Part shown: piece by piece, positions 1 through 64,000 of the stretch
Layout: each line of letters begins with the position of its first letter
Numbering within the stretch: position 1 is the first letter of the stretch
Assembly (NCBI GenBank): GCA_945861435.1
Contig: CAMAUX010000020.1
Location: 1 to 64,000 of the forward strand
DNA: 64,000 nt
Direction of reading: 5' to 3'
Source: Chthoniobacter flavus
Lineage (GTDB): Bacteria; Verrucomicrobiota; Verrucomicrobiia; Chthoniobacterales; Chthoniobacteraceae
Translations under genes and position numbers: made by a program
Notes under the pieces: generated by a model
What the model was told of the DNA's origin: nothing
The model's database searches: none
The model's input: the letters and a program-made list of their open reading frames with translations, nothing else

Positions 1-130
1 CCCGCAGGATTTTCACAAACTTCTCCTTCTCCGGATCGCCCAGCGCAAAGCGCCGGTCCACCACCCGCGTCACGCAGTGATAACACGCCCCCGGAGAACC
101 CTCCTCCGCCAACACCCGCCTCGTCCTCAT
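1..130 (-). CDS. RAYT-type transposase, N-terminal part, cut by window edge
   Basis: This is the first 43 codons of a REP-associated tyrosine transposase; the rest lies beyond the left edge. The start codon is the ATG complementary to 128-130. The translation begins MRTRRVLAEEGSPGACYHCV and continues with the VVDRRFALGDPEKEKFVKIL block. This matches the N-terminus of the complete transposase at 29418-30572, and about nine in ten bases agree, including the 45 bases upstream of the start. RAYTs are single-strand DNA transposases of the HUH/Y1 class that act on REP-like repeats. The HUH motif and catalytic tyrosine would lie outside the window, so I cannot say whether this copy is intact. A repeat copy sits 44 bases upstream of the start, as it does at the other RAYT starts in the window. 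Confidence 0.75.
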   Translation of the reverse strand, partial: MRTRRVLAEEGSPGACYHCVTRVVDRRFALGDPEKEKFVKILR

Positions 131-174
131 GGATTCACCACTCGCCCACATCGAGCGACTGGTCAACGCGCTCT

Positions 175-410
175 TTGATAAATTGCCTGTCCCTTGCCCT
201 TGCCGATAGATTGCCTGTTCCTTGCCCTTGCCGACATCGAGCGACTGGTCAATCGCGTTTTTTGATAGATTGCCTGTCCCTTTGCCGGGCCGCTTTGCCG
301 GGCCGCTTGCAGCCCGCTTGCCGAGCCTTGATAGATTGCCTGTCCCTACTTTGCGCCACCTCGAGCTCCCACCTCGCACCTCGGCGATCTTTGATAGATT
401 GCCTGTCCCT
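175..410 (+). repeat. Cluster of five RAYT-linked 20-bp repeats
   Basis: Five copies of the unit TTGATAGATTGCCTGTCCCT lie in the same orientation at 175-194, 205-221 (lacking the first bases, one T for C change), 262-281, 328-347 and 391-410. Copies 1 and 3 are preceded by the same lead-in, ATCGAGCGACTGGTCAAYCG, which is the DNA just upstream of the RAYT start at 130. Spacers are 10 to 47 bases and partly low complexity (TTGCCGGGCC runs). There is no perfect palindrome in the unit. Irregular spacing and related spacers argue against CRISPR. Confidence 0.85.
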
Positions 411-434
411 TGCCGGGCCCGCCTTGGAGGTGCC

Positions 435-1320
435 GGGCCCGCGGGAAGTTCCAGCCCTTCGGCACGTTGTGATAGCCGATCCAGAGTTCTCCGGGTTCGA
501 CCTCGAGGACGAAGGGATAGGTGGCTCCGCCGGGCGTGCCTTGCGCCAGGTTGAGGGACGGCGTCCACGTTCTGCCTTCGTCTGCGGACAGTGCGAGGTG
601 GAGTTCCGTGCGCTTGGTTTCCGCGCGATTCCACACGAGCGCGATGCGGCCATCGGCGAGGCGCGTGAGATGTCCGGGCGCGGACGTGGCATCGATGGTG
701 GTGGCCCGGGCGGCGGACCACGTCCTGCCGCCGTCGCTGGAAAAGGATTCCCAGAAGACCTTGTGCGTGGTGCGGATGAGCATCCACACGCGGTCGTCCC
801 TGAGTGAGAGCACGCAGGGTTCCAGTGCGCCGTCGTGGTTGCCCGCGCCGCCGATGTCGATGTCATTGCTGAGACTCCATGGGTTCCCACCATCCGTGGA
901 CACCGACGTCTGGCACACGAGCCGGCCGGGGTTTTTCACATAATGCGAATACGGGACGATGAGATGGCCGCTGCGCGTCTCGACGGCTCCATTGCTCGTG
1001 CCGGTGTAGCCTTGGAAAATGAGCCGGGGTTCGCTCCATGTCGCGCCGTTGTCGCTGCTGCGCGCGGTCCACATGTCGCTCTGCGTTTCATCCGCCGGAT
1101 TCTCGTCGATCCATTTCCACTTCTTGAATCCGAGGTAGAACACGTGGACCACGCCATCGCGCGCGGTCAGCACGGAGGGATGGGAGGGCTGACAGTCCGG
1201 ATGCCGCGCAATCACGCGCTCAGGCGCCCAGGTTTTGCCGCCGTCCGTGGTCACGCGGCCCGCGATCCATGTCGCGCCGGGCTTGCTGTGATAGCTGCCT
1301 GGCGTGGAATACACGGTCAT
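435..1320 (-). pseudogene. Sialidase-like (BNR/Asp-box) gene fragment between repeat clusters
   Basis: The minus strand encodes about 295 residues of a BNR-repeat sialidase-type beta-propeller. Five Asp-box motifs are visible: TTDGGKTW, SSDNGATW, STDGGNPW, SSDGGRTW and SADEGRTW. The body is undamaged, but there is no signal peptide and the sequence begins abruptly at MTVYSTPGSYHSKPG, so an N-terminal blade appears to be missing. The C-terminus reaches a typical end (WIGYHNVPKGWNFPRAR) and then runs into repeat DNA. The open frame continues through repeats at both ends, from 346 to 1419, producing chimeric tails such as RDRQSIK. I read this as a gene remnant. A short intact protein starting at 1320 is possible. 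It is distinct from the complete sialidase at 20874-22061. Confidence 0.6.
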
Positions 1321-1324
1321 AGCC

Positions 1325-1603
1325 TTGATAGATTGCCTGTCCCTACCTTGCGCCAACGCGCTCTTTGATAGATTGCCTGTCCCCACCTCGCGCTCCCACC
1401 CGCCACCTCGCGCTACCACCTCCCACCTCGGCGACCTTTGATAGATTGCCTGTCTCTTGCCGGGCCTTGCCGTGATTGTGGCCCCAGGGTTGCCGGCCCA
1501 TAGATTGCCTGTCCCTTGAGGCCCTTGTTCCTCGCGACCCTTGCCGAGCTCGCGGCCCCCTTGCCGCGCTTGCGGCGCTGTCCATGATGGATTGCCTGTC
1601 CCT
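1325..1603 (+). repeat. Second cluster of five RAYT-linked 20-bp repeats
   Basis: Copies lie at 1325-1344, 1365-1384, 1438-1457 (TGTCTCT variant), 1500-1516 and 1585-1603 (ATGATGGATTGCC variant), all in the same orientation as the cluster at 175-410. Some spacers are shared between clusters. Blocks of the type CACCTCGCGCTCCCACC and CACCTCGGCGA precede copies at 391 and 1438, and CCTTGCGCCAACGCGCTC recalls the RAYT lead-in. The two clusters enclose the sialidase remnant. No gene is visible between 1604 and 1805. Confidence 0.85.
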
Positions 1604-1805
1604 TGCAGCCCCTACGATCTGCTTCTGTCTCCCTTCGCATTCAGGGAATTGATTCGTACGCGCGCCTGCACGGCTTGCTCACGGGGGTGTCTGAGTCTGC
1701 GGACCGCGACTGGTGACGCTAACCGCATCCGCGTTGGCGAAGCGGAACGGAGGATCACCCTGCTGCAGCGCGGTCTGAACCGGCCAGCAAAGGAAGCCGC
1801 AGTCC

Positions 1806-3128
1806 ATGGAAGGGCGTCGAAAGGTGCTCGGCGCGCCCCGTACGAAGCTTGCCAATGGATGGCGGGGCATTAGCGTCGCGGCCGTGAATTCCATGCGCCT
1901 CTTCGTCGAGCCACTGCAGACGAGGGGCGACATCACCACGGTTTCCGGTGTGCTGGAGGGCGCCGGTGCACCGCAGCGGCTTTGGTGGAAAGTACCCGCG
2001 CGGTGGGCGGATGCGCTGGACACCTCGGCGGACCCGTTTGTCGTGGCTTTCATGATGCCGCTCATGCAGCAGGGAGGCGTCGTCCACATTCAGGGGCGCG
2101 TCTCTCCGTCACTTTTGGCCAGTCTCGATCGCTATGCGGCGATCTGGAGAACCTGGGCGCCAAGCCGGTACAAGACCGTGGTTTTCACGGCGGACGAGGA
2201 GGCGGAGGCACCGCCCCCTGCGAGCGATGCGTTTGTGCTGCCGCTCTCCTGCGGGGTGGATTCTTGTTACACCCTGTGGAGGCAACTGAGTGCTGCTGCC
2301 GGGCGCAGGACGCGCCGCCCGGGCGCGGTCGTGCTCATGCACGGCTTTGACATCTTGCTTGATCAACCGCATAGCGATGCGCTTTTCGCGGGTGTCGAGC
2401 GCGCCGCGCGCGCGATGGTCTCAGGCCTGAACCTTCCGGTCATCACCGTGCGCACGAATTTCCGCGAGTTGCGGATGCTGTGGGCGCACAGCTTCGGCAC
2501 GGAACTGGGGGCCGGCTTTCGTCTGTTTTCTCGACAGTTCGCCGGTGCGCTCATCCCGAACAACATCCCCTACGGCCATCTGGAGTTTGTGTGGGGCAGT
2601 CATCCGTTGATTGACCGGGAGTTGTCGAGCCGGCATTTCACGGTTGAAGACGAGGGCGGTGAGGCGACGCGGTTTGAGAAGCTGGCGCTTTTAAAAGAAT
2701 GGCCCGAGGCGCTCGCGAACCTTCGTGTCTGCTTTGGAGTGGGCGCGAGCAGTTCGGAGAATTGTGGTGTGTGCGAGAAGTGCGTGCGCACGATTCTGGC
2801 GTGCCGTCTTGCGGGTATGCCCCTGCCCGGTGCGTTCCGAAGAGACATCTCCGAGGCGGACTTGCGCCGTATCAAGGTGCACTCAGGTGCTGCCCTGCCC
2901 CTTTGGGCGGAACTGTATGAAGGCGCGGTGGCGCGTGGTCTCGACAAGACCTCTTGGGGAAGAGCACTGCGAAAGGTGTATCATCGCGGCAGGAGGAGGA
3001 AGGTCTTGGAAAGGCTCAAGAGCCCGTTCCTTCCCCTGCGCAACGCGCTGCGTTACATCTTCCGGGGGACCACGCTCTCCAGAAGGGAGTTGGCGCTTCA
3101 GCGCTCCGCCGCCAGCAAGGTGTCATAA
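1806..3128 (+). CDS. PP-loop ATPase-like protein (QueC/ExsB-related fold), function unknown
   Basis: The 440-residue protein carries a PP-loop-like signature, SCGVDS, at residues 148-153, where the canonical form is SGGxDS. It also has a cysteine cluster, CGVCEKC (C320, C323, C326), resembling the zinc site of 7-cyano-7-deazaguanine synthases. PP-loop enzymes adenylate a carbonyl before amidation or thiolation. The length and the extra N-terminal 140 residues are unlike QueC, so I do not assign queuosine synthesis. The neighbouring glycosyltransferase suggests a role in modifying a surface sugar (inference). The start at 1806 is supported by AAAGGAAG about nine bases upstream; an internal ATG at 1893 is the alternative. 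The C-terminal 70 residues are arginine-rich. The last 31 bases overlap the convergent glycosyltransferase. Confidence 0.7.
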   Translation: MEGRRKVLGAPRTKLANGWRGISVAAVNSMRLFVEPLQTRGDITTVSGVLEGAGAPQRLWWKVPARWADALDTSADPFVVAFMMPLMQQGGVVHIQGRVSPSLLASLDRYAAIWRTWAPSRYKTVVFTADEEAEAPPPASDAFVLPLSCGVDSCYTLWRQLSAAAGRRTRRPGAVVLMHGFDILLDQPHSDALFAGVERAARAMVSGLNLPVITVRTNFRELRMLWAHSFGTELGAGFRLFSRQFAGALIPNNIPYGHLEFVWGSHPLIDRELSSRHFTVEDEGGEATRFEKLALLKEWPEALANLRVCFGVGASSSENCGVCEKCVRTILACRLAGMPLPGAFRRDISEADLRRIKVHSGAALPLWAELYEGAVARGLDKTSWGRALRKVYHRGRRRKVLERLKSPFLPLRNALRYIFRGTTLSRRELALQRSAASKVS

Positions 3129-4208
3129 ACGCGGGCGGTTTTTTCGACCATGCTCGCGACGCTGAGATGGCTCTCCACATCACTGCGCGCCCGGTTGGTC
3201 AGGGCGGTCCGCTTCGCGCCATCGGTCAGCAAGTCGCTGAGTGTGTCTGCTGCAGCCGCCATGTCGCTGGTTTGCAGACAAATGGCGGTTTCCCCGTGGC
3301 GCGTATAATCGGAAAACGCGCCGGCCCCGCTGATGCTCAGCACCGCCGTGCCGGCTGCCTGCGCCTCAAACATCACCGAACCTCCGGACAGGGTCACAAG
3401 GACGTCCATCCCGGCAAGGACCGCAGGCATGTCGTTTCGACGCCCGGTGAAGATGATGTCGTTCTCGCGACCCATGGCGCGCACATCTCCCTCCACTGAG
3501 GCGCCGTATTCGTTGCGCTGCATTTCGCCGACGATGAAAAACTTCACCTTCAATCCGGTTTTAAGAACGTTCCCGGCCAGATGCACAAAATCGCGGACCT
3601 TCTTGAATTCCTCGACGCGTCCCACCAACCCCACGGTGGGAGTTTTCTGCACAGAAAACTCCCGGCGAAACGTCTCATCGCGACGGCACAGGGGCGAGAA
3701 CGTGTCGCAATCCACCCCGTCATCCACCACATGAATGCGCGCCTGCGGGAGATCCCCCTCCTGCAGTGCGCGGGCATGGCGCGCAGCGATGGCTCAAAGC
3801 ATCCGCCTGATCAAGCGCGTGTTTCCGGATGTCGCGCGGACTGAGTGGTCCGCGCACGTGCGAGACCACCGGGACCTGCGCATGACGCGCCGCGGCAAGC
3901 CCGTAGCGACACTTGTAGACGTCTGACGCATGGACGAGCACGGGACGCACATTCGCCACCAAGCGTCTCAGGCGGCCCACATCGAGTGGCCGGAGGAGGA
4001 AACCCTTCAGGGAGCGCCATCCGCGCATCGGCGAAATCGTCACTGCGATGCCGGCGGCACGCAGTTGGTCTGAAGTGGTGCCCTCGCCATCGAGCACGAC
4101 ATGCGGTTGATAACCATGCTGGGGAAGGTTCTGGGCCAGATAAAGCGTCTGCGTTTGAGATCCATCCGAGGAGCCCCCCCGGGCCAGTATCAAGACATTG
4201 CGTTGCAC
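3098..4208 (-). pseudogene. GT4-type glycosyltransferase, frameshifted
   Basis: Two overlapping frames together make one glycosyltransferase of the GT-B fold, group 1 (GT4) type. The N-terminal half, read from GTG at 4208, holds RGGSSDGSQTQTLYLAQNLP and the acceptor domain down to HALDQADAL. The C-terminal half holds DDGVDCDTF, VGLVGRVEEFKKVRDF and the nucleotide-sugar region SGGSVMFEAQAAGTAVLSI. The frames meet near 3795-3801. After ADAL the first frame runs into unrelated sequence (SHRCAPCPRTAGG), while the second resumes as AIAARHARALQEGDLPQARI behind an in-frame TGA. The total of 1,111 nt is consistent with a single-base indel. It is either a real inactivating mutation or a sequencing error. 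Without the shift, it would make a roughly 370-residue cytoplasmic or membrane-associated enzyme. Confidence 0.75.
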
Positions 4209-4783
4209 AGAAGAAGAGAAGGTGCGGACTGGATTCAGACGGGGGATTGATCTCGGCCTTGTCCCGGAAACGGGGGCGTGCAGGCTTCCCTTGCGACACG
4301 CGGGGCGCGGCTAGGAGGGGGGGTGAGAGTCTGAGCCGCGCGGGAGCGGGCACAGCATTCCGCGGAGTTCTCGAAATTCGACGCTTGTTTCCTTGGCACA
4401 AGATGAACAGTGCCATGGAATTAAGTGGGTGTACGCATCAAATCTGCGTTCGCGAAACGGCGCGTCGGCCTGCGTGAGATTTTCCGCAGCTGAAAACGCA
4501 TTCGGCCCGCACAAAGTCGGGACCGCACGCGGCCTTCCGATGGCGCAGCCCCCCGCGTTGATCCGGCCACTGAGGCCGAGCGTCGCTCCTTCCGTGAGTT
4601 TGATTGCCAGGCTGCGCTGATTGCGCGTGCAGACTCAGGGGCGCGGCCGTGCGGGAGACGGGCGGCTTCAGGGGATACGGGATGAACGTGATCGATCCGC
4701 GGAAGAGGATTAATCGGCCGCGAGCGGCATATCCCGGCTCCTTACACGGTTGAACCCGGCTCCGCTTTGCCGCTGTGAGCCAA
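4209..4783. other. Gene-free interval
   Basis: The 575 bases between the glycosyltransferase start and the spermidine-synthase-like stop hold only open frames that read as shadows: arginine/proline-rich, no recognisable motif, no credible ribosome binding site. I see no tRNA or clear terminator. Confidence 0.6.
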
Positions 4784-5587
4784 TCACCGTCCGGATGATC
4801 GGGATCCCTGTCGCTTTGAGCGGAAGTGCGACGGCGGGTGGGCTGGGCGTGATCCGCGGCGGGGTGCGCCAGCTGCGGGCTTTGGGATGTCGTCGGCCGG
4901 GGCGGGTGCTGGGATGCGTTCGCCGACGTAGATGCGGTGGGCTGCGCGCTTGGCGGTGGGGTGCGCCTTGGCGTCGAAGGTTGTGACGTGGAATCCGGCG
5001 CGTCCGAGACGCTGGACGAATTCGGGTTCGGCCTGCGCAGACCAGTAGGCGACGAGACCGTTGGGACGCAGGGCGCGCGCGACGGATTGGAAACCACCGC
5101 GGTCGTAGAGGCGTGCGTTGGCAGAGGTGACCCAGGAGGAGGGGGTGTGGTCGGTGTCGAGGAGGATGACGTCGTAGGCGTTTTCGGCGGTGGTCGCGCG
5201 CAGGACCTTGAAGACGTCTTTCACGAGAACTTCGACGCGCGGGTCTTCGAGGAGGCGGCCGTTGACGTGGCGCAGGAGTTCGCGGTTCCACTGGACGACT
5301 TCGGGCAGCAACTCGGAGACATGGACCACGGCGCGCGGGCCGGCGAGTTCAAGGACGCGCTTGAGGGTGAAGCCCAGGCCGAGGCCGCCGATGAGGATGC
5401 GGGGTTCGGGGGCGTGGCGCAGGTTGCGGCAGCCGTAGTCAGCGAGGAGGAGCTCAGAGACCGTGGCGATGGTGCTCATGAGCTGGCGGCCGTTGTGCTT
5501 GATGTAGTACTGGCCGTCGTGCTCGTGCAGCGTGATACGAGAGCCGTCCGGGGACTGGATCTGCGCGAGGTTGTGAAAGGGTTTCAT
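4784..5587 (-). CDS. Spermidine synthase-like methyltransferase-fold protein
   Basis: The 267-residue protein has the spermine/spermidine synthase arrangement. A short N-terminal beta domain (LHEHDGQYYIKHNGRQLMS) is followed by the nucleotide-binding loop GGLGLGFTLKRVLEL at about residues 66-80, then acidic DVILLDTDH at the catalytic-loop position. Family members move an aminopropyl group from decarboxylated S-adenosylmethionine to putrescine, but many in this clade are uncharacterised. No partner gene such as speD is nearby. The C-terminal 35 residues are rich in Pro, Arg and Ser, beyond the conserved fold. The ATG at 5587 gives the normal domain start. Confidence 0.75.
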   Translation of the reverse strand: MKPFHNLAQIQSPDGSRITLHEHDGQYYIKHNGRQLMSTIATVSELLLADYGCRNLRHAPEPRILIGGLGLGFTLKRVLELAGPRAVVHVSELLPEVVQWNRELLRHVNGRLLEDPRVEVLVKDVFKVLRATTAENAYDVILLDTDHTPSSWVTSANARLYDRGGFQSVARALRPNGLVAYWSAQAEPEFVQRLGRAGFHVTTFDAKAHPTAKRAAHRIYVGERIPAPAPADDIPKPAAGAPRRGSRPAHPPSHFRSKRQGSRSSGR

Positions 5588-5635
5588 GCGGGCGCGAGGG
5601 TGCAGAGGGAACGGGGCGATGGCGAGCCCTTCGGT

Positions 5636-7054
5636 TCAGCGCGGTTCGCGGAATGCGTAGAGATGACCTTCGGTGCGCAGGAAGAGGACGTCGCCGACAA
5701 GTGCCGGGGTGGCGAAGACGGGTTCCTTGAGGTCGATCCTGTTGAGGATCTGGAGTTGGTCGGAGGCTGCGAGGACGTGGAGGATGCCGCGTTGCGAGGT
5801 GATGTAGACGCGGCCGTTTGCACCGACAAGCGACGCGTAGTAGTCGCCGGGTGCGTCGATGCGCTGGTCTTGGAAAAGGGGTGTGCCGTCGGTGGTGCGG
5901 TAGCAGGAGGCGAGGCCGCCGTTTTTGATGGTGAACACGCGGCCGTCCATGGCGAGCGGGGAGGCGACGTAGGGGAGGCTGCGCGTGCTCTTCCACGCGA
6001 GATGGGAGGTGTTGATGTCGCCGGAGCCGCCTGGACGCAGGGCGAGGAGGGCATTGCCGGCGCGCGCGAACATGGAGCGCATGCCTTCCCATTCCTCCCG
6101 GGTGATGAGGCCGTCCTTGTTGAGGTCCATCTGGGAGAAGCGGTCGGCGACGGGGCCCTTGGGGAGATCGTTCTTGGTGAGGACGGTGTCTGCGGGTTTC
6201 TGAAGGGTGCTAAGAAGCGTGTTGAAAGGTTCCATGGAGACGCGGCTGTCGTCGTCTCCACCGACGTTCCAGCTGGCGCTCAGGAGCATTTCTCCGTCGA
6301 TGGCGGGGGAGCTGCAGGCGACGCGCGAGGTGCCGGAGTAGGTCCAGAGTTCGCGGCCGTTTGCGGGGTCGTAGGACTTGAGCCAGATCGAACCCGGGAC
6401 GATGAGTTCGGTGCGGCTACTGTGTTTCCAGAGGACCGGGGTGGCGAAGCTGCGGCGGAACTCAGGGCGTTCGGTGCGCCAGAGCGTGCGGCCGGTGCGC
6501 GGATCGAGAGCGGTGAGGAAGGAGCCCTCGTCGGAGTCGCAAGCAAGGTAGAGCCTGCCATCGGCGAGCACGGGCGATGCGGAGGTGCCGAACTCGACGA
6601 CGGGAGATTTGAGCGGGAGACGCCATTGTTCGCGGCCTGAGAAGTCGTGTGCGACGAGGCCGAAAGAGCCGAAGTAGGAGTAGACGAACTCACCATCGGT
6701 GGCGGGCGTGGGGGATGCAGGGCTCGCGATGCGGTGGGTGGGTTCGACGCGTTCGGAGGGGGCATCGGCTTTCCACAGAATCTTGCCGGAGGCGGCTTCC
6801 ATGCAGAGGGTCTGGAGGTGCGCGCCGTCGAAGGCGGTGAGGAAAAGGCGGTCTCCCCAGACGCATGGGGAGGAGTGACCGGAAGGCACAGGAGTCTTCC
6901 AGAGCACGTTCTCTTCGGGGCCGAAGTGCGTGGGGGGATTGGCGGAATCTGCGCGTCCGGTTCCGTGAGGGCCTCGGAACTGGGGCCAGTGTTCGGCGGC
7001 GTGGAGGGTTGTGGCGCAGAGGAGGAGAGCGCAGAGCAGGGGGGTGGGGCGCAT
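5636..7054 (-). CDS. Secreted PQQ-type beta-propeller with an internal EF-hand
   Basis: The 472-residue protein starts with a clear signal peptide (MRPTPLLCALLLCATTLHA) followed by EHWPQFRGPHGTGRA, typical of secreted PQQ-like repeat proteins of Planctomycetes and Verrucomicrobia. Repeated tryptophan-containing blades follow, with motifs such as GKILWKA, GREQWRLPL, GRTLWRTE and GRELWTYSG. Between blades, at about residues 290-305, is an EF-hand calcium loop (DLNKDGLITREEWE). Full PQQ cofactor ligation cannot be judged, and many such proteins are non-enzymatic scaffolds. The cupin gene lies 57 bases upstream on the same strand and the methyltransferase-fold gene 48 bases downstream, so the three may be co-transcribed. 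Confidence 0.85.
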   Translation of the reverse strand: MRPTPLLCALLLCATTLHAAEHWPQFRGPHGTGRADSANPPTHFGPEENVLWKTPVPSGHSSPCVWGDRLFLTAFDGAHLQTLCMEAASGKILWKADAPSERVEPTHRIASPASPTPATDGEFVYSYFGSFGLVAHDFSGREQWRLPLKSPVVEFGTSASPVLADGRLYLACDSDEGSFLTALDPRTGRTLWRTERPEFRRSFATPVLWKHSSRTELIVPGSIWLKSYDPANGRELWTYSGTSRVACSSPAIDGEMLLSASWNVGGDDDSRVSMEPFNTLLSTLQKPADTVLTKNDLPKGPVADRFSQMDLNKDGLITREEWEGMRSMFARAGNALLALRPGGSGDINTSHLAWKSTRSLPYVASPLAMDGRVFTIKNGGLASCYRTTDGTPLFQDQRIDAPGDYYASLVGANGRVYITSQRGILHVLAASDQLQILNRIDLKEPVFATPALVGDVLFLRTEGHLYAFREPR

Positions 7055-7111
7055 GGGGTGGGGGGGATGAACTGTGTGCAGGAGGGGGGCGCGGTGGACG
7101 CGCTGCGGCTG

Positions 7112-8008
7112 CTATTTGAAGAACTGGATATCGAGCGAACGCAGGTAGGTGTGGAGGCCCGCGTCCTGAACGGGGAACACCATCGCGTCCTCGGCTGTCT
7201 CGTTGTGATGGCTGTGCCACCAGCCCGGAGGGGTGATGAAGGCGGCGCCAGAGACCCAGTCAGCGCGGATGGGATCGATGAGCTGGCCCTCGGCGGTGAT
7301 GCGCGGGGACATGAGGGTGTAGACGCCCGGCCTGCCTTCGACGGCGAGGTCGACGGCGATGGACTGGTGACGGTGCGGCTTCTGCACAGCATGCGCAGGC
7401 AGGATGTTGAAGAGCGACCAGAGGGTGCGGGAGACCGTCATGGTGGCGCGCGTGGATTCCTGGCCAAAGATGACGCCGCAGCGGTTGCGAGCTGCTGCGC
7501 CGGGCTGGGAGCGGAAGCGTGCGACGGCGGCGAGGATCTCCGTGTGCGGGTACTTCACGAGATCGATGGTCTGCCGAGTGGGCGTGGCGCCGAGGTATTG
7601 GAGGAGGGGTTCGTCAGTGACGACGAAGCCGCGGGTGGGTGTGTGCGCTTCCCAACGGATGCGGGTGGTGCCCGGAATGACGATCACGTCCCCGGCCGCA
7701 TAGGTGCACGTTTTGGCGGCGGTATCTGGCGCGGAATCCGTGGAGCTGATGTGAAGCACGCCTTCGCCCGAGTGGAAGCGGACGAGCACCGAGGTGGCCG
7801 CGTCCGCGGTTTCCAGCGGGCTGCCGGGGGCGAGATTGAGATGGTATGCGGCGAGCGCGGGAGTGGTGGCCGGGTAGTCGGTTTCCAGCAGGGCCTGCTG
7901 GTTCCAGAGGACGCGTTCGGAAACCGCGGAGTCCATGGGCGGCAGGACCGTGTAGCTGATGGCGGGGATGGTGGGCGTGGCTGCGGCGGAGTATTCGTGA
8001 AGGTGCAT
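7112..8008 (-). CDS. Bicupin, gentisate 1,2-dioxygenase-like
   Basis: This 298-residue protein has two cupin halves. The first contains FHSGEGVLHI and GDVIVIPGTT. The second contains PHRHQSIAVDLAVEG and a late histidine run, GWWHSHHNE, as in the metal sites of gentisate and hydroxynaphthoate dioxygenases. Those enzymes open aromatic rings using Fe(II). The first half keeps few of the histidines, which is usual when only one cupin binds metal. I chose ATG 8008 (MHLHEYSAAATP); the frame stays open to 8116, but the extra residues are arginine/proline-rich. The substrate is unknown and no other aromatic-degradation gene is near. Confidence 0.75.
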   Translation of the reverse strand: MHLHEYSAAATPTIPAISYTVLPPMDSAVSERVLWNQQALLETDYPATTPALAAYHLNLAPGSPLETADAATSVLVRFHSGEGVLHISSTDSAPDTAAKTCTYAAGDVIVIPGTTRIRWEAHTPTRGFVVTDEPLLQYLGATPTRQTIDLVKYPHTEILAAVARFRSQPGAAARNRCGVIFGQESTRATMTVSRTLWSLFNILPAHAVQKPHRHQSIAVDLAVEGRPGVYTLMSPRITAEGQLIDPIRADWVSGAAFITPPGWWHSHHNETAEDAMVFPVQDAGLHTYLRSLDIQFFK

Positions 8009-8202
8009 GGCGGTGCGCCCGGTGGGCGGTGCATTCGATAGCACGGCCCGTGGCAAAGTGGCAGCGGGAAACCGGGGGCGTTTCACCGAAACGGCAGGTG
8101 ACATCGCCGCGCGCAAATCCGCTGAGGATCCGTAAGGATCGGGGTTCGGACGGAGCAGCGGTGCTGTGGTCTGCGGGGGATGGGTGCTGCTCAGCGCAGG
8201 CG

Positions 8203-9630
8203 TCAGACGAGGATATCCTTGAGAAGAGTGGCGCCTTCGACGCCGCTGAGGCGCGCATCGAGACCCTGGAACTTCACGCTGAAGGCTTCGTGATGAATAC
8301 CGAGTTGGTGAAGCATGGTGGCGTGGAGATCGTGCACGGTGCAGACCTTGTCGACGGCAGCGTAGCCGAGGTCGTCGGTGGCGCCGTAGACCATGCCGCC
8401 GCGGACGCCCGCGCCTGCGAGCCAGACGGACATCGCCTTGTTGTGGTGGTCGCGTCCGGAGCCGCCTTGGGACATGGGGGTGCGGCTGAATTCACCGGCC
8501 CAGACCACGAGCGTGTCGTCGAGCATGCCGCGCTGTTTGAGGTCGGTGAGCAGGGCCATGCAGGCGCGGTCGATCTCCGCGGCCTTGAGTTCGATGCCCT
8601 GCTTGATGCCGCCGTGGTGGTCCCAGTCCTTGTGGTAGAGCTGGATGAAGCGCACGCCGCGTTCGGCGAGGCGGCGTGCGAGCAGGCAGTTGGAGGCGAA
8701 GGATCCGTCGCCCGGCTTGCATCCGTAGAGCTCGAGGGTTTTGGGGTTTTCGGCGCTCACGTCCATGAGCTGCGGGACGCTGGCCTGCATTTGAAATGCC
8801 ATCTCGTACTGGGCGATGCGGGTGGCGATCTCCGGATCGCGCACCAGCGCGTCGTGGCTTTTGTTGAGGGAGCCGATGGCTTGGAGGTCGCTTTGCTGCT
8901 GGCTTCGGGTGATGCCGGGAGGGTTGCCAAGGTAGAGGACGGGATCGCCGCCGGAACGCAGCTGGACGCCTTGGAATCGGCTGGGAAGAAAGCCGCTGCT
9001 CCACTGGCGTGCGGCGATGGGCTGGTTCTGACCGCCTTGTCCGAGCGAGGTGAGGACGACGAAGCCCGGGAGGTCTTCGGCCATGCTGCCGAGGCCGTAG
9101 GTGACCCATGCGCCCATGCTGGGGCGACCGGCGATTTGGGAGCCGGTGTTCATGAACATGTGCGCGGGATCGTGGTTGATGGCATCGGTGGTCATCGAGC
9201 GGATGAGGCAGATGTCGTCGATGACGGACCCGAGGTGCGGGAAGAGGGAGCAGATCTCTGTCTGGTTTTTGCCGAACTTGGCAAAGGGATGCTGGGGGCC
9301 GAAGCACATGAGTTTCTGGCCTTGGAGCTGAGCGAGTTGCTGGCCCTTGGTCATGCTCTCGGGCATGGGCTGGCCGTCCATCTCGGCGAGCTTGGGTTTT
9401 GGGTCGAAGGTTTCCAAGTGGGAGGGACCACCCGCCATAGAGAGCCAGATGACGCGCTTGGCCTTTTGCGGAAAGTGCAGTTTGGAAAGCATCCCGGCCT
9501 GCGGGGCTGCATGGAGGAGGCTCGGACGCAGGAGCGATGCGAGTGCGACGGAGCCAAGGCCCTGGGCGGTTTTGCCAAGGAAGGTGCGTCGGTTAAAGCG
9601 TGCGGCTGCGAGGGAGTCGGCGGGTTTCAT
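8203..9630 (-). CDS. DUF1501 protein with twin-arginine signal, copy 2
   Basis: The 475-residue secreted protein begins MKPADSLAAARFNRRTFLGK, where RRTFLG followed by a hydrophobic stretch is a Tat export signal. The mature part has DUF1501 landmarks related to the alkaline phosphatase/sulfatase fold: GGPSHLETFDPKP, NHDPAHMFMNTGSQ, KDWDHHGG, EFSRTPM and GRDHHNKAMSVWLAG. The frame is open upstream to 9864, but that extension is low-complexity Pro/Ser/Thr, so ATG 9630 is preferred. It is a close paralogue of the gene at 9680-11098, 49 bases upstream, and the two look like a tandem duplication. DUF1501 proteins are normally paired with PSD1-type cytochromes; no enzymatic activity is firmly established. 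Confidence 0.9.
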   Translation of the reverse strand: MKPADSLAAARFNRRTFLGKTAQGLGSVALASLLRPSLLHAAPQAGMLSKLHFPQKAKRVIWLSMAGGPSHLETFDPKPKLAEMDGQPMPESMTKGQQLAQLQGQKLMCFGPQHPFAKFGKNQTEICSLFPHLGSVIDDICLIRSMTTDAINHDPAHMFMNTGSQIAGRPSMGAWVTYGLGSMAEDLPGFVVLTSLGQGGQNQPIAARQWSSGFLPSRFQGVQLRSGGDPVLYLGNPPGITRSQQQSDLQAIGSLNKSHDALVRDPEIATRIAQYEMAFQMQASVPQLMDVSAENPKTLELYGCKPGDGSFASNCLLARRLAERGVRFIQLYHKDWDHHGGIKQGIELKAAEIDRACMALLTDLKQRGMLDDTLVVWAGEFSRTPMSQGGSGRDHHNKAMSVWLAGAGVRGGMVYGATDDLGYAAVDKVCTVHDLHATMLHQLGIHHEAFSVKFQGLDARLSGVEGATLLKDILV

Positions 9631-9679
9631 GAAGGGCGGTGCTGGAGGGTGAAAGAGTTCCGGAGAGGGAGGGGAGGTG

Positions 9680-11098
9680 TCAGGAGAGGATGGAGTGGAG
9701 GACGCTGGAGGATTCGACGCCGGTGAGTTTGGCGTCGAGGCCCTGGAACTTGTAGGTGAAGGCATCGTGTGGGATGCCGAGGAGATGGAGCATGGTGGCG
9801 TGGAGGTCGTGCACGGTGCAGACGTCCTGTGCGGCGGCGTAGCCGAGGTCGTCGGTGGATCCATGGGTGAGGCCGCCTTTGACGCCGGCGCCTGCGAGCC
9901 ACATGGACATGGCCTTGTTGTGGTGATCGCGGCCGATGGGGCCCTTGCCAGTCTGCATCATGGGAGTGCGCCCGAATTCTCCGCTCCAGACGACGAGGGT
10001 GTCCTCGAGCAAGCCTCGCTGTTTGAGATCGCGCAGCAGTGCGGCGCAGGCTTGGTCGACCTCGCGGGCGCGCATCGGGAGTTCCTCGCGGAGGAGGCTG
10101 TGGTGGTCCCAGTCGCGGTGGTAGAGTTGGATGAAGCGCACGCCGCGTTCGGCGAGGCGGCGCGCGAGCAGGCAGTTGGAAGCGAAGGAGCCGTCGCCCG
10201 GAGTGCAGCCGTAGAGGTCGGTGACGGCCTTGCCTTCGGAATGCACATCCATGAGATCGGGGACGCTGGCCTGCATCTGAAAGGCCATCTCGTACTGGGC
10301 GATGCGGGTGGCGATCTCCGGGTCGCGCACGAGCGTGTCGTGGCTTTTGTTGAGGGAGTTGATGGCTTGGAGGTCGCTTTGCTGCTGGGTGCGCGAGATG
10401 CCGGGCGGGTTGTTGAGGTAGAGGACGGCGTCGCCGCGCGAGCGCAGTTGGACGCCTTGGAAACGGCTGGGGAGGAAGCCGCTGCTCCACTGGCGGGAGG
10501 CGATGGGTTGCGGGGTGCGTCCTTCACCGGTGGAGACCATCACGACGAAGCCCGGGAGATTTTCGGCCACGCTGCCGAGCCCATAGGTGACCCACGAACC
10601 CATGCTGGGGCGACCGGCGATTTGGGAGCCGGTGTTCATGAACATGTGGGCTGGATCGTGGTTGATGGCTTCGGTGGTCATCGAGCGCACGATGCAGATC
10701 TCGTCTGCAACGGAGCCGAGGTGAGGAAGGAGGGAGCTGAGTTCGGCGCCGCACTGGCCGTGCTTGGAGAACGGGAACTGGGGGCCGAGGCACACGAGCT
10801 TCTGACCTTGGAGCTGTGCGAGTTGCTGCCCCTTGGTGAGGCTCTCTGGCATCGGCGTGCCGTTCATGCGAGCGAGCACCGGCTTGTGGTCGAGGGTCTC
10901 GAGATGCGAGGGACCACCGGCCATGGTGAGCCAGATCACGCGCTTGGCCCGCTGCGGGAGCGGGAGTTTTCCGAGGACGCCGGGTTGCGGAGCAGCGCGG
11001 AGCAGGCCGGGATGGAGGAGCGATGCGAGTGCGACGCCACCGAGTCCCTGGGAGCCGCGGCGCAGGAATGCGCGTCTGGTGAGCTGTGCGCGCTCCAT
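9680..11098 (-). CDS. DUF1501 protein with twin-arginine signal, copy 1
   Basis: The 472-residue protein begins MERAQLTRRAFLRRGSQGLG, a Tat signal. It shares long blocks with its neighbour: GGPSHLETLDHKP, SLTKGQQLAQLQGQKL, MTTEAINHDPAHMFMNTG and GRDHHNKAMSMWLAG. Its start lies four bases after the stop of the PSD1 gene at 11103-14129, so the two are probably translationally coupled. This copy therefore keeps the usual PSD1-DUF1501 arrangement, and the gene at 8203 is the extra one. The function is unknown beyond the family association with secreted haem proteins. Confidence 0.9.
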   Translation of the reverse strand: MERAQLTRRAFLRRGSQGLGGVALASLLHPGLLRAAPQPGVLGKLPLPQRAKRVIWLTMAGGPSHLETLDHKPVLARMNGTPMPESLTKGQQLAQLQGQKLVCLGPQFPFSKHGQCGAELSSLLPHLGSVADEICIVRSMTTEAINHDPAHMFMNTGSQIAGRPSMGSWVTYGLGSVAENLPGFVVMVSTGEGRTPQPIASRQWSSGFLPSRFQGVQLRSRGDAVLYLNNPPGISRTQQQSDLQAINSLNKSHDTLVRDPEIATRIAQYEMAFQMQASVPDLMDVHSEGKAVTDLYGCTPGDGSFASNCLLARRLAERGVRFIQLYHRDWDHHSLLREELPMRAREVDQACAALLRDLKQRGLLEDTLVVWSGEFGRTPMMQTGKGPIGRDHHNKAMSMWLAGAGVKGGLTHGSTDDLGYAAAQDVCTVHDLHATMLHLLGIPHDAFTYKFQGLDAKLTGVESSSVLHSILS

Positions 11099-11102
11099 GC
11101 GA

Positions 11103-14100
11103 TCAGGCGCGTGTGATGGTCTCGTGGAGGTTGAGAAGCACGCGTGCAACATGGGTCCACGCAGCGAGTTCCGCCTTGTCGACGCCGGCGGGCACGGGAG
11201 CGATGCCCGTCTTGAGCAGTGCGTCTGCGGCCGCGGGATCCTGCCGGTAACGTGCGAGGTGCTGCTCAAAGAGCGCGCGCACGGTCTGGAGTTCGTCGGC
11301 GCGCGGGCTGCGTTGGAGGCCCTGCTGCCATGCCCATTCGATGCGTTGATCGGCGCTCGCGGGGCCGCTGGCGAGGATGCGCGCGGCGAAGGAGCGTGCG
11401 GCTTCGACGTAGGTGGGGTCGTTGAGGAGGACGAGAGCCTGCTGCGGGATGTTGGAGCGGTTGCGTTCTGCGCAGCACTCCTCGCGGCTCGGCGCGTCGA
11501 ACGCGGTCATGCTGGGGTGGGGGAAGGAGCGCTGCCACCATGTGTAGAGGCCCCGCCTGTACTGGTTTTCGCCGGAATCGTTTGCGTAGGTGCGGCGCGG
11601 GAAGTTGAGGTTATCCCAGTATCCCTCGGGCTGGTAGGGGCGCGCGCTGGGGCCGCCGATCTTGGGAGCGAGCAGTCCGGAGAGGGTGAGCGCGGTGTCG
11701 CGCACGAGTTCTGCATCCATGCGGAAGGCGCTCTGGCGGGCGTTCTCGCGGTTGTAGGGATCTGCGGCGGCGAGTTGTGCTGAGGCGGTGGAGGTCTGGC
11801 GGTACGTGGCGCTGGAGACGATGAGACGCACCATGTGTTGGAAATCCCAGCCGCTGTCCATGAACTCGCAGGCGAGCCAGTCGAGAAGGGCGTGATTGGG
11901 AGGCATCTCGCCTTGGGCGCCGAGGTCATCAAGGACCTTGCTCAGGCCCGTGCCGAAGAGTTGCTTCCAAAGGCGGTTCATCACGGTGCGGGCGGTGAGC
12001 GGGTTCTGGCGCGAGACGAGCCACTGTGCGAGGTCCAGGCGCGTGAGTTCGCGATCTCCGGTGTCTGGTTTTGGGAGGTAATGCGGGAGGGCTGCCTTGA
12101 TGGGCTCGCCGCTCTCATCCATCCAGTTGCCACGGGGCAGGATGCGCACGGTGCGCTTCTGGGGAGAACTGACAGAGACGATGCAATGGCCGACGGATTT
12201 TTCAAATTCCGTGAGCGCCTCCTGCGCTGCGGCGACCTGCTGGCGTTGCGTGGCGAATTCCGGCGCGACGGAGCGGAAGTGTTTGGCTAGCGCCTTTGCC
12301 TGATCCGGTGTGCGCTTCTCGGTGGGGGTCTTGAGGACCTTCACGATGGCGGCCGGGATCTGCACGTTCGGTGCGCGGACGGGAGCGGGTGCGCCTGTTG
12401 CCGAGATACGGAAGCGGCCGAGGGTGTGATTGTCGCCGTAGATTTGGCGGAGAAGAACGGTGAGGGTCTTGCCTCCTTCCACGGGTTTTTCGAGTTCGAG
12501 GTAAAGGGAGTTTTCGTTGCCTGTGTTGCCGAGGACTGCCCAGCCCTTTTTCTCGTCGTTGGATTTGCCGTCGATGGCGAGTTTGGCGGTCATGCCGCTC
12601 TGTTCAAAGGTGGCTGTGGCTTCGGTGATCTTGAGGAGCGTGTTGCCGTCCTTCACGGTGAGCTCGTTGAGGACGAAGTTCCCGTTGTGCGCGCGGCCCG
12701 GGCCGGATTTGGGAAGGGACTCGGCGGTGAGGGCCTCAAGTTTCAGGCCCGTGGTGAGGCCGGGCGGCGTCTGGATGGTGACGAAGTAGGTGTCTGAGGC
12801 GGCATTGCCGTCGGTGCTGACGGAGATGATGCCGGTGCCATCGTCGACGAGTTTGGAGCCGCGGTCCGCGTGGAGTTTGGTGGGGGGAAGGGGAGTCCAT
12901 GCGACGTCGGCCGGGCCGTTGGCGTGGAGGATTTCCCATGCGCGCTGCTGCTCGGCGGTCTGCGGGGTGTTGCGTTCGAGTTGCGCGGCGGCTTCCTCGG
13001 CGCGTGCGCGCAACTGGTCGAGCTTGGCGGCCTCTTCTTTCGAGGGCACGAGCATGCCTTCCTCGCGCTTGCCGAGGATGGGTTCCTTGATGTCGGCGAA
13101 GAAGGCGCCGAGGGAGTAGAAGTCGCGCGTGGTGAAGGGGTCGAACTTGTGATCGTGACACTGTGCGCAGCCTGTGGTCTGGCCCATCCATGCGGCGCCG
13201 ATGGCGCGGACGCGGTCGGTGAGCATGCGGGCTTCGTAGTCCTTTGCTTGTGCGCCGCCTTCCTCGGTGGAGAGGAGGAGGCGGTTGAATGCCGAGCCGA
13301 TGCGCGATTCCTGCGAGGCGTCCGGGAGGAGATCGCCGGCGACCTGCTCGAGGGTGAAGCGGTCGAAGCGTTTGTTCTGGTTGAAGCTTTGGATGACCCA
13401 GTCGCGGTAGGGCCACACGTTGCGGCCGTTGTCGGAATGGTAGCCGATGGTGTCGGCGAAGCGGACGACGTCGAGCCAGCCCATGGCCATGCGCTCGCCG
13501 TAGTGGGGGTTCTTGAGGATGCGTGCGACGAGGTTCTCGTAGGCGTTGGGTGCGGAGTCGTTGACGAAGGCGGCAACCTCGGCCGGTGTGGGTGGCATGC
13601 CGAGGAGGTCGGAGTAGAGGCGGCGCACGAGGGTGCGCTTGTCGGCCTCGGGCGAGGGCTGGAGCTTGAGTTCGGCGAGGCGCTGCTGGACGAGGGCGTC
13701 GACGGCGTTGCGGCCTGCGGGGGCGGGAGCCTTCTGCGGAGGCTCGTAGGACCAGTGCTGCTGGTAATTCGCCCCCTGCGCGATCCAGCGTTTGAGGATC
13801 TCCTTTTGATCGGCGGTGAGCTTCTTGTGGGAGTCGGCCGGCGGCATGAGGTCGTCGGGCTCGGTGGTGAAGAGGCGCTCGACGAGGGCGCTCTTTGCAG
13901 CGTCGCCGGGGATGAACGCATCCTTTGCGATGGCCTCTTCGCGGACATCGAGGCGCAGCTTGGCCTTGCGGTGCTTGGGGTCCGGCCCATGGCAGAAGAA
14001 GCAGTTGTCGGAGAGGATCGGACGCACGTCCCTGTTGAACAGGATCTTCTCAGGCACCGCAGCGGATGCGGTGGAGAGAGGCAGCAGGGCAGGCAGTGCA

Positions 14101-14129
14101 AGGAGGGACAGGACAAAGGCAGTCTTCAT
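11103..14129 (-). CDS. PSD1-type secreted cytochrome (PSCyt1-DUF1549-DUF1553)
   Basis: The 1,008-residue protein has a signal peptide (MKTAFVLSLLALPALLPLS). A c-type haem motif follows, CFFCHGPDPKHRKAKLRLD, then DUF1549/PSCyt2 with RRLYSDLLGMPPTPAEVAAF and a second CxxCH (CAQCHDHKFDPFTTRDFY). A central module resembles a carbohydrate-binding jelly roll (about residues 400-600). The C-terminal DUF1553 domain contains RTVMNRLWKQLFGTGL and PSREECCAERNRSNIPQQAL. These proteins are thought to sit outside the cytoplasm and carry haem, with polysaccharide or redox roles proposed but not demonstrated. I chose the ATG at 14129; a TTG two codons upstream is also open. The gene heads a minus-strand operon with the two DUF1501 genes. 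Confidence 0.92.
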   Translation of the reverse strand: MKTAFVLSLLALPALLPLSTASAAVPEKILFNRDVRPILSDNCFFCHGPDPKHRKAKLRLDVREEAIAKDAFIPGDAAKSALVERLFTTEPDDLMPPADSHKKLTADQKEILKRWIAQGANYQQHWSYEPPQKAPAPAGRNAVDALVQQRLAELKLQPSPEADKRTLVRRLYSDLLGMPPTPAEVAAFVNDSAPNAYENLVARILKNPHYGERMAMGWLDVVRFADTIGYHSDNGRNVWPYRDWVIQSFNQNKRFDRFTLEQVAGDLLPDASQESRIGSAFNRLLLSTEEGGAQAKDYEARMLTDRVRAIGAAWMGQTTGCAQCHDHKFDPFTTRDFYSLGAFFADIKEPILGKREEGMLVPSKEEAAKLDQLRARAEEAAAQLERNTPQTAEQQRAWEILHANGPADVAWTPLPPTKLHADRGSKLVDDGTGIISVSTDGNAASDTYFVTIQTPPGLTTGLKLEALTAESLPKSGPGRAHNGNFVLNELTVKDGNTLLKITEATATFEQSGMTAKLAIDGKSNDEKKGWAVLGNTGNENSLYLELEKPVEGGKTLTVLLRQIYGDNHTLGRFRISATGAPAPVRAPNVQIPAAIVKVLKTPTEKRTPDQAKALAKHFRSVAPEFATQRQQVAAAQEALTEFEKSVGHCIVSVSSPQKRTVRILPRGNWMDESGEPIKAALPHYLPKPDTGDRELTRLDLAQWLVSRQNPLTARTVMNRLWKQLFGTGLSKVLDDLGAQGEMPPNHALLDWLACEFMDSGWDFQHMVRLIVSSATYRQTSTASAQLAAADPYNRENARQSAFRMDAELVRDTALTLSGLLAPKIGGPSARPYQPEGYWDNLNFPRRTYANDSGENQYRRGLYTWWQRSFPHPSMTAFDAPSREECCAERNRSNIPQQALVLLNDPTYVEAARSFAARILASGPASADQRIEWAWQQGLQRSPRADELQTVRALFEQHLARYRQDPAAADALLKTGIAPVPAGVDKAELAAWTHVARVLLNLHETITRA

Positions 14130-14342
14130 GGGCAAGGGATGGGTACAGTCCAGGCGGGGGCGGATGATTGAGTTTCTATCGCCGTGTGTTCCGGAGTCAT
14201 CCCCTTGTTTGGGGGAGGACTTGGTGCGTCGCGTGCCGCGGGATCGGGCTGGTGTTGGACCTCGGCTGGGCTAGGATGCTGCAGGTCGCTCGGTAGCCGG
14301 AGGTTCCGGCGGGCGCGCATTTCCAACCACCACCTCTGGTCT

Positions 14343-14765
14343 ATGTCCGCAGCTAATCCAGTTGATCCCCGTGTGACAGGTCTGCTTGTAGAATTGAAGC
14401 TCAACCACGAGGTGGGCGACGACGGCGATGTGCGCGTGGGATTCGAGACGGAGGGGGGGCGCAAACAGATCATTGTGGTGAGCTCGCAAACGAGCCAGTT
14501 CGGGGCGATGGAGATCCGCGAGCTGTTTTCGCCGGCGGTGTTTTTTGACGGGTTTCTGGATGTGGAGCTGGCCAATGCGGTGCTGGTCATCAACGCGGAG
14601 ATGAAGATGGGTTCATGGCGGATCCTGCGCGGTTCGGGGCGTGTGCAGTCCGCGCTCACCTTTGGCGTGCAGATCGCTGCCGGTGCCAGTGCGGCGTCGC
14701 TGCTGACCTCGCTGCATCTCGTGTGCGCTGCGACCGACGAGATGGAGAAGCAGTTGACGCGGTAG
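14343..14765 (+). CDS. YbjN-like small protein
   Basis: The 140-residue cytoplasmic protein (MSAANPVDPRVTGLLVELKL...) has an alternating beta/alpha pattern. It ends with NAEMKMGSWRI, then AASLLTSLHLVCAATDEMEKQL, resembling the YbjN/CesT-like chaperone fold. YbjN members are described as putative regulators or chaperones; none of this can be read directly here. The frame is open from 14184, but the upstream translation is Cys/Gly-rich and lacks a ribosome site, so I start at 14343. It diverges from the PSD1 operon and is followed 86 bases later by the DUF1592 gene. Confidence 0.6.
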   Translation: MSAANPVDPRVTGLLVELKLNHEVGDDGDVRVGFETEGGRKQIIVVSSQTSQFGAMEIRELFSPAVFFDGFLDVELANAVLVINAEMKMGSWRILRGSGRVQSALTFGVQIAAGASAASLLTSLHLVCAATDEMEKQLTR

Positions 14766-14851
14766 GTCGCAGTTTAGCGTAGCTGAGGGGGCAGGGATTG
14801 GGGGATTGGCTTTGCCTGCCGTGCGGGCCGGGGGCACACTCGGAACGATTC

Positions 14852-17248
14852 ATGCGCCACCCCTCGCATCTTGTTTCGTGCATTCGCACCGGCATGCTCA
14901 TCGGCATTGCCGTGTCGATGGTTTCCCTGCCGTTGCGGGCTGGAGATGTGCGTCCGTTTTTGGAGGAGCACTGCATCGGCTGTCATGGAGAGGACAAGGC
15001 GAAGGCGGGTCTGCGTCTGGATACCCTGCCCTTCGAGCCCGGGAAGCCTGAGAATGCGGGGAGGTGGGAGGAGGTTTTCACACGGGTGCGCGATCACGAG
15101 ATGCCTCCGCCCAAGAAGGCGCAGCCGGGCGAGAAAGCGCGTGCGGCATTCACCGGGGAGATTCGGAAAGCGTTGCTGACGTCTGCTGAGAAGCAGCGTG
15201 CGGCGGATGGCCGGGTGGTGTTGCGGAGGCTCAATCGGGAGGAGTACCAGAACACGCTGCGCGACATGCTGGGGGTGGAAGTGGACCTGAAGGGGTTTCT
15301 GCCGGAGGACACGACGGCGCTGGGTTTTGACAACATCGGCGAGGCGTTGAGCGTGTCCTCGGTGTTGATGGAGCGCTATCTGGTGGCGGCGGATGCGGCG
15401 CTGGATGCCGTGCTGGTGAAGGGGCCGAGGCCCGAGACCAAGACGTGGCATCTGACGATGGAGCCCAACAACATCCGCAAGCCCGAGACGAACAACGGGA
15501 AGTGGGATTATCGGCTGGCCTCGGGTGTGCGGGTGCTCGAGGACGGCACGTACATCTTCTTCAACTCAGGTTTCCAGCCGATGCGGCTTGAGAAGTTCCA
15601 GGCGCCATTGGAAGGCAACTATCGGTTCCGGGTGACGAGCTATGCGGTGCAAAGCGGGGGCAAGCCGCTGACGCTGGAGATCTTTGGTGGATCCTTCGAC
15701 ACGCGCAGCCTGAACACGCGGCTCGTGGGTCTTTATGATGTGCCGGAGGACCAGCCCACGGTGATCGAGTTCGTCGAGCATCTGCCGCTGAAGGGGAGCA
15801 TCCGCCCGTTCCCCTACCGGCTGGGGCAGCACAATCTGGCCACACAGGAGTTGGTGGATGCGTACAAGGGGCCGGGCATCGCCGTGCGGTCGGTGGACAT
15901 CGAGGGGCCGTTGATCAAGGACTGGCCGCCGGTGGGCTGTCAGCGGTTGCTCGGAGATGTGGAGCTGGCGAAGGGCACGCTGGCTGATGCGGAGCGCGCG
16001 TTGCGGTGGCTGGCGCCGCGTGCGTTCCGCCGACCGGTGGTGGAGGAGGATGTGCAGCCGTACATCAAGCTCGTGCAGGCGGCCATGGACGCCGGCAAAC
16101 CCTTTGAGGAAGCGCTGCGCGGCGGCATCAAGGGAATGCTCTGCAGTCCGGACTTTCTGTTCATGCGGGAGCGGGCGGGTGCGCTTGGCGATCATGACCT
16201 CGCCACACGGCTGAGCTATTTCCTGTGGTCCTCAGCGCCTGATGAGGAGCTCGCGGGGTTGGCGGCACGGGGCGCGTTGCATGAGGCATCGGTGTTGCGG
16301 GGACAGGTGGAGCGGATGCTGAAGGACGAGCGATCCATGCGCTTTGTGGAGAACTTCACCGGGCAGTGGCTAGGCCTGCGCAACATTGAGTTCACGACAC
16401 CGGACAAGAAGCTTTATCCGGAGCACGATGATGCGTTGCAGGATGCGATGCTGAAGGAGACGCGCCTGTTTTTCACGGAGCTCCTTGTGAAAGATCTCAG
16501 TGTCGCGAACTTGGTGGACAGCGAGTTCACGTTTCTGAACGAGCGCCTTGCGCGTCACTATGGGATCGAGGGAATCGAGGGGCAGGGTTTTCGAAAGGTG
16601 GCGCTGACGCCGGAGATGCACCGTGGGGGAGTGCTGACGCAGGCTGCCGTGTTGAAGGTCACGGCAAACGGCACGAACACCTCGCCCGTGATCCGAGGCA
16701 ACTGGGTGCTTAAAAACATCGTGGGCAGACCGGTGAAGCCGCCTCCACCCAATGTGCCCGCGATTGAGCCGGACATTCGCGGTGCCAAGACGATGCGCGA
16801 GCAGGTGGCCTTGCATCGTGAGCGCGAGTCCTGTGCGGGCTGTCACGATCGGATGGATCCGCCGGGGCTGGCGCTCGAGAACTACGATGTCATCGGCGGT
16901 TGGCGCACGAGCTATCGCACAGCGGGTAACGGTGAGGTGGTGAAGCTCGAGATCGAGGGCCGGCGGGTGCAGTACAAGAGCGGGCTTCCGGTGGACGCAT
17001 CGGGCGCGTTGCCGGATGGAAGGACGTTCGAGGGGCTTGCAGAATTGAAGAAGCATCTCCTCGCCGACCGTGCGCAGATCGCACGCTGCGTCACGGGGAA
17101 GCTGCTCACGTATGCCACGGGGGCAGGGCCGGACTTTGCGGACCGGGTGGAGATGGATGAATTGGTTTCGAGCGCGGGCAAGAGCAACCATGGTCTGCGC
17201 ACACTGGTTCATCTCGTGGTGCAGAGCCGCGCTTTTCAGCACAAATAA
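14852..17248 (+). CDS. DUF1592/DUF1588-family secreted haem protein
   Basis: This 798-residue protein has a signal peptide (hydrophobic GMLIGIAVSMVSLPLRAG) and an N-terminal haem motif, CIGCHGEDKAKAGLRLD. The usual DUF1587-DUF1595-DUF1592-DUF1588-DUF1585 series follows: RLNREEYQNTLRDMLGVEVD (DUF1587), FRRPVVEEDVQPYIKLVQ (DUF1595), LATRLSYFLWSSAPDEELA (DUF1592) and HRGGVLTQAAVLKVTANGT with CAGCHDRMDPPGLALENYD (DUF1588, second CxxCH). DUF1585 ends the protein. Start choice is uncertain: ATG 14852 gives a normal n-region, while 14798 and 14894 are possible. The DUF1552 gene follows after 10 bases, the standard pairing for this family. The physiological role is unproven. Confidence 0.9.
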   Translation: MRHPSHLVSCIRTGMLIGIAVSMVSLPLRAGDVRPFLEEHCIGCHGEDKAKAGLRLDTLPFEPGKPENAGRWEEVFTRVRDHEMPPPKKAQPGEKARAAFTGEIRKALLTSAEKQRAADGRVVLRRLNREEYQNTLRDMLGVEVDLKGFLPEDTTALGFDNIGEALSVSSVLMERYLVAADAALDAVLVKGPRPETKTWHLTMEPNNIRKPETNNGKWDYRLASGVRVLEDGTYIFFNSGFQPMRLEKFQAPLEGNYRFRVTSYAVQSGGKPLTLEIFGGSFDTRSLNTRLVGLYDVPEDQPTVIEFVEHLPLKGSIRPFPYRLGQHNLATQELVDAYKGPGIAVRSVDIEGPLIKDWPPVGCQRLLGDVELAKGTLADAERALRWLAPRAFRRPVVEEDVQPYIKLVQAAMDAGKPFEEALRGGIKGMLCSPDFLFMRERAGALGDHDLATRLSYFLWSSAPDEELAGLAARGALHEASVLRGQVERMLKDERSMRFVENFTGQWLGLRNIEFTTPDKKLYPEHDDALQDAMLKETRLFFTELLVKDLSVANLVDSEFTFLNERLARHYGIEGIEGQGFRKVALTPEMHRGGVLTQAAVLKVTANGTNTSPVIRGNWVLKNIVGRPVKPPPPNVPAIEPDIRGAKTMREQVALHRERESCAGCHDRMDPPGLALENYDVIGGWRTSYRTAGNGEVVKLEIEGRRVQYKSGLPVDASGALPDGRTFEGLAELKKHLLADRAQIARCVTGKLLTYATGAGPDFADRVEMDELVSSAGKSNHGLRTLVHLVVQSRAFQHK

Positions 17249-17258
17249 CCCCGTCCTC

Positions 17259-18524
17259 ATGAACTCTCATCCCATTCATCGTCGATGCTTTCTGCGGGGC
17301 GCCGGAGTGGCGCTCGCCGTGCCTTTGCTGGAAGCGATGCGGGGCAGGGTGGAGGCGGTGGGGGGAGGAGCGGGACGCAGGCGGATGGTGGCGATCATGA
17401 CACCGCTGGGGATTCACTCGGAGTATCTGTTTCCGGAAGACACGGGGCGCGGCTACACGCCCACGCAGTACCTGAAGCCGCTGCAGCATTTGCGTGAACA
17501 CTTCACCGTGTTCAGCGGCCTTTCGCATCCCGATGTGGATGGGGGGCATGATTCGGAGCGTTCGTTCCTGACGGCTGCGCCGCATCCCGGGCAGCCGAGT
17601 TTTCGTAATACCGTCTCGGTGGATCAGTTTGCCGCGGAGCGCATGGGCGCTGAGACGCGGTATGCGAGCCTTGTGCTCAACACGATGGGAGGCAGCATTT
17701 CATGGACACGCGGCGGTGTGCAGATTCCGGGCGAGGGCTCGCCGAGCCGTCTTTTTGCGCGGCTTTTCCTGGATGGAACGAAGAAGGAGATTGAGGGGCA
17801 GGTGGGCAAGCTGCGCCAGGGCCAGAGCATCATGGACACGGTGAATGCGCAGGCGAAGCGCTTCGCTGCAGGGCTTGGGCGGCGGGATCAGGACAAACTG
17901 GACGAGTACTTCACCAGCGTGCGCGAGCTTGAGCAGAAACTGGTGAAGGGGGAGGAGTGGGCGTACAAGCCGAAGCCGAAGGTGGAGGTGTCGCCGCCCG
18001 TGGACATTCAGAACAATGCGGATCTGATCGGGCGCACGCGGTTGATGTACGACCTCATGCATCTGGCTCTGCAGACCGACAGCACGCGGCTGATCACGCT
18101 GCAGTTACAGGGGACGGGTTTGGTCGTGCCGATCGACGGCGTGACGATCGACCATCACAACCTGTCGCATCACGGCAAGGATCCGGAGAAGCTCCGGCAG
18201 CTTGGGCTCGTTGAGGAAGCGGAGTTCAAGGCGCTTGGGGAGTTTCTTGGGAAGTTGCACGAGACACGCGAGAAGGGCGGGACGCTGCTGGAATCCACGA
18301 TGGTGTATTTTGGAAGCAACCTCGGTAATGCGAGCAGCCATGACACGAAGAACATGCCCGTGTTTCTTGCGGGCGGCGGCTTCAAGCACGGGCAGCATCT
18401 GGCCTTCGATCCGGTGAAGCCGCCGCCGTTGTGCAATCTGTACGTGCAGATGCTTCAGCGGTTGGGCATCGACGTGGACGCCTTCGCGAGCGGCAGGGGC
18501 GGGGTCCCGGGATTCAGCGCCTAA
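17259..18524 (+). CDS. DUF1552 protein with twin-arginine-like signal
   Basis: The 421-residue protein begins MNSHPIHRRCFLRGAGVALA, an export signal of the Tat type with RR-C-FLRG. Family landmarks are HLREHFTVFSGLSHP, GGHDSERSFLTAAPHP, RDQDKLDEYFTSVRELEQKL, DHHNLSHHGKDPEKL and FGSNLGNASSHDTKNMPVFLAGGG. DUF1552 is distantly related to DUF1501 and is normally encoded right after a DUF1592 protein, as here. ATG 17259 is preferred over upstream starts that overlap the preceding gene. The histidine-rich motifs suggest metal binding, but no reaction is known. Confidence 0.9.
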   Translation: MNSHPIHRRCFLRGAGVALAVPLLEAMRGRVEAVGGGAGRRRMVAIMTPLGIHSEYLFPEDTGRGYTPTQYLKPLQHLREHFTVFSGLSHPDVDGGHDSERSFLTAAPHPGQPSFRNTVSVDQFAAERMGAETRYASLVLNTMGGSISWTRGGVQIPGEGSPSRLFARLFLDGTKKEIEGQVGKLRQGQSIMDTVNAQAKRFAAGLGRRDQDKLDEYFTSVRELEQKLVKGEEWAYKPKPKVEVSPPVDIQNNADLIGRTRLMYDLMHLALQTDSTRLITLQLQGTGLVVPIDGVTIDHHNLSHHGKDPEKLRQLGLVEEAEFKALGEFLGKLHETREKGGTLLESTMVYFGSNLGNASSHDTKNMPVFLAGGGFKHGQHLAFDPVKPPPLCNLYVQMLQRLGIDVDAFASGRGGVPGFSA

Positions 18525-18944
18525 GCTCTTCCGAAGGCGACAGGCCGGAATGGCATTTCGACAAGGGGCTTCACCGTGGTTTTTGGGACGACGAAGGTGC
18601 GCGGACGTGTGCAAGTATTGGAGCCGAAAGTGGTAGGCAAAACTCGCTCGCATCATCGCCCTTCTCGCGCCCGCTACCGGGGCGCGTCGCGTGGGAAACT
18701 GTGATCCGGCGGTTCCCTGCGTCCACCGCCGGCTAATGGCTCCCATGCCTCCGGCATGCTGAAGGTGCGAGTGGCTTTTGGTTGCTCGGGCTCCCTCCAA
18801 AAAGGACGACCGATGCCCTTCACTCTTAACCTATTCAGGATCGCGAAATAGGGTGACCGCGCCGCGCCCAGAGAGTGAGCCTTCCGGATGTCACCGTAAT
18901 GTACGACGCTCAATAACTAAGTGCCATTCGGGACGGGCCGGATT
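18525..18944. other. Gene-free interval between convergent DUF1552 and sulfatase genes
   Basis: About 420 bases without a credible coding frame. The main structure is a pair of short hairpins at 18706-18758, listed separately. No T-run follows them. Confidence 0.6.
18706..18758. repeat. Double-hairpin, REP-like palindromic element
   Basis: Two perfect inverted repeats lie 11 bases apart. CCGGCGGT (18706-18713) pairs with ACCGCCGG (18725-18732) across an 11-base loop, and CATGCC (18744-18749) pairs with GGCATG (18753-18758) across a TCC loop. The compact double-hairpin format in an intergenic space resembles REP/BIME-type elements. No second copy occurs in the window, and a transcription-terminating role is possible though no T-tract follows. 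Confidence 0.5.
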
Positions 18945-20483
18945 TTACGGGATGGAGAACCCGGCGTCGGTGCGTTGGAGTTCAGCGTTGAGCGCGGTTC
19001 TGAGCCGCTCGATGACGGGTTGGCTGGCGGGTTGGGAGGCGAGGTTGGTGAGTTCCTCGGGATCGTTGCGCAGATCGTAGAGTTCCTCGCCCTGTCCCTT
19101 TTGGAGGTAATGGATGAGCTTCCATCGTTCGTCGCGTGCGACGACATACCATGGCACATGATGGTACGCGGCATCGGCTGGGGTGGCGTTGACCATCTGC
19201 GCGACATTGCGCCCGAAGTGTTCCCCTGAGAATTCATAGAAGGTCACATGGGGCCACGCGGATGAGGGTTCCTTGAGAAGCGGGGTGATGTCGCGGCCGT
19301 GCATGGGCCATGCGGGTTGGATGCCGGCGAACTCGTGCATGGTGACCACAAGATCGGGACTGGTGACGCACTGCGCGCAGTTCGCACCTTGAGGAAGGGT
19401 GCCGGGCATCGAGACGATGAGCGGGCTGCGGTAGTTAGCATCGTAAGGGGCGAGCTTTGTGCGGAAGCCGTGTTCGCCCATGGAGAAGCCTTGGTCGGCA
19501 GTGTAGATGACGAGCGTGTTTTCGAGTTGGCCGCTTTCCTTGAGTGCAGTCATCACGCGTCCGACGCCTTCGTCGAGAGCTTCGACGCACTCGTTCACTT
19601 GATGGATGTAGTCTTGGTAAGTGGACTTCTTCTTCGTGCTTTCGTCGCCGAACGTCTCCCCGCTTTTTCCGGCGAGGATTTCGCCGTTGGATCCGAGGGT
19701 CCACGCCTGGGTTTGGTTGAGGTAATCGGGTTTGCCTTCGCGCGGAGGCAGGATGTCGGCGGGCACGCGCACCTCGTCGTTCTTGTGAGTTCCCTTGTGG
19801 CGCGGGGCCGGGGTGGTGGGGCCGTGGATGGCGCCGTAGCACAGCCACAGATACCACGGCTTTGCGGGATCGCGGTGAGCACCCTTGATGAATTCCGCGG
19901 CCCACTGGGAATAGTTGTCGGTGGAGTATCCAGTGGTCATGCGCTCCTCGCCGTTGAAGGAGAGGAGTTGCTGGTCGTAATAGTGGCCGGCGTTCTCGGG
20001 ATGGAGGGGGCGGTTCCAGACGATCTGCCAGTCCCAGTCGCGGCCGGTGCCTGCATCGATGCCGGTGTGCCATTTGCCGATCTGTGCGGTGGTGTAGCCG
20101 TGGTCGCGGAAGGTGCGCGGCCAGAAGGGACACTGCTGCGGGTCATAGGTGCTGGCGGGATATTTGCCGGCCATGCGCATTGATTCCACGCCGTGCGGCC
20201 AGCGACCCGTGAGCATCGCCGCGCGGGAGGGCATGCACCACGCACCGAGAAATGCGCCGTGGAAACGGACTCCGGTCGCAGCGAGGCTGTCGATGTGCGG
20301 GGTCTTCACGCCCGGCAGCGCTTCCGGGTAACAGGAGAGGGTCTTGTAAGACTGGTCGTCCGCGAAGAGGACGAGGATGTTCGGTCGAGCGGGTTTTACC
20401 GGCGGCGCGGCCTGCAGGAGCGCCGGGGCGAGTAAAGAAGCGAGTACGGGAAGTAAGAAACGAGGCAGGCGGGGAGGGAACAT
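18945..20483 (-). CDS. Secreted sulfatase (alkaline phosphatase superfamily)
   Basis: The 512-residue protein starts with a signal peptide (MFPPRLPRFLLPVLASLLAP). The metal-binding LFADDQ at residues 40-43 follows, then the formylglycine motif CMPSR with the modifiable cysteine at residue 83. Further family motifs are IGKWHTG, YTADQGFSMGEHGFRTK and the C-terminal LYDLRNDPEELTNLA. Type I sulfatases hydrolyse sulfate esters of carbohydrates after Cys is converted to formylglycine; the maturase is not encoded in this window. The frame is open to 20651, but the extra residues precede the signal peptide and look non-coding. The sialidase gene lies upstream on the same strand, about 390 bases away. 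The substrate is unknown. Confidence 0.92.
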   Translation of the reverse strand: MFPPRLPRFLLPVLASLLAPALLQAAPPVKPARPNILVLFADDQSYKTLSCYPEALPGVKTPHIDSLAATGVRFHGAFLGAWCMPSRAAMLTGRWPHGVESMRMAGKYPASTYDPQQCPFWPRTFRDHGYTTAQIGKWHTGIDAGTGRDWDWQIVWNRPLHPENAGHYYDQQLLSFNGEERMTTGYSTDNYSQWAAEFIKGAHRDPAKPWYLWLCYGAIHGPTTPAPRHKGTHKNDEVRVPADILPPREGKPDYLNQTQAWTLGSNGEILAGKSGETFGDESTKKKSTYQDYIHQVNECVEALDEGVGRVMTALKESGQLENTLVIYTADQGFSMGEHGFRTKLAPYDANYRSPLIVSMPGTLPQGANCAQCVTSPDLVVTMHEFAGIQPAWPMHGRDITPLLKEPSSAWPHVTFYEFSGEHFGRNVAQMVNATPADAAYHHVPWYVVARDERWKLIHYLQKGQGEELYDLRNDPEELTNLASQPASQPVIERLRTALNAELQRTDAGFSIP

Positions 20484-20873
20484 GGGGGTGGAAAGTGAAG
20501 AGTGGGCCGCCTCAGGTTTTTGAGCGGGATGAAACTCAGCGATCTCAGGAGGGATGCTATTAAGCCGGCCACAAAACACCAGCGGCCGCGCGGGTCGATT
20601 TGGTGACGCTTGGGCAGTGCGTAATGGCTTCATCCCTCGCTCGCCGAGCATCGGGACATGGCGTGCACCGCATAATTACCGAGGGTCTTAAATGGCCGGA
20701 TTAATAATCTCCCCCTTTATCGGATCAACCAGAAGCGAGGGCGCCAGCGGGCCCTGTGTTGAGGCTCATGCGCAATGATCCGACTGCATGCGTCGGGAGA
20801 GGGGGGGGCGTTGCGATCGGTCTGGAGGATGCGCGGCGAAGATCTGAGCCACCGCGGGGTCTGGCAGCAGAAC
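20484..20873. other. Gene-free interval upstream of the sulfatase
   Basis: About 390 bases between the sialidase stop and the sulfatase start. It has an AT-richer patch near 20680-20720, which could hold the sulfatase promoter, but I cannot point to convincing -35/-10 boxes. Confidence 0.4.
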
Positions 20874-22061
20874 TCATGGTGCGGTGATCCATTCCAGATT
20901 GAAGCGGGCGCAGACGATGGTTTCAGCGGCCTCGTAGAGACAGAGAACGGTGCCATCGGGTAAGACGGCGAGATCGGAGTAGGCGGCCTTTCCCAGATCG
21001 AGCACCTTGTTCACAGGCCATGTGTTTCCATCGTCGCGGCTCAGTTTGATGCTGAGGTTTTCCCGTTTACCCCTGCCGGCGGGGACTTCTCTGCCTTCCT
21101 TGTCGAGCTTGAGCGTGTGCGGGTTGGAGAAGATCAGCGTGCCGGGTTTTGATGGATGGGCGACGATGCTGGCCATGCACACGGGTTCCCAGAGTTGGGG
21201 ATGAAAGACCGGCGTGGTCCAGTGGTGTGCGCCATCGGGGCTGGTGGTGACGAGCTTGCGGTTCGCTTTGGAAACACTCCGCGAGACGAGCATGACGCGG
21301 CCGTCCGACAGTTCCGTGATCATGGTTTCGTTGGGGTTGGCGAAGTCGCCTTCGTTCGGCAGGCAGAGATCCCCGGCCTGCCAGGTCTTGCCATGGTCAT
21401 CGCTGAAGAGGGTGGCGGCGGCCGAGGGGGCGTGGTCGCCCGTCTTGCCATAGGCGAGCCAAATGGGAACCACGAGGCGGCCCGTCTTGAGTTGAATGCC
21501 GTGCCCTGGACCCGTGGCGATAACCTTCCAGTCGTATTTTGATCGGAAGGGTTCGAACGAGGGCGTGATGTCCACCGGCTTGCTCCATGTGAGGCCGTCG
21601 TCGGTGCTGCGCATGGAAAAGCAGCGTGCGTAATTGATGCAGTAGAGGAACTCGATGGCCCCCGTCTCGCGGTCGACGATGGCCACGGGGTTGTTCACCG
21701 TTTGCTCGCTTTCTCCGTCTCCTTTCTTGTGAGGATTACCTTCCAAGCGTGCGCCGGAATGGGCGGTGTGCTGCGGCGTTTGCCACGTCTTGCCCCCATC
21801 GGTGGAGCGGCGCAGATGCACCTCGATTTCGCCCCAGTCGGAGCTGCTGTTCCTGCGGGCTTCCGAGTAGGCCAGCACGGTTCCTTTGGTTGTCACGACG
21901 ATGCCCGGAATGCGGTAGCGGGCGATGCCGTTGAATGCGGGCGGGAAGACGTCCGATTTTTCGAGGAGCGGCTCTGCGGCGCAGAGGCTGCCGCAGAACA
22001 GCAGGGCTGCAAGGAGTGGAAGAAATGCGGAGAGAAGGGGGAGTCGAAGTGGGGAATGCAT
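20874..22061 (-). CDS. Secreted exo-alpha-sialidase (GH33-like)
   Basis: The 395-residue protein has a signal peptide (MHSPLRLPLLSAFLPLLAAL), then the sialidase RIP motif in IARYRIPGIVVTTKGT. Four Asp boxes follow: STDGGKTW, STDDGLTW, SDDHGKTW and SRDDGNTW. Arginines of the active-site triad are plausible in YRIP and RLVVP. Family members release terminal sialic acid from glycoconjugates by hydrolysis outside the cytoplasm. ATG 22061 places the signal peptide correctly; the open frame upstream to 22358 is Arg/Thr-rich and unlikely. It lies in line with the downstream sulfatase, consistent with degradation of sulfated or sialylated glycans (inference). Confidence 0.88.
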   Translation of the reverse strand: MHSPLRLPLLSAFLPLLAALLFCGSLCAAEPLLEKSDVFPPAFNGIARYRIPGIVVTTKGTVLAYSEARRNSSSDWGEIEVHLRRSTDGGKTWQTPQHTAHSGARLEGNPHKKGDGESEQTVNNPVAIVDRETGAIEFLYCINYARCFSMRSTDDGLTWSKPVDITPSFEPFRSKYDWKVIATGPGHGIQLKTGRLVVPIWLAYGKTGDHAPSAAATLFSDDHGKTWQAGDLCLPNEGDFANPNETMITELSDGRVMLVSRSVSKANRKLVTTSPDGAHHWTTPVFHPQLWEPVCMASIVAHPSKPGTLIFSNPHTLKLDKEGREVPAGRGKRENLSIKLSRDDGNTWPVNKVLDLGKAAYSDLAVLPDGTVLCLYEAAETIVCARFNLEWITAP

Positions 22062-22578
22062 CGGTGTTTTGGAGTTGGCGGTGGCGCTTCGCGACAGGGT
22101 GACGACGCTTCGTCTGCCTGCGCAGGATTTCTCGTCACGGTCTGGGGGCTGTGACTCAGGAAGCCTTGAAGCGTGTACGGCGGGTTTCGTCGAGTCTTGC
22201 GCGGAGGTTTTCCGCGGTGGCGGGGTGCCTGATCTGGCGGAGGTGTGCTTGCCGTTGAATTCAATGGCGTTGATTTGCGGCCTCGTCATGGCGCACAGCG
22301 TCGGGAGTCCGTGTGCACCGCTGAGGACGCTGTGTGCGTCGGTGGTGCCCGGAGGCACGTGGCCGCGTCAGCGGACGATCCACGCTCCATCGAGCCACAC
22401 CCATCCAGTTACTGTGTTTACCGCCGCGTTGCGGGCGGTTGGAGCCCATCGGATCGGAATTGCCACCTTGCTTGGGAATTTGTTTTTGCCGGTGATGCGG
22501 CCGGGGTACGGCCTGAGCGCCGTGCGTTGAGACTGAGGCGCGGGAAGGTCCCGCCATATACGTGATGCTTTGCGCGTT
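22062..22578. other. Gene-free interval between DAHP synthase and sialidase
   Basis: About 515 bases. Short open frames on both strands lack motifs and ribosome sites. I see no tRNA and no clear terminator. Confidence 0.5.
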
Positions 22579-23634
22579 TTACGCGAAGTGCGGAGCGAGG
22601 GCTGCGTGGATTTCGCGCACCATTTTTTCGGTCATGTCCCAGCCGATGCAGCCGTCGGTGATGCTCACGCCGTAGCGGAGATTTTCCTTCGGCTGCGGAA
22701 AGGGTTGGCTGCCGCTTTCCAAGTTGCTCTCGACCATGGCGCCCATGATGGAGGTGTTGCCGGCGGTGATCTGCTCCAGAAGGGCGCGGATGACGTCGGG
22801 TTGCAGCTCCGGTTTCTTGGCTGAGTTGTCGTGGGAGGCGTCGACCAAAATCGATGGCGTCAGCCCGCCCTTAGTGAGGGCTTCCTCGGTCTTGATGATG
22901 TGTTCGCGAGAGTAGTTGGGACCGGCCGAGCCGCCGCGAAGCACGATGTGGCAGTAGGGATTGCCACGGGTGACGATGGCCGAGGCCGCACCTTCCAGAC
23001 TCACACCCAAAAAGGTTTGCGGTTGGCCTGCGGCCTTGATCGCGTTCACCGCGGTCTGGAGGTTGCCGTCGGTCCCGTTTTTGAAGCCGATGGCCATGGA
23101 AAGGCCGGAGGCGAGTTGGCGATGGGTTTGCGACTCGGTGGTGCGCGCGCCGATGGCACCCCAGCACACGAGGTCGGCAATGTATTGGGGCGTGATGGGG
23201 TCGAGGAACTCGGTGGCGGTGGGCAGGCCGAGGTCGAGTACTTCGCCGAGGAAGGAGCGCCCGAGAGTGAGGCCGGCGGCGATGTCGTGGCTGCCGTCGA
23301 GGTGGGGGTCCATGACAAGGCCCTTCCATCCGACCGTGGTGCGGGGTTTTTCGAAGTACACACGCATCACGACCATGATCCTGTCGGAAACCTCGCGGGC
23401 GAGGGCGGCGAGTCGGCGGGCGTACTCGCGCCCGGCATCGACGTCATGGATCGAGCATGGGCCGATGATCAGCAGAAAGCGGCGGTCATGGGTGAAGATG
23501 AGCCGGTTAATCTCGTTGCGGGAACGGGTGATAAAATCGGCCTGTGCCTCGGTCTTGGGGAGCGCAGCCAGCATCTGGGCTGGCGAGGGGAGAGGCCGGG
23601 TCTCCACGACATTGATGTCGGAGGTCTTATGCAT
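22579..23634 (-). CDS. 3-deoxy-7-phosphoheptulonate synthase (DAHP synthase), AroG/AroF type
   Basis: The 351-residue cytoplasmic enzyme matches the length of class I-alpha DAHP synthases such as E. coli AroG (350 aa). It condenses phosphoenolpyruvate with erythrose 4-phosphate, the first step of the shikimate pathway. Visible motifs are LLIIGPCSIHD, MRVYFEKPRTTVGWKGL, ATEFLDP, GARTTESQTHRQLASGLSM, GFKNGTDGN, VDASHDNSAKK and GVSITDGCIGW. The metal-ligand cysteine in GPCS and the histidine and Asp/Glu ligands are present. I chose ATG 23634 (MHKTSDINV), which fits family length. Which aromatic amino acid inhibits it cannot be read. A perfect palindrome lies 16 bases upstream of the start, and I see no Shine-Dalgarno sequence. 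aroD lies far away at 35052. Confidence 0.95.
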   Translation of the reverse strand: MHKTSDINVVETRPLPSPAQMLAALPKTEAQADFITRSRNEINRLIFTHDRRFLLIIGPCSIHDVDAGREYARRLAALAREVSDRIMVVMRVYFEKPRTTVGWKGLVMDPHLDGSHDIAAGLTLGRSFLGEVLDLGLPTATEFLDPITPQYIADLVCWGAIGARTTESQTHRQLASGLSMAIGFKNGTDGNLQTAVNAIKAAGQPQTFLGVSLEGAASAIVTRGNPYCHIVLRGGSAGPNYSREHIIKTEEALTKGGLTPSILVDASHDNSAKKPELQPDVIRALLEQITAGNTSIMGAMVESNLESGSQPFPQPKENLRYGVSITDGCIGWDMTEKMVREIHAALAPHFA

Positions 23635-23650
23635 AAAAACGGATAACTTT

Positions 23651-23665
23651 GGGTAAGGCTTACCC
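23651..23665. promoter_or_regulatory. Perfect palindrome before the DAHP synthase start (operator candidate)
   Basis: GGGTAAG-G-CTTACCC is a 7-bp perfect inverted repeat around one base, 16 bases upstream of the DAHP synthase ATG on the minus strand. Its position over the expected leader or ribosome-binding region fits an operator or a small RNA hairpin. It is symmetric, so strand does not help. The function is inferred from position only. Confidence 0.35.
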
Positions 23666-23900
23666 TGAGCGCAAGCATCCAGCCAAAATAGCACGGAGCG
23701 CTGTCTCGGCCGACGGATTGTGGGCTGTGAAAAGCAGCGCCCAAACGGACTCAGCGTCGTTCAAGAGAAAGCGAATGAGGTGCAGCGTGCCGGATCAGAT
23801 CAATCAAAGGTTCAGCACAGATCCCGGCTGACGCTGACAGGGCCTGTCTTTTGGAGGTTCTGCGGCTGGGGGTGGATCGGAGAGCCTGAGCGCTGCTCGT

Positions 23901-24812
23901 TCATTGCTTCTCCCAGAAGCGCTGGAACTGGTCTTTCGTTTTCGCGGTGATGGTTTCATCGGGCTGCGTCCATTTGATCTCCGCGGACGCATGGTCCGCC
24001 TTCAACCTCGCGATGTCGGCTTCGGTGGCGATCACCTTGGTCAGCGTGATGGTTTTCATTGATGGCAGCTTCTTGAGGTGCGTGAAGCCCTTGTCGTAGG
24101 TCAGCCACGTTTCGTTGATTTCGATCTCTTCGAGCGTCGTGATTTCACCGAGAACGCTGAGCGCCGCATCGGTGATGCGCGGGCTGAATTGCGGGCTCAG
24201 CTTGATGACGCGGAGCTTTGGCAGCGCCTTGAGCGCGGGCATGCCTGCGTCGGTGACGGCGTAGGTGTGTTGGAGGTCCACGCTTTGCACGGACTTGATC
24301 TGGGCAATCGCAGTCGTCACGCGATTATCGACGCGACAGCCGCCGAGGCGCACGTGCTCGAGTTGGGGGCAGGAGGCGAGGTGCGCGAGGCCCGGCCCGA
24401 GAGGTGCTTTCTGCGGGAGATGTCCGGGCGCGTACCAGCCCCAGTGATCGAGGCCGAAGGACTTCAGGCTCTTCCATCCCGCGAAGGCCTTGAACCCCTC
24501 ATCACTCAACTCTGCGCCGTTGGCGAAGAACTTCTCGAGCTGGTCGAGGGGCGCGATGGACTTCGCGGTGTCGTCGTTCAAGCGGGCGGATTCCGGGCTG
24601 ACATCGGCGCGCTTCAACGTGCGCATGGAACCGATGAGTGCGTAGTCTTCCACGGTGACCGCCGCCTTTCCTCCGACCGATGCTTCGGTGACGGTGCCGT
24701 CCTTTTCGATCTTGAAACGGACTCCCTTGGCCGTGAGCGCATTGATGTCCGCTGGAGTTGCTGCGTGAGCGCCGAGGGTGAAGAGGAAGAGGAGTGCGAG
24801 GGTGGTTTTCAC
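23901..24812 (-). CDS. Secreted leucine-rich-repeat-like protein
   Basis: The 303-residue protein starts at GTG 24812, giving a signal peptide (VKTTLALLFLFTLGAHA). The mature part has irregular leucine-rich repeats: LSDEGFKAFAGWKSLKSFGL, LASCPQLEHVRLGGCRV, VTDAGMPALKALPKLRVIKL and ITDAALSVLGEITTLEEIEI. This DxGhxxLxxLxxLxxLxL style is common in secreted Planctomycetes and Verrucomicrobia proteins and usually mediates binding. It is the last gene of a four-gene operon, 46 bases after the propeller gene. The open frame extends upstream to 25079 inside that gene, so the GTG start is the sensible choice. The ligand is unknown. Confidence 0.75.
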   Translation of the reverse strand: MKTTLALLFLFTLGAHAATPADINALTAKGVRFKIEKDGTVTEASVGGKAAVTVEDYALIGSMRTLKRADVSPESARLNDDTAKSIAPLDQLEKFFANGAELSDEGFKAFAGWKSLKSFGLDHWGWYAPGHLPQKAPLGPGLAHLASCPQLEHVRLGGCRVDNRVTTAIAQIKSVQSVDLQHTYAVTDAGMPALKALPKLRVIKLSPQFSPRITDAALSVLGEITTLEEIEINETWLTYDKGFTHLKKLPSMKTITLTKVIATEADIARLKADHASAEIKWTQPDETITAKTKDQFQRFWEKQ

Positions 24813-24858
24813 GAGATGAGTCAGGATGGATTGCCCGCCGGCGGCAGGGGGTGATCTG

Positions 24859-25794
24859 TCATGCGCCGAGCCTGCCATGTGCCAGTGCGAGGATGTGCAG
24901 TGGGAACTCGTGCACTTGCTTCCAGCGGATGCCATCAGTGGAGCGCATGATTTTCCCGGGCCATAGGCTGCCGACAAAAATGCCTTGGCCAAAGACCGCG
25001 GCCGTTGGTGCGTTCTCGTTGGGCTCGCGCCGCCAGGCTTTGCCGTCCTTCGACAGGTAGGTGGCGCCCTGGCCGACACCGACGAACTGGCCGCCGTCCC
25101 AGATCATGGCATTGATGTGCTCGCCCTCTTCGCCGGTCGTGCGGTCGGTCCAAGTGAGGCCGTCCTCGCTGCGCATACACAGGCCGTGCATGCCGCCGCC
25201 GACAAAGACGCCGTTGCCGAAAGCGACGTCGATGAGCGTGTTGGTGGCGAGTGTTCCGGGGGCGATCTCAAACAGTTCAGCGCTCTCCTTTCGCGCGAGT
25301 CGGGAACCGTAATCGCCGACGATGATGACGCGGTCGTTGCCTTGAGCGACGCGTCGCAGGTTCGGATCGAACCCAATCATGCCCTTGCGGTCGGCGGTGA
25401 TGGGTTTGCGCGGAGACCATGCTTTGCCGTCGGCGGAGGTGATCTCACCGGGCACGGGGCCCCGGTCTTCGGTGATGATGTGGAACTGTCCGGCGGTTGA
25501 GAATACAGGGCCGAAGGCGCCGACATAGGCATGGGAGTTGAGCTTGAATGGATCCCATGTCGCGCCATCAGCGGTGGTCCAGCCGATGCTGTCGCCGCCG
25601 AATTTACCGAAGACCAAGCAGCGTCCCTGACCGAAGCAGGCGTGCTGGAGTAGCACGCCTTCGCGATCGAGTTGTTGATGTGTCCATTCGATGCCGTCTC
25701 GCGAGACGGCGCGCAGGCCGTTCTCGCCGGCGGCAAGAAAGAGGGGGCCGGTGAGCGGTGGAAGAGGCGGTGACGGAGGAGCGGCGTCGGGCAT
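24859..25794 (-). CDS. BNR/sialidase-like beta-propeller protein without signal peptide
   Basis: The 311-residue protein is built of propeller blades with Asp-box-like turns: SRDGIEWTHQ, TADGATWDPF, SADGKAWSPR, SEDGLTWTDR, SKDGKAWRRE and STDGIRWKQV. These are interleaved with GVFVGGGMHG, QFVGVGQGA and GIFVGSLWP strands, a pattern close to Ycf48-like and photosystem-assembly propellers. There is no cleavable signal at the N-terminus (MPDAAPPSPPLPPLTGPLFL), which is unusual beside exported neighbours. It lies 23 bases after the DUF1552 gene and 46 bases before the LRR gene. It is probably a binding protein rather than an enzyme. Confidence 0.75.
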   Translation of the reverse strand: MPDAAPPSPPLPPLTGPLFLAAGENGLRAVSRDGIEWTHQQLDREGVLLQHACFGQGRCLVFGKFGGDSIGWTTADGATWDPFKLNSHAYVGAFGPVFSTAGQFHIITEDRGPVPGEITSADGKAWSPRKPITADRKGMIGFDPNLRRVAQGNDRVIIVGDYGSRLARKESAELFEIAPGTLATNTLIDVAFGNGVFVGGGMHGLCMRSEDGLTWTDRTTGEEGEHINAMIWDGGQFVGVGQGATYLSKDGKAWRREPNENAPTAAVFGQGIFVGSLWPGKIMRSTDGIRWKQVHEFPLHILALAHGRLGA

Positions 25795-25817
25795 CGCGGG
25801 GATCGGTTGGGCTGATG

Positions 25818-27290
25818 TCAGACCAACCCCGGGAGGCGCCCGTCATACGCGGCCTTTTTGGAGGTGAGGCTGTTGCCGAACGCTCCGGAGCGGTCGCCGA
25901 GCAGGTCGAGCAGTTCGACGTAGAGGTTGGCGACGGGCGTGTCCTTTTGAAAAGCGATGTGGCGTCCCGGCTTGAGCAGGCCGCCGGCACGACCTGCCAG
26001 CAGCGCGGGGTAGTTGGTGCGACCGTGGCCGCCGTCGGACATGTAGGAGGTGTAGAGCATCACCGTATTGTCGAGCAGGCTGCTGCCGCCTTCATCGATG
26101 GCAGCCATTTTGGCGACGGCCTCTGCGAAAAATTGGGTATACCATGCGTGGATCTGCCGGAGGCCTTCGCGCGCGACGGGGTCGGCATCCTCGACGCGAC
26201 CCGAATTTCCGTGGTGCTCGAGCGTGTGCGCGTGATGCTCGTAGCCGACGGTGACGACGCCCGGGAACAACGCGCCGTCATCGCCCAGACCGAGACTGCA
26301 AACGCGCGTGGTGTCGGTTTGAAAAGCGAGCACCATGAGGTCGGCCATGATTCGGAGGTATTCACCGTGCACTGCCGGATTGCGTCCCACAGCGCGCATC
26401 ATTTGATCCTGCGCGGCGGTATTGGCGGGGAAGTTGGCGGGGAGGTGCGGATTGGAAGGGCCGGGATCCTTCATGTCGAGGGCCTCGATGGCGATGCGCT
26501 CCTGAACGCGGCGCACGCGGGTCTCGATGCTGGAAACGGATTCGAGGTATTCGTTGAGCTTGGCTTGGTCTGCGGAGCCGAGCTTCTTCTGCGTGCGGCG
26601 CGCGTCCTCGAGAATGAGGTCCACCACCTGCGTGTCGTAGCTGCGCTGTCCGGATGTCGTGGATTCGGGTGCGGATGTGGCGAGGCGGCGCGCCCAGTTT
26701 GGGGCGACCAACTGTCTGCCCTTGAACATCCGCTCGAAAGCCGTGCGGGGATTGCGCTCGACGGGGAGTGAGCGGCCTTGGCGATCGAAGAAGAAGGACG
26801 TCTCGCCGCCCGAGTAGCCCATGCGCACAGCGGGCAGGAGGCTCTGCGCGCCGATGATCTCGGCGGCCCGCTCGTCAATAGATTGGGTCGCGGTTGGGCG
26901 ACCATCCAACTTCCCGACCATGTCGGAGGCCGTGAGGTGCAAATAGGCGCAGTGCTCGTGCGCGTTGAGTTTGCCGTCGCTCCCGCCGGACTGGGAGAGG
27001 TTGGAGAGGATCAGCAGATCGTTCTTATGCGGCTCCAGCGAACGCAGGATGGATGGGAGCTTGCCGAGCACGCCTTCCGTCTTGGGTACCCAGGATTCGG
27101 TGACCGTGCCGCCTGTCACTGTGTAGATGCCGAAGCGCACGGGCGGTTTGACCGGGACGCGCGAGCCTGCGCGCAGGACGGTGGGTGCGAGTGATTCAAG
27201 GAAGGGCAGCGCGGCGAGAACGCCAGCGCCTCGGAGGAAGGAACGACGGGTGATCGGCGCGGGGGCGGCGCGGTGATGCTGTGGGTTCAT
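25818..27290 (-). CDS. DUF1552 protein with twin-arginine signal
   Basis: The 490-residue protein begins with the export signal ITRRSFLRGAGVLAALPFLE. Family motifs are FGIYTVTGGTVTESWVPKTE, LLILSNLSQSGGSDGKLNAH, HCAYLHLTASDMVGKLDGRP, DQAKLNEYLESVSSIETRVR and YTSYMSDGGHGRTNYPALLA. Its ATG overlaps the stop of the DUF1592 gene (ATGA), so the two are translationally coupled. It is a distant relative of the DUF1552 protein at 17259, with the same pairing on the opposite strand. Activity is unknown. Confidence 0.9.
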   Translation of the reverse strand: MNPQHHRAAPAPITRRSFLRGAGVLAALPFLESLAPTVLRAGSRVPVKPPVRFGIYTVTGGTVTESWVPKTEGVLGKLPSILRSLEPHKNDLLILSNLSQSGGSDGKLNAHEHCAYLHLTASDMVGKLDGRPTATQSIDERAAEIIGAQSLLPAVRMGYSGGETSFFFDRQGRSLPVERNPRTAFERMFKGRQLVAPNWARRLATSAPESTTSGQRSYDTQVVDLILEDARRTQKKLGSADQAKLNEYLESVSSIETRVRRVQERIAIEALDMKDPGPSNPHLPANFPANTAAQDQMMRAVGRNPAVHGEYLRIMADLMVLAFQTDTTRVCSLGLGDDGALFPGVVTVGYEHHAHTLEHHGNSGRVEDADPVAREGLRQIHAWYTQFFAEAVAKMAAIDEGGSSLLDNTVMLYTSYMSDGGHGRTNYPALLAGRAGGLLKPGRHIAFQKDTPVANLYVELLDLLGDRSGAFGNSLTSKKAAYDGRLPGLV

Positions 27291-29134
27291 TCGGATTTGC
27301 GGTGTTGGAAAGGGAAGCTCTTGGCGACCTCGAGAATGAGGGTGGAGAAGTGGTGGTCGTTCTTTGCTAGCGCGGCAGTGATTTGGTCGAGCGCCGGTTC
27401 GTCATAGTAGTCGGCATCGCGGCCCAAGGCATAGCTCAGCGCCTGGGCCGCGACATTGCGCACGAACTGTGGCTGCTTTTCATGCAGCACCTTGCGCAGA
27501 CCCTCGATGCCCTTGAATTCGCCGATGCCCGGCAGTCTGCCGACGTTGTCCAAGGGTTGGCCGCCCGCGTTCGCCCGCCACGCTCCGACGGCATCATATT
27601 CCTCCAAGGCAAAGCCCATCGGATCCACACGGCGATGACAGCCCACGCAGTTCGCATCCGCCGCATGCTGATCCAGCTTTTCTCGGAAGTTCGCCGGCGC
27701 CGGTTTGTCCTTGGGTTGCGGCGCGAAGCTTCCCGCGGCGGCTGGAGGCGGTGGCGGGGGCGTTCCGAGGAGGACCTCCAGAAGCCATTTGCCGCGTGCC
27801 GTGGGCTTGGTGCGATCAGTGTGCGAGGTCATGGTCAGCATGCTTCCCATGGCGACCACGCCGCCCCGATGATCCTCGGGACGCAGCGTCACCTTGATGA
27901 ACTCCTGGCCCGCGGGCGCCGGCAGTCCGTAGTGCCTTGCCAGTTCGGCATTCACGAAGGTGTAGTCCGCATCCAAGAGGTCGAGCAGGCTGCGATCCTC
28001 CTTGCGGATGTGGTCGCAGAACATCCGCGTCTCGCGCTCCATCGCATCGCGCAGACTGCGCGTGTAAGTGGGGAAGGAGTTCTGGCTCGGGAGCGCCTTC
28101 CCGATGGAATACAACTGCAGCCATCGCTCGAGGAAGTGGCGCGTCAGCGTCTCCGCCTTGCGGTCCGCCAACAGGCGTCGCACCTGCTTTTCCAGAACCT
28201 CCGGTTGTGCCAGCGTGCCGGTGTCAGCCACCGCGAACAACTCGTCATCGGGCATCGTGGCCCAGAGGAAATAGGAGAGGCGGACGGCCAGTTCGTGATC
28301 GCTGATCCGCGCGACTTCGCCCGGTTTTGCCGGCGAGGATTCCATCCGCAGGAGGAAGTTTTGCGAGACCAGCGCCGGCTTCATGGCTTTGCGGAGCGCG
28401 AGGTCGAATGGGTCGCCGTTGGCGAGTGCGGCATCCGCAAGACGTGCGAAAGGCTCGGCTTCATTCGCCGAGACCGGGCGTCGGAAGGCACGGCGCAGGA
28501 ATGCAGTCAGGATCTTGCGTGCCGATGCCGCGGGCGCCGCCGTCTCATCGGGAGTGCCGAGGAGGGATTTGCGCGCGCCGTTGTCCTTGAACAGGGCGTC
28601 GAGTCCGAGGTCGGCGGCTTCGAAATATCGTTCCATTAGCGAAGGCTCGATCGTGAGTCCGCCGGCCTGATTCACGAAGCCCCTCGGCACGTTCTCATTG
28701 GGCATGCCGGCCTGGGAGGCTGGGTCGGCGTTGATGCGCAGCAGGTCGCGCATCGTCTGGGCGTATTCAGCGCGCGTCATCTGGCGCATCAGCGGCGGCC
28801 CGGGGTGCGGATGTTTGGAGGTGTCAAAACTCTCACCGATCCAGTCCAGCAACGCTTGTTTCTCCCCAGCCTTGAGCGGTGGTTCCTCCTCCGGCGGCAT
28901 CTCGCCGGCGCGGACTTGTTCGGCAACCTTGCGCCACACATCCCAGCGTTTCAGGGCTGCGTCGGTGGTCTTTAATTGGGAGAAATCGACGCCGCCCTTT
29001 TGCTTTTTCTCGCCGTGGCACTCCATGCAGTGCGACGCGATCACGGAGGCTGCGCCGCCCTCGAACTTCGCCTCTGCCGCGAGGCCGCAAAGAGGAAGCA
29101 CGAGTAATAAGCAAATCTGTCGTGGGGGAGTCAC
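27287..29134 (-). CDS. DUF1592/DUF1588-family secreted haem protein (short form)
   Basis: The 615-residue protein has a signal peptide (MTPPRQICLLLVLPLCGLA), then the haem motif CMECHGEKKQKGGVDFSQL. DUF1587 (MTRAEYAQTMRDLLRINAD), DUF1595 (FLRRAFRRPVSANEAEPFAR) and DUF1592 (ELAVRLSYFLWATMPDDELF) follow. DUF1588 contains HRGGVVAMGSMLTMTSHTD and a second CxxCH, CVGCHRRVDPMGFALEEYD; DUF1585 closes the protein. It lacks the roughly 200-residue module between the N-terminal part and DUF1595 found in the 798-residue homologue at 14852. It heads the minus-strand operon DUF1592-DUF1552-propeller-LRR. ATG 29134 gives a complete signal peptide. Confidence 0.9.
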   Translation of the reverse strand: MTPPRQICLLLVLPLCGLAAEAKFEGGAASVIASHCMECHGEKKQKGGVDFSQLKTTDAALKRWDVWRKVAEQVRAGEMPPEEEPPLKAGEKQALLDWIGESFDTSKHPHPGPPLMRQMTRAEYAQTMRDLLRINADPASQAGMPNENVPRGFVNQAGGLTIEPSLMERYFEAADLGLDALFKDNGARKSLLGTPDETAAPAASARKILTAFLRRAFRRPVSANEAEPFARLADAALANGDPFDLALRKAMKPALVSQNFLLRMESSPAKPGEVARISDHELAVRLSYFLWATMPDDELFAVADTGTLAQPEVLEKQVRRLLADRKAETLTRHFLERWLQLYSIGKALPSQNSFPTYTRSLRDAMERETRMFCDHIRKEDRSLLDLLDADYTFVNAELARHYGLPAPAGQEFIKVTLRPEDHRGGVVAMGSMLTMTSHTDRTKPTARGKWLLEVLLGTPPPPPPAAAGSFAPQPKDKPAPANFREKLDQHAADANCVGCHRRVDPMGFALEEYDAVGAWRANAGGQPLDNVGRLPGIGEFKGIEGLRKVLHEKQPQFVRNVAAQALSYALGRDADYYDEPALDQITAALAKNDHHFSTLILEVAKSFPFQHRKSE

Positions 29135-29417
29135 GGGGGGATTTCCTATTTAGCAGGAAACAGGGGAGGGGGAGAAGGCAATCTCAACTATTGAACCTCC
29201 CCTATTACAGTGGCATTCGGACGGGGCCCAGCTTCCGGGTGCGGGTTGGCGTCCTGTCGAGCGTGCCTCAATAGATCCCCTCCGGCCGATCGGACCGGTC
29301 TATCTGCTGGCAGTTTGTTTCTACGTTCGCCGCACCGGAAGCGGTCAGAGAGTGGCCGGGTGGCGGGACGATGGAGATGCAGGTTCGTTCGTCTCTGGTC
29401 GTTTGCGTTATCGTGCC

Positions 29418-30572
29418 TTATGCCTTGGGGTCCGTCCGGTGAATCGGTGCGCGCCGCAGATCCCGGACAGTGAAAAGCCACGGCATTTCCAATCCGCGCA
29501 ACTCGCGTGCACCGCTCTCTCGTCGGTCCCCGAACCTCTCCCGGTTTCTCCCAAAGAACCTTTCCACAAACGCCCGGCACCCCAGCACGCACCCGTCTGT
29601 GAAATACCTTACACGACACCGCATCCCCTCGAAGAAATCCAGACGTCCGCCCGCATGAAGGACCGCCTCCACCTCCCGGGTTGTCATGCCCCGGCGGCCC
29701 GCTCGTCCTCTCCGTCCTCCCGGTCCGCATGGTTCTGCGGCCCGTTCCACTCCGGTGTCGAAAACGTACATCCGGTACGCCGACAGCACGCGGCGCGTCT
29801 CCTTACGAATCTCGCTTTCGGTTCTATGAACGCGACTGTGCTGATGATTGCTCTGGCCGACGCGCCTTATCGCGGGTTGGGCAGATTGGACGGGCAGATC
29901 GTCCACCAGCACTCCGAGCACCACCCTCCGCAGTCTGCGACGAGCCAGTGTGCGGCCTGCCATCGCCTCGCCGTACCCACTCCACCGATAGTGGCCGGGT
30001 TCCCGCACGATGCCCGCGCGCACCGGATTCAGATCGATGTACGCCGCCACGGTCGCAAGCGTTCGGCCAGTCCCCTCCACGAGCACGCTCTTGAAGCGTC
30101 CCTCCCAAAGCGTCCCGGCCCGCCCATCGCGGGTGTTCAACCACTGGCTGAAACGCTGCTTCACCGCCTGCATGAACGCGCTCAGGCTCCACATCCTGCG
30201 CAGGAAACGTTCCCGCAACTTTTGAGCTCCGGCATGATCGCCCATCGTGCGCATTGCGCGCAGTCGCTCCTCCAGTTCATCGGCGGGAAAGCACAGATCC
30301 GCACGGCGAACCAAGCGCACGAGTTCAGCGTCGTCTGGCAGGGAGTCCGGCGCGGGTCTTGGTGGCACGTGGACGAGCATATGTACATGGTTGCTCATCA
30401 CGCAGAACGTGAGGACCTCCACCCCGCAGAACTCCTCGTATGCCCGCAGGATTTTCACGAACTTCTCCTTCTCCGGATCGCCCAGCGCAAACCGCCGGTC
30501 CACCACCCGCGTCACGCAGTGATAACACGCCCCTGGAGATCCCTCCTCCGCCAGCCACCGCCTCGTCCTCAT
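29418..30572 (-). CDS. REP-associated tyrosine transposase (RAYT), intact
   Basis: The 384-residue protein carries the HUH motif NHVHM with H62 and H64 after VEVLTFCVMS. The catalytic-tyrosine helix AAYIDLNPVRAGIV has Y178, and the LWEGRFKSVLVEG block typical of Y1/RAYT proteins is also present. RAYTs nick and join single-stranded DNA at REP-like sequences and are usually single-copy domesticated transposases. The extra 190 C-terminal residues are longer than in the canonical E. coli protein and include an Arg/Gly-rich patch. I chose ATG 30572 because the three RAYT 5' ends in this window agree from that codon onward; the frame remains open to 30686 through the repeat upstream. A 20-bp repeat sits 44 bases upstream of the start. 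No terminal inverted repeats are seen. Confidence 0.9.
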   Translation of the reverse strand: MRTRRWLAEEGSPGACYHCVTRVVDRRFALGDPEKEKFVKILRAYEEFCGVEVLTFCVMSNHVHMLVHVPPRPAPDSLPDDAELVRLVRRADLCFPADELEERLRAMRTMGDHAGAQKLRERFLRRMWSLSAFMQAVKQRFSQWLNTRDGRAGTLWEGRFKSVLVEGTGRTLATVAAYIDLNPVRAGIVREPGHYRWSGYGEAMAGRTLARRRLRRVVLGVLVDDLPVQSAQPAIRRVGQSNHQHSRVHRTESEIRKETRRVLSAYRMYVFDTGVERAAEPCGPGGRRGRAGRRGMTTREVEAVLHAGGRLDFFEGMRCRVRYFTDGCVLGCRAFVERFFGRNRERFGDRRESGARELRGLEMPWLFTVRDLRRAPIHRTDPKA

Positions 30573-30616
30573 GGACTCACCACTCGCCCACATCGAGCGA
30601 CGGGTCAACACGCACT

Positions 30617-30636
30617 TTGATGGATTGCCTGTCCCT
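30617..30636 (+). repeat. RAYT-linked repeat upstream of the intact RAYT
   Basis: TTGATGGATTGCCTGTCCCT differs by one base from the commonest unit in the left-hand clusters. It lies 44 bases before the RAYT start codon (30572), behind the shared lead-in ACATCGAGCGACGGGTCAAC, the same geometry as at 130/175. Confidence 0.85.
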
Positions 30637-30644
30637 AACCGTGC

Positions 30645-30753
30645 CTTTCTCCGGATGATCGCCCAGTGCAAACCGCCGGTCCACAACCCGCGTCACGCAG
30701 CGATAACACGCCCCCTGAGATCCCTCCTCCGCCAACACCCGCCTCGCCCTCAT
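30645..30753 (-). pseudogene. RAYT remnant: duplicated 5' end
   Basis: The minus strand from ATG 30753 reads MRARRVLAEEGSQGACYRCV and then VVDRRFALGDHPEKG, the RAYT N-terminus with a 3-base insertion. Homology stops after about 36 codons, near 30648, and the DNA joins the repeat-bearing leader of the intact RAYT. The start is 181 bases from the intact start, so 5' end plus leader plus repeat are arranged as an imperfect tandem duplication. No catalytic motif is left. Confidence 0.8.
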
Positions 30754-30797
30754 GGACTCACCCCTCACCCACATCGAGCGACGGGTCAACACGTTTT

Positions 30798-30817
30798 TTG
30801 ATGGATTGCCTGTCCCT
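30798..30817 (+). repeat. RAYT-linked repeat upstream of the RAYT remnant
   Basis: TTGATGGATTGCCTGTCCCT, identical to the copy at 30617-30636, again 44 bases from the ATG of the RAYT 5' end (30753) and behind the same lead-in. Confidence 0.85.
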
Positions 30818-31362
30818 TGCAGACTGGGTGCAAAAGCAGAAAGCCTGCAACGCTGGTGCTGTTTTCCGGTGGACGAACGCCGCAAAAAGGGTCAGATATT
30901 AAACCTGTTGCAGGACCGCCCGCCCTACTGGTTCATCTCGTTTACGAGTACGGACGCGTAAGTGAAATTACCATTAGTATTCAAAGAAGACGTTGACTAA
31001 ATGGCGCCGATTCAATGAGAGCGTTTCTCGTCGAAGCGATGGATCCGCAACATGAGGATTTTGCAAAGATTTTGCGGAGTCTTTGTGTCGTTTTGATTGG
31101 TTCGCATTCATGCCGACTCCAGTCGCTCTAGAACAGAAGACCGCTAGAAAACTACCAGAACCGCGGAGCCTGCGACCCTTCTCTTAAACAGCGACACATG
31201 CAAAAAATTGTGAGTGAAGGCGGTTCCGGGAACGTTAGTCTCCGGGCGACCCCGGGAATCTTCGGCAGCACCGAATCCGTTGATGTTCAGGGATGTTTTT
31301 TGTGAAAAAAGCCCAATCTTCCATCCAGTTACTTCGATCGCATCCCTGCATCTTCACGCTCT
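30818..31362. other. AT-richer gene-free interval
   Basis: About 545 bases with clearly lower GC than the rest of the window and no convincing coding frame. It separates the RAYT region from the two small membrane-protein genes, and probably holds their promoter. Confidence 0.5.
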
Positions 31363-31557
31363 ATGTTTCATAAAATTGATTATCCATTCCTCATTAGCGC
31401 GTTTGTCAGCTTCGTAGCCAGTGTTGCTCTCTGGTTTCTTTTCAGTCACGAATACGGATTGTATGTAGGCATTTGGGTGCCCAGCATTCTCAGTTTTTGG
31501 GTCGGTGTCCGCGTAGTTCTCCTTGCTAACGGGATCAACACGCGGAAAGGAGGCTAA
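31363..31557 (+). CDS. Small two-helix membrane protein
   Basis: The 64-residue protein has two predicted membrane segments, about residues 9-27 (LISAFVSFVASVALWFLF) and 34-55 (YVGIWVPSILSFWVGVRVVL), and a basic tail (NTRKGG). I see no strong ribosome site before ATG 31363. Its last codons carry AAAGGAGG, the ribosome site for the next gene, which supports a two-gene unit. Small paired membrane proteins of this look occur in other genomes without assigned function; I do not name a family. Confidence 0.65.
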   Translation: MFHKIDYPFLISAFVSFVASVALWFLFSHEYGLYVGIWVPSILSFWVGVRVVLLANGINTRKGG

Positions 31558-31560
31558 CAG

Positions 31561-31704
31561 ATGGAATACGCTATCTCGTTGTTCTTCCTTGGAGTGATGG
31601 TGACGGCCCTCGTGACGAAGGGCTTGATGGCGGCTCAGGATTTGGCCAATCAAGAGTCGCAGCGGCAGGTCGCGGAAGAGGCGGACAAGAACACGCGTGA
31701 CTAA
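31561..31704 (+). CDS. Very small single-helix membrane protein
   Basis: The 47-residue protein begins MEYAISLFFLGVMVTALVTK, a membrane helix, followed by a polar, charged tail rich in Gln, Glu and Lys (ANQESQRQVAEEADKN). An excellent Shine-Dalgarno, AAAGGAGG, stands seven bases before the ATG and lies inside the end of the preceding small gene, three bases away. This makes it a real gene despite its size. Topology suggests an accessory subunit of a membrane complex (inference). Confidence 0.65.
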   Translation: MEYAISLFFLGVMVTALVTKGLMAAQDLANQESQRQVAEEADKNTRD

Positions 31705-31930
31705 CGACCGACCTTAATCGTAGTCCCATACCTCCGCTTCATCTTCGCGCTGAGGGTTCCCGCAATCAAATGCGAACCCTAGAGGCGGCACGGTCAGCGG
31801 AGCCAAGATCCGGGACGTCTAAGTTAGTTCTAGAGGCGGTCCTCGGGGACTTGGTTGGGGTTTTAGTTTAGAGCCTGTCCGGAGAGGCGGTATTTCTGAA
31901 AAGCGGCTTTGAAGCAGCACGACGACTGGC

Positions 31931-33520
31931 TCAGTCCTCCTGTGCTTGTGTCGGCGGGATGGAGTGGAGAGCGATGCCGGCGTTGATTTCGCCGAAGTAG
32001 CGCTCGGTCCAGGTGCTCGGGAAAAGCACGCCCGGATTGCCGGTGGTGTCGTGGGCGACACGGCAGCCGGTGGGCATCTTGAGGGCCGGGATGTCCGTGT
32101 CGGGTGAGAGCCAGCGGAAGCATTGCCACTGGGCGTTTTCAAGCCGGCTCTCGGCGCCGTACTCGCTTTCGAGCCTGTACTGGACGACCTCAAACTGGAG
32201 GGGGCCGACGGCGGCGAGAAGCGGGATTTTCTGGAAGCTGTCGCGCAATTCAAACACCTGGACCACCCCTTCTTGAAGGAGCTGTTCGACGCCCTGCCGG
32301 AACTGTTTGAACTTGGAGGGGTTCGGGTTGTGGAGGAAGGCGAAGCATTCCGGGGCGAAGCGCGGGATCTCGCGGTAGAGGATGGAGGGATCCTCGGTGA
32401 GGGTGTCGCCGATGCCGAATTCGGAGTGGCCGACGAGGCCGATGACGTCGCCCGCGTAGGCTTCGTCGACGGTCTCGCGTTCCTGCGCGAAGAGTTTGTG
32501 GGCGCTGGAGAGGCGCACCTTTTTGCCCGTGGTGCCGTGGATCACGGTCATGTCGCGGGTGAATTTTCCGGAGCAGATGCGCAGGAAGGCAATGCGGTCC
32601 CGGTGCCGCGGATCCATGTTGGCTTGGATCTTGAAGACGAAGCCGGAGAAGGCGGGGGAGTCCGGCTCGATGACGCGTCCGTTGGCGGTGTGCGGCTGCG
32701 GTGGGTTGGAGCGTTCGAGGAAGGCGTCGAGGAGGAGTTGGACGCCGAAGTTGTTCATGGCGCTGCCGAAGAAGACGGGGGTGAGTTCGCCCCGCTGGAC
32801 GGCTTCGCTGGAGTAAGCCATGCCGGCCATGTCGAGCATCTCGAGTTCTTCGACGGCCTTCTTGAAATCGTCCGGTTCGAGTCGTTCGCGCACGAAGGGT
32901 TCGTCGATACCGCCCACTTCCACTGGGACGCGGTAGGCGCCCTGCGGTGTTTTTTCGAAGAGATGCACCTGGTTTTTCTGGCGGTCGAAGACCCCGCGGA
33001 AGCTGAATCCGGTTCCCAGGGGCCAGTTGACCGGGAAGGCGCCGATGCCGAGGACGCTTTCGAGTTCATCGAGGAGAGCGAGGGGCTCGCGGGTGGGGCG
33101 GTCGCACTTGTTGATGAAGGTGAAGATGGGGACTCCGCGGCGTTTGCAGACCTCGAAGAGTTTGCGGGTCTGAGCCTCGATGCCCTTGCCCGCATCGATG
33201 ACCATGACCACGGCGTCGACTGCGGTGAGCACGCGGTAGGTGTCCTCGGAGAAGTCGCGGTGGCCCGGGGTGTCGAGGAGGTTCACGCGGTAGCCTCGGT
33301 AGTCGAACTGCAGCACGGTGGAACTCACCGAGATGCCGCGCTTGCGCTCAAGCTCCATCCAGTCCGATGTGGCGGCGCGGGCGTTTTTGCGGGCGGTGAC
33401 GGAACCGGCGAGCTGCACGGCGCCTCCGTAGAGGAGGAGCTTCTCGGTGAGGGTGGTCTTGCCCGCGTCCGGATGGGAGATGATGGCAAAGGTGCGGCGC
33501 CGCTGGATTTCGTCTCGCAT
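31931..33520 (-). CDS. prfC: Peptide chain release factor 3
   Basis: The 529-residue GTPase matches RF3 in length and motifs: P-loop ISHPDAGKTTLTEKLLLYGG (residues 14 onward), switch I region SDWMELERKRGISVSSTVLQF, G3 LLDTPGHRDFSEDTYR and G4 FINKCDR. The RF3-specific middle and C-terminal domains include PVFFGSAMNNFGVQLLLDAF and VGPLQFEVVQYRLESEYGAE. RF3 recycles RF1 and RF2 from the ribosome after peptide release. It stands alone, with about 80 bases to the sugar transferase gene upstream on the same strand. ATG 33520 gives the canonical N-terminus. Confidence 0.97.
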   Translation of the reverse strand: MRDEIQRRRTFAIISHPDAGKTTLTEKLLLYGGAVQLAGSVTARKNARAATSDWMELERKRGISVSSTVLQFDYRGYRVNLLDTPGHRDFSEDTYRVLTAVDAVVMVIDAGKGIEAQTRKLFEVCKRRGVPIFTFINKCDRPTREPLALLDELESVLGIGAFPVNWPLGTGFSFRGVFDRQKNQVHLFEKTPQGAYRVPVEVGGIDEPFVRERLEPDDFKKAVEELEMLDMAGMAYSSEAVQRGELTPVFFGSAMNNFGVQLLLDAFLERSNPPQPHTANGRVIEPDSPAFSGFVFKIQANMDPRHRDRIAFLRICSGKFTRDMTVIHGTTGKKVRLSSAHKLFAQERETVDEAYAGDVIGLVGHSEFGIGDTLTEDPSILYREIPRFAPECFAFLHNPNPSKFKQFRQGVEQLLQEGVVQVFELRDSFQKIPLLAAVGPLQFEVVQYRLESEYGAESRLENAQWQCFRWLSPDTDIPALKMPTGCRVAHDTTGNPGVLFPSTWTERYFGEINAGIALHSIPPTQAQED

Positions 33521-33601
33521 GGAGGGCGGGGAATGTCCCCCAAAGGTGCCGTGTGCGCAAGCGTGAGGGCGTCACCCAAATGCGGCTTTGGTGAAGGCGT
33601 G

Positions 33602-34996
33602 TCAGTGGGCGCCGCGGCCTAGGAGGACGACGGGGATGGTGCGCAGGAGCAGGAGGAGGTCGAGGCGCAGGGACCACTGGTCGATGTATTGGAGGTCGAG
33701 GCGCACCCATTCCTGAAAGCTGCGCACGTCGCTGCGGCCGCTGACCTGCCAGAGGCACGTGAGGCCGGGCTTCATGCTGAGGCGGCGTCGTTCGGCTCCG
33801 GAGGAGATCTTGGCGAGTTCGTAGAGGGGGAGGGGGCGCGGGCCCACGAGGCTCATGTCGCCCCGGAGGACGTTCCAGAGCTGGGGGAGTTCATCGAGGC
33901 TGGTCTTGCGCAGCCAGCGGCCCAGGGCGGTGACTCGTGGGTCGCTCGAGAGCTTGAAGACGGGGCCGCTCATTTCGTTGAAGGCCTCGAGTTCCGCCTG
34001 ATGCATGGCCGCGTCGCTATGCATGGAACGGAATTTGTAGAGGGTGAACGGACGTCCGCGCAGACCGCCGCGTTCCTGCCGGAAGAAGACAGGGCCGGGG
34101 GAGGTGCATTTAATGAGAAGGGCGATCACGGCGAACAGGGGCGCGCCCAGCACCAGCCCGACAGCGGCTCCCACTCTGTCCATGACGGCTTTGAGCAGGA
34201 GGGCCCATGAGACCTCGGGCGTGGTGCGGAAGACCAGCATGGGGCTTGAGCCGAAGAGATCCACGGCGGGGCGGGCGATGGAGGTGCGAATGAAGTCGAC
34301 GGTGAGCCATGCCTCCACCCCCTCCACTTCACAGGCCGCGATGGCCTCCTGCAGTTTGTTGAGGGCGCTGTGGCCGCCGGCGAAGATGACACGTGAAACC
34401 GCGTGCGTGTGCAGGGCGGTGGTCAGTTCCGCGACGGGTTGGTGGGCGAGGTCGAATTCCGCCACGATGTCGACTTGGGAGCGTTGATCTTCGGTGAGGC
34501 TGGCGCGGAAGTGCTCGGTGTCGGCGCGCGTGCCCGCGAGGATCACCGGTTCGCGCATTGCGAGCGACGCGGCACGGCGGCGCATCCAGTGGCTGGTGAG
34601 TCGTTCGCGGGTGAGAAGCACGGCGCTGGCGAGCATGGCGAAGAGGGGCATCACCGCGCGGCTGGGCACGCTCAGGCGCAGGAGATAAGCGCACGCCGCC
34701 ACGAGCAGAGCCAGCCAGAGTCCGCTGCGCACGACCTGTGCGGCGGCCCGCCAGAGAGGTTTGTGGAGGGTTTGGAGGTAGAAGCCCTGAAGGCCAAGGA
34801 GGAATGGTCCGAATGGCGCGACGACGAAGAGCAGCCATTGGAATTCCGGGAATGGCGCGATCGGGCGGTCCGCGAAGGGGCCGATCGGCATGCCTTCGAA
34901 GCGCAGGCGGTGTGCGCCCCAAAGCGCCGCTGCGAGCAGGAGTCCGTCGAGGAACTTCTGCCACTGGATATTCAGTTCTTGTCTTCGATCGAGCAT
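33602..34996 (-). CDS. Polyprenyl-phosphate sugar phosphotransferase (WcaJ/ExoY-type)
   Basis: The 464-residue membrane protein has N-terminal hydrophobic segments and a central CoA-binding-like region (EPVILAGTRADTEHFRASL). The C-terminal bacterial sugar transferase domain contains SPGPVFFRQERGGLRGRPFT, YKFRSMHSDA, KTSLDELPQLWNVLRGDMSL and VGPRPLPLYE. Family members load the first sugar-1-phosphate onto undecaprenyl phosphate to begin exopolysaccharide or capsule repeat-unit synthesis. No other polysaccharide genes adjoin it here; the PP-loop/glycosyltransferase pair is 30 kb away. The start is uncertain: ATG 34996 gives the usual short leader, and ATG 35035 is also in frame. It diverges from aroD. 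Confidence 0.9.
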   Translation of the reverse strand: MLDRRQELNIQWQKFLDGLLLAAALWGAHRLRFEGMPIGPFADRPIAPFPEFQWLLFVVAPFGPFLLGLQGFYLQTLHKPLWRAAAQVVRSGLWLALLVAACAYLLRLSVPSRAVMPLFAMLASAVLLTRERLTSHWMRRRAASLAMREPVILAGTRADTEHFRASLTEDQRSQVDIVAEFDLAHQPVAELTTALHTHAVSRVIFAGGHSALNKLQEAIAACEVEGVEAWLTVDFIRTSIARPAVDLFGSSPMLVFRTTPEVSWALLLKAVMDRVGAAVGLVLGAPLFAVIALLIKCTSPGPVFFRQERGGLRGRPFTLYKFRSMHSDAAMHQAELEAFNEMSGPVFKLSSDPRVTALGRWLRKTSLDELPQLWNVLRGDMSLVGPRPLPLYELAKISSGAERRRLSMKPGLTCLWQVSGRSDVRSFQEWVRLDLQYIDQWSLRLDLLLLLRTIPVVLLGRGAH

Positions 34997-35051
34997 CGGT
35001 GTTTCTGCGGCTAAGCATCCACGCCGGGGTGCCATTAGCAGGCAATATCTT

Positions 35052-35747
35052 ATGAAGGAAAATTCGAGTGAATTTCAGGGGCGGCCCCGCGTGGTCGCCA
35101 CGGTGCATTCCCCCGCCTCACTGCGTGAGGCTTTGAAATTGGAGCGCGGCAGTGTCGATTTCGTGGAGCTGCGCGTGGACCACTTTGCTTCCGATCCACG
35201 GCCCCTCTTGCGTTCGGTGGGAAGGATTGCCTGTCCCCTTCTGGTCACCGTGCGGCATCCCGCGGAGGGTGGGGCGGCACGGCTTTCGTTAGGGGAGCGA
35301 GAGGCGCTTTACAGTCAGTTCCTCCCCTTTGCGTCGGTGGTGGATATTGAACTGCGCTCCATCAAGGCGCTGGCAAGCATGGCGGGGAGGGTGCGGTCGA
35401 TCGGGGCTTCGCTGCTGTTATCCAGTCATCACTTCAAGTCCACGCCTTCCCCGGCGAAGCTCGCGGAAATCGCATCGCAGGCTGCTGACGCGGGTGCGGA
35501 CGTCTTCAAGCTGGCTGCCATGGCGAGGAGGCCGGGCGATATTGGGTCGCTTCTCGGTCTGCTGGCCCCTGGACGGCGGGTGCCGGTGAGCGTCATGGCC
35601 ATGGGCCCCTTGGGCAGGGTGTCGCGGCTGCTCTTCGCGCAGTGCGGTTCGGTGCTGAATTACGGGTACCTGCACCGGCCCAATGCCAGTGGTCAGTGGG
35701 AGGCGCGGGTTTTGGGAGAGCGGTTGGCTGAGCTTGCGCAGGTCTGA
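35052..35747 (+). CDS. aroD: Type I 3-dehydroquinate dehydratase
   Basis: The 231-residue protein shows the class I dehydroquinase core: FVELRVDHF, LLVTVRHPAEGG, VDIELRS, SSHHF with catalytic histidine at 126/127, and VFKLAAMAR with the Schiff-base lysine K153. MAMGPLGRVSRLLF and GYLHRPNASGQW come near the end. It dehydrates 3-dehydroquinate in the shikimate pathway. ATG 35052 has GAAGG just inside the gene but no clear upstream ribosome site. The codons for RIACPL at 35224-35238 contain 13 bases identical to the RAYT-linked repeat core (see findings). The upstream neighbour is the divergent sugar transferase. Confidence 0.92.
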   Translation: MKENSSEFQGRPRVVATVHSPASLREALKLERGSVDFVELRVDHFASDPRPLLRSVGRIACPLLVTVRHPAEGGAARLSLGEREALYSQFLPFASVVDIELRSIKALASMAGRVRSIGASLLLSSHHFKSTPSPAKLAEIASQAADAGADVFKLAAMARRPGDIGSLLGLLAPGRRVPVSVMAMGPLGRVSRLLFAQCGSVLNYGYLHRPNASGQWEARVLGERLAELAQV

Positions 35748-35847
35748 GCGCAGGTCATGATTCGATTTCACAGCAACTTAGCTGCCTTCGCTGAGTAGCA
35801 CTGGCGCCTACGGAGCCGTACCTGTGATGAAGCTTGTGGTAAAAAGA

Positions 35848-35877
35848 AAGCGCCCCAGCCTTACGGCCGGGGCGCTT
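35848..35877. terminator. Bidirectional rho-independent terminator
   Basis: AAGCGCCCCAGCC (35848-35860) pairs with GGCCGGGGCGCTT (35865-35877), 12 of 13 positions matched, around a TTAC loop. A T-run follows on the plus strand (GGATTTTT), and the flank AAAAAG gives a T-run on the minus strand. It stands between convergent aroD and the porin gene and can end both. Confidence 0.85.
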
Positions 35878-35913
35878 GGATTTTTGACTCCGACTCAGTT
35901 GAGTCGGAACGAA

Positions 35914-36795
35914 TTAGAAGGCGACGGTCACACCAGCCTGGAAGACATGGTGGGTTTCGTCGTTGCGCGCGTCGGTCTTCGCTGCTTCGTCGCCGAGGTT
36001 GTAGTAGGTGTAGCCGGCGTTAGCGGTCCAGACTCCGTATGCCTGAGGAACGAAGGTCAGAGGCATGGTGGCGGTGAGGCCAGCCGAGAAGTAACCGTAG
36101 GTGTCGCCATTGTAGTAGCGGTCGTCACCGAGGCCGAGGGTCAGCGGGAGGGTGAGGGTCAGGCCTTCGCAGGGGCTGTAGCTCGGAGCGATCCCAGCCT
36201 CGTAGTACCAACCGTTGGAACGGTTAGGCGCGAAAATGCCGGAGTAGCCAGGACCACCAACTTCAGCGAGGACGGCCACGTGCGGGTGCAAGGCGAAAGC
36301 GCCAAGCAGGTCGGTGTCGTCATACGCGAGGTTGAGGTTGATGTTGCGGGAGGTCAGGAAGGCATCGTTCGGGCTGAGGTATTCGAGATACGACAGGGTG
36401 GCGGTGAAATCCTTGAGGAAGGTCACTGCCAGACCGATGGTGTAATCGAACTCGTACCAGTTCTGAGTGGTGCCCGCTCCAGCGTTCTTGTCATGGATGC
36501 TGCTCCAGAGGCCGAGGTTGAGGGAGACCTTGTTGATCGCTCCGTCGCCCTGGTAGAGGCGGAAGTAGAAATCAGCGAAGGGCTGGGCGATGACGCCCTG
36601 GTTTTCCTGAACGACGCCGCGGAGGATGTACTCGGAGACGACGTTGACTCCGAGGTCAGCGGAGATGGCAGATTCCTTGATCTGCTCAACGGGCTGCTTG
36701 GAGGGCTTGACTGTGGTCGTGCCTGCGAAGGTAAGGGTCGGCACCAGAAGGGCCGCCGCAACCGTGCAGATCTTGGCGATGTTGTTGTTTGTCAT
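35914..36795 (-). CDS. TorF/Gcw_chp-like outer-membrane porin
   Basis: The 293-residue protein begins with a signal peptide (MTNNNIAKICTVAAALLVPT...FAG). The mature part has alternating amphipathic strands and the family start ADLGVNVVSEYILRGVVQEN, followed by GVIAQPFADFYFRLYQGD. It ends in phenylalanine (VAF), the usual C-terminal beta-barrel signal. The match is to the TorF-type putative porin family. Transport specificity is unknown. The open frame extends to 36885, but ATG 36795 gives the signal peptide. A strong terminator follows the stop codon. The DNA before the start is AT-rich and likely contains its promoter. Confidence 0.75.
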   Translation of the reverse strand: MTNNNIAKICTVAAALLVPTLTFAGTTTVKPSKQPVEQIKESAISADLGVNVVSEYILRGVVQENQGVIAQPFADFYFRLYQGDGAINKVSLNLGLWSSIHDKNAGAGTTQNWYEFDYTIGLAVTFLKDFTATLSYLEYLSPNDAFLTSRNINLNLAYDDTDLLGAFALHPHVAVLAEVGGPGYSGIFAPNRSNGWYYEAGIAPSYSPCEGLTLTLPLTLGLGDDRYYNGDTYGYFSAGLTATMPLTFVPQAYGVWTANAGYTYYNLGDEAAKTDARNDETHHVFQAGVTVAF

Positions 36796-36965
36796 GAGTG
36801 TTTTTGAGGTTGTTTCGGTTGGGTTGGTTGGCTGCCGGTAAAGGCAGATCTTTTTACGGTGTAGCACAGCAATTAGGCAGGTCACTAGGAAAAAATGTGA
36901 ACAAAATGCCGTTTTGAAGAGCTATGCAGTGAGTTTTGTTTCGTTTGTGACTCGTGGAGAGACGG

Positions 36966-37169
36966 TTATCTCTTTGTGTATCTGCGGATGATGGTGGCCG
37001 CGCCGAGAAGCATAATGGTGCCTAGAATGCAGGAAATCTCCAGTTCATGGCCTTGATGCAGCCCGTTTGATCTCAAATCCAGCACTCCATGTCCGGGATG
37101 TGCATGGGCGGGGAGGAGGAGGAGCGCTTGGAGGCAGAGAATGGCGGCGGAAATGCGGTAAATATTCAT
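36966..37169 (-). CDS. Small secreted/membrane protein with His-rich N-terminus
   Basis: The 67-residue protein has a hydrophobic N-terminus (ISAAILCLQALLLLPAHA), a short histidine-containing loop (HPGHGVLDLRSNGLHQGHE), and a membrane segment (ILGTIMLLGAATII) ending in RRYTKR. The HPGH start of the mature part recalls the HupE/UreJ metal-permease family, but it is far too short to be one. It lies 170 bases upstream of the porin on the same strand. The function is unknown. Confidence 0.45.
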   Translation of the reverse strand: MNIYRISAAILCLQALLLLPAHAHPGHGVLDLRSNGLHQGHELEISCILGTIMLLGAATIIRRYTKR

Positions 37170-37426
37170 AGATGATCGTGGGAGGCTAGACTTGTCTGGA
37201 GGAGTCCTGCACGCCCTTTTTGGAGGTGCAACGTGGGTGGGCCAAGGCGGCAGCGAAGCTGCTTGGGAGGACGATGGTCCGTGGTTCGGAGGGTTGGCGT
37301 GCCGGGCGCTTGTGGATTCTGGGGCGCGTGGGCGTGGTCACTCTGCGGTGTCGGACATTTAGTGAGACTCAAGATTGAATGTTTGGCGCCGTCAGCGGTC
37401 CAAAAGAGGAAAAGGGGGATACTGAT

Positions 37427-37978
37427 ATGGGAACGATGATGCAGGAGGGGATGGGGAATGCGCGTGGGGAGGTCAGGGGCTGTTGGTGCGGCGGTGGGGG
37501 TGGTGGGGGACTTACGCCGTGGGGTGCTGTGGCGCTGGCGGTGGTGCTCCTTGCAACTGGGACGGTGGAGGCGGCGGAAGGAAGGCGTGGGCGTACCCAC
37601 GGGCATAGGAATGTGTATGGGCATGCCAGTTATGCGGAGCGCGGCCATCGATCGGTCCACAGGTATGGCTATTGGGGGAGGGCTCCCTATTATGCGTCCC
37701 GCTACGCTCCCTACTACGATGGGAGCTATGTTGGGAGCTATGGGTACCGACTCCATCAGCACCCATACTATAGGCCTTACTATGGATACGGTTCTTCGTC
37801 GCACTTCCCGTTGTACGGGGGTGGGTATTGGTCTGCTCCGTATTCGCCTTATTCGTCGTATTCGCCTTATTCACCCTATGGCGGGTCGTATCTCTCCGGG
37901 TCTTGGCTCGGGCGGGGGCTCTACGGATCCGGGTGGCCGTTTCTGGGTGTTTCCATCGCCGGTGTCGGTGCTTGGTAG
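37427..37978 (+). CDS. Secreted Tyr/Ser/Gly-rich low-complexity protein
   Basis: The 183-residue protein has a hydrophobic segment (WGAVALAVVLLATGTVEA) suitable as signal peptide. A tyrosine-rich mature part follows, with repeats such as YSPYSSYSPYSPY and RYAPYYDGSYVGSYGY. It contains many Arg and His residues before residue 100. A purine-rich AAAAGGGGGAT stands six bases before ATG 37427; the frame is also open from 37379. Tyr/Gly-rich secreted proteins often build surface layers or adhesive material, but nothing here proves that. The long minus-strand frame across it is a shadow. Confidence 0.5.
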   Translation: MGTMMQEGMGNARGEVRGCWCGGGGGGGLTPWGAVALAVVLLATGTVEAAEGRRGRTHGHRNVYGHASYAERGHRSVHRYGYWGRAPYYASRYAPYYDGSYVGSYGYRLHQHPYYRPYYGYGSSSHFPLYGGGYWSAPYSPYSSYSPYSPYGGSYLSGSWLGRGLYGSGWPFLGVSIAGVGAW

Positions 37979-38136
37979 AGGTCCCTGCTTTTCCGGGTCG
38001 GGTCCCCGCACCTCTGGCACTGCTGGCCTTGCGGTGATTGGGTCGGGGGCGCGGGGGGGGCGGGAGGGAGGGCGGTTGCGGTGGCGTTTGCTGGAGCCCC
38101 TTTTTTACCGTCCTTTGGCGTGCTTGAATGTTGAGT

Positions 38137-40125
38137 TCAAACGATGTCGACCGGGCAGGCTGGCAGGGCTTTTAGGAAGGCGCGTCCGTAGCTCTTGGTG
38201 AGGATCCGAGGGTCGAGGATGGCGACGATGCCGTGGTCGGTCTGGGTGCGAATGAGGCGGCCGACGCCTTGGCGCAGCTTGAGGATCGCCTCGGGTAGCG
38301 AATACTCGGCAAATGGGTCGCCGCCCTGAGATTCGATGTGCTCGAGGCGGGCTTCGATGAGGGGATGGTCCGGCACAGCGAAGGGGAGTCTCGTAATGAT
38401 GACGTTGGAGAGGGCTTCGCCCGGAACATCGACGCCGCTCCAGAAGCTCTCTGTGCCGAAGAGGACATGCCGCTGGTTTTTTTTGAACTCAGCGATGAGG
38501 CGGTGGCGCGGCATACCCTCGCCTTGGACGATGAGTTTGTAGTCGAGGTCGTCCAGACGTTCTCGCATGGCGGAGGCGAGGTTTTGGAGTGCCTTGTGGC
38601 TGGTGAAGAGGACGAAGGCGCGGCCCTGACTGAGTTGGACGAAATGTTCGATTTTTTCAGCGAGCGCAGCCTCGTATCCCGCGTCCCTTGGGTCGGGCAT
38701 TTTGCGCGTGATGTAGAGATGCATCTGGCGCTGGTAGTCGAAAGGGCTGCCGACTTGGAGGGAGTCGATCTCGGTGGCGCCGACGCGGTTGCGGAAGTAG
38801 GCGAGGTCCTGACCGCCGACGGACAGCGTTGCGCTGGTCATGACGCAGACGTGGTTGTCGCGGAAGAGGAGTGCCCGCAGGTGTTCCGACACGTCGACCG
38901 GGGCGGCGTTGAGGGTGTGGGATTTCTGGGCTTTGCCGGACTGCTCGACCCAGTAGACGAAGTCATCAGTGTCCTGCTTGAGGAATGCGGCGAGTGCGGA
39001 GCGCGCATCGCGTACGCGGCGCCCGAGGTCTTGAAGTTCGGACTTGGCGGTCTCGTCATCGAGGGAGCGAAGGCATTCCACGATGAGTTTCTGCAACTGC
39101 GCGAGAGGATTGGTGAGGGTGTCTGGGACAAAATCGGGGGAGCGGACTCTGAACTCGCGTCCTTTTTTGAATGAGGAGTGAGTGGCTACTTTTTCGAAGA
39201 AGGCGTCGGTTTGCTCGAGCAGGGAGCTAACTTCGCGGACTGCGTCGGGGCGGCGCAGCACTTGGAAGAGACCCTTGTGCGTTTTGGGGTGGTAGAGGCG
39301 CTGGAGGGTGTAGCGCAATCCATACTGGGACACCCCCAGGCCGATCTGGCGTGCGGCGATTTGTTCGAGGGTGTGGGCTTCGTCGAAGATGACGAAATCG
39401 TTGGCGAAGAGGTAGCCGGTCTCGTTCTCCTCAGCCTGACCGGTGCCGGCGAGGTTGAGGAAGAAGAGGGTGTGGTTCATGACGACCACGTCTGCGGAAA
39501 GCAGCTTTTTACGGGCGGCTTGGTATCCGCACTTGGGATTGTGGCTACAGGATTTGGCGGTGCAGATGTGTTGTTCGCTGCAGACCTGTGCCCACACTTG
39601 GGGGTCGGGCTCCACGGCCATGTCGGAGAGCGAGCCGTCGTGGGTGGTCTGGGCCCATTCCCAAATGCGCTGGAGTTCGGCCTGCTCCGGGCTGGTGAAG
39701 AGCTCACCGGCGTTGGCGAGTGCGCGTTCCAAGCGCATCGGGCAGAGATAATTCTGGCGCCCTTTCCAGAGCATCGTCTCGAACTCGACCGGCAGGATTT
39801 TCTGCAGGATGGGGATGTCCTTGTAGACCAGCTGCTCCTGAAGATTGATGGTGTAGGTGGAGATGACGGCCTTCTTCTTGTTCTGAATCGCCCACAGGAT
39901 GGAGGGCAGCAGGTAGGCTAGGGACTTGCCCACGCCCGTACCGGCTTCAACGACGAGATGCCGCTGCTGGGTGAGCGCCTGCGCCACGGCAACAGCCATC
40001 TCCTGTTGGGGGGCGCGAAATTCAAAGTTGCGCGCCTTCGCCAGCAGTCCATCGGCTGAGAAAATGGCGCGCACCTGCTCGACGAACTCGTTCAGGGGAC
40101 CCGGGGTTTCGCTCAAGGAAATCAT
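38137..40125 (-). CDS. DinG/XPD-type ATP-dependent DNA helicase
   Basis: The 662-residue protein has the superfamily 2 Fe-S helicase layout. The Q-like region RAPQQEMAVAVAQAL leads to Walker A EAGTGVGKS at residues 60-68. Cysteines C128, C188, C193 and C199 have the 5- and 6-residue spacing of the DinG iron-sulfur cluster. The DEAH box is in FVIFDEAHTLEQIA, and motif VI is QGVGRLIRT near the C-terminus with FWSGVDVPGEALSNVIITRL. Such enzymes unwind 5'-overhang duplexes, R-loops and G-quadruplexes in repair. ATG 40125 (MISLSETPGPLNEFV) fits the family; the frame is open to 40200. The divergent LptF/LptG gene starts 138 bases away. Confidence 0.93.
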   Translation of the reverse strand: MISLSETPGPLNEFVEQVRAIFSADGLLAKARNFEFRAPQQEMAVAVAQALTQQRHLVVEAGTGVGKSLAYLLPSILWAIQNKKKAVISTYTINLQEQLVYKDIPILQKILPVEFETMLWKGRQNYLCPMRLERALANAGELFTSPEQAELQRIWEWAQTTHDGSLSDMAVEPDPQVWAQVCSEQHICTAKSCSHNPKCGYQAARKKLLSADVVVMNHTLFFLNLAGTGQAEENETGYLFANDFVIFDEAHTLEQIAARQIGLGVSQYGLRYTLQRLYHPKTHKGLFQVLRRPDAVREVSSLLEQTDAFFEKVATHSSFKKGREFRVRSPDFVPDTLTNPLAQLQKLIVECLRSLDDETAKSELQDLGRRVRDARSALAAFLKQDTDDFVYWVEQSGKAQKSHTLNAAPVDVSEHLRALLFRDNHVCVMTSATLSVGGQDLAYFRNRVGATEIDSLQVGSPFDYQRQMHLYITRKMPDPRDAGYEAALAEKIEHFVQLSQGRAFVLFTSHKALQNLASAMRERLDDLDYKLIVQGEGMPRHRLIAEFKKNQRHVLFGTESFWSGVDVPGEALSNVIITRLPFAVPDHPLIEARLEHIESQGGDPFAEYSLPEAILKLRQGVGRLIRTQTDHGIVAILDPRILTKSYGRAFLKALPACPVDIV

Positions 40126-40263
40126 TCCATTAAGGCAAGAAAGACGCCAAATTGCTTTTGCGGTGGTGGCGGTGTCGAGCAAACTGAGGTTTCTTCGCAA
40201 CCAACGGTCCTGAAGGGCCGCTCTCCGCCTCCCTCAACCACCCCAGAAGTTTTTTCAAGAACC

Positions 40264-41409
40264 GTGCGTCTTCTCGATCGTTACATTCTCAGAAATTTTT
40301 TTGAGCCCTTCTTGCTGTGTTTCCTGGGTTTCATCTCCATCTGGCTGATTGTTGATCTGAGCGACAACGGGCCAGACTTCATTCAGGCTAGGGCTCCGAT
40401 CTCGCAGGTGCTGGGTTTTTATCTCATGCAGCTTCCGCAGACCGTGGTGATGTCGCTTCCGGTGGGGTTGCTTCTGGCTCTGCTTTTCATGTTAAGCAGG
40501 ATGTCGCGTTCTAACGAGATTATCTCGATTCTCGGTGCTGGACGGAGCGTGCTCCGGTTTCTGCTCCCCCTCTTCCTCATCGGGATGCTGGTGAGCGTTG
40601 GCTGTCTCGCTCTCAACTATGAGATGGCCCCTCACGCTGACGCCTTTCGAAAGGCGGCTCTCGAGCAGATGAACCCGGATGCATTCAAGGGAAAGAAACC
40701 GCGGCAACGTGCGGTGGTAAATGGGTATCTTTTCCGGGACCGCTTAAACGCCCGCACATGGTACATCCGGAAGCTGGTGCCGGGGAGCCCGGAGTTTACG
40801 GGGGTCCATATCACCCAGCATGACGCCGAGGGGGGCATCCTCCGTAGGTGGTTTGCGGAAAAGGCGGTCTATCGCCCGGAAGCCGGCTCCTGGGAGCTTC
40901 AAAGTGGGTTGGTCGTCGATTTTACGCCGGAGGGGGATGTCGCGAGTTCGGTGCCCTTTGATCAGTTGACGGTGTCCGACTGGAGCGAGACTCCGCAGCG
41001 AATCACGGGGTCGCACGTGCAGGCGCAGGATCTTTCCATTCCTGAACTCCGGGATCATCTGGCGGTGAACGCCGATTCTCCTGTGGTCCAGCTTGCGCCG
41101 TTTCGCACGTATCTGCTCTATCGATGGGCGCTGCCATGGTCGTGTCTGGTGGTGGTCCTGATCGCGGCTCCTCTGGGTATCGTCTACTCGCGGCGCGCTG
41201 TTCTTGGCGGGGTGGCGGCTTCCATCGGCCTTTTCTTTGCGATGACCTTCACCACCAACTTCTGTCTTGCCCTTGGGAAGGGGGGCCGGATCGCCCCGGA
41301 GGTTGCGGCTTGGCTGCCGAACGCCCTCTTCGCATGCATCGGCATGGTGCTGTTGTATTATCGATCCACCAACCGCGACCTGCCGACGTTCGGTTTCGGG
41401 CGCCGATAG
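40264..41409 (+). CDS. LptF/LptG-family permease (YjgP/YjgQ)
   Basis: The 381-residue membrane protein begins at GTG 40264 with MRLLDRYILRNFFEPFLLCF, the diagnostic start of LptF/LptG. Membrane helices follow (FISIWLIVDLS, PQTVVMSLPVGLLLALLFML). SRSNEIISILGAGRSVLRFL forms the coupling region, then a periplasmic beta domain and a C-terminal helix pair (LVVVLIAAPLGIVYSRRA, WLPNALFACIGMVLLYYRST). These proteins, with LptB, pull lipopolysaccharide out of the inner membrane. Only one paralogue is here; its partner must lie elsewhere. The following small gene starts 11 bases later. Confidence 0.92.
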   Translation: MRLLDRYILRNFFEPFLLCFLGFISIWLIVDLSDNGPDFIQARAPISQVLGFYLMQLPQTVVMSLPVGLLLALLFMLSRMSRSNEIISILGAGRSVLRFLLPLFLIGMLVSVGCLALNYEMAPHADAFRKAALEQMNPDAFKGKKPRQRAVVNGYLFRDRLNARTWYIRKLVPGSPEFTGVHITQHDAEGGILRRWFAEKAVYRPEAGSWELQSGLVVDFTPEGDVASSVPFDQLTVSDWSETPQRITGSHVQAQDLSIPELRDHLAVNADSPVVQLAPFRTYLLYRWALPWSCLVVVLIAAPLGIVYSRRAVLGGVAASIGLFFAMTFTTNFCLALGKGGRIAPEVAAWLPNALFACIGMVLLYYRSTNRDLPTFGFGRR

Positions 41410-41419
41410 CTCACTGACT

Positions 41420-41914
41420 ATGATCACGGACTGGAGTATTCAATCGAGGGCCCAGCAATGTGCGGCCACAGGCGCCCCATTTGTAGAGGGGCAGGCGTTC
41501 TACACGGTGCTTTATGATGAGAAGGGGGTGTTCCGTCGCGAAGATCTCAGCGAGGGCGCATGGGAGGAACGAAAAGCTCTCGAGCCGCTGCCCTTTTCCT
41601 TCTGGCGCTCGCGGTACGAGCCTCCTGCGGCTCCGCTTCCTGAAGCACTGGGAAAACAGACCGCCGAGGATCTTTTGCGCCGTTACATGGCCGATGATGC
41701 TCCTGACTTGGGGCGGGTCCGTTTCATCCTTGCCGTGATGCTTGAGCGCAAACGTCTGCTGAAGGAAGTGGAGACCAAGACGACCAGCGATGGCGGGCTC
41801 ACGCGGGTCTATGAGCACAGCAAGTCCGGAGAGGTGTTTGTCATTCCCGATCCCCAATTGCGCCTCGACCAGATCGCCGAGGTACAGGCGGAGGTGGCCG
41901 ATCTGCTGAAGTAA
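41420..41914 (+). CDS. Conserved-looking hypothetical protein
   Basis: The 164-residue soluble protein (MITDWSIQSRAQQCAATGAP...) has an N-terminal C-x-x-TGAPFVEGQAFYT segment that recalls a half zinc ribbon, a central Pro-rich link and a helical C-terminal half (VRFILAVMLERKRLLKEVET). It starts 11 bases after the permease stop and 22 bases before the NHL gene, so it is likely co-transcribed with both. I do not recognise the family. Confidence 0.6.
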   Translation: MITDWSIQSRAQQCAATGAPFVEGQAFYTVLYDEKGVFRREDLSEGAWEERKALEPLPFSFWRSRYEPPAAPLPEALGKQTAEDLLRRYMADDAPDLGRVRFILAVMLERKRLLKEVETKTTSDGGLTRVYEHSKSGEVFVIPDPQLRLDQIAEVQAEVADLLK

Positions 41915-41936
41915 TCTACGGCGCGCTCGCTTTCTT

Positions 41937-43049
41937 ATGAGAACATCCCCCTTCTTCCGTCTTTCTTCCCTCGCGATTCTTGCGGCTGCGGCTGCCTTTG
42001 GAATTGGTGAGGTCCGCGCGGCAACGCTTGAGTTGGTGGCAGGCGGCGGTCAGACGGAGAAAGATGCGGCCGCCCTCTCCTGTCGCCTGAAGGAGCCTTT
42101 CGGAGTGGAATTCCTCCCCTCTGGCGAAATGCTCGTCGTGGAAATGACCTCGGGAAACCGCGTTCTCAAGGTGGACCGTTCTGGAATTCTCACACAGATC
42201 GCAGGGACAGGGGCCAAGGGGCTTTCGGGCGACGGAGGGCCTGCACTTGGCGCCAGCTTCAACGGCATCCACAACCTCGCGGTTACTCCGGCGGGGGACA
42301 TTCTGTTGTGTGACAGCTTTAACAACCTGCTGCGGGGTGTCGATGCGCGCACCGGCATCATCCGCACTCTTGCGGGAGGGGTGGGTGCTGGAGCATCCGC
42401 CGCGGGAGCCACAACGAATAGCGAGCCGGCATTGGATGCGCGTTTCAGCACGCTGATCCAGATCGCCCTCGAGCCCTCCGGACGGCACCTCTTGATGGCC
42501 GATATCGGTCATCGGCGCATCTGCAGACTGGACCTTGCGAGCGGCATGATCGAGACCGTCGCTGGAAACGGCCAGCGCGGCGTGCCCTCGGATGGCGCTC
42601 CCGCCCGGCAGGCGCCGCTGGTTGACCCTCGCGCAGTGGTGGCCGATGGGGCCTCCGGATTCTACATTCTCGAACGCGGTGGCAACGCCCTTCGCCACGT
42701 CGATGCGGCGGGAGTCATCCGGACGGTGGCCGGCACTGGAAAAGCGGGCGATTCCGGCGATGGCGGTCCGGCCCTCCAAGCCACCTTCAATGGCCCCAAG
42801 CACCTCTGTATGGACCGGGACGGATCGGTATTGATTGCGGATGCTGAGAACCATGTCGTGCGTCGGTATTCACCGGCGACGGGGATGGTCACGCGGGTCG
42901 CGGGTACTGGCAAAGCAGGGATGGGTGCCACTGGTGGGGAACCGCTTCAGACTGCGCTCAGGCGGCCGCATGGGGTGACGGTGGGTCCCGACGGGATGCT
43001 CTACATTACCGATAGCTATAACGACCGGGTGCTCAGGCTGGTGCCTTAA
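41937..43049 (+). CDS. Secreted NHL-repeat beta-propeller
   Basis: The 370-residue protein has a signal peptide (MRTSPFFRLSSLAILAAAAA). At least five NHL-type repeats follow, with paired motifs: IAGTGAKGLSGDGGPAL, VAGTGKAGDSGDGGPAL and VAGTGKAGMGATGGEPL, alternating with DILLCDSFNNLLR, SVLIADAENHVVRRY and MLYITDSYNDRVLRL. NHL propellers bind proteins or small molecules and some are lyases. The repeats are regular, so a full propeller is likely. The partner is unknown. Confidence 0.85.
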   Translation: MRTSPFFRLSSLAILAAAAAFGIGEVRAATLELVAGGGQTEKDAAALSCRLKEPFGVEFLPSGEMLVVEMTSGNRVLKVDRSGILTQIAGTGAKGLSGDGGPALGASFNGIHNLAVTPAGDILLCDSFNNLLRGVDARTGIIRTLAGGVGAGASAAGATTNSEPALDARFSTLIQIALEPSGRHLLMADIGHRRICRLDLASGMIETVAGNGQRGVPSDGAPARQAPLVDPRAVVADGASGFYILERGGNALRHVDAAGVIRTVAGTGKAGDSGDGGPALQATFNGPKHLCMDRDGSVLIADAENHVVRRYSPATGMVTRVAGTGKAGMGATGGEPLQTALRRPHGVTVGPDGMLYITDSYNDRVLRLVP

Positions 43050-43156
43050 TATCGACGCTTTTGCCCTTGGGCATTCATATGAGCGGTTGCACCCCAGCTT
43101 TTTGCTGTATTAAGATTTCTCAACTAGTAGATGAGCCGCGATTTAGAGCTTAATTC

Positions 43157-44026
43157 ATGACAACGATCACTCCGGAAGTTGAACGCCGGCTGGCGGCTAC
43201 GGTTGAAAAAATGCCCGCTTTTCCCAAGAGCGTGCAGAGGATCATCGAGCTGACGCGCGACATCAACTGCCAGCCCAAGGATTTGGTGGGGGTCATCGAA
43301 AAGGATCCCGTGATGACGGTGAAGATCCTGCGAGTCATCAACTCGGCCTTCTACGCCATGCCCTCCAAGATCAATTCGGTGGGCCAGTCCGTGATTTACC
43401 TCGGACTCAACACGATCAAAAACCTCGCCCTTTCCTTTGCTGCAGTGGGCATCCTGCCGCACTTCGACACCGAGCACTTCAAGGTGGAAGGATATCTGCT
43501 CCACTCGCTTGTGACTGCGGGGATTGCGAGCCGTCTCGCCAAGAACTATGCACGGGGGGAGATAGAGGCCAGCGACTGTTACATCGCCGGTTTGTTACAT
43601 GACTTTGGCAAGGCCGTGTTCGCTCAGTTTATGACGGCTGAGTTCGTTAAGGCGCTGGAGATAGCTAATGAGCGGGGCATCTCGCTGCACGAGGCTGAGG
43701 CTGAGATCATTGGTGCGGACCACGCTTTCGTGGGGGCCATGCTCACCACCAAATGGCAGTTCTCCCGCCCGATGGTGGAATGCATCCGGGACCATCACTC
43801 CTTGGAGGCTGCGCCGAACCCGATGCGCGATTGTTTGATTGTGGCCAACCAACTCAGTCGCAAGTTTGCCATCGGCACCAGCGGACACGTCTGGCGTTCC
43901 GAAGAGAAGGTGGCTGCTCCCCATCGGTTTGGGGCATCTTTCGACGATATCTGCGCGCGGCTCGGTGAGTTGGATGCGATTGTGAGCGAGGCTCAAACCT
44001 TCGTTCAGGTGGGGGGTGGCGAATGA
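43157..44026 (+). CDS. HDOD-domain signalling protein
   Basis: The 289-residue protein carries the HDOD domain: MPAFPKSVQRIIELTRD, VIEKDPVMTVKILRVINSAF, SVGQSVIYLGLNTIKNLALS, IAGLLHDFGKAVFAQFM and FVGAMLTTKWQFSRPMVECI. HDOD proteins act in bacterial signalling, often with cyclic di-GMP or regulatory proteases, and usually lack phosphodiesterase activity. An HD pair is present in LLHDFGK, but the full metal set is not evident. The last codons overlap the next gene by ATGA, so production is coupled to the MBL-fold enzyme. Confidence 0.88.
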   Translation: MTTITPEVERRLAATVEKMPAFPKSVQRIIELTRDINCQPKDLVGVIEKDPVMTVKILRVINSAFYAMPSKINSVGQSVIYLGLNTIKNLALSFAAVGILPHFDTEHFKVEGYLLHSLVTAGIASRLAKNYARGEIEASDCYIAGLLHDFGKAVFAQFMTAEFVKALEIANERGISLHEAEAEIIGADHAFVGAMLTTKWQFSRPMVECIRDHHSLEAAPNPMRDCLIVANQLSRKFAIGTSGHVWRSEEKVAAPHRFGASFDDICARLGELDAIVSEAQTFVQVGGGE

Positions 44027-44910
44027 AAGTGCGTTTCTGGGGGGTGCGTGGCTCGCTCGCGGCGCCAGGGCCCGCCACCCTGCGTTATGGTGGCAACACC
44101 ACCTGTATCGAGGTGCGCACAGAGGACAACACGATCATTGTTTTGGACGGTGGCACCGGCATTTTCCCACTGGGCCACAGCCTCCTGCGCGAGATGCCGC
44201 TCACCGCGCATGTGTTCATCTCCCACACCCACTGGGATCACATCCAGGGCCTCCCGCTCTTCGTGCCGATTTTCATCCCCAAGAACGTGATCCGGATTCA
44301 CGGACCCTACGACATTGTGGCCGGGTCTGGGATTGATCAGGTGATGAATGTCCAGCTCCAGTACAGCTACTTCCCGGTCCGCGAGGCGGAGTTGAGGGCC
44401 ACGCTCGAGTACGAGACGCTCACGGTCGGTCAGCCCGTCCAAGTGGGCGATTCTACGGTCACGGGTCACCTCCTTAATCATCCGGTGGTCAACCTCGGTT
44501 ACCGGATCGATTCCGGCGGGCGTTCCATGTTCTTCACCGGGGATCACGAGCCCTACTTCAACATCTACGACCCGGAAGATCCCGAGTATCCGGCTTATCA
44601 GGCGATGCTGGACGAGAAGCAGTGTTTATTCGAAGACTTCATCCGAGGTGTGGATCTCCTGGTGGCTGATTCCGCGTACACCATCTCCGAGTATCCCTCC
44701 AAGCGGGGCTGGGGGCATGGGACTTTTGACAGTGTTATCCAGCTCGGCCTCAAGGTCGGCGCGAAGCGCATCGTCTGTACCCACCATGAGCCCACGAGGA
44801 ATGACGATGCCCTTGAGAAAGCGTTTCAGGAAGCAGTCGAGCGGTGCTGCCCTTCAAGCGGCGGTCCGGAGGTCATGCTCGCCCGGGAGGGCCTCGAGCT
44901 GACGTTCTAA
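44023..44910 (+). CDS. MBL-fold metallohydrolase coupled to HDOD protein
   Basis: The 295-residue protein has the metallo-beta-lactamase signature HTHWDH (residues 68-73). Other ligands are plausible: GHLLNHPVVNLGY, FFTGDHEPY and CTHHEPTRNDD. The beginning MKVRFWGVRGS with LRYGGNTTCIEV is typical of the cyclic-nucleotide or RNase Z-like PDE branch of the fold. The substrate may be a cyclic nucleotide or phosphodiester, but this is inference. The ATG overlaps the HDOD stop, implying a shared pathway. The 184 bases after it hold a small direct repeat and a 7-bp hairpin, not a clear terminator. Confidence 0.88.
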   Translation: MKVRFWGVRGSLAAPGPATLRYGGNTTCIEVRTEDNTIIVLDGGTGIFPLGHSLLREMPLTAHVFISHTHWDHIQGLPLFVPIFIPKNVIRIHGPYDIVAGSGIDQVMNVQLQYSYFPVREAELRATLEYETLTVGQPVQVGDSTVTGHLLNHPVVNLGYRIDSGGRSMFFTGDHEPYFNIYDPEDPEYPAYQAMLDEKQCLFEDFIRGVDLLVADSAYTISEYPSKRGWGHGTFDSVIQLGLKVGAKRIVCTHHEPTRNDDALEKAFQEAVERCCPSSGGPEVMLAREGLELTF

Positions 44911-44946
44911 AGTGCGGCGCCCCTGTCTGGGATATCGCTGCCAATG

Positions 44947-45016
44947 TGCCTCGGTGTGCCTCGGTGTGCTCCTAGGTGCAATGGCTCGCCTGCCCCGCGT
45001 ATTCGTTGTCGCGGGG
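44947..45016. other. Short direct repeats and hairpin between MBL and ABC-F genes
   Basis: TGCCTCGGTG occurs twice in tandem at 44947-44966. CCCCGCG (44993-44999) pairs with CGCGGGG (45010-45016) across a 10-base loop. There is no T-run, so at most a weak terminator; it may equally be chance. Confidence 0.3.
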
Positions 45017-45094
45017 ACATGCCATCACAACGCATGGACACCGCTGCCATTCGCGCGTAGTTAGGTCCGCTTCCACGATCCCGCGCTCTTCCCC

Positions 45095-46702
45095 ATGCTT
45101 ACCATCCGCGACCTTAAGAAATCCCACGGAGGCAACGTCCTCTTCGAGAACGCTGCACTCCAGGTGAACTACGGCGAGCGGGTTGCCTTGGTGGGGCCCA
45201 ATGGCGCAGGAAAGAGCACGATCTTCTCCATCATCCTCGGGCGCGACCAACCCGATTTCGGCACGGTGGAGCGCGATGCGTGGACCATGGTCGGTTATCT
45301 GCCCCAGGAAGCTGAGGCTGTCGGTGACGAGACCGTTCTGGATATCGCCACCGGGCGTGCGGGCGACCTCGCAGCCCTCGACCGGACTCTGCGTGAACTG
45401 GAGACCGCCGGTGACGTTGACGGGCCGCAATACCTCGAGGCTCACGCAAAGCACGAGGCGCTCAGCGATCCCAAGGTCGAGGCTCGTGCCAAGAAGATGC
45501 TCGCCGGCCTTGGTTACAAGGAGGCCGACTTCGACCGCCCCGCGCGCAACATGAGCGGCGGCTGGGTCATGCGCGCCCATCTTTCCCGGTTGCTGGTGAT
45601 GGAGCCCGATCTGCTCATGCTTGACGAGCCCACCAACCATCTCGACCTCGTCTCCCTTCTCTGGCTGCAGAATTACCTCAAGACCTATTCCGGTGCCGTC
45701 CTGCTCATCTCCCACGACCGTCAGTTCATGGATGAGTTGATTGAGAACGTGTTCGAGATCTCCGAGCGTCGTCTGCTCGAGTGGAAGGGGAATTACAGTG
45801 CCTACATTGAGCAGCGCGAGGCTGCCTATGAGCGTCAGGCGGCTGCCTATAAGAACCAGCAGAAAGAGATCGCCTCCCTGCGCGAGTTTTATGACCGCTT
45901 CCGCCAGGTGGCTTCCAAGGCCTCTCAGGCCATGAGCAAGCTCAAGCAGATCGAGCGCATGGATCTCATCGAGAAGCCCACTCCGCCCAAGAAACCCTTC
46001 CGCTTCATGATCCCGCAGCCCGTGCGCAGCGGGGCGAAGGCGGTCTCGCTCGAGGACATTCACATGGCCTATGGACCGGTTCAGGTTTACCGGGGCCTGA
46101 GTCTGGACGTGGAGCGCGGCGAGCGCACGGTCCTCGTCGGCCCCAATGGCTCTGGCAAGAGCACCCTTTTGAAGATCCTCGCCGGCGAACTGGAGTTTCA
46201 GAAGGGCACGCGCAAGCTCGGGCTCAACGTGAAGATCGGCTACTTCAGCCAGCATCGTGCCGCCACCCTCGATCCGGACAAGAACGTCCTCCAGGAGGTC
46301 ATGGATGCCGCACCCACACTCGTGGAGAACGAGGCCCGTGGAATCCTCGGCAGCTTCCTCTTCCGCAAGGACGACATTTACAAGAAGACGGGAGTGCTCA
46401 GTGGTGGCGAGAAGACGCGCCTCAACCTCATCAAGTTCCTGGTCGATCCGCCGAACTTGCTGCTGATGGACGAGCCGACAACGCACCTCGACATCCACAC
46501 GGTCGAGAGCCTCATCCTCGCCCTCGAACATTACGAGGGCACTCTGGTGTTCATCTCCCACGACGTGCATTTCATCCGCAAAATCGCCACCAAGGTGATC
46601 CACGTGAACAACGGAACCGTCACGGCCTATCCGGGCGGTTACGACTATTTCCTCGAGAAGACCGGCGGCTTCGAAAACGAACGCGCCGCCCTCACCAACT
46701 GA
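45095..46702 (+). CDS. ABC-F family ATPase (YbiT/Uup-like)
   Basis: The 535-residue soluble protein has two ABC cassettes and no membrane segment. Walker A is GPNGAGKST in the first and GPNGSGKST in the second; signatures are NMSGGWVMRAHLSRLL and LSGGEKTRLNLIKFL; Walker B is MLDEPTNHLDL and MDEPTTHLDIHT. Between them is the charged ABC-F linker (RQAAAYKNQQKEIASLREFY). ABC-F proteins bind the ribosomal E site and regulate translation or protect against antibiotics. The subfamily is uncertain. ATG 45095 gives the canonical MLTIRDLKKSHG start. Confidence 0.92.
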   Translation: MLTIRDLKKSHGGNVLFENAALQVNYGERVALVGPNGAGKSTIFSIILGRDQPDFGTVERDAWTMVGYLPQEAEAVGDETVLDIATGRAGDLAALDRTLRELETAGDVDGPQYLEAHAKHEALSDPKVEARAKKMLAGLGYKEADFDRPARNMSGGWVMRAHLSRLLVMEPDLLMLDEPTNHLDLVSLLWLQNYLKTYSGAVLLISHDRQFMDELIENVFEISERRLLEWKGNYSAYIEQREAAYERQAAAYKNQQKEIASLREFYDRFRQVASKASQAMSKLKQIERMDLIEKPTPPKKPFRFMIPQPVRSGAKAVSLEDIHMAYGPVQVYRGLSLDVERGERTVLVGPNGSGKSTLLKILAGELEFQKGTRKLGLNVKIGYFSQHRAATLDPDKNVLQEVMDAAPTLVENEARGILGSFLFRKDDIYKKTGVLSGGEKTRLNLIKFLVDPPNLLLMDEPTTHLDIHTVESLILALEHYEGTLVFISHDVHFIRKIATKVIHVNNGTVTAYPGGYDYFLEKTGGFENERAALTN

Positions 46703-46800
46703 TTCCCGTTGAGATCCAGGGCGGTTCCTGCTGCCGCGCTTTCATGGTTTTGGATGGCGTGGATTTGCCAACGCCCGTTCAATGCGGTCGCCACCCCTTC

Positions 46801-48012
46801 ATGCTCCCTTATTTCCAATCCCTCGGTCAGACCGTGCTCACGCGCTGGAAACAGGCGAACTTCTCACTCGCCGCGTTCCCGAAGATTGCATGCGCAGCCC
46901 TTGGGGAGAATCCGCCAGCGGACCACGTGGACCTCGCCATGCTCACCCGCGAGTTTCTGCTCAACGATGCGCAGCCCTTTCAAGGCGCATCCGGCTTCGG
47001 GCAGCCTGAACTGATTGTCTACGACGATCCGCGCTTTTACATTCAGGTGCTGTTCTGGTTGGAGGGCACCACGGATATCCACCAGCACAAGTTCTCAGGT
47101 GCGTTCCATGTGCTGGCGGGCTCAAGCCTCCACTCCCTTTTCGAGTTTAGGAACGCCGATCCCATCACCCCGCACCTCAGTGTGGGAGAGGTTCGCATGC
47201 AGTCGCCGCACCTTTTAGAGCGGGGAACCACCGTGCCGATCGTCTCCGGCGGCGGCTACATCCACTCGCTCTTTCATCTGGAGACTCCGTCAGTGACGGT
47301 CGTGGTGCGTACCCACACCGATCCTGGCACGGGCCCGCAGTACACGTACCTGCCTCCGCATGTGGCGGTGAATCCTTTCCATCACGACGCCCTCACCACC
47401 CGTCGCAAGCAACTCCTCGACGTACTCGAAAAAACCGAGGATCCAGCGTATCCGGACCTCGTCCTCGCGATGCTCGCGGAATTGGACTGCGAACGGGCGT
47501 TCTTCATCCTGCAGAATGGCATGGCCCACCTTCGCGGGCTTGGCGCATGGGATGCGTGCTGGAAGGTTTTCGCCGCCCGCTTCCCGCGCTGGGCCCCGAA
47601 GTTTCTCGCGACGCTCGGCGAGATCGTGCGCCGTGATTCGCTGGTGGCGATGCGATCGATGATCGGCGATGTCGAGCACAGGTTCTTCGTGGCCCTTCTC
47701 CTCAACCTTTCCGAGCGCGCCCAGATCCTCAAGCTCATCGGCCAGCGCTTCAAGGGGCCGCCGCTCAAGACCATCGAGCGCTGGACGGAGGAACTCTGCC
47801 AATCCACGGACGAGGTCGCGTGGATCCTTGATGCAGAGTTTCCCCTCACCGAACGGCCGGTGGAAGAGCAGCCCGCTCTGCTGCTGGCGGTCCTGCATCA
47901 GGCGCTGCGTGGCGGTCCTTCCGGGGCGCGTGCCGTGCCGGGGCTGAGCGTGACGGAGCACCGTCGTGTTCTGGCAGCACTCAAGGCCTCGAGTTTCTCC
48001 GTCCTTTTGTAG
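46801..48012 (+). CDS. Hypothetical protein with a cupin-like HxHK region
   Basis: The 403-residue protein contains DIHQHKFSGAFHVLAGSSLH in its first third and a second histidine-rich strand (GGYIHSLFHLETPSVTVVVR), which together suggest a cupin-like fold with a metal site. The rest is largely helical, with DALTTRRKQLLDVLEKTEDP and FFVALLLNLSERAQILKLIG. I do not recognise the family. I start at ATG 46801 (MLPYFQSLGQ); ATG 46744 is in frame, but its 19 extra residues look foreign. It follows the ABC-F gene on the same strand and converges on the FBPase gene. Confidence 0.6.
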   Translation: MLPYFQSLGQTVLTRWKQANFSLAAFPKIACAALGENPPADHVDLAMLTREFLLNDAQPFQGASGFGQPELIVYDDPRFYIQVLFWLEGTTDIHQHKFSGAFHVLAGSSLHSLFEFRNADPITPHLSVGEVRMQSPHLLERGTTVPIVSGGGYIHSLFHLETPSVTVVVRTHTDPGTGPQYTYLPPHVAVNPFHHDALTTRRKQLLDVLEKTEDPAYPDLVLAMLAELDCERAFFILQNGMAHLRGLGAWDACWKVFAARFPRWAPKFLATLGEIVRRDSLVAMRSMIGDVEHRFFVALLLNLSERAQILKLIGQRFKGPPLKTIERWTEELCQSTDEVAWILDAEFPLTERPVEEQPALLLAVLHQALRGGPSGARAVPGLSVTEHRRVLAALKASSFSVLL

Positions 48013-48076
48013 TGAGGAAACCTTGGGGTGGATTGAGGAGACGATGGCCGCACGCCGGCTCAATCGGCCTCGGTGC

Positions 48077-50038
48077 TCAGTTCCCGGACTGTGGGATGGC
48101 GTTGGACTGGTAGGCGGCGACGAGTTGCTCGAGCACGCTAATCATCTGCCGGAGTTCTGCACCGCAGTCGCTGTCGGCAATCCGCCTGGGCGTGGGCCAC
48201 TCGCGCACGGCGGTGACGGTCGGCACGATGTCGCTACCCTCTGTGATCGCGGCGTCCACGGATTCGAAGTGATGGTGCTTGGCAAGGAAGGTGCCATTCG
48301 GCGCGATGACGAGAGTGAACCCATGGTCGCCGTAGGCTTCCGAAAACGCACCGTCGATCGTGATGGCTTTGCCACAGCGTTTCAGCGGCGATTCACCTTT
48401 CTCAATCTTCACCGGCACGTGTCCGTTGACCACGAGACCCGTGTCCTGCGGCATGCCGAATTCCTTCAGCAGCTTCTCGCAGAACCACGCCTCGTGAATA
48501 AGAGAGAAGTACGGATTTTTCGTCTCGGTGTGGGCGGCGTGGTCCGCGATGAGGTCCCGCTCAAAGGTGGTGATGCGGTCCTTGCCGAAGAGGGGCGAGC
48601 GCGGGCCGCTCCAAAGGTACCAGAGAAGGTCGAGCCCGTCTTGATCGCGGGATTCGAGCACGCGGTAAACGACACGCTCGATGGCCGTCATCATCTCCCT
48701 GCCTGCAACCTGTCTGCCGTCGATGTGCATCGGCAGGAAATTTCCGGCCTCATCGACGGGGAGACATCCGTGGAAGATCAGGTTTTCCTCGCGGCGCAGG
48801 TACATGGACCCGTGAGTCACCATCCAGCGCATCTGGTTCCAGAGCGGTTTGCTTGAGAGAAAGGAGGAGCGGATTCGATCGAGGCAGCGGCGTTCCTCCT
48901 CAGAGAGGCGGTAGGGATCGGCGGGATCAATCGTGGGCAGGTGGGTGTCCCGCAGGGGATGACGCACGCCTTCCAGCGTGATGGTGCCGTCCGGCGCGAT
49001 GAGATGGAGCAGGCGGCGGTTGTCCATTTCCCACTCGGGATGGCGCGCAATCATCTGGCCCTCGAGTTTGAACTGCATGATGGCTGCGGCCTTGTGCATG
49101 CGGGCGATGGTGGTGGCTTCGCGCATGCCCTCACCCTTGGTGACGAAGCAGGTGGCGGGGTCGTCTCCGTAGACCGTGCGAGCGAGCATTTCGAGCGGTT
49201 GCATCGGGATGCCGTAGCCCTCCTCGAGTTGGGAGAGGCGGCGGTACCGGAGCGAGATCCGCAGCACATGGCAGATGAGGGCCTCGTGGCCCAGACAAGC
49301 TCCCAGCCATGCCATGTCGTGGTTGCCCCAGACGAAGGAGACGTTGGGTTGCTGCATGAGATAGTCCACCACACGGTCTCCCCGCGGTCCGCGGTCCCAG
49401 CAGTCGCCGGCGATCACCAACTCGTCGATCGCCAGATTGCGGATGACGCGGCCGGTGAGGTGGATGAGGTGCAGCACGCGGCCCCGCTCCACGAGCTCGT
49501 CGATGATCGCCTCCAGATAGCGCGGGTTCCGCTCCGCTGACGGGGCGTGGAGGATCTCCTGAAGCAGGTCGCTGAACTGCGGAGGAAAAACCTTGAGCAC
49601 CCCGTTGAGACTGCGCCGCGAGGCCAGTTCGCGGACGATGGTGAACAGATGTCCCAGTGTGCGGCTCGCGTAGGCTTTCTGTTCGGACGCAGTCTTGAGG
49701 CTGGTCTGGAGCCGTGCGACCACCTCCGCCGGGTAAAAGAGGAGCATCACCAGATCGTCGAACTCTCGGGCGGGGAGCCGGTCCTTGAGTAGTCGTTCGA
49801 CGAGGGGGCGCAGGTTGCCGGAAGCGTTGTTGATCACATGCCGCAGCTTGCGGTCCGCACCATGGATGTCGCTGATCACATGCAGCGTTCCCATGGGCAG
49901 GGTGAGTTCGGCAGACAGGCGCGCGATTTCCGCAATCGCTCGGTCGATGTTCGGGAACTCGCGGGATAGCGCGCGCAATCCTACCAACTCCGGATGATGG
50001 TGATCACGTCCGTGGGGATGGGCAAACTCGACGGGCAT
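48077..50038 (-). CDS. fbp: Class III fructose-1,6-bisphosphatase
   Basis: The 653-residue protein matches the large class III FBPases first found in Firmicutes. The metallophosphoesterase core shows VISDIHGADRKLRHV, VIAGDCWDRGPRGDRVVDYL and FVWGNHDMAWLGA. Long family-specific regions follow, such as FYPAEVVARLQTSL and GNFLPMHIDGRQVAGREMM. The enzyme hydrolyses fructose 1,6-bisphosphate in gluconeogenesis using Mn(II). No sugar or glycolysis genes adjoin. ATG 50038 (MPVEFAHPHGRDHHHPELVG) has a His-rich leader before the usual start of homology. Confidence 0.95.
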   Translation of the reverse strand: MPVEFAHPHGRDHHHPELVGLRALSREFPNIDRAIAEIARLSAELTLPMGTLHVISDIHGADRKLRHVINNASGNLRPLVERLLKDRLPAREFDDLVMLLFYPAEVVARLQTSLKTASEQKAYASRTLGHLFTIVRELASRRSLNGVLKVFPPQFSDLLQEILHAPSAERNPRYLEAIIDELVERGRVLHLIHLTGRVIRNLAIDELVIAGDCWDRGPRGDRVVDYLMQQPNVSFVWGNHDMAWLGACLGHEALICHVLRISLRYRRLSQLEEGYGIPMQPLEMLARTVYGDDPATCFVTKGEGMREATTIARMHKAAAIMQFKLEGQMIARHPEWEMDNRRLLHLIAPDGTITLEGVRHPLRDTHLPTIDPADPYRLSEEERRCLDRIRSSFLSSKPLWNQMRWMVTHGSMYLRREENLIFHGCLPVDEAGNFLPMHIDGRQVAGREMMTAIERVVYRVLESRDQDGLDLLWYLWSGPRSPLFGKDRITTFERDLIADHAAHTETKNPYFSLIHEAWFCEKLLKEFGMPQDTGLVVNGHVPVKIEKGESPLKRCGKAITIDGAFSEAYGDHGFTLVIAPNGTFLAKHHHFESVDAAITEGSDIVPTVTAVREWPTPRRIADSDCGAELRQMISVLEQLVAAYQSNAIPQSGN

Positions 50039-50170
50039 GCAGCGGCTATAGGTGAAAATCCCCCGGAGGTCTGCCTCGGAATCGGGAAGTCATTAAACGG
50101 GGCGTGCCTCGGGCGATTCCACGCGCCTTCCGCGAGTCCTTCACGCTGGCGCAACCAGCAGCCTATGGCC

Positions 50171-50887
50171 TTAGTGGAAGATGCCGAGGGCGGACAGTGC
50201 GAGGGCTCCACCTGCGAGGGCGGAGACGATGCCAGCCATCCAGAACGCCTTCTTTTTAGTGAGGATGCTGACCGTGCAAAGCACGAGGCCCAGTTCGACG
50301 GTGAGGTGGGCCCAGTCGAGGCCATCCGCCTGATGGTGCACATGCGCGCTCTCCTCGTTGATGTGGACCGCCTGCTCCGCCTTTTCAGCAGCCTGTGCGT
50401 TGAGGCGTTTGCCCAAGACGATGAGCGCACCCAGTGTGTCGTTCTCAGAGCCATCCTCGTTCTTTGCGGGAAAGCCGGCTTCGTCGAGTTTCACGTCTTT
50501 CTCAGACACGCTGTTCTTGGCGATGTAGCCTTCCCAGCGCTTCACCTCGGCCTCCCGCAGCGCGGCGCTCTCCGGCGCGAGAGTGAAGAGTTTGGTGAAG
50601 GTGATCGCGCGGCCTTGCTCCTCCATGCGGCCTTTCTTTGCCTGAAACCGCGAGAAGGTGTTGCTGGACTCCACCTTGAGAGCGGCGGACTCGGTGAGCA
50701 GACGGTTGGCGTCTCCCTGAAGTTGGAGCACGGCGTTGTGCTTGCGGTGTCCGATCAGCGCCACGGCTGCGAGGCCCGCGGCGATCAGCGCCATCGTCAT
50801 GCCCACCCGGTTCATGAATGAGTCCGACCCGTGTCCGCCGTGTGCAGCGTGCTGGGCTTCTTCGAGTACTTCGTGAGTGTTGCTCAT
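50171..50887 (-). CDS. DUF4337-family membrane protein
   Basis: The 238-residue protein has one N-terminal membrane helix (VGMTMALIAAGLAAVALIG), a central charged coiled region with LQLQGDANRLLTESAALKVE and VHINEESAHVHHQADGLD, and two C-terminal helices (LTVELGLVLCTVSILTKKK and FWMAGIVSALAGGALALSA). This layout is that of the DUF4337 family, whose role is unknown. It starts 179 bases from the divergent SGNH hydrolase. Confidence 0.8.
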   Translation of the reverse strand: MSNTHEVLEEAQHAAHGGHGSDSFMNRVGMTMALIAAGLAAVALIGHRKHNAVLQLQGDANRLLTESAALKVESSNTFSRFQAKKGRMEEQGRAITFTKLFTLAPESAALREAEVKRWEGYIAKNSVSEKDVKLDEAGFPAKNEDGSENDTLGALIVLGKRLNAQAAEKAEQAVHINEESAHVHHQADGLDWAHLTVELGLVLCTVSILTKKKAFWMAGIVSALAGGALALSALGIFH

Positions 50888-51065
50888 GAAAAGGGGTGGA
50901 GATACGGCCTGCCTTCTTGCCGCGCAACCCTAGGTCTCGTGCCTGTGCTGATCAACTGGCAAGCAGCGTGGGATTTTCAGCTCCCGCCGGCAGTAAGCGA
51001 CCGTCTGGAAACTGATTCCCTTTCCGCCCCGCTCCGTTGCAGGATTCGCTGAGAACCCTCCCCCT

Positions 51066-52274
51066 ATGACCAACCTATTGAAGCGCATCGCGCTCCCTCT
51101 CGTTGCGGGCATCGCGCTCGCGCTCCCCATCCCAAGCGCTTTCGCAGCTGATGTGAATGTGATCGCGCGGGGGACACTGGACAACTCGCGCTTCCAGTTT
51201 GAGAAGACAGGCAAGGGTCACGTGGCCTTCCTCGGCGGCTCCATCACGGAGATGGAAGGTTACCGGCCGATGATCATGGAGATGCTTGGCAAGCGCTTCC
51301 CCAAGACGGAATTCACCTTCACTGCGGCAGGGATTTCCTCCACCTGCTCTACCACAGGCGCGTTCCGCCTCAAGGATCACATCCTCGCAAAGGGACCGGT
51401 GGACCTGCTCTTCGTTGAGTTCGCGGTGAACGACGATCAGGATGCGCATCACAGCAGGGAGGAATGCATTCGCGGCATGGAGGGGATCATCCGTCACCTC
51501 CGCACCGCCAATCCGGGGGCCGATGTGGTGATGACTTTCTTCCTCAACGAGCACTCCATGGCTGAGTACAACGCGGGACGCGTGCCGCTGCCCGTCGCCG
51601 CGCACACCGAGGTGGCGGAGCGCTATCAAATCCCGACCATCAACCTCGCAAAGACCGTCACCACACGCATCGCAGCCGGGGAGTTCGACTGGAAGAAGTT
51701 CGGCGGCGTCCATCCCGCCCCGTTCGGCAACCGGATCGCTGCGGACATGATCGGCGAACTCATGGACGCGAGTTGGAGGGCGCTTATCGACCCAGCGCAT
51801 CCCCAATCTCCCCACGTCCTGCCTCAAGTGCTCGATCCGATGAATTACGGGAGGGGTCGTTTCCTCGAACTATCCGCGGCTCAACTTGGCACCGGGTGGA
51901 AGATCCAGGTGCCTGACTGGAAGGCGCTGCCCGGCGGCAAGCGCGCACGTTTCACCAAGGATCCGCTGCTGGAGGCGGTGGAGCCCGGAGCCGAACTCAC
52001 CCTCGCCTTCGAGGGCACGGCCATCGGCGCATTCGTCGTTGCCGGTCCGGATGCAGGGATGCTTGAAGCCGTGATTGATGGAGGCGCACCCGTGAAGGTG
52101 AACCTGCTGCACGCTCACAGCGCGGGGCTGCATTATCCGCGGACGGTGATGTTCGCCGACACGCTTCCCGATGGCCGCCACACGCTGCGTCTCAAGGTGG
52201 CGTCCGATGCCGATCCCAAGAGCAAGGGACACGCGGCGCGCATCCTGAACTGGACGGTAAACGACGGCCGATAA
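51066..52274 (+). CDS. Secreted SGNH/GDSL hydrolase
   Basis: The 402-residue protein has a signal peptide (MTNLLKRIALPLVAGIALAL). SGNH blocks follow: block I FLGGSITEMEGY with the catalytic serine, block II glycine at TAAGISSTC, and block III FVEFAVNDDQDA. Block V reads GGVHPAPFGN, with His present but Gly where Asp is usual. A second domain from about residue 250 is beta-rich and may bind carbohydrate. Relatives deacetylate glycans or glycopeptides, so polysaccharide deacetylation is a reasonable inference. ATG 51066 is well placed for the signal peptide. Confidence 0.85.
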   Translation: MTNLLKRIALPLVAGIALALPIPSAFAADVNVIARGTLDNSRFQFEKTGKGHVAFLGGSITEMEGYRPMIMEMLGKRFPKTEFTFTAAGISSTCSTTGAFRLKDHILAKGPVDLLFVEFAVNDDQDAHHSREECIRGMEGIIRHLRTANPGADVVMTFFLNEHSMAEYNAGRVPLPVAAHTEVAERYQIPTINLAKTVTTRIAAGEFDWKKFGGVHPAPFGNRIAADMIGELMDASWRALIDPAHPQSPHVLPQVLDPMNYGRGRFLELSAAQLGTGWKIQVPDWKALPGGKRARFTKDPLLEAVEPGAELTLAFEGTAIGAFVVAGPDAGMLEAVIDGGAPVKVNLLHAHSAGLHYPRTVMFADTLPDGRHTLRLKVASDADPKSKGHAARILNWTVNDGR

Positions 52275-52311
52275 CCGGCGCGTTGCAGGCTTCGCAGCTT
52301 AGCGTGCCGGT
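52274..52311. terminator. Possible shared hairpin between convergent SGNH and peptidase genes
   Basis: ACCGGCGCG (52274-52282) pairs with CGTGCCGGT (52303-52311) over nine positions with one G-T wobble. It spans both stop codons. No T-run follows, so this is a weak terminator candidate. Confidence 0.3.
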
Positions 52312-54497
52312 TGGAATGCCGGGTCGCCGAACTGCCACAGGAGGAAGGACCACACGTCAGCCAGTTCCGCATGGCGCTGCGCGCGGGTGGATCCGATCCC
52401 ATGTCCGGCGTGGTAATCGACTCTGAACAAGACCGGTCTCCCGCTGGAAGAGGCGGCCTGCAGGCGAGCGGTGGTTTTTGCGGAGATCCACGGTTCTACG
52501 CGCGGATCGTTGATGCCATGCGTGAGAAGCACGCCGGGGTACGCCGTCCCGTCCTTGATCTGGTGAAGCGTGCTCATGCGCAGCAGGGCTTGGAACTCCG
52601 CCGGATCCTTGGTGGATCCGAACTCGGGGATGTTGGGCGGGCCATTGAGCGTGGTCTCGAAGCGAACCATGTCCGTGCAGCCGACGGAAATGTGGGCGGC
52701 TGCGAAGAGATCGGGTCGCTCGGTGATGGAGCGTCCGATGGTGATGCCGCCCGCGCTGCCGCCCTGTCCGGCAAGGCGCTCGGGGGCGGTGTAGCCTGCG
52801 TGCACGAGGTGCTCCGCGCAGGCGATGAAGTCCTTCCATGTGTTCGGCTTCGTGAGCTTGCGCCCTGCGTGATGCCATTGTTTGCCGAACGCGCCGCCGC
52901 CGCGCACATGAGCGATGGCAAGGACGCCGCCTCGCTCCAGCCATGCGAGGTTGACCGGTTTGAAGAGCATCGGTGCGGTGAAGCCATACGCGCCATAGCC
53001 CGAGATCAGCGCGGGGTGTGAGTGGTCGCGCTGGAGGTCGCGCCGATGCAGGATGGAGAGCGGCACGGACACTCCATCGTGGCTGGGCACCATCACCTCG
53101 GTGGAGGTGAGCCAGTCCGGGGCGTCGAATTTTCCGGTGGGGAGGAGGCCTGTGTCGCGCAGCGCACGCGCATCGGGATCGTAGTGGCGGAGGCGGCCCG
53201 CACGCGTCCAAGAGCGGGTGCTGACAAAAACCCCGGGCAGCAGGGGGCTTGAGGCGGCGACGACTGCTGCGGGTTCGTCTGCGGGGAGTTCCAGCATCTC
53301 GGCTTCCACGGGGCCATCCGTGTACGGCACGCGCAGGATCTTGTTCGGCACACCGGCGAGGATGCCCACGTACAGGGCATCCTGAGCCACAGCGAGCGAG
53401 TCGACCACACGTTCACCCGGAGGCACGACGACATGGGCGGTGGTGATGCTGGGTTGATCAAGGGAGGTCCGCACGACCTTGAAGCGCGGGGCATCACTGG
53501 CGCTGAGAAGGAAGATGTCGTCCCCGTGCACGGCGAATTCGGTGACGAGATCCGTGCGGTCGCACACCTTGATCCATCGCAGTTCCACAGTTCCGATGGA
53601 ATCGCGGCGGGCGGCGTAAAGGGTGAGGTCGGTTTCGTCGCCGTGGCGAATCTGACCGATGGCCCACGCGGAGTTGGCTGGCAGGAGAACGGCGGGAAAG
53701 TCCATCTCCGCCATGGTGGGCGAGCCCTGTGCACCATGGGCGAAGAGGCGCGTGTCCGCCTCCACGGAAGTGCCGAGCCGATGCAGGAGTGCTTCGGTAA
53801 ATTTATAGCCGTCGGCTGCCGGGGCATCAGGCGCCAGAGCGCGGCGGCGGCTGTAGACGAAGGCGCTGCCATCGGGCAGCCAGTCCGGAAGGGCGTACCC
53901 GGCTTCGATGCGGTCGATGCTTTCGGGCAGGTCCTTTTCTGTGTCGAGGTCGAATACGCGGAGGGTTGTCTGTTCGGAACCGGAGCTCGCAAAGCCATAG
54001 AGGACGTGGCGGCCATCGGGCGCTACGCGGTAGAAGCTGAGACTGAAGTGGCCGCCGTCCGCGGCGGCAGGAAAGCGTTCGGGATCGACGAGGAGTTTCT
54101 CGGGTCCGTTCAGGCCCTGGCGCACATGGAGTTTGGCTACGTTCTCGGAGGCCTTCTGCTTGAGGTAGAAGAGTGCGCCGCCCGGCATCGGCGTGAGTGC
54201 GTTCAGGCTGTACGGACTGCCAGCGTCCAGTTCGCGGATGCGCTCCAGCAGAGGGCTCCGGCCCGGAAGGTTGGCGAGCGAGTGTTCGGTGAAGTCCGCC
54301 TGTTGCCGCACCCATGCTTGGACTTCGGGGCTCTTGAAGTCCTCGAAGTATCGGTAGGGGTCGGTGACGGATTCGCCGTGGATCTGCTCGACCACGGGGC
54401 GCGGCGGCGCGACAGGCTGGGGTGCGGCAGGGCAGGAGAGGGGAGTCGTGCTCATGCTCAGCGCGGCGAGGAGGGCGTGAGATCTGGGCGCACTCAT
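52299..54497 (-). CDS. Prolyl oligopeptidase (family S9)
   Basis: The 732-residue enzyme has the N-terminal propeller typical of S9A (DPYRYFEDFKSPEVQAWVRQ) and the catalytic domain with GQGGSAGG (serine), GINDPRVEPW (aspartate) and YHAGHG (histidine). It cleaves short peptides after proline. An N-terminal hydrophobic stretch ending PLSCPAA could be a lipoprotein or secretion signal. Its start overlaps the upstream sulfatase stop (ATGA), which fixes ATG 54497. Pairing of a sulfatase with a peptidase suggests work on sulfated glycoproteins (inference). Confidence 0.93.
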   Translation of the reverse strand: MSAPRSHALLAALSMSTTPLSCPAAPQPVAPPRPVVEQIHGESVTDPYRYFEDFKSPEVQAWVRQQADFTEHSLANLPGRSPLLERIRELDAGSPYSLNALTPMPGGALFYLKQKASENVAKLHVRQGLNGPEKLLVDPERFPAAADGGHFSLSFYRVAPDGRHVLYGFASSGSEQTTLRVFDLDTEKDLPESIDRIEAGYALPDWLPDGSAFVYSRRRALAPDAPAADGYKFTEALLHRLGTSVEADTRLFAHGAQGSPTMAEMDFPAVLLPANSAWAIGQIRHGDETDLTLYAARRDSIGTVELRWIKVCDRTDLVTEFAVHGDDIFLLSASDAPRFKVVRTSLDQPSITTAHVVVPPGERVVDSLAVAQDALYVGILAGVPNKILRVPYTDGPVEAEMLELPADEPAAVVAASSPLLPGVFVSTRSWTRAGRLRHYDPDARALRDTGLLPTGKFDAPDWLTSTEVMVPSHDGVSVPLSILHRRDLQRDHSHPALISGYGAYGFTAPMLFKPVNLAWLERGGVLAIAHVRGGGAFGKQWHHAGRKLTKPNTWKDFIACAEHLVHAGYTAPERLAGQGGSAGGITIGRSITERPDLFAAAHISVGCTDMVRFETTLNGPPNIPEFGSTKDPAEFQALLRMSTLHQIKDGTAYPGVLLTHGINDPRVEPWISAKTTARLQAASSSGRPVLFRVDYHAGHGIGSTRAQRHAELADVWSFLLWQFGDPAFQPAR

Positions 54498-56227
54498 TTG
54501 CCCATCTTGATGTACTCCTCGCGATTGATGTCACCGCTCTTGTCCTTGTCGAACCTGAGGAAGTTCTGCGCGGCGTGTTCTGGATCCTTCTGCTTCGCCA
54601 TGAACTCCTCCTTGGTGAGCTTCCCGTTTTTGTCGAGGTCGCGCTTGTCGAAGGACGCGCCGCGTTGTGCGGCCACATCTTCAGCGCCGGGCACGTGTGG
54701 GGGCGTTGAAGCGGAGGGAGAGGCGGGAGCGGGTGTGCTGGAACCTGTGGGGACTGCCGCCGGTTGCAACCCGGCCTCCACCTTGGATCCTTTATTCCCC
54801 TTCTTGCCACCCTTGGTGGATGGGATCGGCGCACCTCCGGATGCCGGCGGAATGGGTGGGGGCAGGAACTGGGAGAGTTCCTCGACGACGGCCTTGTGCT
54901 CTGGCTTGGAGGCGATGTTGACCGTTTCGTCGGGGTCGTTGTCCTCATCGTAAAGTTCGGTGCTGACGACCTTGTTCTCCTTGAGCGTGCGCCAGAGCAC
55001 GAGGCGCCAGCGGTCTGTGCGGATGCTGTAGCCCATCACATTGCCTTCGGGAGCTTTGCGCGGGTACTGGCTGAGGGCGTGTTTGTTGACGCTGGCGGCC
55101 GGATTTTGGAGGACCGGCTTGAGGCTGACTCCGGCGAGGCCCTCCACCTTGGGAAGTCCGCAGACATCCGCGAGTGTGGGGTACACGTCGACGAATTCCG
55201 CTAGCGATGCGCTCTTCTGGCCGGCGGTGCCGATGCTCGGGACGGCGATGAAGAGCGGGGCGCGCGCGGCGAGTTCGTAGTTGGTGTGTTTGTGCCAGAG
55301 CCCGTGCTCGCCGAGCTGCCAGCCATGGTCGCCCCAGAGCACGATGACGGTCTTGTCCGCGAGCCCCTCGCGATCCAGAGCATCGAGTACGAGGCCCAGC
55401 TGCGCATCCATGTAGCTCGTGGCGGCGTAGTAGCCGTGGCGCAGTTCGCGAGCGAGGTCTTCCGGAATGGGGTTGCCCTTGGGGATGTTGCCGTAGCTGT
55501 GCAGTTCACTGTTGTTGTGGCCGGCGTATTCCGGCGCGCCCTCGGGCAGCTTGTCGGTGGGGGATCCGGGGATCTTGGATCTGTCGTAGAGGTCCCAGTA
55601 TTTCTTAGGCGCGACGAAAGGCAGGTGGGGCTTGGCGAAGCCGACTGCGAGGAAGAACGGCTGGTCCTTCTTCTTGAGCTCCGAAAGCGTCTGCGCTGCG
55701 AGCCGTGCGACCTTGCCGTCGAGGTAAAAGTCGTCTGCGACATCGGCGTTCTCAAAGGCCGCGCCCTTGTCTCCGATGGAGCTTTCCTTCTTCGCGAACT
55801 TCTCGGCGTTGGGCGCTCCCCAGGGCACTGACCACGATGGGCCGTCGTCAAAACCTCCGTGGTAGATCTTCCCCATGCCCTGCACGAAGTAGCCGTTGTT
55901 TTTGAAGTGCTGCGGCAGGGTCACGACGTTTGGCAGGGCCACGCGGAAATGGGTTTCAAGGTCCCACACGCGCGTGCTGTCGGGCCGGTGCCCGGTGAGC
56001 ATCGAGGTGCGGGACGGGCTGCACACGGCCTGTGAACAGTAGGCCTTGGTAAAGATCATCCCGGCTTTGCCGAGGCGATCGAGGTTCGGCGTCTTCACGA
56101 CCGAGTTGCCGTAGCAGCCGATGTCGGGGCGCAGATCGTCGACGGCGATGAAGAGGACGTTGAGCTTACGCTCCGCGGCAAGGGCCGACGTCGCGAGGCA
56201 CAGCAGCAGGGGGAGGAGTGCACGCAT
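54494..56227 (-). CDS. Secreted sulfatase with C-terminal EF-hand pair
   Basis: The 577-residue protein has a signal peptide (MRALLPLLLCLATSALA). The sulfatase core shows LFIAVDDLRPDIGCYGN, the formylglycine motif CSPSR (Cys 69), YHGGFDDGPSW, GFAKPHLPFVAPKKYWDLYD and LWGDHGWQLGEHGLWHKHTN. These resemble iduronate-2-sulfatases and choline sulfatases. After about residue 460 a Pro/Gly/Ser-rich linker leads to two EF-hand loops, DLDKNGKLTKEEF and DKDKSGDINREEY. Calcium-binding tails on sulfatases are a lineage-specific addition. ATG 56242 is an alternative start. It is coupled to the peptidase gene downstream. Confidence 0.9.
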   Translation of the reverse strand: MRALLPLLLCLATSALAAERKLNVLFIAVDDLRPDIGCYGNSVVKTPNLDRLGKAGMIFTKAYCSQAVCSPSRTSMLTGHRPDSTRVWDLETHFRVALPNVVTLPQHFKNNGYFVQGMGKIYHGGFDDGPSWSVPWGAPNAEKFAKKESSIGDKGAAFENADVADDFYLDGKVARLAAQTLSELKKKDQPFFLAVGFAKPHLPFVAPKKYWDLYDRSKIPGSPTDKLPEGAPEYAGHNNSELHSYGNIPKGNPIPEDLARELRHGYYAATSYMDAQLGLVLDALDREGLADKTVIVLWGDHGWQLGEHGLWHKHTNYELAARAPLFIAVPSIGTAGQKSASLAEFVDVYPTLADVCGLPKVEGLAGVSLKPVLQNPAASVNKHALSQYPRKAPEGNVMGYSIRTDRWRLVLWRTLKENKVVSTELYDEDNDPDETVNIASKPEHKAVVEELSQFLPPPIPPASGGAPIPSTKGGKKGNKGSKVEAGLQPAAVPTGSSTPAPASPSASTPPHVPGAEDVAAQRGASFDKRDLDKNGKLTKEEFMAKQKDPEHAAQNFLRFDKDKSGDINREEYIKMGK

Positions 56228-56431
56228 GGCGCAGAAGCTCATAAAGCCACGGATTCATAAGGGAAAGCAGCTTTGCAAATCTGCGCGCTTCCCGTGGGGG
56301 TGTATATCCCAGATGCCCGTTGCCATGGGGAAGGTCTTCGTGACCAAATACGCGCCCACCCCGCATCCACCCCTCCCCGCGTCTTGCGTGTCTGATTTGA
56401 AGGCGCGCGCGATGCGCGGTGTTCCCACCCC

Positions 56432-59400
56432 ATGCAAAACATCCGCACCTTCCTTGTTGTCGTCGCCGCATCCTGCCTCTTCGTCGAACGAGTTCAGGCA
56501 GCCGAACCCGTTGCTGTCGACCGGATCCGTTTCGTGCCAGCGCCCGACCGGGGGGAGGGCATGGTGGGCGGGAGGGTCGCGGGGTCCAACGTGTCCGCGT
56601 CCGAGGGGTTCACCGTGCTTGCCGAAATCAAGACGGCACCGAGGGCCGGCGAATGGAACGAACTGAGCATTGGCAACAAGGCGCCATACCGCTGGGTGCG
56701 TTATGAAGCGCCGGCGGGATCGCGCGGCAACCTCGCTGAGCTCGAGTTCTACGCGGGGGCGCAGCGGCTTCGGGGGACGGGCTTCGGCTCCCCTGGCTCG
56801 TTCGCACCAGGCGGCAATTGGAAGACGGTGTTCGATGGGAAGCTGGAGACGTGGTTCAACTCGAGCAACCCGGACGGTCAGTTTGTGGGGGTGGATTTGG
56901 AAGAGCAGGCGTCGACCGCCCGTCCTGTGATCACGCCTGGCGGGGGCGACTGGGACAAGCCGCAGTTGGTCACGATGAAGTCCGCAACGCCCGGGGCTGT
57001 GATCCGTTACACGCTCGATGGGACGAATCCCGGGGCGGGCACGGGGAAGGTGTTCACGGAGTCCTTTACTGTGGAAGCCAACGCCACGCTGGTCGCGACG
57101 GCTTTCAGCGACAGGCTGGCGCCGAGTCCTCCATCCACCTCGACGATCTGGATCGGGAAACAGCGCGCGGCGATGAATTCCTTCCATGTCGGCAACAGCC
57201 TCACGGGCAATGCGAGTCGCTTCAAAACCTTCATCCGGACCGCGGGTGGGCGCGATGACTTCCCTGCGTACCTGATTGGCGGGTCGCTCACGGTGAAGCT
57301 CTGGAACGAGTCCCATGGCGCAGACCGCGCGCGCTGGGAGGAGACGTACGGGAAGGCGGTGCATCCGCTCGACTACTTCACGCTGCAGCCGCGCGACTTC
57401 AACCTCGAGCAGGAGACTGAGAACGCCACGCGCTTCCTCAAGCTCGTTCGGGAGAAGTCGCCGGATGTCCAGCCATGGCTCTACGCGGAGTGGGTGGAGA
57501 TGGACCGCCGACGTCCGAGCGACCGCGGAGAGGTGCCCAGTTTCCAGATGAGCAAAACCTTTCCGGCGCTTATGTGGCAGGAGTCCATGGGAGCGATGTT
57601 GCTCTACAACGAGGAGGTCCAGCACCGCATCGCCGCTCAGCATCGCGAGGGCAAGCCTGTGCGTATCCTCCCCACGGCGCTCGCGCTTGGCTGGGCGCGC
57701 ACTCTCATCGATCAGGGCGAGTTGCCCGGTGTGCCTCCGGGTGAAGCGGGTTTTTACGGGCTGCTCTTTGAGGACCAAGTGCATGTGAATCCCGCTGGAT
57801 GCTACCTCGTGGGGCTGACGTGGTACGCCGCGCTGTATCGTGAATCGCCCGAGAACCGGCTTCTGCCCATTGGCACGAACCTGAGCTCCGAGCAGGCCCG
57901 CGTGTTGCAGCGCCTCGCATGGGAGGTGGTTCGCAATTATCCCGACTGCGGCCTTTATGAGAACGGTTCAGAGCCGTGCGCGAAGCCCGAGATTGTGCAG
58001 GACGGCAAGCGCATCACTTTCAAGTCGGGGACGCCGGGTGCATGGTTCCGATACACGCTCGACGGCACGGAGCCGACGCGCGCGAAGGGGTACGTGTACT
58101 GTGGCGCGATCAGCGTGCAACCGGGCATCCGTGTGAAGGCCGTGGCTTATAAAAGTGGCATGGCTGAGAGTGCGGTGGCTGCGCTCGCGGCGCCCGAGGT
58201 GGCGAAGGCGCCGCCTGCCGCAGAAGGCTGGGGCGCGTATGCAATCGTGCCTGTGAGCGCGCAGAAGATGGTCCTCGAAGTGGTCGGCGCAGCGGGAGAC
58301 GGCGGGCTGGCCGAGGGCGCGGGGATTTCGATCAACACCCCTTCCGGCGCCGCCGCTCAGCAGTGGGTGATCGCGCCGAGGGAAGGCGGCCTGCTTGCCA
58401 TTCAATCCTCTTCGCGTCCGGACCTCGTGCTGGCGGTTGCTGGAGGTGCAACGAAGATCGGATCGCCTGTGGCTCTTGAAAAGGACAGCGGCAAGCCATG
58501 GCAGCGATGGTCCCTGAAGAGGCAGGAGAACGGCAGCTACAGCCTGACGCCTGCGCATGCGCCCGGGATGGGTCTCGACCTTTTGGGAGGCAGGCAGAAT
58601 CCCGGAGCGAAGGTGGATCTTTGGGAAAACAAGGGTGGCGATCAGCACCTGCAGTGGATGATCCGTCCGCTTGCTGGAAGCGGCGTGCAAGGGCCCGTCG
58701 TACAGGAACCGGTTCGCGGCACGTACGAGCCGCCGGCTATCAAGGCCGAGGCGATCCTGCCGGGGACCATCAAGCAGTTCACTTTTGCGCAGAGTAAAAT
58801 CTTCCCGGGTACGGTGCGCGACGTGACGGTGTTCATTCCCGCGCAATACGACGGGTCCAAGCCGGCGTGCGTGTACGTGAAGACCGACGGGTACAACCCG
58901 CGCGAGAAGACGCTCATGGAGACCATGATCGCCACAGGGGAGATGCCTGTGACTGTCGGTGTGTTCGTGCGGCCGGGTGAGCTGCCCGCCCCCATGAAGG
59001 GAACCCTCGGCCGGCGCAACCGCGACTTTGAATACGACGCAGTGAATGACAACAAGGTGCGCTTCCTCGCTGGCGAGCTCCTGCCCTACGTGGTGAAGGA
59101 ACTGGGGCTCAACCTTTCCACCGACGGCAACGACCGCTGCATCTCCGGTGGAAGCAGCGGCGGGATCGCTGCGTTCACCGCGGCGTGGAACCAGCCCGAG
59201 GCTTTCAGCCGTGTGTACGCGGCGAGCGGCAGCTGGGTCGCATTCCGTGGAGGCCACGAGTTCCCCACGATGGTGCGCAAGTTCGAGGCGCGGCCCATTC
59301 GCTCCTACCTCACCACCGCCACGCGCGACATGGAGAACTGCGCTGGCGACTGGTTCCTGCTCGATCAGGAAATGGACAAGGCGCTCAAGTTCTCCGGGTA

Positions 59401-60376
59401 CGACTACCAATTCCGTACCATCGACGGAGGGCATGTCGCGGGCTACGGCGAGAACTGGCAGGAGGCCATGGCTTATCTCTGGAAGGGCTGGCCAGAACGG
59501 GTGAAAGCCGGCACCAGTGCTCCGCGCGCACGGGAGATTCTGATTCCCGGCGAGGACTGGCAGTTGGTGGCGGAGGGCTTCAAGAGCACGCGCGGTCCCG
59601 CAGTGAACGCGAAGGGCGAGGTCTTCTTCGCGGACACCACCAACAACAAACTCCACAGGATCGGTCTGGATGGGAAGGTCGCGGAATTCGTTGCGGACTC
59701 TGGTGCGGCGCACTGTGTCACGATCGGAGCCGATGGCACGCTGTACACGGTGTCGGAGAAGAGCGGGAAGCTCATGAGCTACGACGCTGCCGGCGCCGCC
59801 ACCATGGTGATGGATGGGATTCTTGGGCATTCCATTTTTGCGTGTTCGGACGGCGGGCTTTACGTCACGAGTAACGGGGACAAACCGGCGGAAGTGGGCA
59901 GCGTCTGGTTCATCAAGGACGGGAAGAAGACGCGCGTGGACACTGGACTGAAGTTTGCGACGGGCATGGCGTGCCGTCCCGACCAGTGGCTGCTTTCCGT
60001 CGCTGAGGGGCATTCCAAGTGGGCCTGCAGCTATCAGGTCAATGCCGACGGTTCGCTCACGAACAAGGAGCGCTTCTTCCATTTCCATGTGGAGGACTGG
60101 GATGACGATGCCGGCGTGGAATCCCTGTGCTACTCGCTGGAGGGGCGCCAGTTTGCTGCATCGCGGAGCGGGGTGCAGATCAGTGCCGACGACGGCCCCA
60201 CCCAGGTCATCCTGCCCGTGCCCGGCCGCGGTCGCGTGACCGGCGTCTGCCTCGGAGGCGCTGAGCAGGACACGCTTTTTGCGTTCTGCGGAAACAAGGT
60301 GTGGCGTCGCAAGGTGCAGCACCACGCGATGGGCGCGTTTTCGCCATGGACGAAGGTGGGCGGCACGAAGCTCTAG
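56432..60376 (+). CDS. Giant secreted multidomain protein: two esterase-like domains, lectin and SMP-30 propeller
   Basis: The 1,314-residue protein has a signal peptide (MQNIRTFLVVVAASCLFVER), then: (1) an F5/8-type C-like module (about 60-155, NLAELEFYAGAQRLRG, DGKLETWFN); (2) a chitobiase C-terminal-like module (170-245, GAVIRYTLDGTNPG); (3) an SGNH-like domain (250-480) with HVGNSLTG, serine near residue 256, and DQVHVNPAGCY, histidine near 451; (4) a second chitobiase-type module (530-580, WFRYTLDGTEPT); (5) a ricin-B-lectin-like domain (606-750) with QQW and LQW motifs; (6) an alpha/beta esterase of the enterochelin-esterase type (783-1026) with GGSSGG (serine near 908) and DGGHVAGY (histidine near 1001); (7) an SMP-30/gluconolactonase-like propeller (1040-1314, GEVFFADTTNNKLHRIGLDG). 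The domains point to deacylation and hydrolysis of bound polysaccharide. Substrate is unknown. It diverges from the sulfatase-peptidase pair. Confidence 0.88.
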   Translation: MQNIRTFLVVVAASCLFVERVQAAEPVAVDRIRFVPAPDRGEGMVGGRVAGSNVSASEGFTVLAEIKTAPRAGEWNELSIGNKAPYRWVRYEAPAGSRGNLAELEFYAGAQRLRGTGFGSPGSFAPGGNWKTVFDGKLETWFNSSNPDGQFVGVDLEEQASTARPVITPGGGDWDKPQLVTMKSATPGAVIRYTLDGTNPGAGTGKVFTESFTVEANATLVATAFSDRLAPSPPSTSTIWIGKQRAAMNSFHVGNSLTGNASRFKTFIRTAGGRDDFPAYLIGGSLTVKLWNESHGADRARWEETYGKAVHPLDYFTLQPRDFNLEQETENATRFLKLVREKSPDVQPWLYAEWVEMDRRRPSDRGEVPSFQMSKTFPALMWQESMGAMLLYNEEVQHRIAAQHREGKPVRILPTALALGWARTLIDQGELPGVPPGEAGFYGLLFEDQVHVNPAGCYLVGLTWYAALYRESPENRLLPIGTNLSSEQARVLQRLAWEVVRNYPDCGLYENGSEPCAKPEIVQDGKRITFKSGTPGAWFRYTLDGTEPTRAKGYVYCGAISVQPGIRVKAVAYKSGMAESAVAALAAPEVAKAPPAAEGWGAYAIVPVSAQKMVLEVVGAAGDGGLAEGAGISINTPSGAAAQQWVIAPREGGLLAIQSSSRPDLVLAVAGGATKIGSPVALEKDSGKPWQRWSLKRQENGSYSLTPAHAPGMGLDLLGGRQNPGAKVDLWENKGGDQHLQWMIRPLAGSGVQGPVVQEPVRGTYEPPAIKAEAILPGTIKQFTFAQSKIFPGTVRDVTVFIPAQYDGSKPACVYVKTDGYNPREKTLMETMIATGEMPVTVGVFVRPGELPAPMKGTLGRRNRDFEYDAVNDNKVRFLAGELLPYVVKELGLNLSTDGNDRCISGGSSGGIAAFTAAWNQPEAFSRVYAASGSWVAFRGGHEFPTMVRKFEARPIRSYLTTATRDMENCAGDWFLLDQEMDKALKFSGYDYQFRTIDGGHVAGYGENWQEAMAYLWKGWPERVKAGTSAPRAREILIPGEDWQLVAEGFKSTRGPAVNAKGEVFFADTTNNKLHRIGLDGKVAEFVADSGAAHCVTIGADGTLYTVSEKSGKLMSYDAAGAATMVMDGILGHSIFACSDGGLYVTSNGDKPAEVGSVWFIKDGKKTRVDTGLKFATGMACRPDQWLLSVAEGHSKWACSYQVNADGSLTNKERFFHFHVEDWDDDAGVESLCYSLEGRQFAASRSGVQISADDGPTQVILPVPGRGRVTGVCLGGAEQDTLFAFCGNKVWRRKVQHHAMGAFSPWTKVGGTKL

Positions 60377-60450
60377 ACCACCCCTGCGCCTCTCCTCGCA
60401 TTCGCCTAATTTTGTCAGCCGCCCATGGTCATCTAGTCAGCGATCTTCCC

Positions 60451-61821
60451 ATGAAAATGCCCCACCCCGACAAGGCCGGCTGTTCCGGTTTCCAACAACT
60501 TGGGCTGCGTCGTCGCGATGCACTCCGCATCGGCTTTTGCGGTGCGCTCGGGCTGGGGCTTTCGGACCTGCTACAGCACGAGGCGCGTGCGATGATCGAG
60601 CCCGGCTCGGTGAAGGAGGGGCGGGCGAAGAGCGTGATCCACCTCCATCTGCCGGGTGGCATGGCGCAGCAGGAGTCGTGGGATCCGAAGCCCGAGGCGT
60701 CCTCGGAATACCGGGGTGCATTTGGGGTGGTGAAGACGAACACGGGGGAGATCGTGAGCGAGAACTTTGCGCGCCTCGCGAAGGTGGCGGACAAGCTGAC
60801 GATCCTGCGCTCGGTGACGGGCAAGATCCCGGACCACGGCCAGGCGACATACCATTTGTTCACCGGCTACACGCCGACCACGGTCATCGATTACCCGCAG
60901 ATGGGCAGCGTGGTGTCGCACCTGCTCGGTGAGCGCAAGGGGCTCCCTCCCTACGTCGCCGTGCCGAGTTCGAACGGGTTTGCCGGCGGGACGGGATTTC
61001 TCAGCAGCAAACACGGTGCGTTCCAGCTCAACGCCGACCCCGGTGCGGGTGGAGAGTTCAAGGTGCGGGACTTCAGTGTGCCGGCGGGTGTCACCATGGA
61101 GCAGTTTGAGCGGCGCAAGAGTGCGCGTGCCATTGTGGAGAAGCATCTGCGCGCCCTTGATGCGGACACCGACAGGCTCAACACCATGGACGAGTTCCAC
61201 CGGAGCGCCTACGCCCTGCTGACGAGCGACGATGCGCGTCGTGCCTTCTCGCTGGAAGGTGAGAGCGAGGCGATGCGGGACCTCTACGGCCGCGGCTACA
61301 AACTCAAGCAGAACGCGCCCGCGGCCGTCGGCGAGCGGCTCCTGCTCGCACGCCGCATGGTGGAAGCCGGGGTGCGCTTTGTGACGGTGAACTACGGATC
61401 GTGGGACTCGCATGTGGGGATCAAGGAGACCAGCAAGGAGCAGATGCCCGCGCTCGACCACGCTATCACGGGTCTGATCACCGATCTCGACCAGCGCGGT
61501 CTGCTCGAGAGCACCCTCGTGATGGTCACCACCGAGTTTGGGCGCACCCCGAAGATCAACAAAGACAACGGGCGCGATCACTGGGCGCGGGTTTATTCGA
61601 TGCTGCTGGCGGGCGGGGGGATCACGCGCGGCCAGATCTATGGGGCTTCCGACGCCACGGCTGCGGAGCCCGCGCGCGACGAGGTGAAGCTCGAGGACTA
61701 CCTCGCGACCGTTTACCACCAACTCGGCATCGACTCCAACGAGAGGCTGGCGGCGTTTGGCGGCACGCGTCCGATCGACATTGTGAAGGGCGGGCGGGTT
61801 GTGAAGGGGGTTCTCGCTTAG
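60451..61821 (+). CDS. DUF1501 protein (third copy, divergent)
   Basis: The 456-residue protein has DUF1501 landmarks: SVIHLHLPGGMAQQESWDPK, ILRSVTGKIPDHGQATYHLF, RFVTVNYGSWDSHVG, EFGRTPKINKDNGRDHWARV and YSMLLAGGGITRGQIYGASD. The N-terminus has LRRRDALRIGFCGALGLGLS, an export signal resembling a Tat signal. It is much more distant from the two tandem DUF1501 proteins at 8203-11098 than those are from each other. It starts 74 bases after the giant multidomain gene, and the IPT/PPC protein follows 52 bases later. ATG 60451 gives the expected leader. Confidence 0.9.
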   Translation: MKMPHPDKAGCSGFQQLGLRRRDALRIGFCGALGLGLSDLLQHEARAMIEPGSVKEGRAKSVIHLHLPGGMAQQESWDPKPEASSEYRGAFGVVKTNTGEIVSENFARLAKVADKLTILRSVTGKIPDHGQATYHLFTGYTPTTVIDYPQMGSVVSHLLGERKGLPPYVAVPSSNGFAGGTGFLSSKHGAFQLNADPGAGGEFKVRDFSVPAGVTMEQFERRKSARAIVEKHLRALDADTDRLNTMDEFHRSAYALLTSDDARRAFSLEGESEAMRDLYGRGYKLKQNAPAAVGERLLLARRMVEAGVRFVTVNYGSWDSHVGIKETSKEQMPALDHAITGLITDLDQRGLLESTLVMVTTEFGRTPKINKDNGRDHWARVYSMLLAGGGITRGQIYGASDATAAEPARDEVKLEDYLATVYHQLGIDSNERLAAFGGTRPIDIVKGGRVVKGVLA

Positions 61822-61873
61822 ATGCGCCCGGGTTGATGCGGTCTCCGCAGACCGCCGTCGCCAAATAGAAAGT

Positions 61874-64000
61874 ATGTTTCGGATTTCCTGTCTTCGCCTT
61901 GTTGCGGGCCTTCTCGCATTGCTGCCGCCTTTGGTGGGCGCGGGTCCGATGGTGCATCACATTGAGGCGGTGACTCCGCGTGCGGGTCAGCGCGGCACCA
62001 CGGTCGAGGTCACGCTCGAGGGTGCCTACCTCAAGGATCCACGCGAGGTGTTGTTCTATCGTCCCGGCATCCGTTGCGTGGCGGTGAAGGCGCTCCCGTC
62101 GCTTCCCCAGCCGCGCAACACGGTGCACAGCGGCTTTGTGGAGGATCTCGTGCAGTGCCGCTTCGAGATTGCGCCGGACTGCCCTTCAGGCCTGCATCCT
62201 TTCAAACTGCGGACGGCCAGTGAGCTGACGATGATCTCCACCTTTGTCGTGTCTGTCTTCCCTGTGGTGGACGAAGCGGAGCGAGCCCAGGGAGGCAACG
62301 ACACGCTTCAGACCGCGATGCCGGTGGCGCTCAATACGTCGGTGCGCGGAGCGATGACAAACTCTGCGCTGGCCGACGTGGATCTTTACCGCGTGGCGGG
62401 CAAGGCGGGGCAGCATCTCTCCGTCGAGGTCGATGCGGTGTGGATCTCGGAGCGGTACTACGGTGGCGCGGAGTGCGATCTGATGGCGCGGATCCTCGAC
62501 TGGGAGGGGCGGGAGATGGCCCGCAACGATGACAGCGCGCTGCACCTGCAGGACCCTATCGTCTCCACGCTGCTGTCGCGCGATGGGGATTACTACGTGG
62601 AAGTCCGGCAGCGCGTGTTCGGCGGCGCCTGCTCCTACGTGGCGCACATTGGATCCAATGTCCGGCCGGTGGCGGCGTATCCGGTCGGTGGCCGTGCGGG
62701 CGAGTCTTTGGAGGTGACGCTGTTGGGCGATCCCGCGGGACCGGTGAAGCAGAGGATCACCCTGCCGGAATCCCCCGGCGACTTTGGTTTTCAGGGAGGG
62801 ATGCCCTCGCCGATTCCGCTGCGAGTGAGTCGCTGCGTGAATGTGCTTGAGGATGCGGGTGCCGATGTCACCCCCGTGCCCTCGCTGCCCGCCGCGCTCA
62901 ACGGCATCATCGACCAACCCGGCGACGAGGACACGTTCCGTGTCACTGTGAGAAAGGGCGATCGGTGGCGGGTCCGTGTTTTCGGCAGGTCGCTGGGCAC
63001 TCCGTTGGATCCGCGCGTCACGATTCGCCGCGTGGGTGGCGAGGGCGTGGAGGTGGAGGGGGATGATGCGACGTTGGAGGAACGCGGTCTGTACGCGATG
63101 GGGGGCCAGATTCAGCGCAGGGAGAAGATGGACCCGTGCATCCTTTGGGAACCCAAGGCGGACGGCGATCACCTGCTTTCCATCTCGGACATGCGTGGCC
63201 TTGGGGATCCTCTTTCCGTGTACCGGATTGAGGTGGAGGCCGTGGAGGACGAGGTGAACACCAGCATCGGCGCGCGGGTGATTGATGGAGTCGAATGTCC
63301 GCGGCTCACCGGAATCGCCATCCCACAGGGGGGGCGCTGGAACGTGAACGTGAACCTCTCCGAGGGGCAGGGCAACCGGTACAAGGGCGACCTTGAAATC
63401 GCGGTCAGCGGCCTGCCGGAAGGGGTCCGGATGATTGCGCCCCGCATTCGCGCGGGAGCGAAACAGGCGCAGGTGCAGTTCATTGCGGATGCCGGCGCGA
63501 AGCCGCAGGTGGCCTTGATCACCCTTGGGTGCAGGGCTGCGGATGGAAGCCCGCTGGTGAGTCATTCACAGCAGAGCTTCCCGTTCCTGAACCATTCGGG
63601 TGGGCACGCATGGCACACCTTTGTCGTGGACCAGTACGCCCTCGCGGTCACCGAGACTGCGCCGTTTGCGCTGGAACTTGTGCAGCCGGCGATCCCGCTT
63701 TCGCAGAGCAGCGAGCTCGCCGTGCAGGTGAAGGTGACGCGGAGTCCGGGCTTCCAAGATGCCATTGAGTTCCAGTGCGACTGGCTGCCACCCGGTGTGC
63801 ACAGCGAACCCACCGTGACCATCCCGGAGGGGCGGAGCGAAGGCATTCTGCACCTCAGCGCTGATGAGAATGCGCCGGCCGCCACATGGGATCTCGCCGT
63901 CACGGCATCGACCGCCGGGGGCTCGTATTACCTTGGTGCGGGGCGTACGCGCTGCGCGACGAACTTCATCCAACTCACGGTTGCCACGCCTTACGTGGCG
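61874..64000 (+). CDS. Secreted IPT/PPC-domain protein, cut by window edge
   Basis: The open frame from ATG 61874 runs off the right end (709 codons, no stop). It begins with a signal peptide (MFRISCLRLVAGLLALLPPL), then an IPT/TIG-like domain (HHIEAVTPRAGQRGTTVEVT). PPC-type (pre-peptidase C-terminal) beta-sandwiches follow: DVDLYRVAGKAGQHLSVEVD with DGDYYVEVRQRVFGG, and DEDTFRVTVRKGDRWRVRV. Proteins of this build sit next to DUF1501 and PSD1-type genes in Planctomycetes and Verrucomicrobia, and a PSD1-type gene may follow beyond the window (inference). It probably has a binding or structural role. Confidence 0.85.
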   Translation, partial: MFRISCLRLVAGLLALLPPLVGAGPMVHHIEAVTPRAGQRGTTVEVTLEGAYLKDPREVLFYRPGIRCVAVKALPSLPQPRNTVHSGFVEDLVQCRFEIAPDCPSGLHPFKLRTASELTMISTFVVSVFPVVDEAERAQGGNDTLQTAMPVALNTSVRGAMTNSALADVDLYRVAGKAGQHLSVEVDAVWISERYYGGAECDLMARILDWEGREMARNDDSALHLQDPIVSTLLSRDGDYYVEVRQRVFGGACSYVAHIGSNVRPVAAYPVGGRAGESLEVTLLGDPAGPVKQRITLPESPGDFGFQGGMPSPIPLRVSRCVNVLEDAGADVTPVPSLPAALNGIIDQPGDEDTFRVTVRKGDRWRVRVFGRSLGTPLDPRVTIRRVGGEGVEVEGDDATLEERGLYAMGGQIQRREKMDPCILWEPKADGDHLLSISDMRGLGDPLSVYRIEVEAVEDEVNTSIGARVIDGVECPRLTGIAIPQGGRWNVNVNLSEGQGNRYKGDLEIAVSGLPEGVRMIAPRIRAGAKQAQVQFIADAGAKPQVALITLGCRAADGSPLVSHSQQSFPFLNHSGGHAWHTFVVDQYALAVTETAPFALELVQPAIPLSQSSELAVQVKVTRSPGFQDAIEFQCDWLPPGVHSEPTVTIPEGRSEGILHLSADENAPAATWDLAVTASTAGGSYYLGAGRTRCATNFIQLTVATPYVA

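Follow-up and report, generated by a model that had tools for sequence, protein, structure and literature searches.

The repeat that accompanies a RAYT transposase gene in Chthoniobacter flavus is probably the cognate site of this enzyme, a candidate for a linear, hairpin-free sequence that would be recognized and cleaved as single-stranded DNA. The site lies before the gene and before many of its homologues, is dispersed and strand-biased in its own genome (named G000), and forms a hot spot of short duplications with preferred breakpoints.

The repeat and its RAYT genes

The window, the whole stretch of 64,000 nucleotides analysed here, contains 12 matches to the 20-mer TTGATRGATTGCCTGTCCCT at up to three mismatches, all on the plus strand, against none in 100 shuffles. 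Six copies are exact, four carry one mismatch and two carry three. RAYT is encoded on the minus strand, and 44 nt separate each of its three starts in the window (130, 30572 and 30753) from a repeat copy (at 175, 30617 and 30798, respectively). The mismatch search thereby confirmed the preliminary description, which had listed twelve copies of one orientation and a unit 44 nt upstream of all three starts. The 45-base lead-in that it had set before the 20-mer was not borne out, the conserved part being about 12–24 nt without the lead-in. No Rfam match was found within the window. Only the start at 30572 belongs to a full gene; a tandem duplication of 181 bp begins at the repeat (30617 and 30798) and includes the 35-codon RAYT fragment.

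Table 1 Positions of the repeat copies and RAYT features in the window.
Feature	Position	Strand	Remarks
RAYT 5' fragment, codons 1-43	2..130	-	runs off contig start
Repeat copy	175..194	+	1 mismatch; 44 nt upstream of RAYT start 130
Repeat copy	203..222	+	3 mismatches
Repeat copy	262..281	+	exact
Repeat copy	328..347	+	exact
Repeat copy	391..410	+	exact
Repeat copy	1325..1344	+	exact
Repeat copy	1365..1384	+	1 mismatch
Repeat copy	1438..1457	+	1 mismatch
Repeat copy	1497..1516	+	3 mismatches
Repeat copy	1584..1603	+	1 mismatch
Full-length RAYT, Y1/HUH transposase, 384 aa	29418..30572	-	Pfam Y1_Tnp 5.6e-15; AlphaFold model
TTGAC, -35-like box	30604..30608	-	just downstream of repeat; putative promoter element
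Repeat copy	30617..30636	+	exact; 44 nt upstream of RAYT start 30572
RAYT 5' fragment, codons 1-35	30646..30753	-	inside the 181-bp tandem duplication
Repeat copy	30798..30817	+	exact; 44 nt upstream of RAYT start 30753

Across the genome, seven of nine aligned RAYT 5' ends carry the unit (up to two mismatches) at 44-45 nt, the exceptions being a degenerate unit at the C78 copy and none at the C64 copy. The TTGAC box is present in eight of the nine, and the remaining one reads TTGAT. For comparison, we used 80 named relatives, the best 80 of at least 562 related loci, of which 12 were dropped from the upstream count (11 with less than 150 bp upstream and one without a matched N-terminus). A like motif (up to one mismatch, either strand, -100..-35) precedes 36 of the 68 judged relatives, compared with 7.7% of the 1272 windows used as control. 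On either strand, exact GGGWCAG precedes 24/68 vs 1.3% of controls, and 18/68 have it in the forward direction within -85..-45. Of the 68, 32 have no site at up to one mismatch in -100..-35, some of their starts possibly being mis-set, and neither of the two RAYT genes with a start in G003 has a site.

The full-length protein contains the motifs H62-x-H64 and Y178-x3-N182-P183, and H62, H64, Y178, N182 and P183 are invariant in 16 homologues. The best PDB match of its AlphaFold model is 4er8, a RAYT bound to a REP hairpin (E 1.1e-05; TM 0.76, target-normalised), in agreement with the RAYT/IS200 fold. With 61.7 bits against the NCBIfam equivalog NF047646, under the cut-off of 80, the protein is by its sequence score a relative of that family and not an equivalog. 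In the model, helices 81-124 lie between strand 62-69 and helix 130-149, as in the insertion of subclass 2.3. That layout also lacks HTH and DnaA_C domains, and Pfam at E <= 1 gave no HTH in four homologues. The modelled insertion and the C-terminal layout point to a protein laid out like subclass 2.3. These two features led us to drop an assignment to subclass 2.1 made from the GGGG motif. L095 (in-frame stop) was excluded from A1, and L211, L217, L258 and L265 (stops) from A2.

Dispersal and strand orientation of the repeat

The 20-mer is the local version of the repeat, with 22 copies genome-wide at up to two mismatches. The core is shorter: the 12-nt AGGGACAGGCAA, in the RAYT sense, has 140 exact matches across the genome of 5.35 Mb, against one for the reversed control. 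The dispersed copies keep around 24 nt, without the TTGAC part. Copies of the own genome were examined by pattern in sets of 92, 109 and 113; of the 140 exact 12-mers 110 were examined, and of a looser 10-mer 135 copies. The congeners G001, G002 and G003 hold 6, 2 and 2 copies of this version and 58, 40 and 11 of the wider pattern, and none of 37 relatives holds more than six of this version. Each species has amplified its own version of the repeat. Raw counts of RGGGACAGRCAM (reversed controls 0-6 per genome, 17 in G004) are upper bounds, because some matches in G042 and G012 fall within open frames (which read GTGT or similar) and do not represent the repeat.

With a repeat-rich cut of nine copies, chosen after the counts were known, RAYT was found in 9 of the family's 11 repeat-rich genomes vs 7 of its 29 others (Fisher p 0.0025); the RAYT of G040 is a fragment only. 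Among genomes at least 90% complete, the numbers are 8/8 vs 5/19. The proposal that the repeat is cognate to RAYT stands on its frequency before the relatives and on this co-occurrence, and is qualified by two observations that the preliminary description had named as adverse. RAYTs without a repeat upstream do exist (the C64 copy, the two G003 genes and as many as 32 of the 68 named loci). A repeat-bearing genome without RAYT is partly documented by G042, where no RAYT was found in an 88%-complete assembly and 9 of the 15 distinct copies viewed have no open frame around them.

Neighboring copies point the same way. Among the 110 exact copies examined, all 55 successive pairs less than 600 bp apart share one orientation, as do all copies in each of the 23 contigs with more than one. 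For the looser 10-mer in G000, 70 of 71 successive pairs agree, and 3 of 24 contigs hold a minority copy in the opposite orientation. By GC skew, 36 of the 20-kb regions of the own genome are informative, and in 33 of them the motif is found on the C-rich strand (101 vs 11 copies). By contig, it follows the C-rich strand in 27/32 (Spearman -0.75) and the coding strand in 15/32. That the G-rich strand is leading is supported by five of five tRNAs (p 0.06) and by the third-position skew of rpoB. Since the motif is on the C-rich strand, its CCTGTCCCT strand probably serves as the template for lagging-strand synthesis, as in IS200/IS605. The bias has the same direction in G001 (8/10 regions, p 0.11) and is absent in G012 (3/6 regions), G020 (3/7) and G002 (1/3), where the skew is weak. 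The p-values treat events and contigs as independent, which is true only in part.

Short tandem duplications at the motif

Two-copy tandem duplications of 9-30 bp occur in G000 at 3.38/kb near the motif vs 0.077/kb far from it, with an increase near the motif in G012, in G020 and in the 80 named loci as well (best 80 of at least 562). Outside long ORFs, the near and far rates are 6.44 vs 0.14/kb for these named loci and 1.02 vs 0.12/kb for the own genome with G012 and G020. In a control with 105 permuted words, GGGACAG came first in the named set by number of events (11, the next word 3) but fourth by rate. In the own genome with G012 and G020 it fell outside the top eight by rate, with little sequence left by the crude ORF filter. 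The breakpoints cluster at positions 6 and 7 of the motif, flanking the T of a CT on either side: 9 of 21 left-type exact events end after GGGGAC or a variant (seven genomes), and 7 of 15 right-type events start after GGGACA (five genomes). The remaining 12 and 8 have breakpoints elsewhere in the motif; event L063, which fits both types, was scored as right-type. Junction microhomology is the same as in distant duplications (none in 27/50 vs 23/41), and therefore no repair route is favoured.

Such duplications could also arise without cleavage if RAYT merely binds and the polymerase slips or switches template at the protein roadblock or at the G-run. The spread of breakpoints over the motif (positions 1-4 in 9 of 21 left-type events) would fit this, as would two RAYT-internal fragments found among the motif copies of C15; their source is in the intact gene, some 0.7-0.9 kb distant, a pattern that template switching could yield. 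We nevertheless regard slippage as unlikely, given that the clusters on either side of the CT's T recur in several genomes, that microhomology shows no excess, and that a strand bias across loci requires spread beyond local slippage.

A hairpin-free site and its relation to known systems

Windows of -20..+40 and -30..+60 around the motif, folded as single-stranded DNA, gave mean z values from -0.18 to 0.12 in three genomes (101, 43 and 75 copies). Apparent flank complementarity noted by eye in G020 (e.g. GAAC...GTTC) was rejected as a dyad, because purine-rich left and pyrimidine-rich right flanks account for it and permuted partners give equal stem lengths. The absence of a palindrome in the unit, noted before, is thus upheld. 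The consensus contains no GTAG, and the GTAG/GTGG foot with hairpin of a REP was not found. The repeat had also been set apart from classic REPs, and here a precedent exists: AGGGACAG, upstream of RAYT in G000, fits seven of eight positions of GGGGWSAS, and G012 and G020 have GGGGACAG as the motif of this type. GGGGWSAS is the terminal-repeat motif of TIRYT/TIRtron elements in the excerpts of Di Nocera et al. 2013 (PMC3733652), and its examples from other RAYT classes are mostly of subclass 2.1 in those of PMC6006769.

According to the same excerpts (PMC3733652), TIRYT/TIRtron elements share with our case a RAYT-like gene with a GGGGWSAS-type motif near its start and moderately abundant repeat families, many of them dimers or clusters. 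The repeat could accordingly be the terminal repeat of such elements, with RAYT transposons and derived inverted-end miniatures moving and solo ends left as relics. Besides the likeness of the motif, G020 has some inverted pairs, with seven convergent pairs 81-134 bp apart among the places listed; in five of these, one side carries a RAYT-like 5' end. We hold this reading to be improbable: no inverted (right-end) copy at up to three mismatches was found within the 200-500 bp downstream of five own RAYTs, none of the 55 successive pairs of exact copies less than 600 bp apart examined in the own genome is inverted, and its clusters are co-oriented. Strand bias and motif-bounded duplications, both seen here, were not found described in the excerpts of PMC3733652. 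A look-alike of an inverted copy, with four mismatches, lies at 29160-29189.

If the motif served the RAYT gene as an operator or promoter element, passively copied by recombination, this would explain its position in the own copies and in several homologues, immediately upstream of a TTGAC-like box that lies around 37 nt from the start. This reading is very unlikely, as the dispersed copies lack the TTGAC part and neither strand bias nor a duplication hot spot would be predicted. A host signal for replication or recombination (a Chi-, KOPS- or uptake-like word), independently strand-biased and used by RAYT as a landing site, agrees with the strong strand bias and is hardly credible for copies clustered, tied to RAYT and numbering 140 in one species vs at most six of this version in 37 relatives.

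The excerpts of Quentin et al. 2018 (PMC6006769) describe subclass 2.3 of TnpA-Y1 with HUH and Y---NP motifs, some 55 residues inserted between beta3 and alphaC, a long C-terminal part and several diverged copies per genome, all shared by our RAYT. They place it mostly in Chromatiales and Alteromonadales and report no REP-like sequences for it, whereas the present likeness, by layout, concerns a Verrucomicrobiota host and a cognate repeat. REP/REPIN systems with group 2-3 RAYTs likewise have dispersed, RAYT-tied repeats, and CT is where the characterised TnpA-REP enzymes cut, with CA used by one of them as well (excerpts of PMC8266576), which matches the CT at the breakpoints; in contrast to them, our repeat in G000 has no GTAG foot, hairpin or inverted pairs of exact copies. 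IS608 and ISDra2 of IS200/IS605 act on the lagging-strand template, and their orientation follows replication (excerpts of PMC5371812). Our system shares with them the Y1 enzyme and, in G000, the tie of orientation to the replication strand, but shows a short site and local duplications instead of hairpin ends, and no mobile IS unit was seen. In the open-access literature consulted, we found no description of this motif for a 2.3-type RAYT, of the duplication breakpoints or of a strand bias of such a repeat.

For the cognate cleavage site that we favour, the enzyme would act on the 5'-TTGCCTGTCCCT-3' strand when it is exposed as the lagging-strand template, with a predicted cut at the CT inside TTGCCTGTCCCT (GCCT/GTCCC). 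By way of the resulting free 3'-OH and 5' phosphotyrosine, the adjacent 10-20 nt could then be copied or rejoined, which would leave tandem duplications on the spot and, in rare cases, create a new site at another place. Going further, it is conceivable, though we put it forward only tentatively, that this RAYT branch reads a linear, unstructured word on the lagging template and cuts at CT as a local duplication engine and not as a transposon mover, stuttering 10-20-nt copies, seeding sites and remodelling intergenic DNA. If so, RAYT cleavage would have left in the scars a footprint legible in the genome, and if the scars mark cleavage, the cut site of this branch could be read from genomes alone. 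The strand bias would link RAYT to the replication fork, as for IS200/IS605, and a repeat would be assigned to a subclass reported without any. A hairpin-free site would mean a second way for Y1 enzymes to choose their DNA, which bears on how RAYTs spread their repeats and serve their hosts.

Repeat unit, copies and fold

The preliminary description counted twelve copies of a 20-bp repeat in one orientation, one of them 44 nt before every RAYT start in the window. Both statements were confirmed: 12 copies at ≤3 mismatches lie on the plus strand, where none is expected by chance in 64 kb, and the gap to the ATG is 44 nt at all three 5' ends of the minus-strand RAYT. The 20-bp unit itself is real locally, with 22 copies at ≤2 mismatches in the genome (G000; 5.35 Mb, 105 contigs), but the genome-wide unit differs. 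Written in RAYT sense, the repeat is AGGGACAGGCAATCYATCAA. The word TTGCCTGTCCCT has 140 exact occurrences and its reversed form 1, and conservation extends beyond the ten searched positions to about -7 to +17 (~24 nt) in 82 aligned copies, left from 109 found with AGGGACAGGC after removal of similar flanks. The 110 exact copies examined are clustered (median spacing 159 bp), with the same orientation in 55/55 successive copies <600 bp apart and in all 23 contigs holding more than one. For a looser 10-mer (135 copies), 70 of 71 successive copies agree and 21/24 contigs are single-orientation; contigs C15, C46 and C86 each carry one opposite copy. The commonest version varies by species: AGGGACAGGCAA in G000 (140/176), RGGGACAGACAA and AGGGACAGACAC in congeners G001 (39/58) and G002 (29/40), and GGGGACAGRCAC in family genomes G012 (64/112) and G020 (138/181).

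The reported lack of a palindrome also holds. DNA folds of 101, 43 and 75 copies from three genomes were no more stable than dinucleotide shuffles, and the flanks were no more complementary than permuted partners. No inverted copy at ≤3 mismatches was found in the 200-500 bp downstream of five own RAYTs; one look-alike is tabulated. G020 differs from the own genome in carrying miniature-element-like pairs of convergent motifs, spaced 81-134 bp, in which one end resembles a RAYT 5' end (e.g. loci L186, L196, L197, L200 and L202).

Contig C100 opens with almost the same RAYT fragment and repeat as the window, so the assembly apparently breaks at repeat clusters. In G000, whose completeness is estimated at 96%, nothing matches the C-terminal domain of ribosomal protein L2, probably owing to a gap in the assembly. 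The domain part of a BNR/Asp-box ORF looks as if captured between two repeat clusters.

Coordinates of repeat-associated features
Feature	Sequence	Position	Remark
RAYT 5' ends	window	130, 30572, 30753	two of three are fragments
Tandem duplication, 181 bp	window	repeat pair 30617 + 30798	starts at repeat; includes RAYT codons 1-35
Inverted look-alike	window	29160-29189	downstream of own RAYT; 4 mismatches
BNR/Asp-box ORF	window	346-1419 (-)	sialidase-like; Pfam BNR_2
Flanking repeat clusters	window	175-410, 1325-1603
RAYT fragment + repeat	window; C100	1-194; 1-194	nearly the same; both at contig start
Shared stretch	L066	~1830-2000	by eye
Shared stretch	L067	~1700-1860	by eye
RAYT-internal fragments	L064	C15:50541-51078

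Association with the RAYT gene

The RAYT product has 384 aa; H62-x-H64 and Y178---NP do not vary among 16 homologues. Its AlphaFold model (pLDDT 80.8, pTM 0.81) best matches the RAYT structure 4er8. Three helices are inserted between beta3 and alphaC, and the long C-terminal part that comes after them lacks an HTH; the match to the NCBIfam REP_Tyr_transpos model falls below cut-off. Subclass 2.3 has this layout and is said to be without REP-like sequences (PMC6006769); our RAYT agrees, as judged by layout, but has a repeat. The C15 RAYT (L064) carries an in-frame SAQ tandem repeat within its variable linker.

The proposed cognate relationship stands in part. On the gene side, the site lies at 44-45 nt in 7/9 own RAYT 5' ends, is degenerate in one and missing from one. 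On the genome side, 11 of 40 family genomes hold at least 9 copies of RGGGACAGRCAM, counts that are upper bounds because some matches fall in open frames; a RAYT is present in 9/11 of these (in G040 as a fragment only) versus 7/29 others (Fisher p 0.0025), and none was found, profile search included, in repeat-rich G042 (88% complete) and G038 (68%).

Among the best 80 of 562 RAYT relatives (the named loci), nearly all labelled Verrucomicrobiota or Kiritimatiellia and one Thermoanaerobaculia, 68 were judged for an upstream motif. With ≤1 mismatch on either strand at -100..-35 it occurs in 36/68, while the rate in 1272 control windows is 7.7%; for exact GGGWCAG the figures are 24/68 and 1.3%, and the forward-only motif at -85..-45 occurs in 18/68. 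The motif is reversed (GTCCC toward the gene) at Verrucomicrobiota loci L206, L211, L213, L220 and L224. The C64 RAYT copy has no motif at the usual place, and a separate stretch of ~150-200 bp upstream of it apparently recurs downstream of the C78 RAYT.

Duplications bounded by the motif

To the eye, copies often come with an echo, in which the left flank plus the initial bases of the motif is followed by the left flank and the complete motif. At 30/109 copies, 8 nt of left flank are echoed together with a truncated motif; among 9139 control positions from these stretches, 6.9% show this. Near the motif, the density of two-copy tandem duplications (9-30 bp) is 3.38 per kb in G000, 1.90 in G012, 1.09 in G020 and 3.09 in the 80 named loci; far from it (>150 bp, coding DNA included) the corresponding values are 0.077, 0, 0.055 and 0.050. 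Outside long ORFs, the named loci have 6.44 per kb near the motif and 0.14 far from it (11 vs 4 events), and the own genome, G012 and G020 together have 1.02 and 0.12 (5 vs 3). Among 105 permuted words, GGGACAG ranks top by events in the named set but fourth by rate, and lies outside the top 8 in the three genomes.

Among exact left-type events (n=21), 9, from seven genomes, have their end after GGGGAC or one of its A/T variants, and another 3 end one base further on; 7 of 15 right-type events start after GGGACA (five genomes). With events treated as independent, the corrected p is ~0.001 and ~0.0005, respectively. On the opposite strand, the preferred breakpoints flank the T of CT in CCTGTCCC, one each side; characterised TnpA-REP enzymes cut at a CT dinucleotide (PMC8266576). 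The scars are not just a metagenome-assembly effect, as one right-type event belongs to the genome of an isolate, Luteolibacter marinus (L224). Junction microhomology does not differ between duplications near the motif and distant ones, and staggered-break fill-in and template switching are not separated by these data. On C15, upstream of the intact gene, two internal RAYT fragments (codons ~100-170 and ~99-200) are lodged between consecutive motif copies, and show that other DNA gets copied in along with the site. More distant RAYTs (L101, L102, L104, L116, L117) have GGGGTCAG upstream, some with like flank echoes by eye, and the behaviour may extend beyond the own RAYT branch.

Strand bias and the proposed cleavage site

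GC skew in G000 is strong, to ~0.3 in either direction, and the strand that carries AGGGACAGGC is the C-rich one in 33/36 informative 20-kb regions (101 vs 11 copies) and 27/32 contigs (Spearman -0.75), the reverse of what composition predicts for a G-rich word; coding strand is unrelated to motif orientation (15/32). The G-rich strand as leading strand is supported by tRNA genes (5/5; 40 stretches scanned, p 0.06) and by the third-position skew of rpoB and an adjoining ORF, read as rpoC, which exceeds the value for 90% of C-rich-strand genes. This would place TTGCCTGTCCCT on the lagging-strand template, like the strand that IS608 and ISDra2 transpose (PMC5371812). G001 shows the same direction (8/10 regions, p 0.11); the bias was not seen in G012 (3/6), G020 (3/7) or G002 (1/3), where skew is weak.

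Within the open-access literature searched, we found no earlier account of the strand bias, motif-bounded duplications or a 2.3-type RAYT with a cognate repeat. TIRYT elements carry GGGGWSAS (PMC3733652), which our motif nearly fits, so a RAYT tie to a non-REP repeat has precedent. The simplest account, in which we infer the cleavage, strand and repair steps, is that the RAYT would cleave the repeat as a linear single-strand site at the replication fork.

Follow-up and report, generated by a model that had tools for sequence, protein, structure and literature searches.

The locus and its 1,314-residue fusion gene

We analysed a 64,000-nucleotide stretch of Chthoniobacter flavus DNA (assembly GCA_945861435.1, contig CAMAUX010000020.1, positions 1-64,000, forward strand; hereafter the window) that contains one long fusion gene, a divergent sulfatase-peptidase pair and a downstream DUF1501 gene (Table 1), as an earlier note made from the sequence alone had described. 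The seven modules counted in that note were recovered and run, from the N to the C terminus, as a CBM62-type module, spacer 1, a DUF4886-like SGNH domain, spacer 2, a ricin-type lectin, a CE1-like esterase and an SMP-30-like propeller. Pfam matches above cut-off were CHB_HEX_C_1/Fn3_assoc (twice), RicinB_lectin_2, Esterase (PF00756) and SGL (PF08450). The protein, which begins with a Sec-type signal peptide, is probably secreted. We refer to the part through spacer 2 as half A, and to the part from the ricin-type lectin onward as half B.

Table 1. Features of the fusion gene and its neighbours in the window.
Feature	Positions	Strand	Details
Prolyl-oligopeptidase family S9 peptidase	52299..54497	-	Overlaps sulfatase stop by 4 nt
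Sulfatase	54494..56242	-	CSPSR maturation motif, C-terminal EF-hands; divergent to fusion gene
Fusion gene	56432-60376	+	Single-frame ORF, 1,314 aa
Sec-type signal peptide	56432..56503	+	Residues 1-24, cleavage near VQA/AEP; from translation
Circularly permuted CBM62-type galactose-binding module (putative)	56504..56914	+	Residues 25-161; profile comparison
CHB_HEX_C_1/Fn3_assoc spacer 1	56936..57136	+	Residues 169-235; Pfam, VIA
SGNH esterase domain, DUF4886-like	57161..57970	+	Residues 244-513; profile comparison
SGNH catalytic residues	57197-57199, 57773-57775, 57782-57784		S256, D448, H451; also Q319
CHB/Fn3_assoc spacer 2	58013..58180	+	Residues 528-583; Pfam
A-B fusion joint	58187..58219	+	Residues 586-596; L038 and L040 encode the halves separately
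Ricin-type beta-trefoil lectin	58220..58675	+	Residues 597-748; three QxW-like motifs
CE1-like alpha/beta esterase (PF00756)	58748..59515	+	Residues 773-1028; Pfam
CE1-like triad	59156-59158, 59327-59329, 59432-59434		S909, D966, H1001
Six-bladed SMP-30/SGL-like propeller without canonical metal ligands	59534..60373	+	Pfam, fold match
DUF1501 gene	60451..61821	+	Start codon 74 nt past fusion-gene stop codon
PPC-like protein	61874..64000	+	818 aa, weak PPC match below cut-off; runs off window

The next gene on the contig after the PPC-like protein is a PSCyt2/PSD1 gene. Conservation of the window's sulfatase, S9 peptidase and DUF1501 neighbours among relatives was sporadic only. A GDSL/CE2_N esterase lies near the fusion gene, no glycoside hydrolase lies directly beside it, and GH5 or sulfatase genes adjoin homologues. 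The setting provided by the sulfatase, the GDSL/CE2_N esterase and the genes beside homologues is compatible with glycan breakdown.

Glycan-binding-type modules and spacers

The canonical CBM62 profile matched the first module with its positions 51-131 first and then 1-47, the domain's second half lying at residues 28-108 and its first half at residues 112-157. Against the canonical-order profile the two parts scored 52.7 and 23.4 bits; when the module sequence was duplicated the profile aligned end to end (positions 1-131) with 83.5 bits; similarity thus extends over the whole domain, whereas the order of strands along the chain is not that of CBM62. The nearest solved relative, CBM62 of Clostridium thermocellum Xyl5A (PDB 2yb7/2yfu/2yg0/5g56; 30% identity, Z of 9.4 over residues 24-109), shares both matching parts, which are swapped in the window protein. 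We therefore identify the N-terminal module as a domain of CBM62 type in circularly permuted form, a correction to the earlier note. Cross-junction CBM matches in G001, G023 and G024, considered as tandem copies, proved instead to be permuted copies, located in other long proteins and cut at a different point. No mention of a permuted CBM62 was found in the literature searched, which was covered in part.

The ricin-type lectin named in the earlier note was confirmed by Pfam (PF14200, 60.8 bits against a cut-off of 25.6) and by its three QxW-like repeats, whose tryptophans (W645, W693 and W742) are invariant in 49 of 49 relatives having the lectin domain. Both chitobiase-type modules are likewise present by Pfam, although their role is that of non-catalytic Ig/Fn3-like spacers, residues 161-241 matching 8ayr in VIA (Z of 12.3, rmsd of 1.5 over 73 residues).

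Two intact serine-esterase triads

The two separate catalytic serines that had been proposed belong to two intact triads, S256-D448-H451 and S909-D966-H1001, so that one putatively secreted chain combines two glycan-binding-type modules with two independent serine-esterase triads. S256, D448 and H451 are invariant in 13 relatives. The SGNH domain had no Pfam match above cut-off: PF16227 (DUF4886) scored 13.4 bits against a gathering score of 26.7 in the window protein, and weak matches were found in 8 of the 13 relatives (best E of 0.0013). Comparison with hhalign, however, gave 98.6% for DUF4886, an SGNH-clan family with a known structure (4i8i), with Ser and His in register; the GNSL, GGS, T-(L/I)-Q and H-x-N-x-x-G motifs fall in register across 244 columns at ~21% profile identity. 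Where classical SGNH enzymes have an Asn in Block III, this domain has Gln (Q319, in TLQP), as do the aligned DUF4886 members (consensus TIQQ). Searched as a profile against the PDB, the SGNH alignment returned no SGNH chain, and DUF4886 supplied the bridge. The window protein had no SASA match of the kind that would mark a CE6/SASA-type domain; the domain is DUF4886-like.

The CE1-like domain exceeded its Pfam cut-off (PF00756, 42.4 against 22 bits), and its triad is invariant in all 57 family members. Its nearest solved relatives include the CE1/feruloyl esterases 7b5v, 8bbp and 6rzn and the enterochelin esterase 2b20. In the AlphaFold2 model of half A (five sequences, a shallow alignment) the SGNH region had a pLDDT below 50, and Foldseek with this model returned mostly Fn3-like matches to the spacers; because the model was poor there, no fold-search result was used for the SGNH part. 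With half B, the propeller took up the Foldseek and VIA results, and these therefore gave no structural placement for the esterase and lectin.

The fusion joins two mobile halves

In L038 and L040 each half is a gene of its own, which would fit a single ORF made by an assembly or sequencing frameshift that merged two genes. However, the identical join occurs in one frame within the longer ORF of an independent, 75% identical genome (L036, contig CALQFT020000093.1), whose 1,698-residue protein carries all three hydrolases, BL+A+B, where BL denotes a PF00144 serine hydrolase; the single-gene A-B join is thus present in the window gene and in L036. On both sides of the join, third codon positions differ between these two genes ~3-4 times more than first and second positions. 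The separately encoded B half of L040 has its own signal peptide, whereas none is present at the window join. GC at third codon positions was 0.73-0.84 across nine blocks of the ORF, and no frameshift is visible because this signal is coding-like over the full length. In addition, the window protein clusters with BL+A+B and BL+B fusions (SH-aLRT of 97). The L036 join and the unbroken coding signal led us to reject a frameshift-made fusion, and we consider an artefact vanishingly improbable.

Among relatives the pieces are fused or adjacent in many arrangements (A+B, BL+A+B, BL+B, BL+A, A/B, A/x/B and BL/A). The linear "factory order" proposed in the earlier note is therefore not fixed, the halves being separate, adjacent or joined to the PF00144 hydrolase. 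We conclude that two mobile halves have been fused in this architecture; they are also found adjacent or alone, often with a PF00144 hydrolase.

The propeller retains its fold without the canonical metal ligands

The propeller matched SGL (PF08450) with 43.7 bits against a cut-off of 26.3, and its fold matched 3e5z (Z of 33.8, rmsd of 2.4 over 266 residues); SMP-30/gluconolactonase/DFPase propellers have this fold in common (Z about 29-34). These results upheld the gluconolactonase-like fold that had been assigned. The canonical ligands E/N/N/D (E21, N120, N175 and D229 in DFPase) are R1054, H1133, T1177 and E1230 here, and when the ligand columns were set beside those of six paralogues and ten canonical SGL proteins, the canonical residue was found in 0 of 57 family members at position 1 (E), in 2 at position 2 (N), in 1 at position 3 (N) and in none at position 4 (D). 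Every module is under purifying selection, the propeller included (dN of 0.104, compared with 0.102 for the esterase). By comparison, esterase-SGL proteins of 570-620 aa (for example the Verrucomicrobial paralogues L019, L020, L022 and L023, and WP_048298747.1 of a Klebsiella plasmid) have the same esterase-propeller order without the lectin or the SGNH half, and the four Verrucomicrobial paralogues, from related genomes, unlike the window family, keep the ligands.

Alternative roles for the propeller and esterase

The earlier note suggested that, once ester groups had been removed, lactones would be opened; for the propeller this would mean a metal-dependent, gluconolactonase-like step on sugar lactones. 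The above-cut-off SGL match, the structural resemblance to gluconolactonases and DFPase (Z about 30-34) and the ligands kept by the paralogues would suit such a sequential scheme, but the family-wide replacement in the ligand columns rejects it, and Vgb-type and designed propellers are found among the nearest PDB sequence matches no less than lactonases; we regard this step as very improbable. The propeller, which selection has kept, is not a canonical SMP-30 lactonase; the simplest account is that it serves the esterase as a binding or packing module, or that its site has altered chemistry. Residues of its channel (R1054, H1094, H1133, T1177 and E1230) appear to have changed together, the R-H-H-T-E combination occurring in 28 of the 57 members and both His being present or both absent in 55, which, with the strong purifying selection, might indicate a new catalytic or metal site with other chemistry and an enzyme of three activities. 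Yet the 28 members come mostly from a single part of the tree, so the joint change may be one event; deeper family members lack both His, and the channel could be sugar-binding or structural. We regard a new site as unlikely. It is also unlikely that the full combination holds, namely a secreted three-site enzyme with two serine esterases and a propeller in which a new Arg-His-His-Thr-Glu channel, with a chemistry of its own, took the place of the SMP-30 metal site in one concerted change, anchored by the naturally circularly permuted CBM62 and belonging to a shuffling glycan de-acylating set (PF00144, DUF4886-like SGNH and CE1-like).

CE1-like folds also act on substrates other than carbohydrates, enterobactin and mycolates among them, and the alpha/beta-propeller pair could be an enterochelin-esterase-like esterase of siderophores or small-molecule lactones and not a polysaccharide esterase. 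The enterochelin esterase model PRK10439 matches the domain far below its cut-off (E of 4.9e-8), the PDB matches include 2b20 and a lectin-less paralogue resides on Klebsiella plasmids. However, feruloyl/CE1 structures score equally well or better, the ricin lectin is fused across Verrucomicrobiota and Planctomycetota, the window chain also bears the CBM and the SGNH esterase, and neighbourhoods of several relatives are rich in sulfatases, making this substrate class quite improbable.

Discussion

We consider it probable that the protein is a secreted multi-modular carbohydrate esterase acting on a glycan, with DUF4886-like SGNH and CE1-like serine esterases and a propeller that is not a canonical SMP-30 lactonase. 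Anchoring on a glycan, most likely one containing galactose or GalNAc, would fall to the ricin-type trefoil together with the permuted CBM62-type module. The SGNH and CE1-like domains, both working as serine esterases, would each cut off a different acyl decoration, and the Fn3-like spacers lie between modules. Fused acetyl-feruloyl esterases of CE6(SGNH)-CE1 type from Bacteroides ovatus and Flavobacterium johnsoniae, for which intramolecular synergy was demonstrated (PMC7110780), similarly have an N-terminal SGNH-type domain, a C-terminal CE1 domain and a module between. The window protein differs in that its SGNH part is DUF4886-like, not CE6, and in adding the ricin lectin, the permuted CBM62-type module, the Fn3-like spacers and the propeller. 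The best reading, by analogy, is that the enzyme would de-esterify acylated, probably galactose-containing glycans as CE6-CE1 esterases do, using other families. Esterase fusions of this sort are already known; what was not expected is the permutation of the first module and the rebuilt channel of the propeller.

DUF4886 is a family without a known activity (PMC9487903), and the natural fusion of a domain resembling it to a CE1-like esterase and glycan-binding modules points to a definite class of substrates that can be tested. The protein is also an instance of natural circular permutation within a carbohydrate-binding module family. Automatic annotation would name it a gluconolactonase, yet it belongs to a lineage in which a lactonase propeller retains its fold and selection without the catalytic metal site. 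Its three hydrolase modules, found fused, adjacent or alone, are a compact example of glycan-enzyme assembly in the Verrucomicrobiota.

Reading frame and serine triads

The fusion gene is the sole plausible gene at its locus, a 1,314-codon ORF. It begins with a signal peptide of the Sec type, and its codon-position composition is coding-like in all blocks, which confirms the single ORF proposed in the earlier note. The two chitobiase-type modules, lectin and gluconolactonase-like propeller described there were recovered above the curated Pfam cut-offs as two CHB_HEX_C_1/Fn3_assoc matches, a ricin-type trefoil and SGL, together with a PF00756 esterase; residues 244-513, the SGNH region, had no Pfam match above cut-off, and the AF2 model was too poor to use there. 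S256, D448 and H451 of this region are kept across an alignment of 13 relatives, stand-alone 300-aa proteins included. Profile-profile comparison with DUF4886 members of related genomes gave 98.6% over 244 columns, with the motifs GNSL, GGS, TLQ and H-x-N-x-x-G in register and Gln instead of Asn in Block III of both. DUF4886 is part of the SGNH clan, and no activity is known for it (PMC9487903); 4i8i is a solved chain.

The alpha/beta esterase triad, S909-D966-H1001, was invariant in 57 of 57 homologues; the two separate catalytic serines noted earlier are both kept in relatives. Its closest solved relatives include 5vol (putative esterase), 7b5v (CE1), ferulic acid esterases and enterochelin esterase. 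Three Trp of the lectin are invariant in all relatives having the domain.

Two halves and their fusion

Residues 1-592 (half A, through the second spacer) and 595-1314 (half B, lectin to propeller) represent distinct evolutionary units. In searches of related genomes and GTDB contigs, half B by itself (∼740 aa) was common in Verrucomicrobiota and present in Planctomycetota and Armatimonadota, and a form lacking the lectin occurred in Bacteroidota; within the order, 5 of the 213 genomes had half A. The halves are fused in the window protein and in locus L036, whose 1,698-aa product has an extra N-terminal PF00144 (beta-lactamase-fold) serine hydrolase. PF00144 is also fused to half B (L037, L056) or half A (L081, L109), and a PF00144-like gene adjoins the A gene of L110. 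The A and B genes lie side by side in L038 and flank a 334-aa gene in L040.

In the half-B tree the window protein clusters with L036 and L037 (SH-aLRT 97). Because a further PF00144-B fusion is placed apart from this group, fusion states are readily changed. A frameshift error, the alternative raised in the earlier note, is excluded for practical purposes, since the join recurs in-frame in an independent genome (L036, 75% identity) and the differences between the two fall chiefly at third codon positions, both before and after it.

Permuted CBM62-type module

Phmmer gave two matches to the CtXyl5A CBM62 in the PDB, and their order was exchanged: residues 29-108 aligned with chain positions 59-138, and residues 110-158 with positions 4-53. 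The family profile reproduced this. The classical test for permutation used a profile of six domains from other Verrucomicrobiota that have the canonical order (L144-L147). The single copy aligned to positions 51-131 and then 1-47 (52.7 and 23.4 bits), whereas a tandem-duplicated copy covered the profile without a break from 1 to 131 (83.5 bits). The swapped order is shared by seven of ten family members; the remaining three (L038, two L111 genes) are without the FDG half. At the sequence level, this amounts to a natural circular permutation. In related genomes, proteins that look like YD/RHS hold CBM62-like copies permuted at another cut point.

Propeller

The AF2 model of half B (mean pLDDT 89) predicts a six-bladed SGL fold, with VIA Z-scores of 33.8 to 3e5z, 32.3 to XC5397, ∼31 to DFPase and 29 to SMP-30. 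PDB titles name E21Q, N120D, N175D and D229N as DFPase active-site mutants, and these four residues are well established as its metal ligands. We compared their columns in an alignment that set the half-B family beside ten canonical SGL sequences and, from related genomes, six esterase-SGL paralogues. E, N, N and D are present in nearly all canonical sequences and in three or four paralogues (L019, L022, L023, L020); in the half-B family R1054, H1133, T1177 and E1230 take their places. Among 57 family members, E never occurs at position 1 nor D at position 4, and N occurs twice at position 2 and once at position 3; R-H-H-T-E, with H1094 as fifth position, occurs in 28. The propeller has lost these residues, yet its rate of evolution is as low as that of the esterase (dN 0.104 versus 0.102), and it is therefore retained for a role outside canonical SMP-30 chemistry; that role may be binding, packing or a new reaction.

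Genomic surroundings

As the earlier note had placed them, a sulfatase with a CSPSR motif and EF-hands at its C terminus is divergent to the fusion gene and overlaps an S9 peptidase, and DUF1501 lies downstream on its strand, with a PPC-like protein, PSCyt2/PSD1 and two further genes. Homologues frequently neighbour sulfatases, a GH5 gene or the conserved 334-aa gene.

Coordinates of the fusion gene and of other loci observed
Locus	Position	Observation
Window	56432-60376 (+)	Fusion gene
Window	51066-52274	GDSL esterase, CE2_N-like C-terminal part; probably another carbohydrate esterase near the fusion gene
L117 (G000:C6, window's genome)	1-2969	Further multi-enzyme fusion on one chain: PF00144 serine hydrolase (72% identical to that of L036), FGE-sulfatase-like domain, BNR repeats
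L116 (G000:C20)	7936-11928	1,330-aa ORF, no Pfam match, downstream within DUF1501/PSCyt cluster
L111 (G018:C51)	6437-11898	Tandem A-type genes, final copy apparently split (438 and 124 aa), then two sulfatases
L040	7721-8725	Conserved 320-380-aa protein without Pfam match adjoining B gene; also L038, L075, L076, L084
L148	902-2287	YD/RHS-looking; CBM62-like order ∼75-130, then 1-80 of profile
L149	718-3699	As L148
L150	1-3063	As L148
L151 (Klebsiella pneumoniae plasmid NZ_CP079174.1)	3956-5761	600-aa relative of esterase-propeller core, 30% identical to the window protein; on Klebsiella and Shigella plasmids, adjoining LysR and AraC regulator genes

Proposed function

The earlier note read the module order as binding glycan, removing esters and opening lactones. 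Two glycan-binding-type modules and two intact serine triads, directly established on one chain of traceable fusion history, agree with the first steps, but the propeller is non-canonical and lacks the metal ligands; the observation is borne out and its interpretation only in part. We do not assign the protein to CE6, strict-sense CBM62 or SMP-30 lactonases. The ligand-less, selected propeller and the permuted CBM deserve follow-up. Bacteroidota CE6-CE1 fused esterases, which likewise join an SGNH and an alpha/beta (CE1) esterase on a single chain and have demonstrated intramolecular synergy, provide a functional precedent (PMC7110780). The window protein would be secreted, may bind galactose-type glycans, and could take off two kinds of acyl group near its binding sites.
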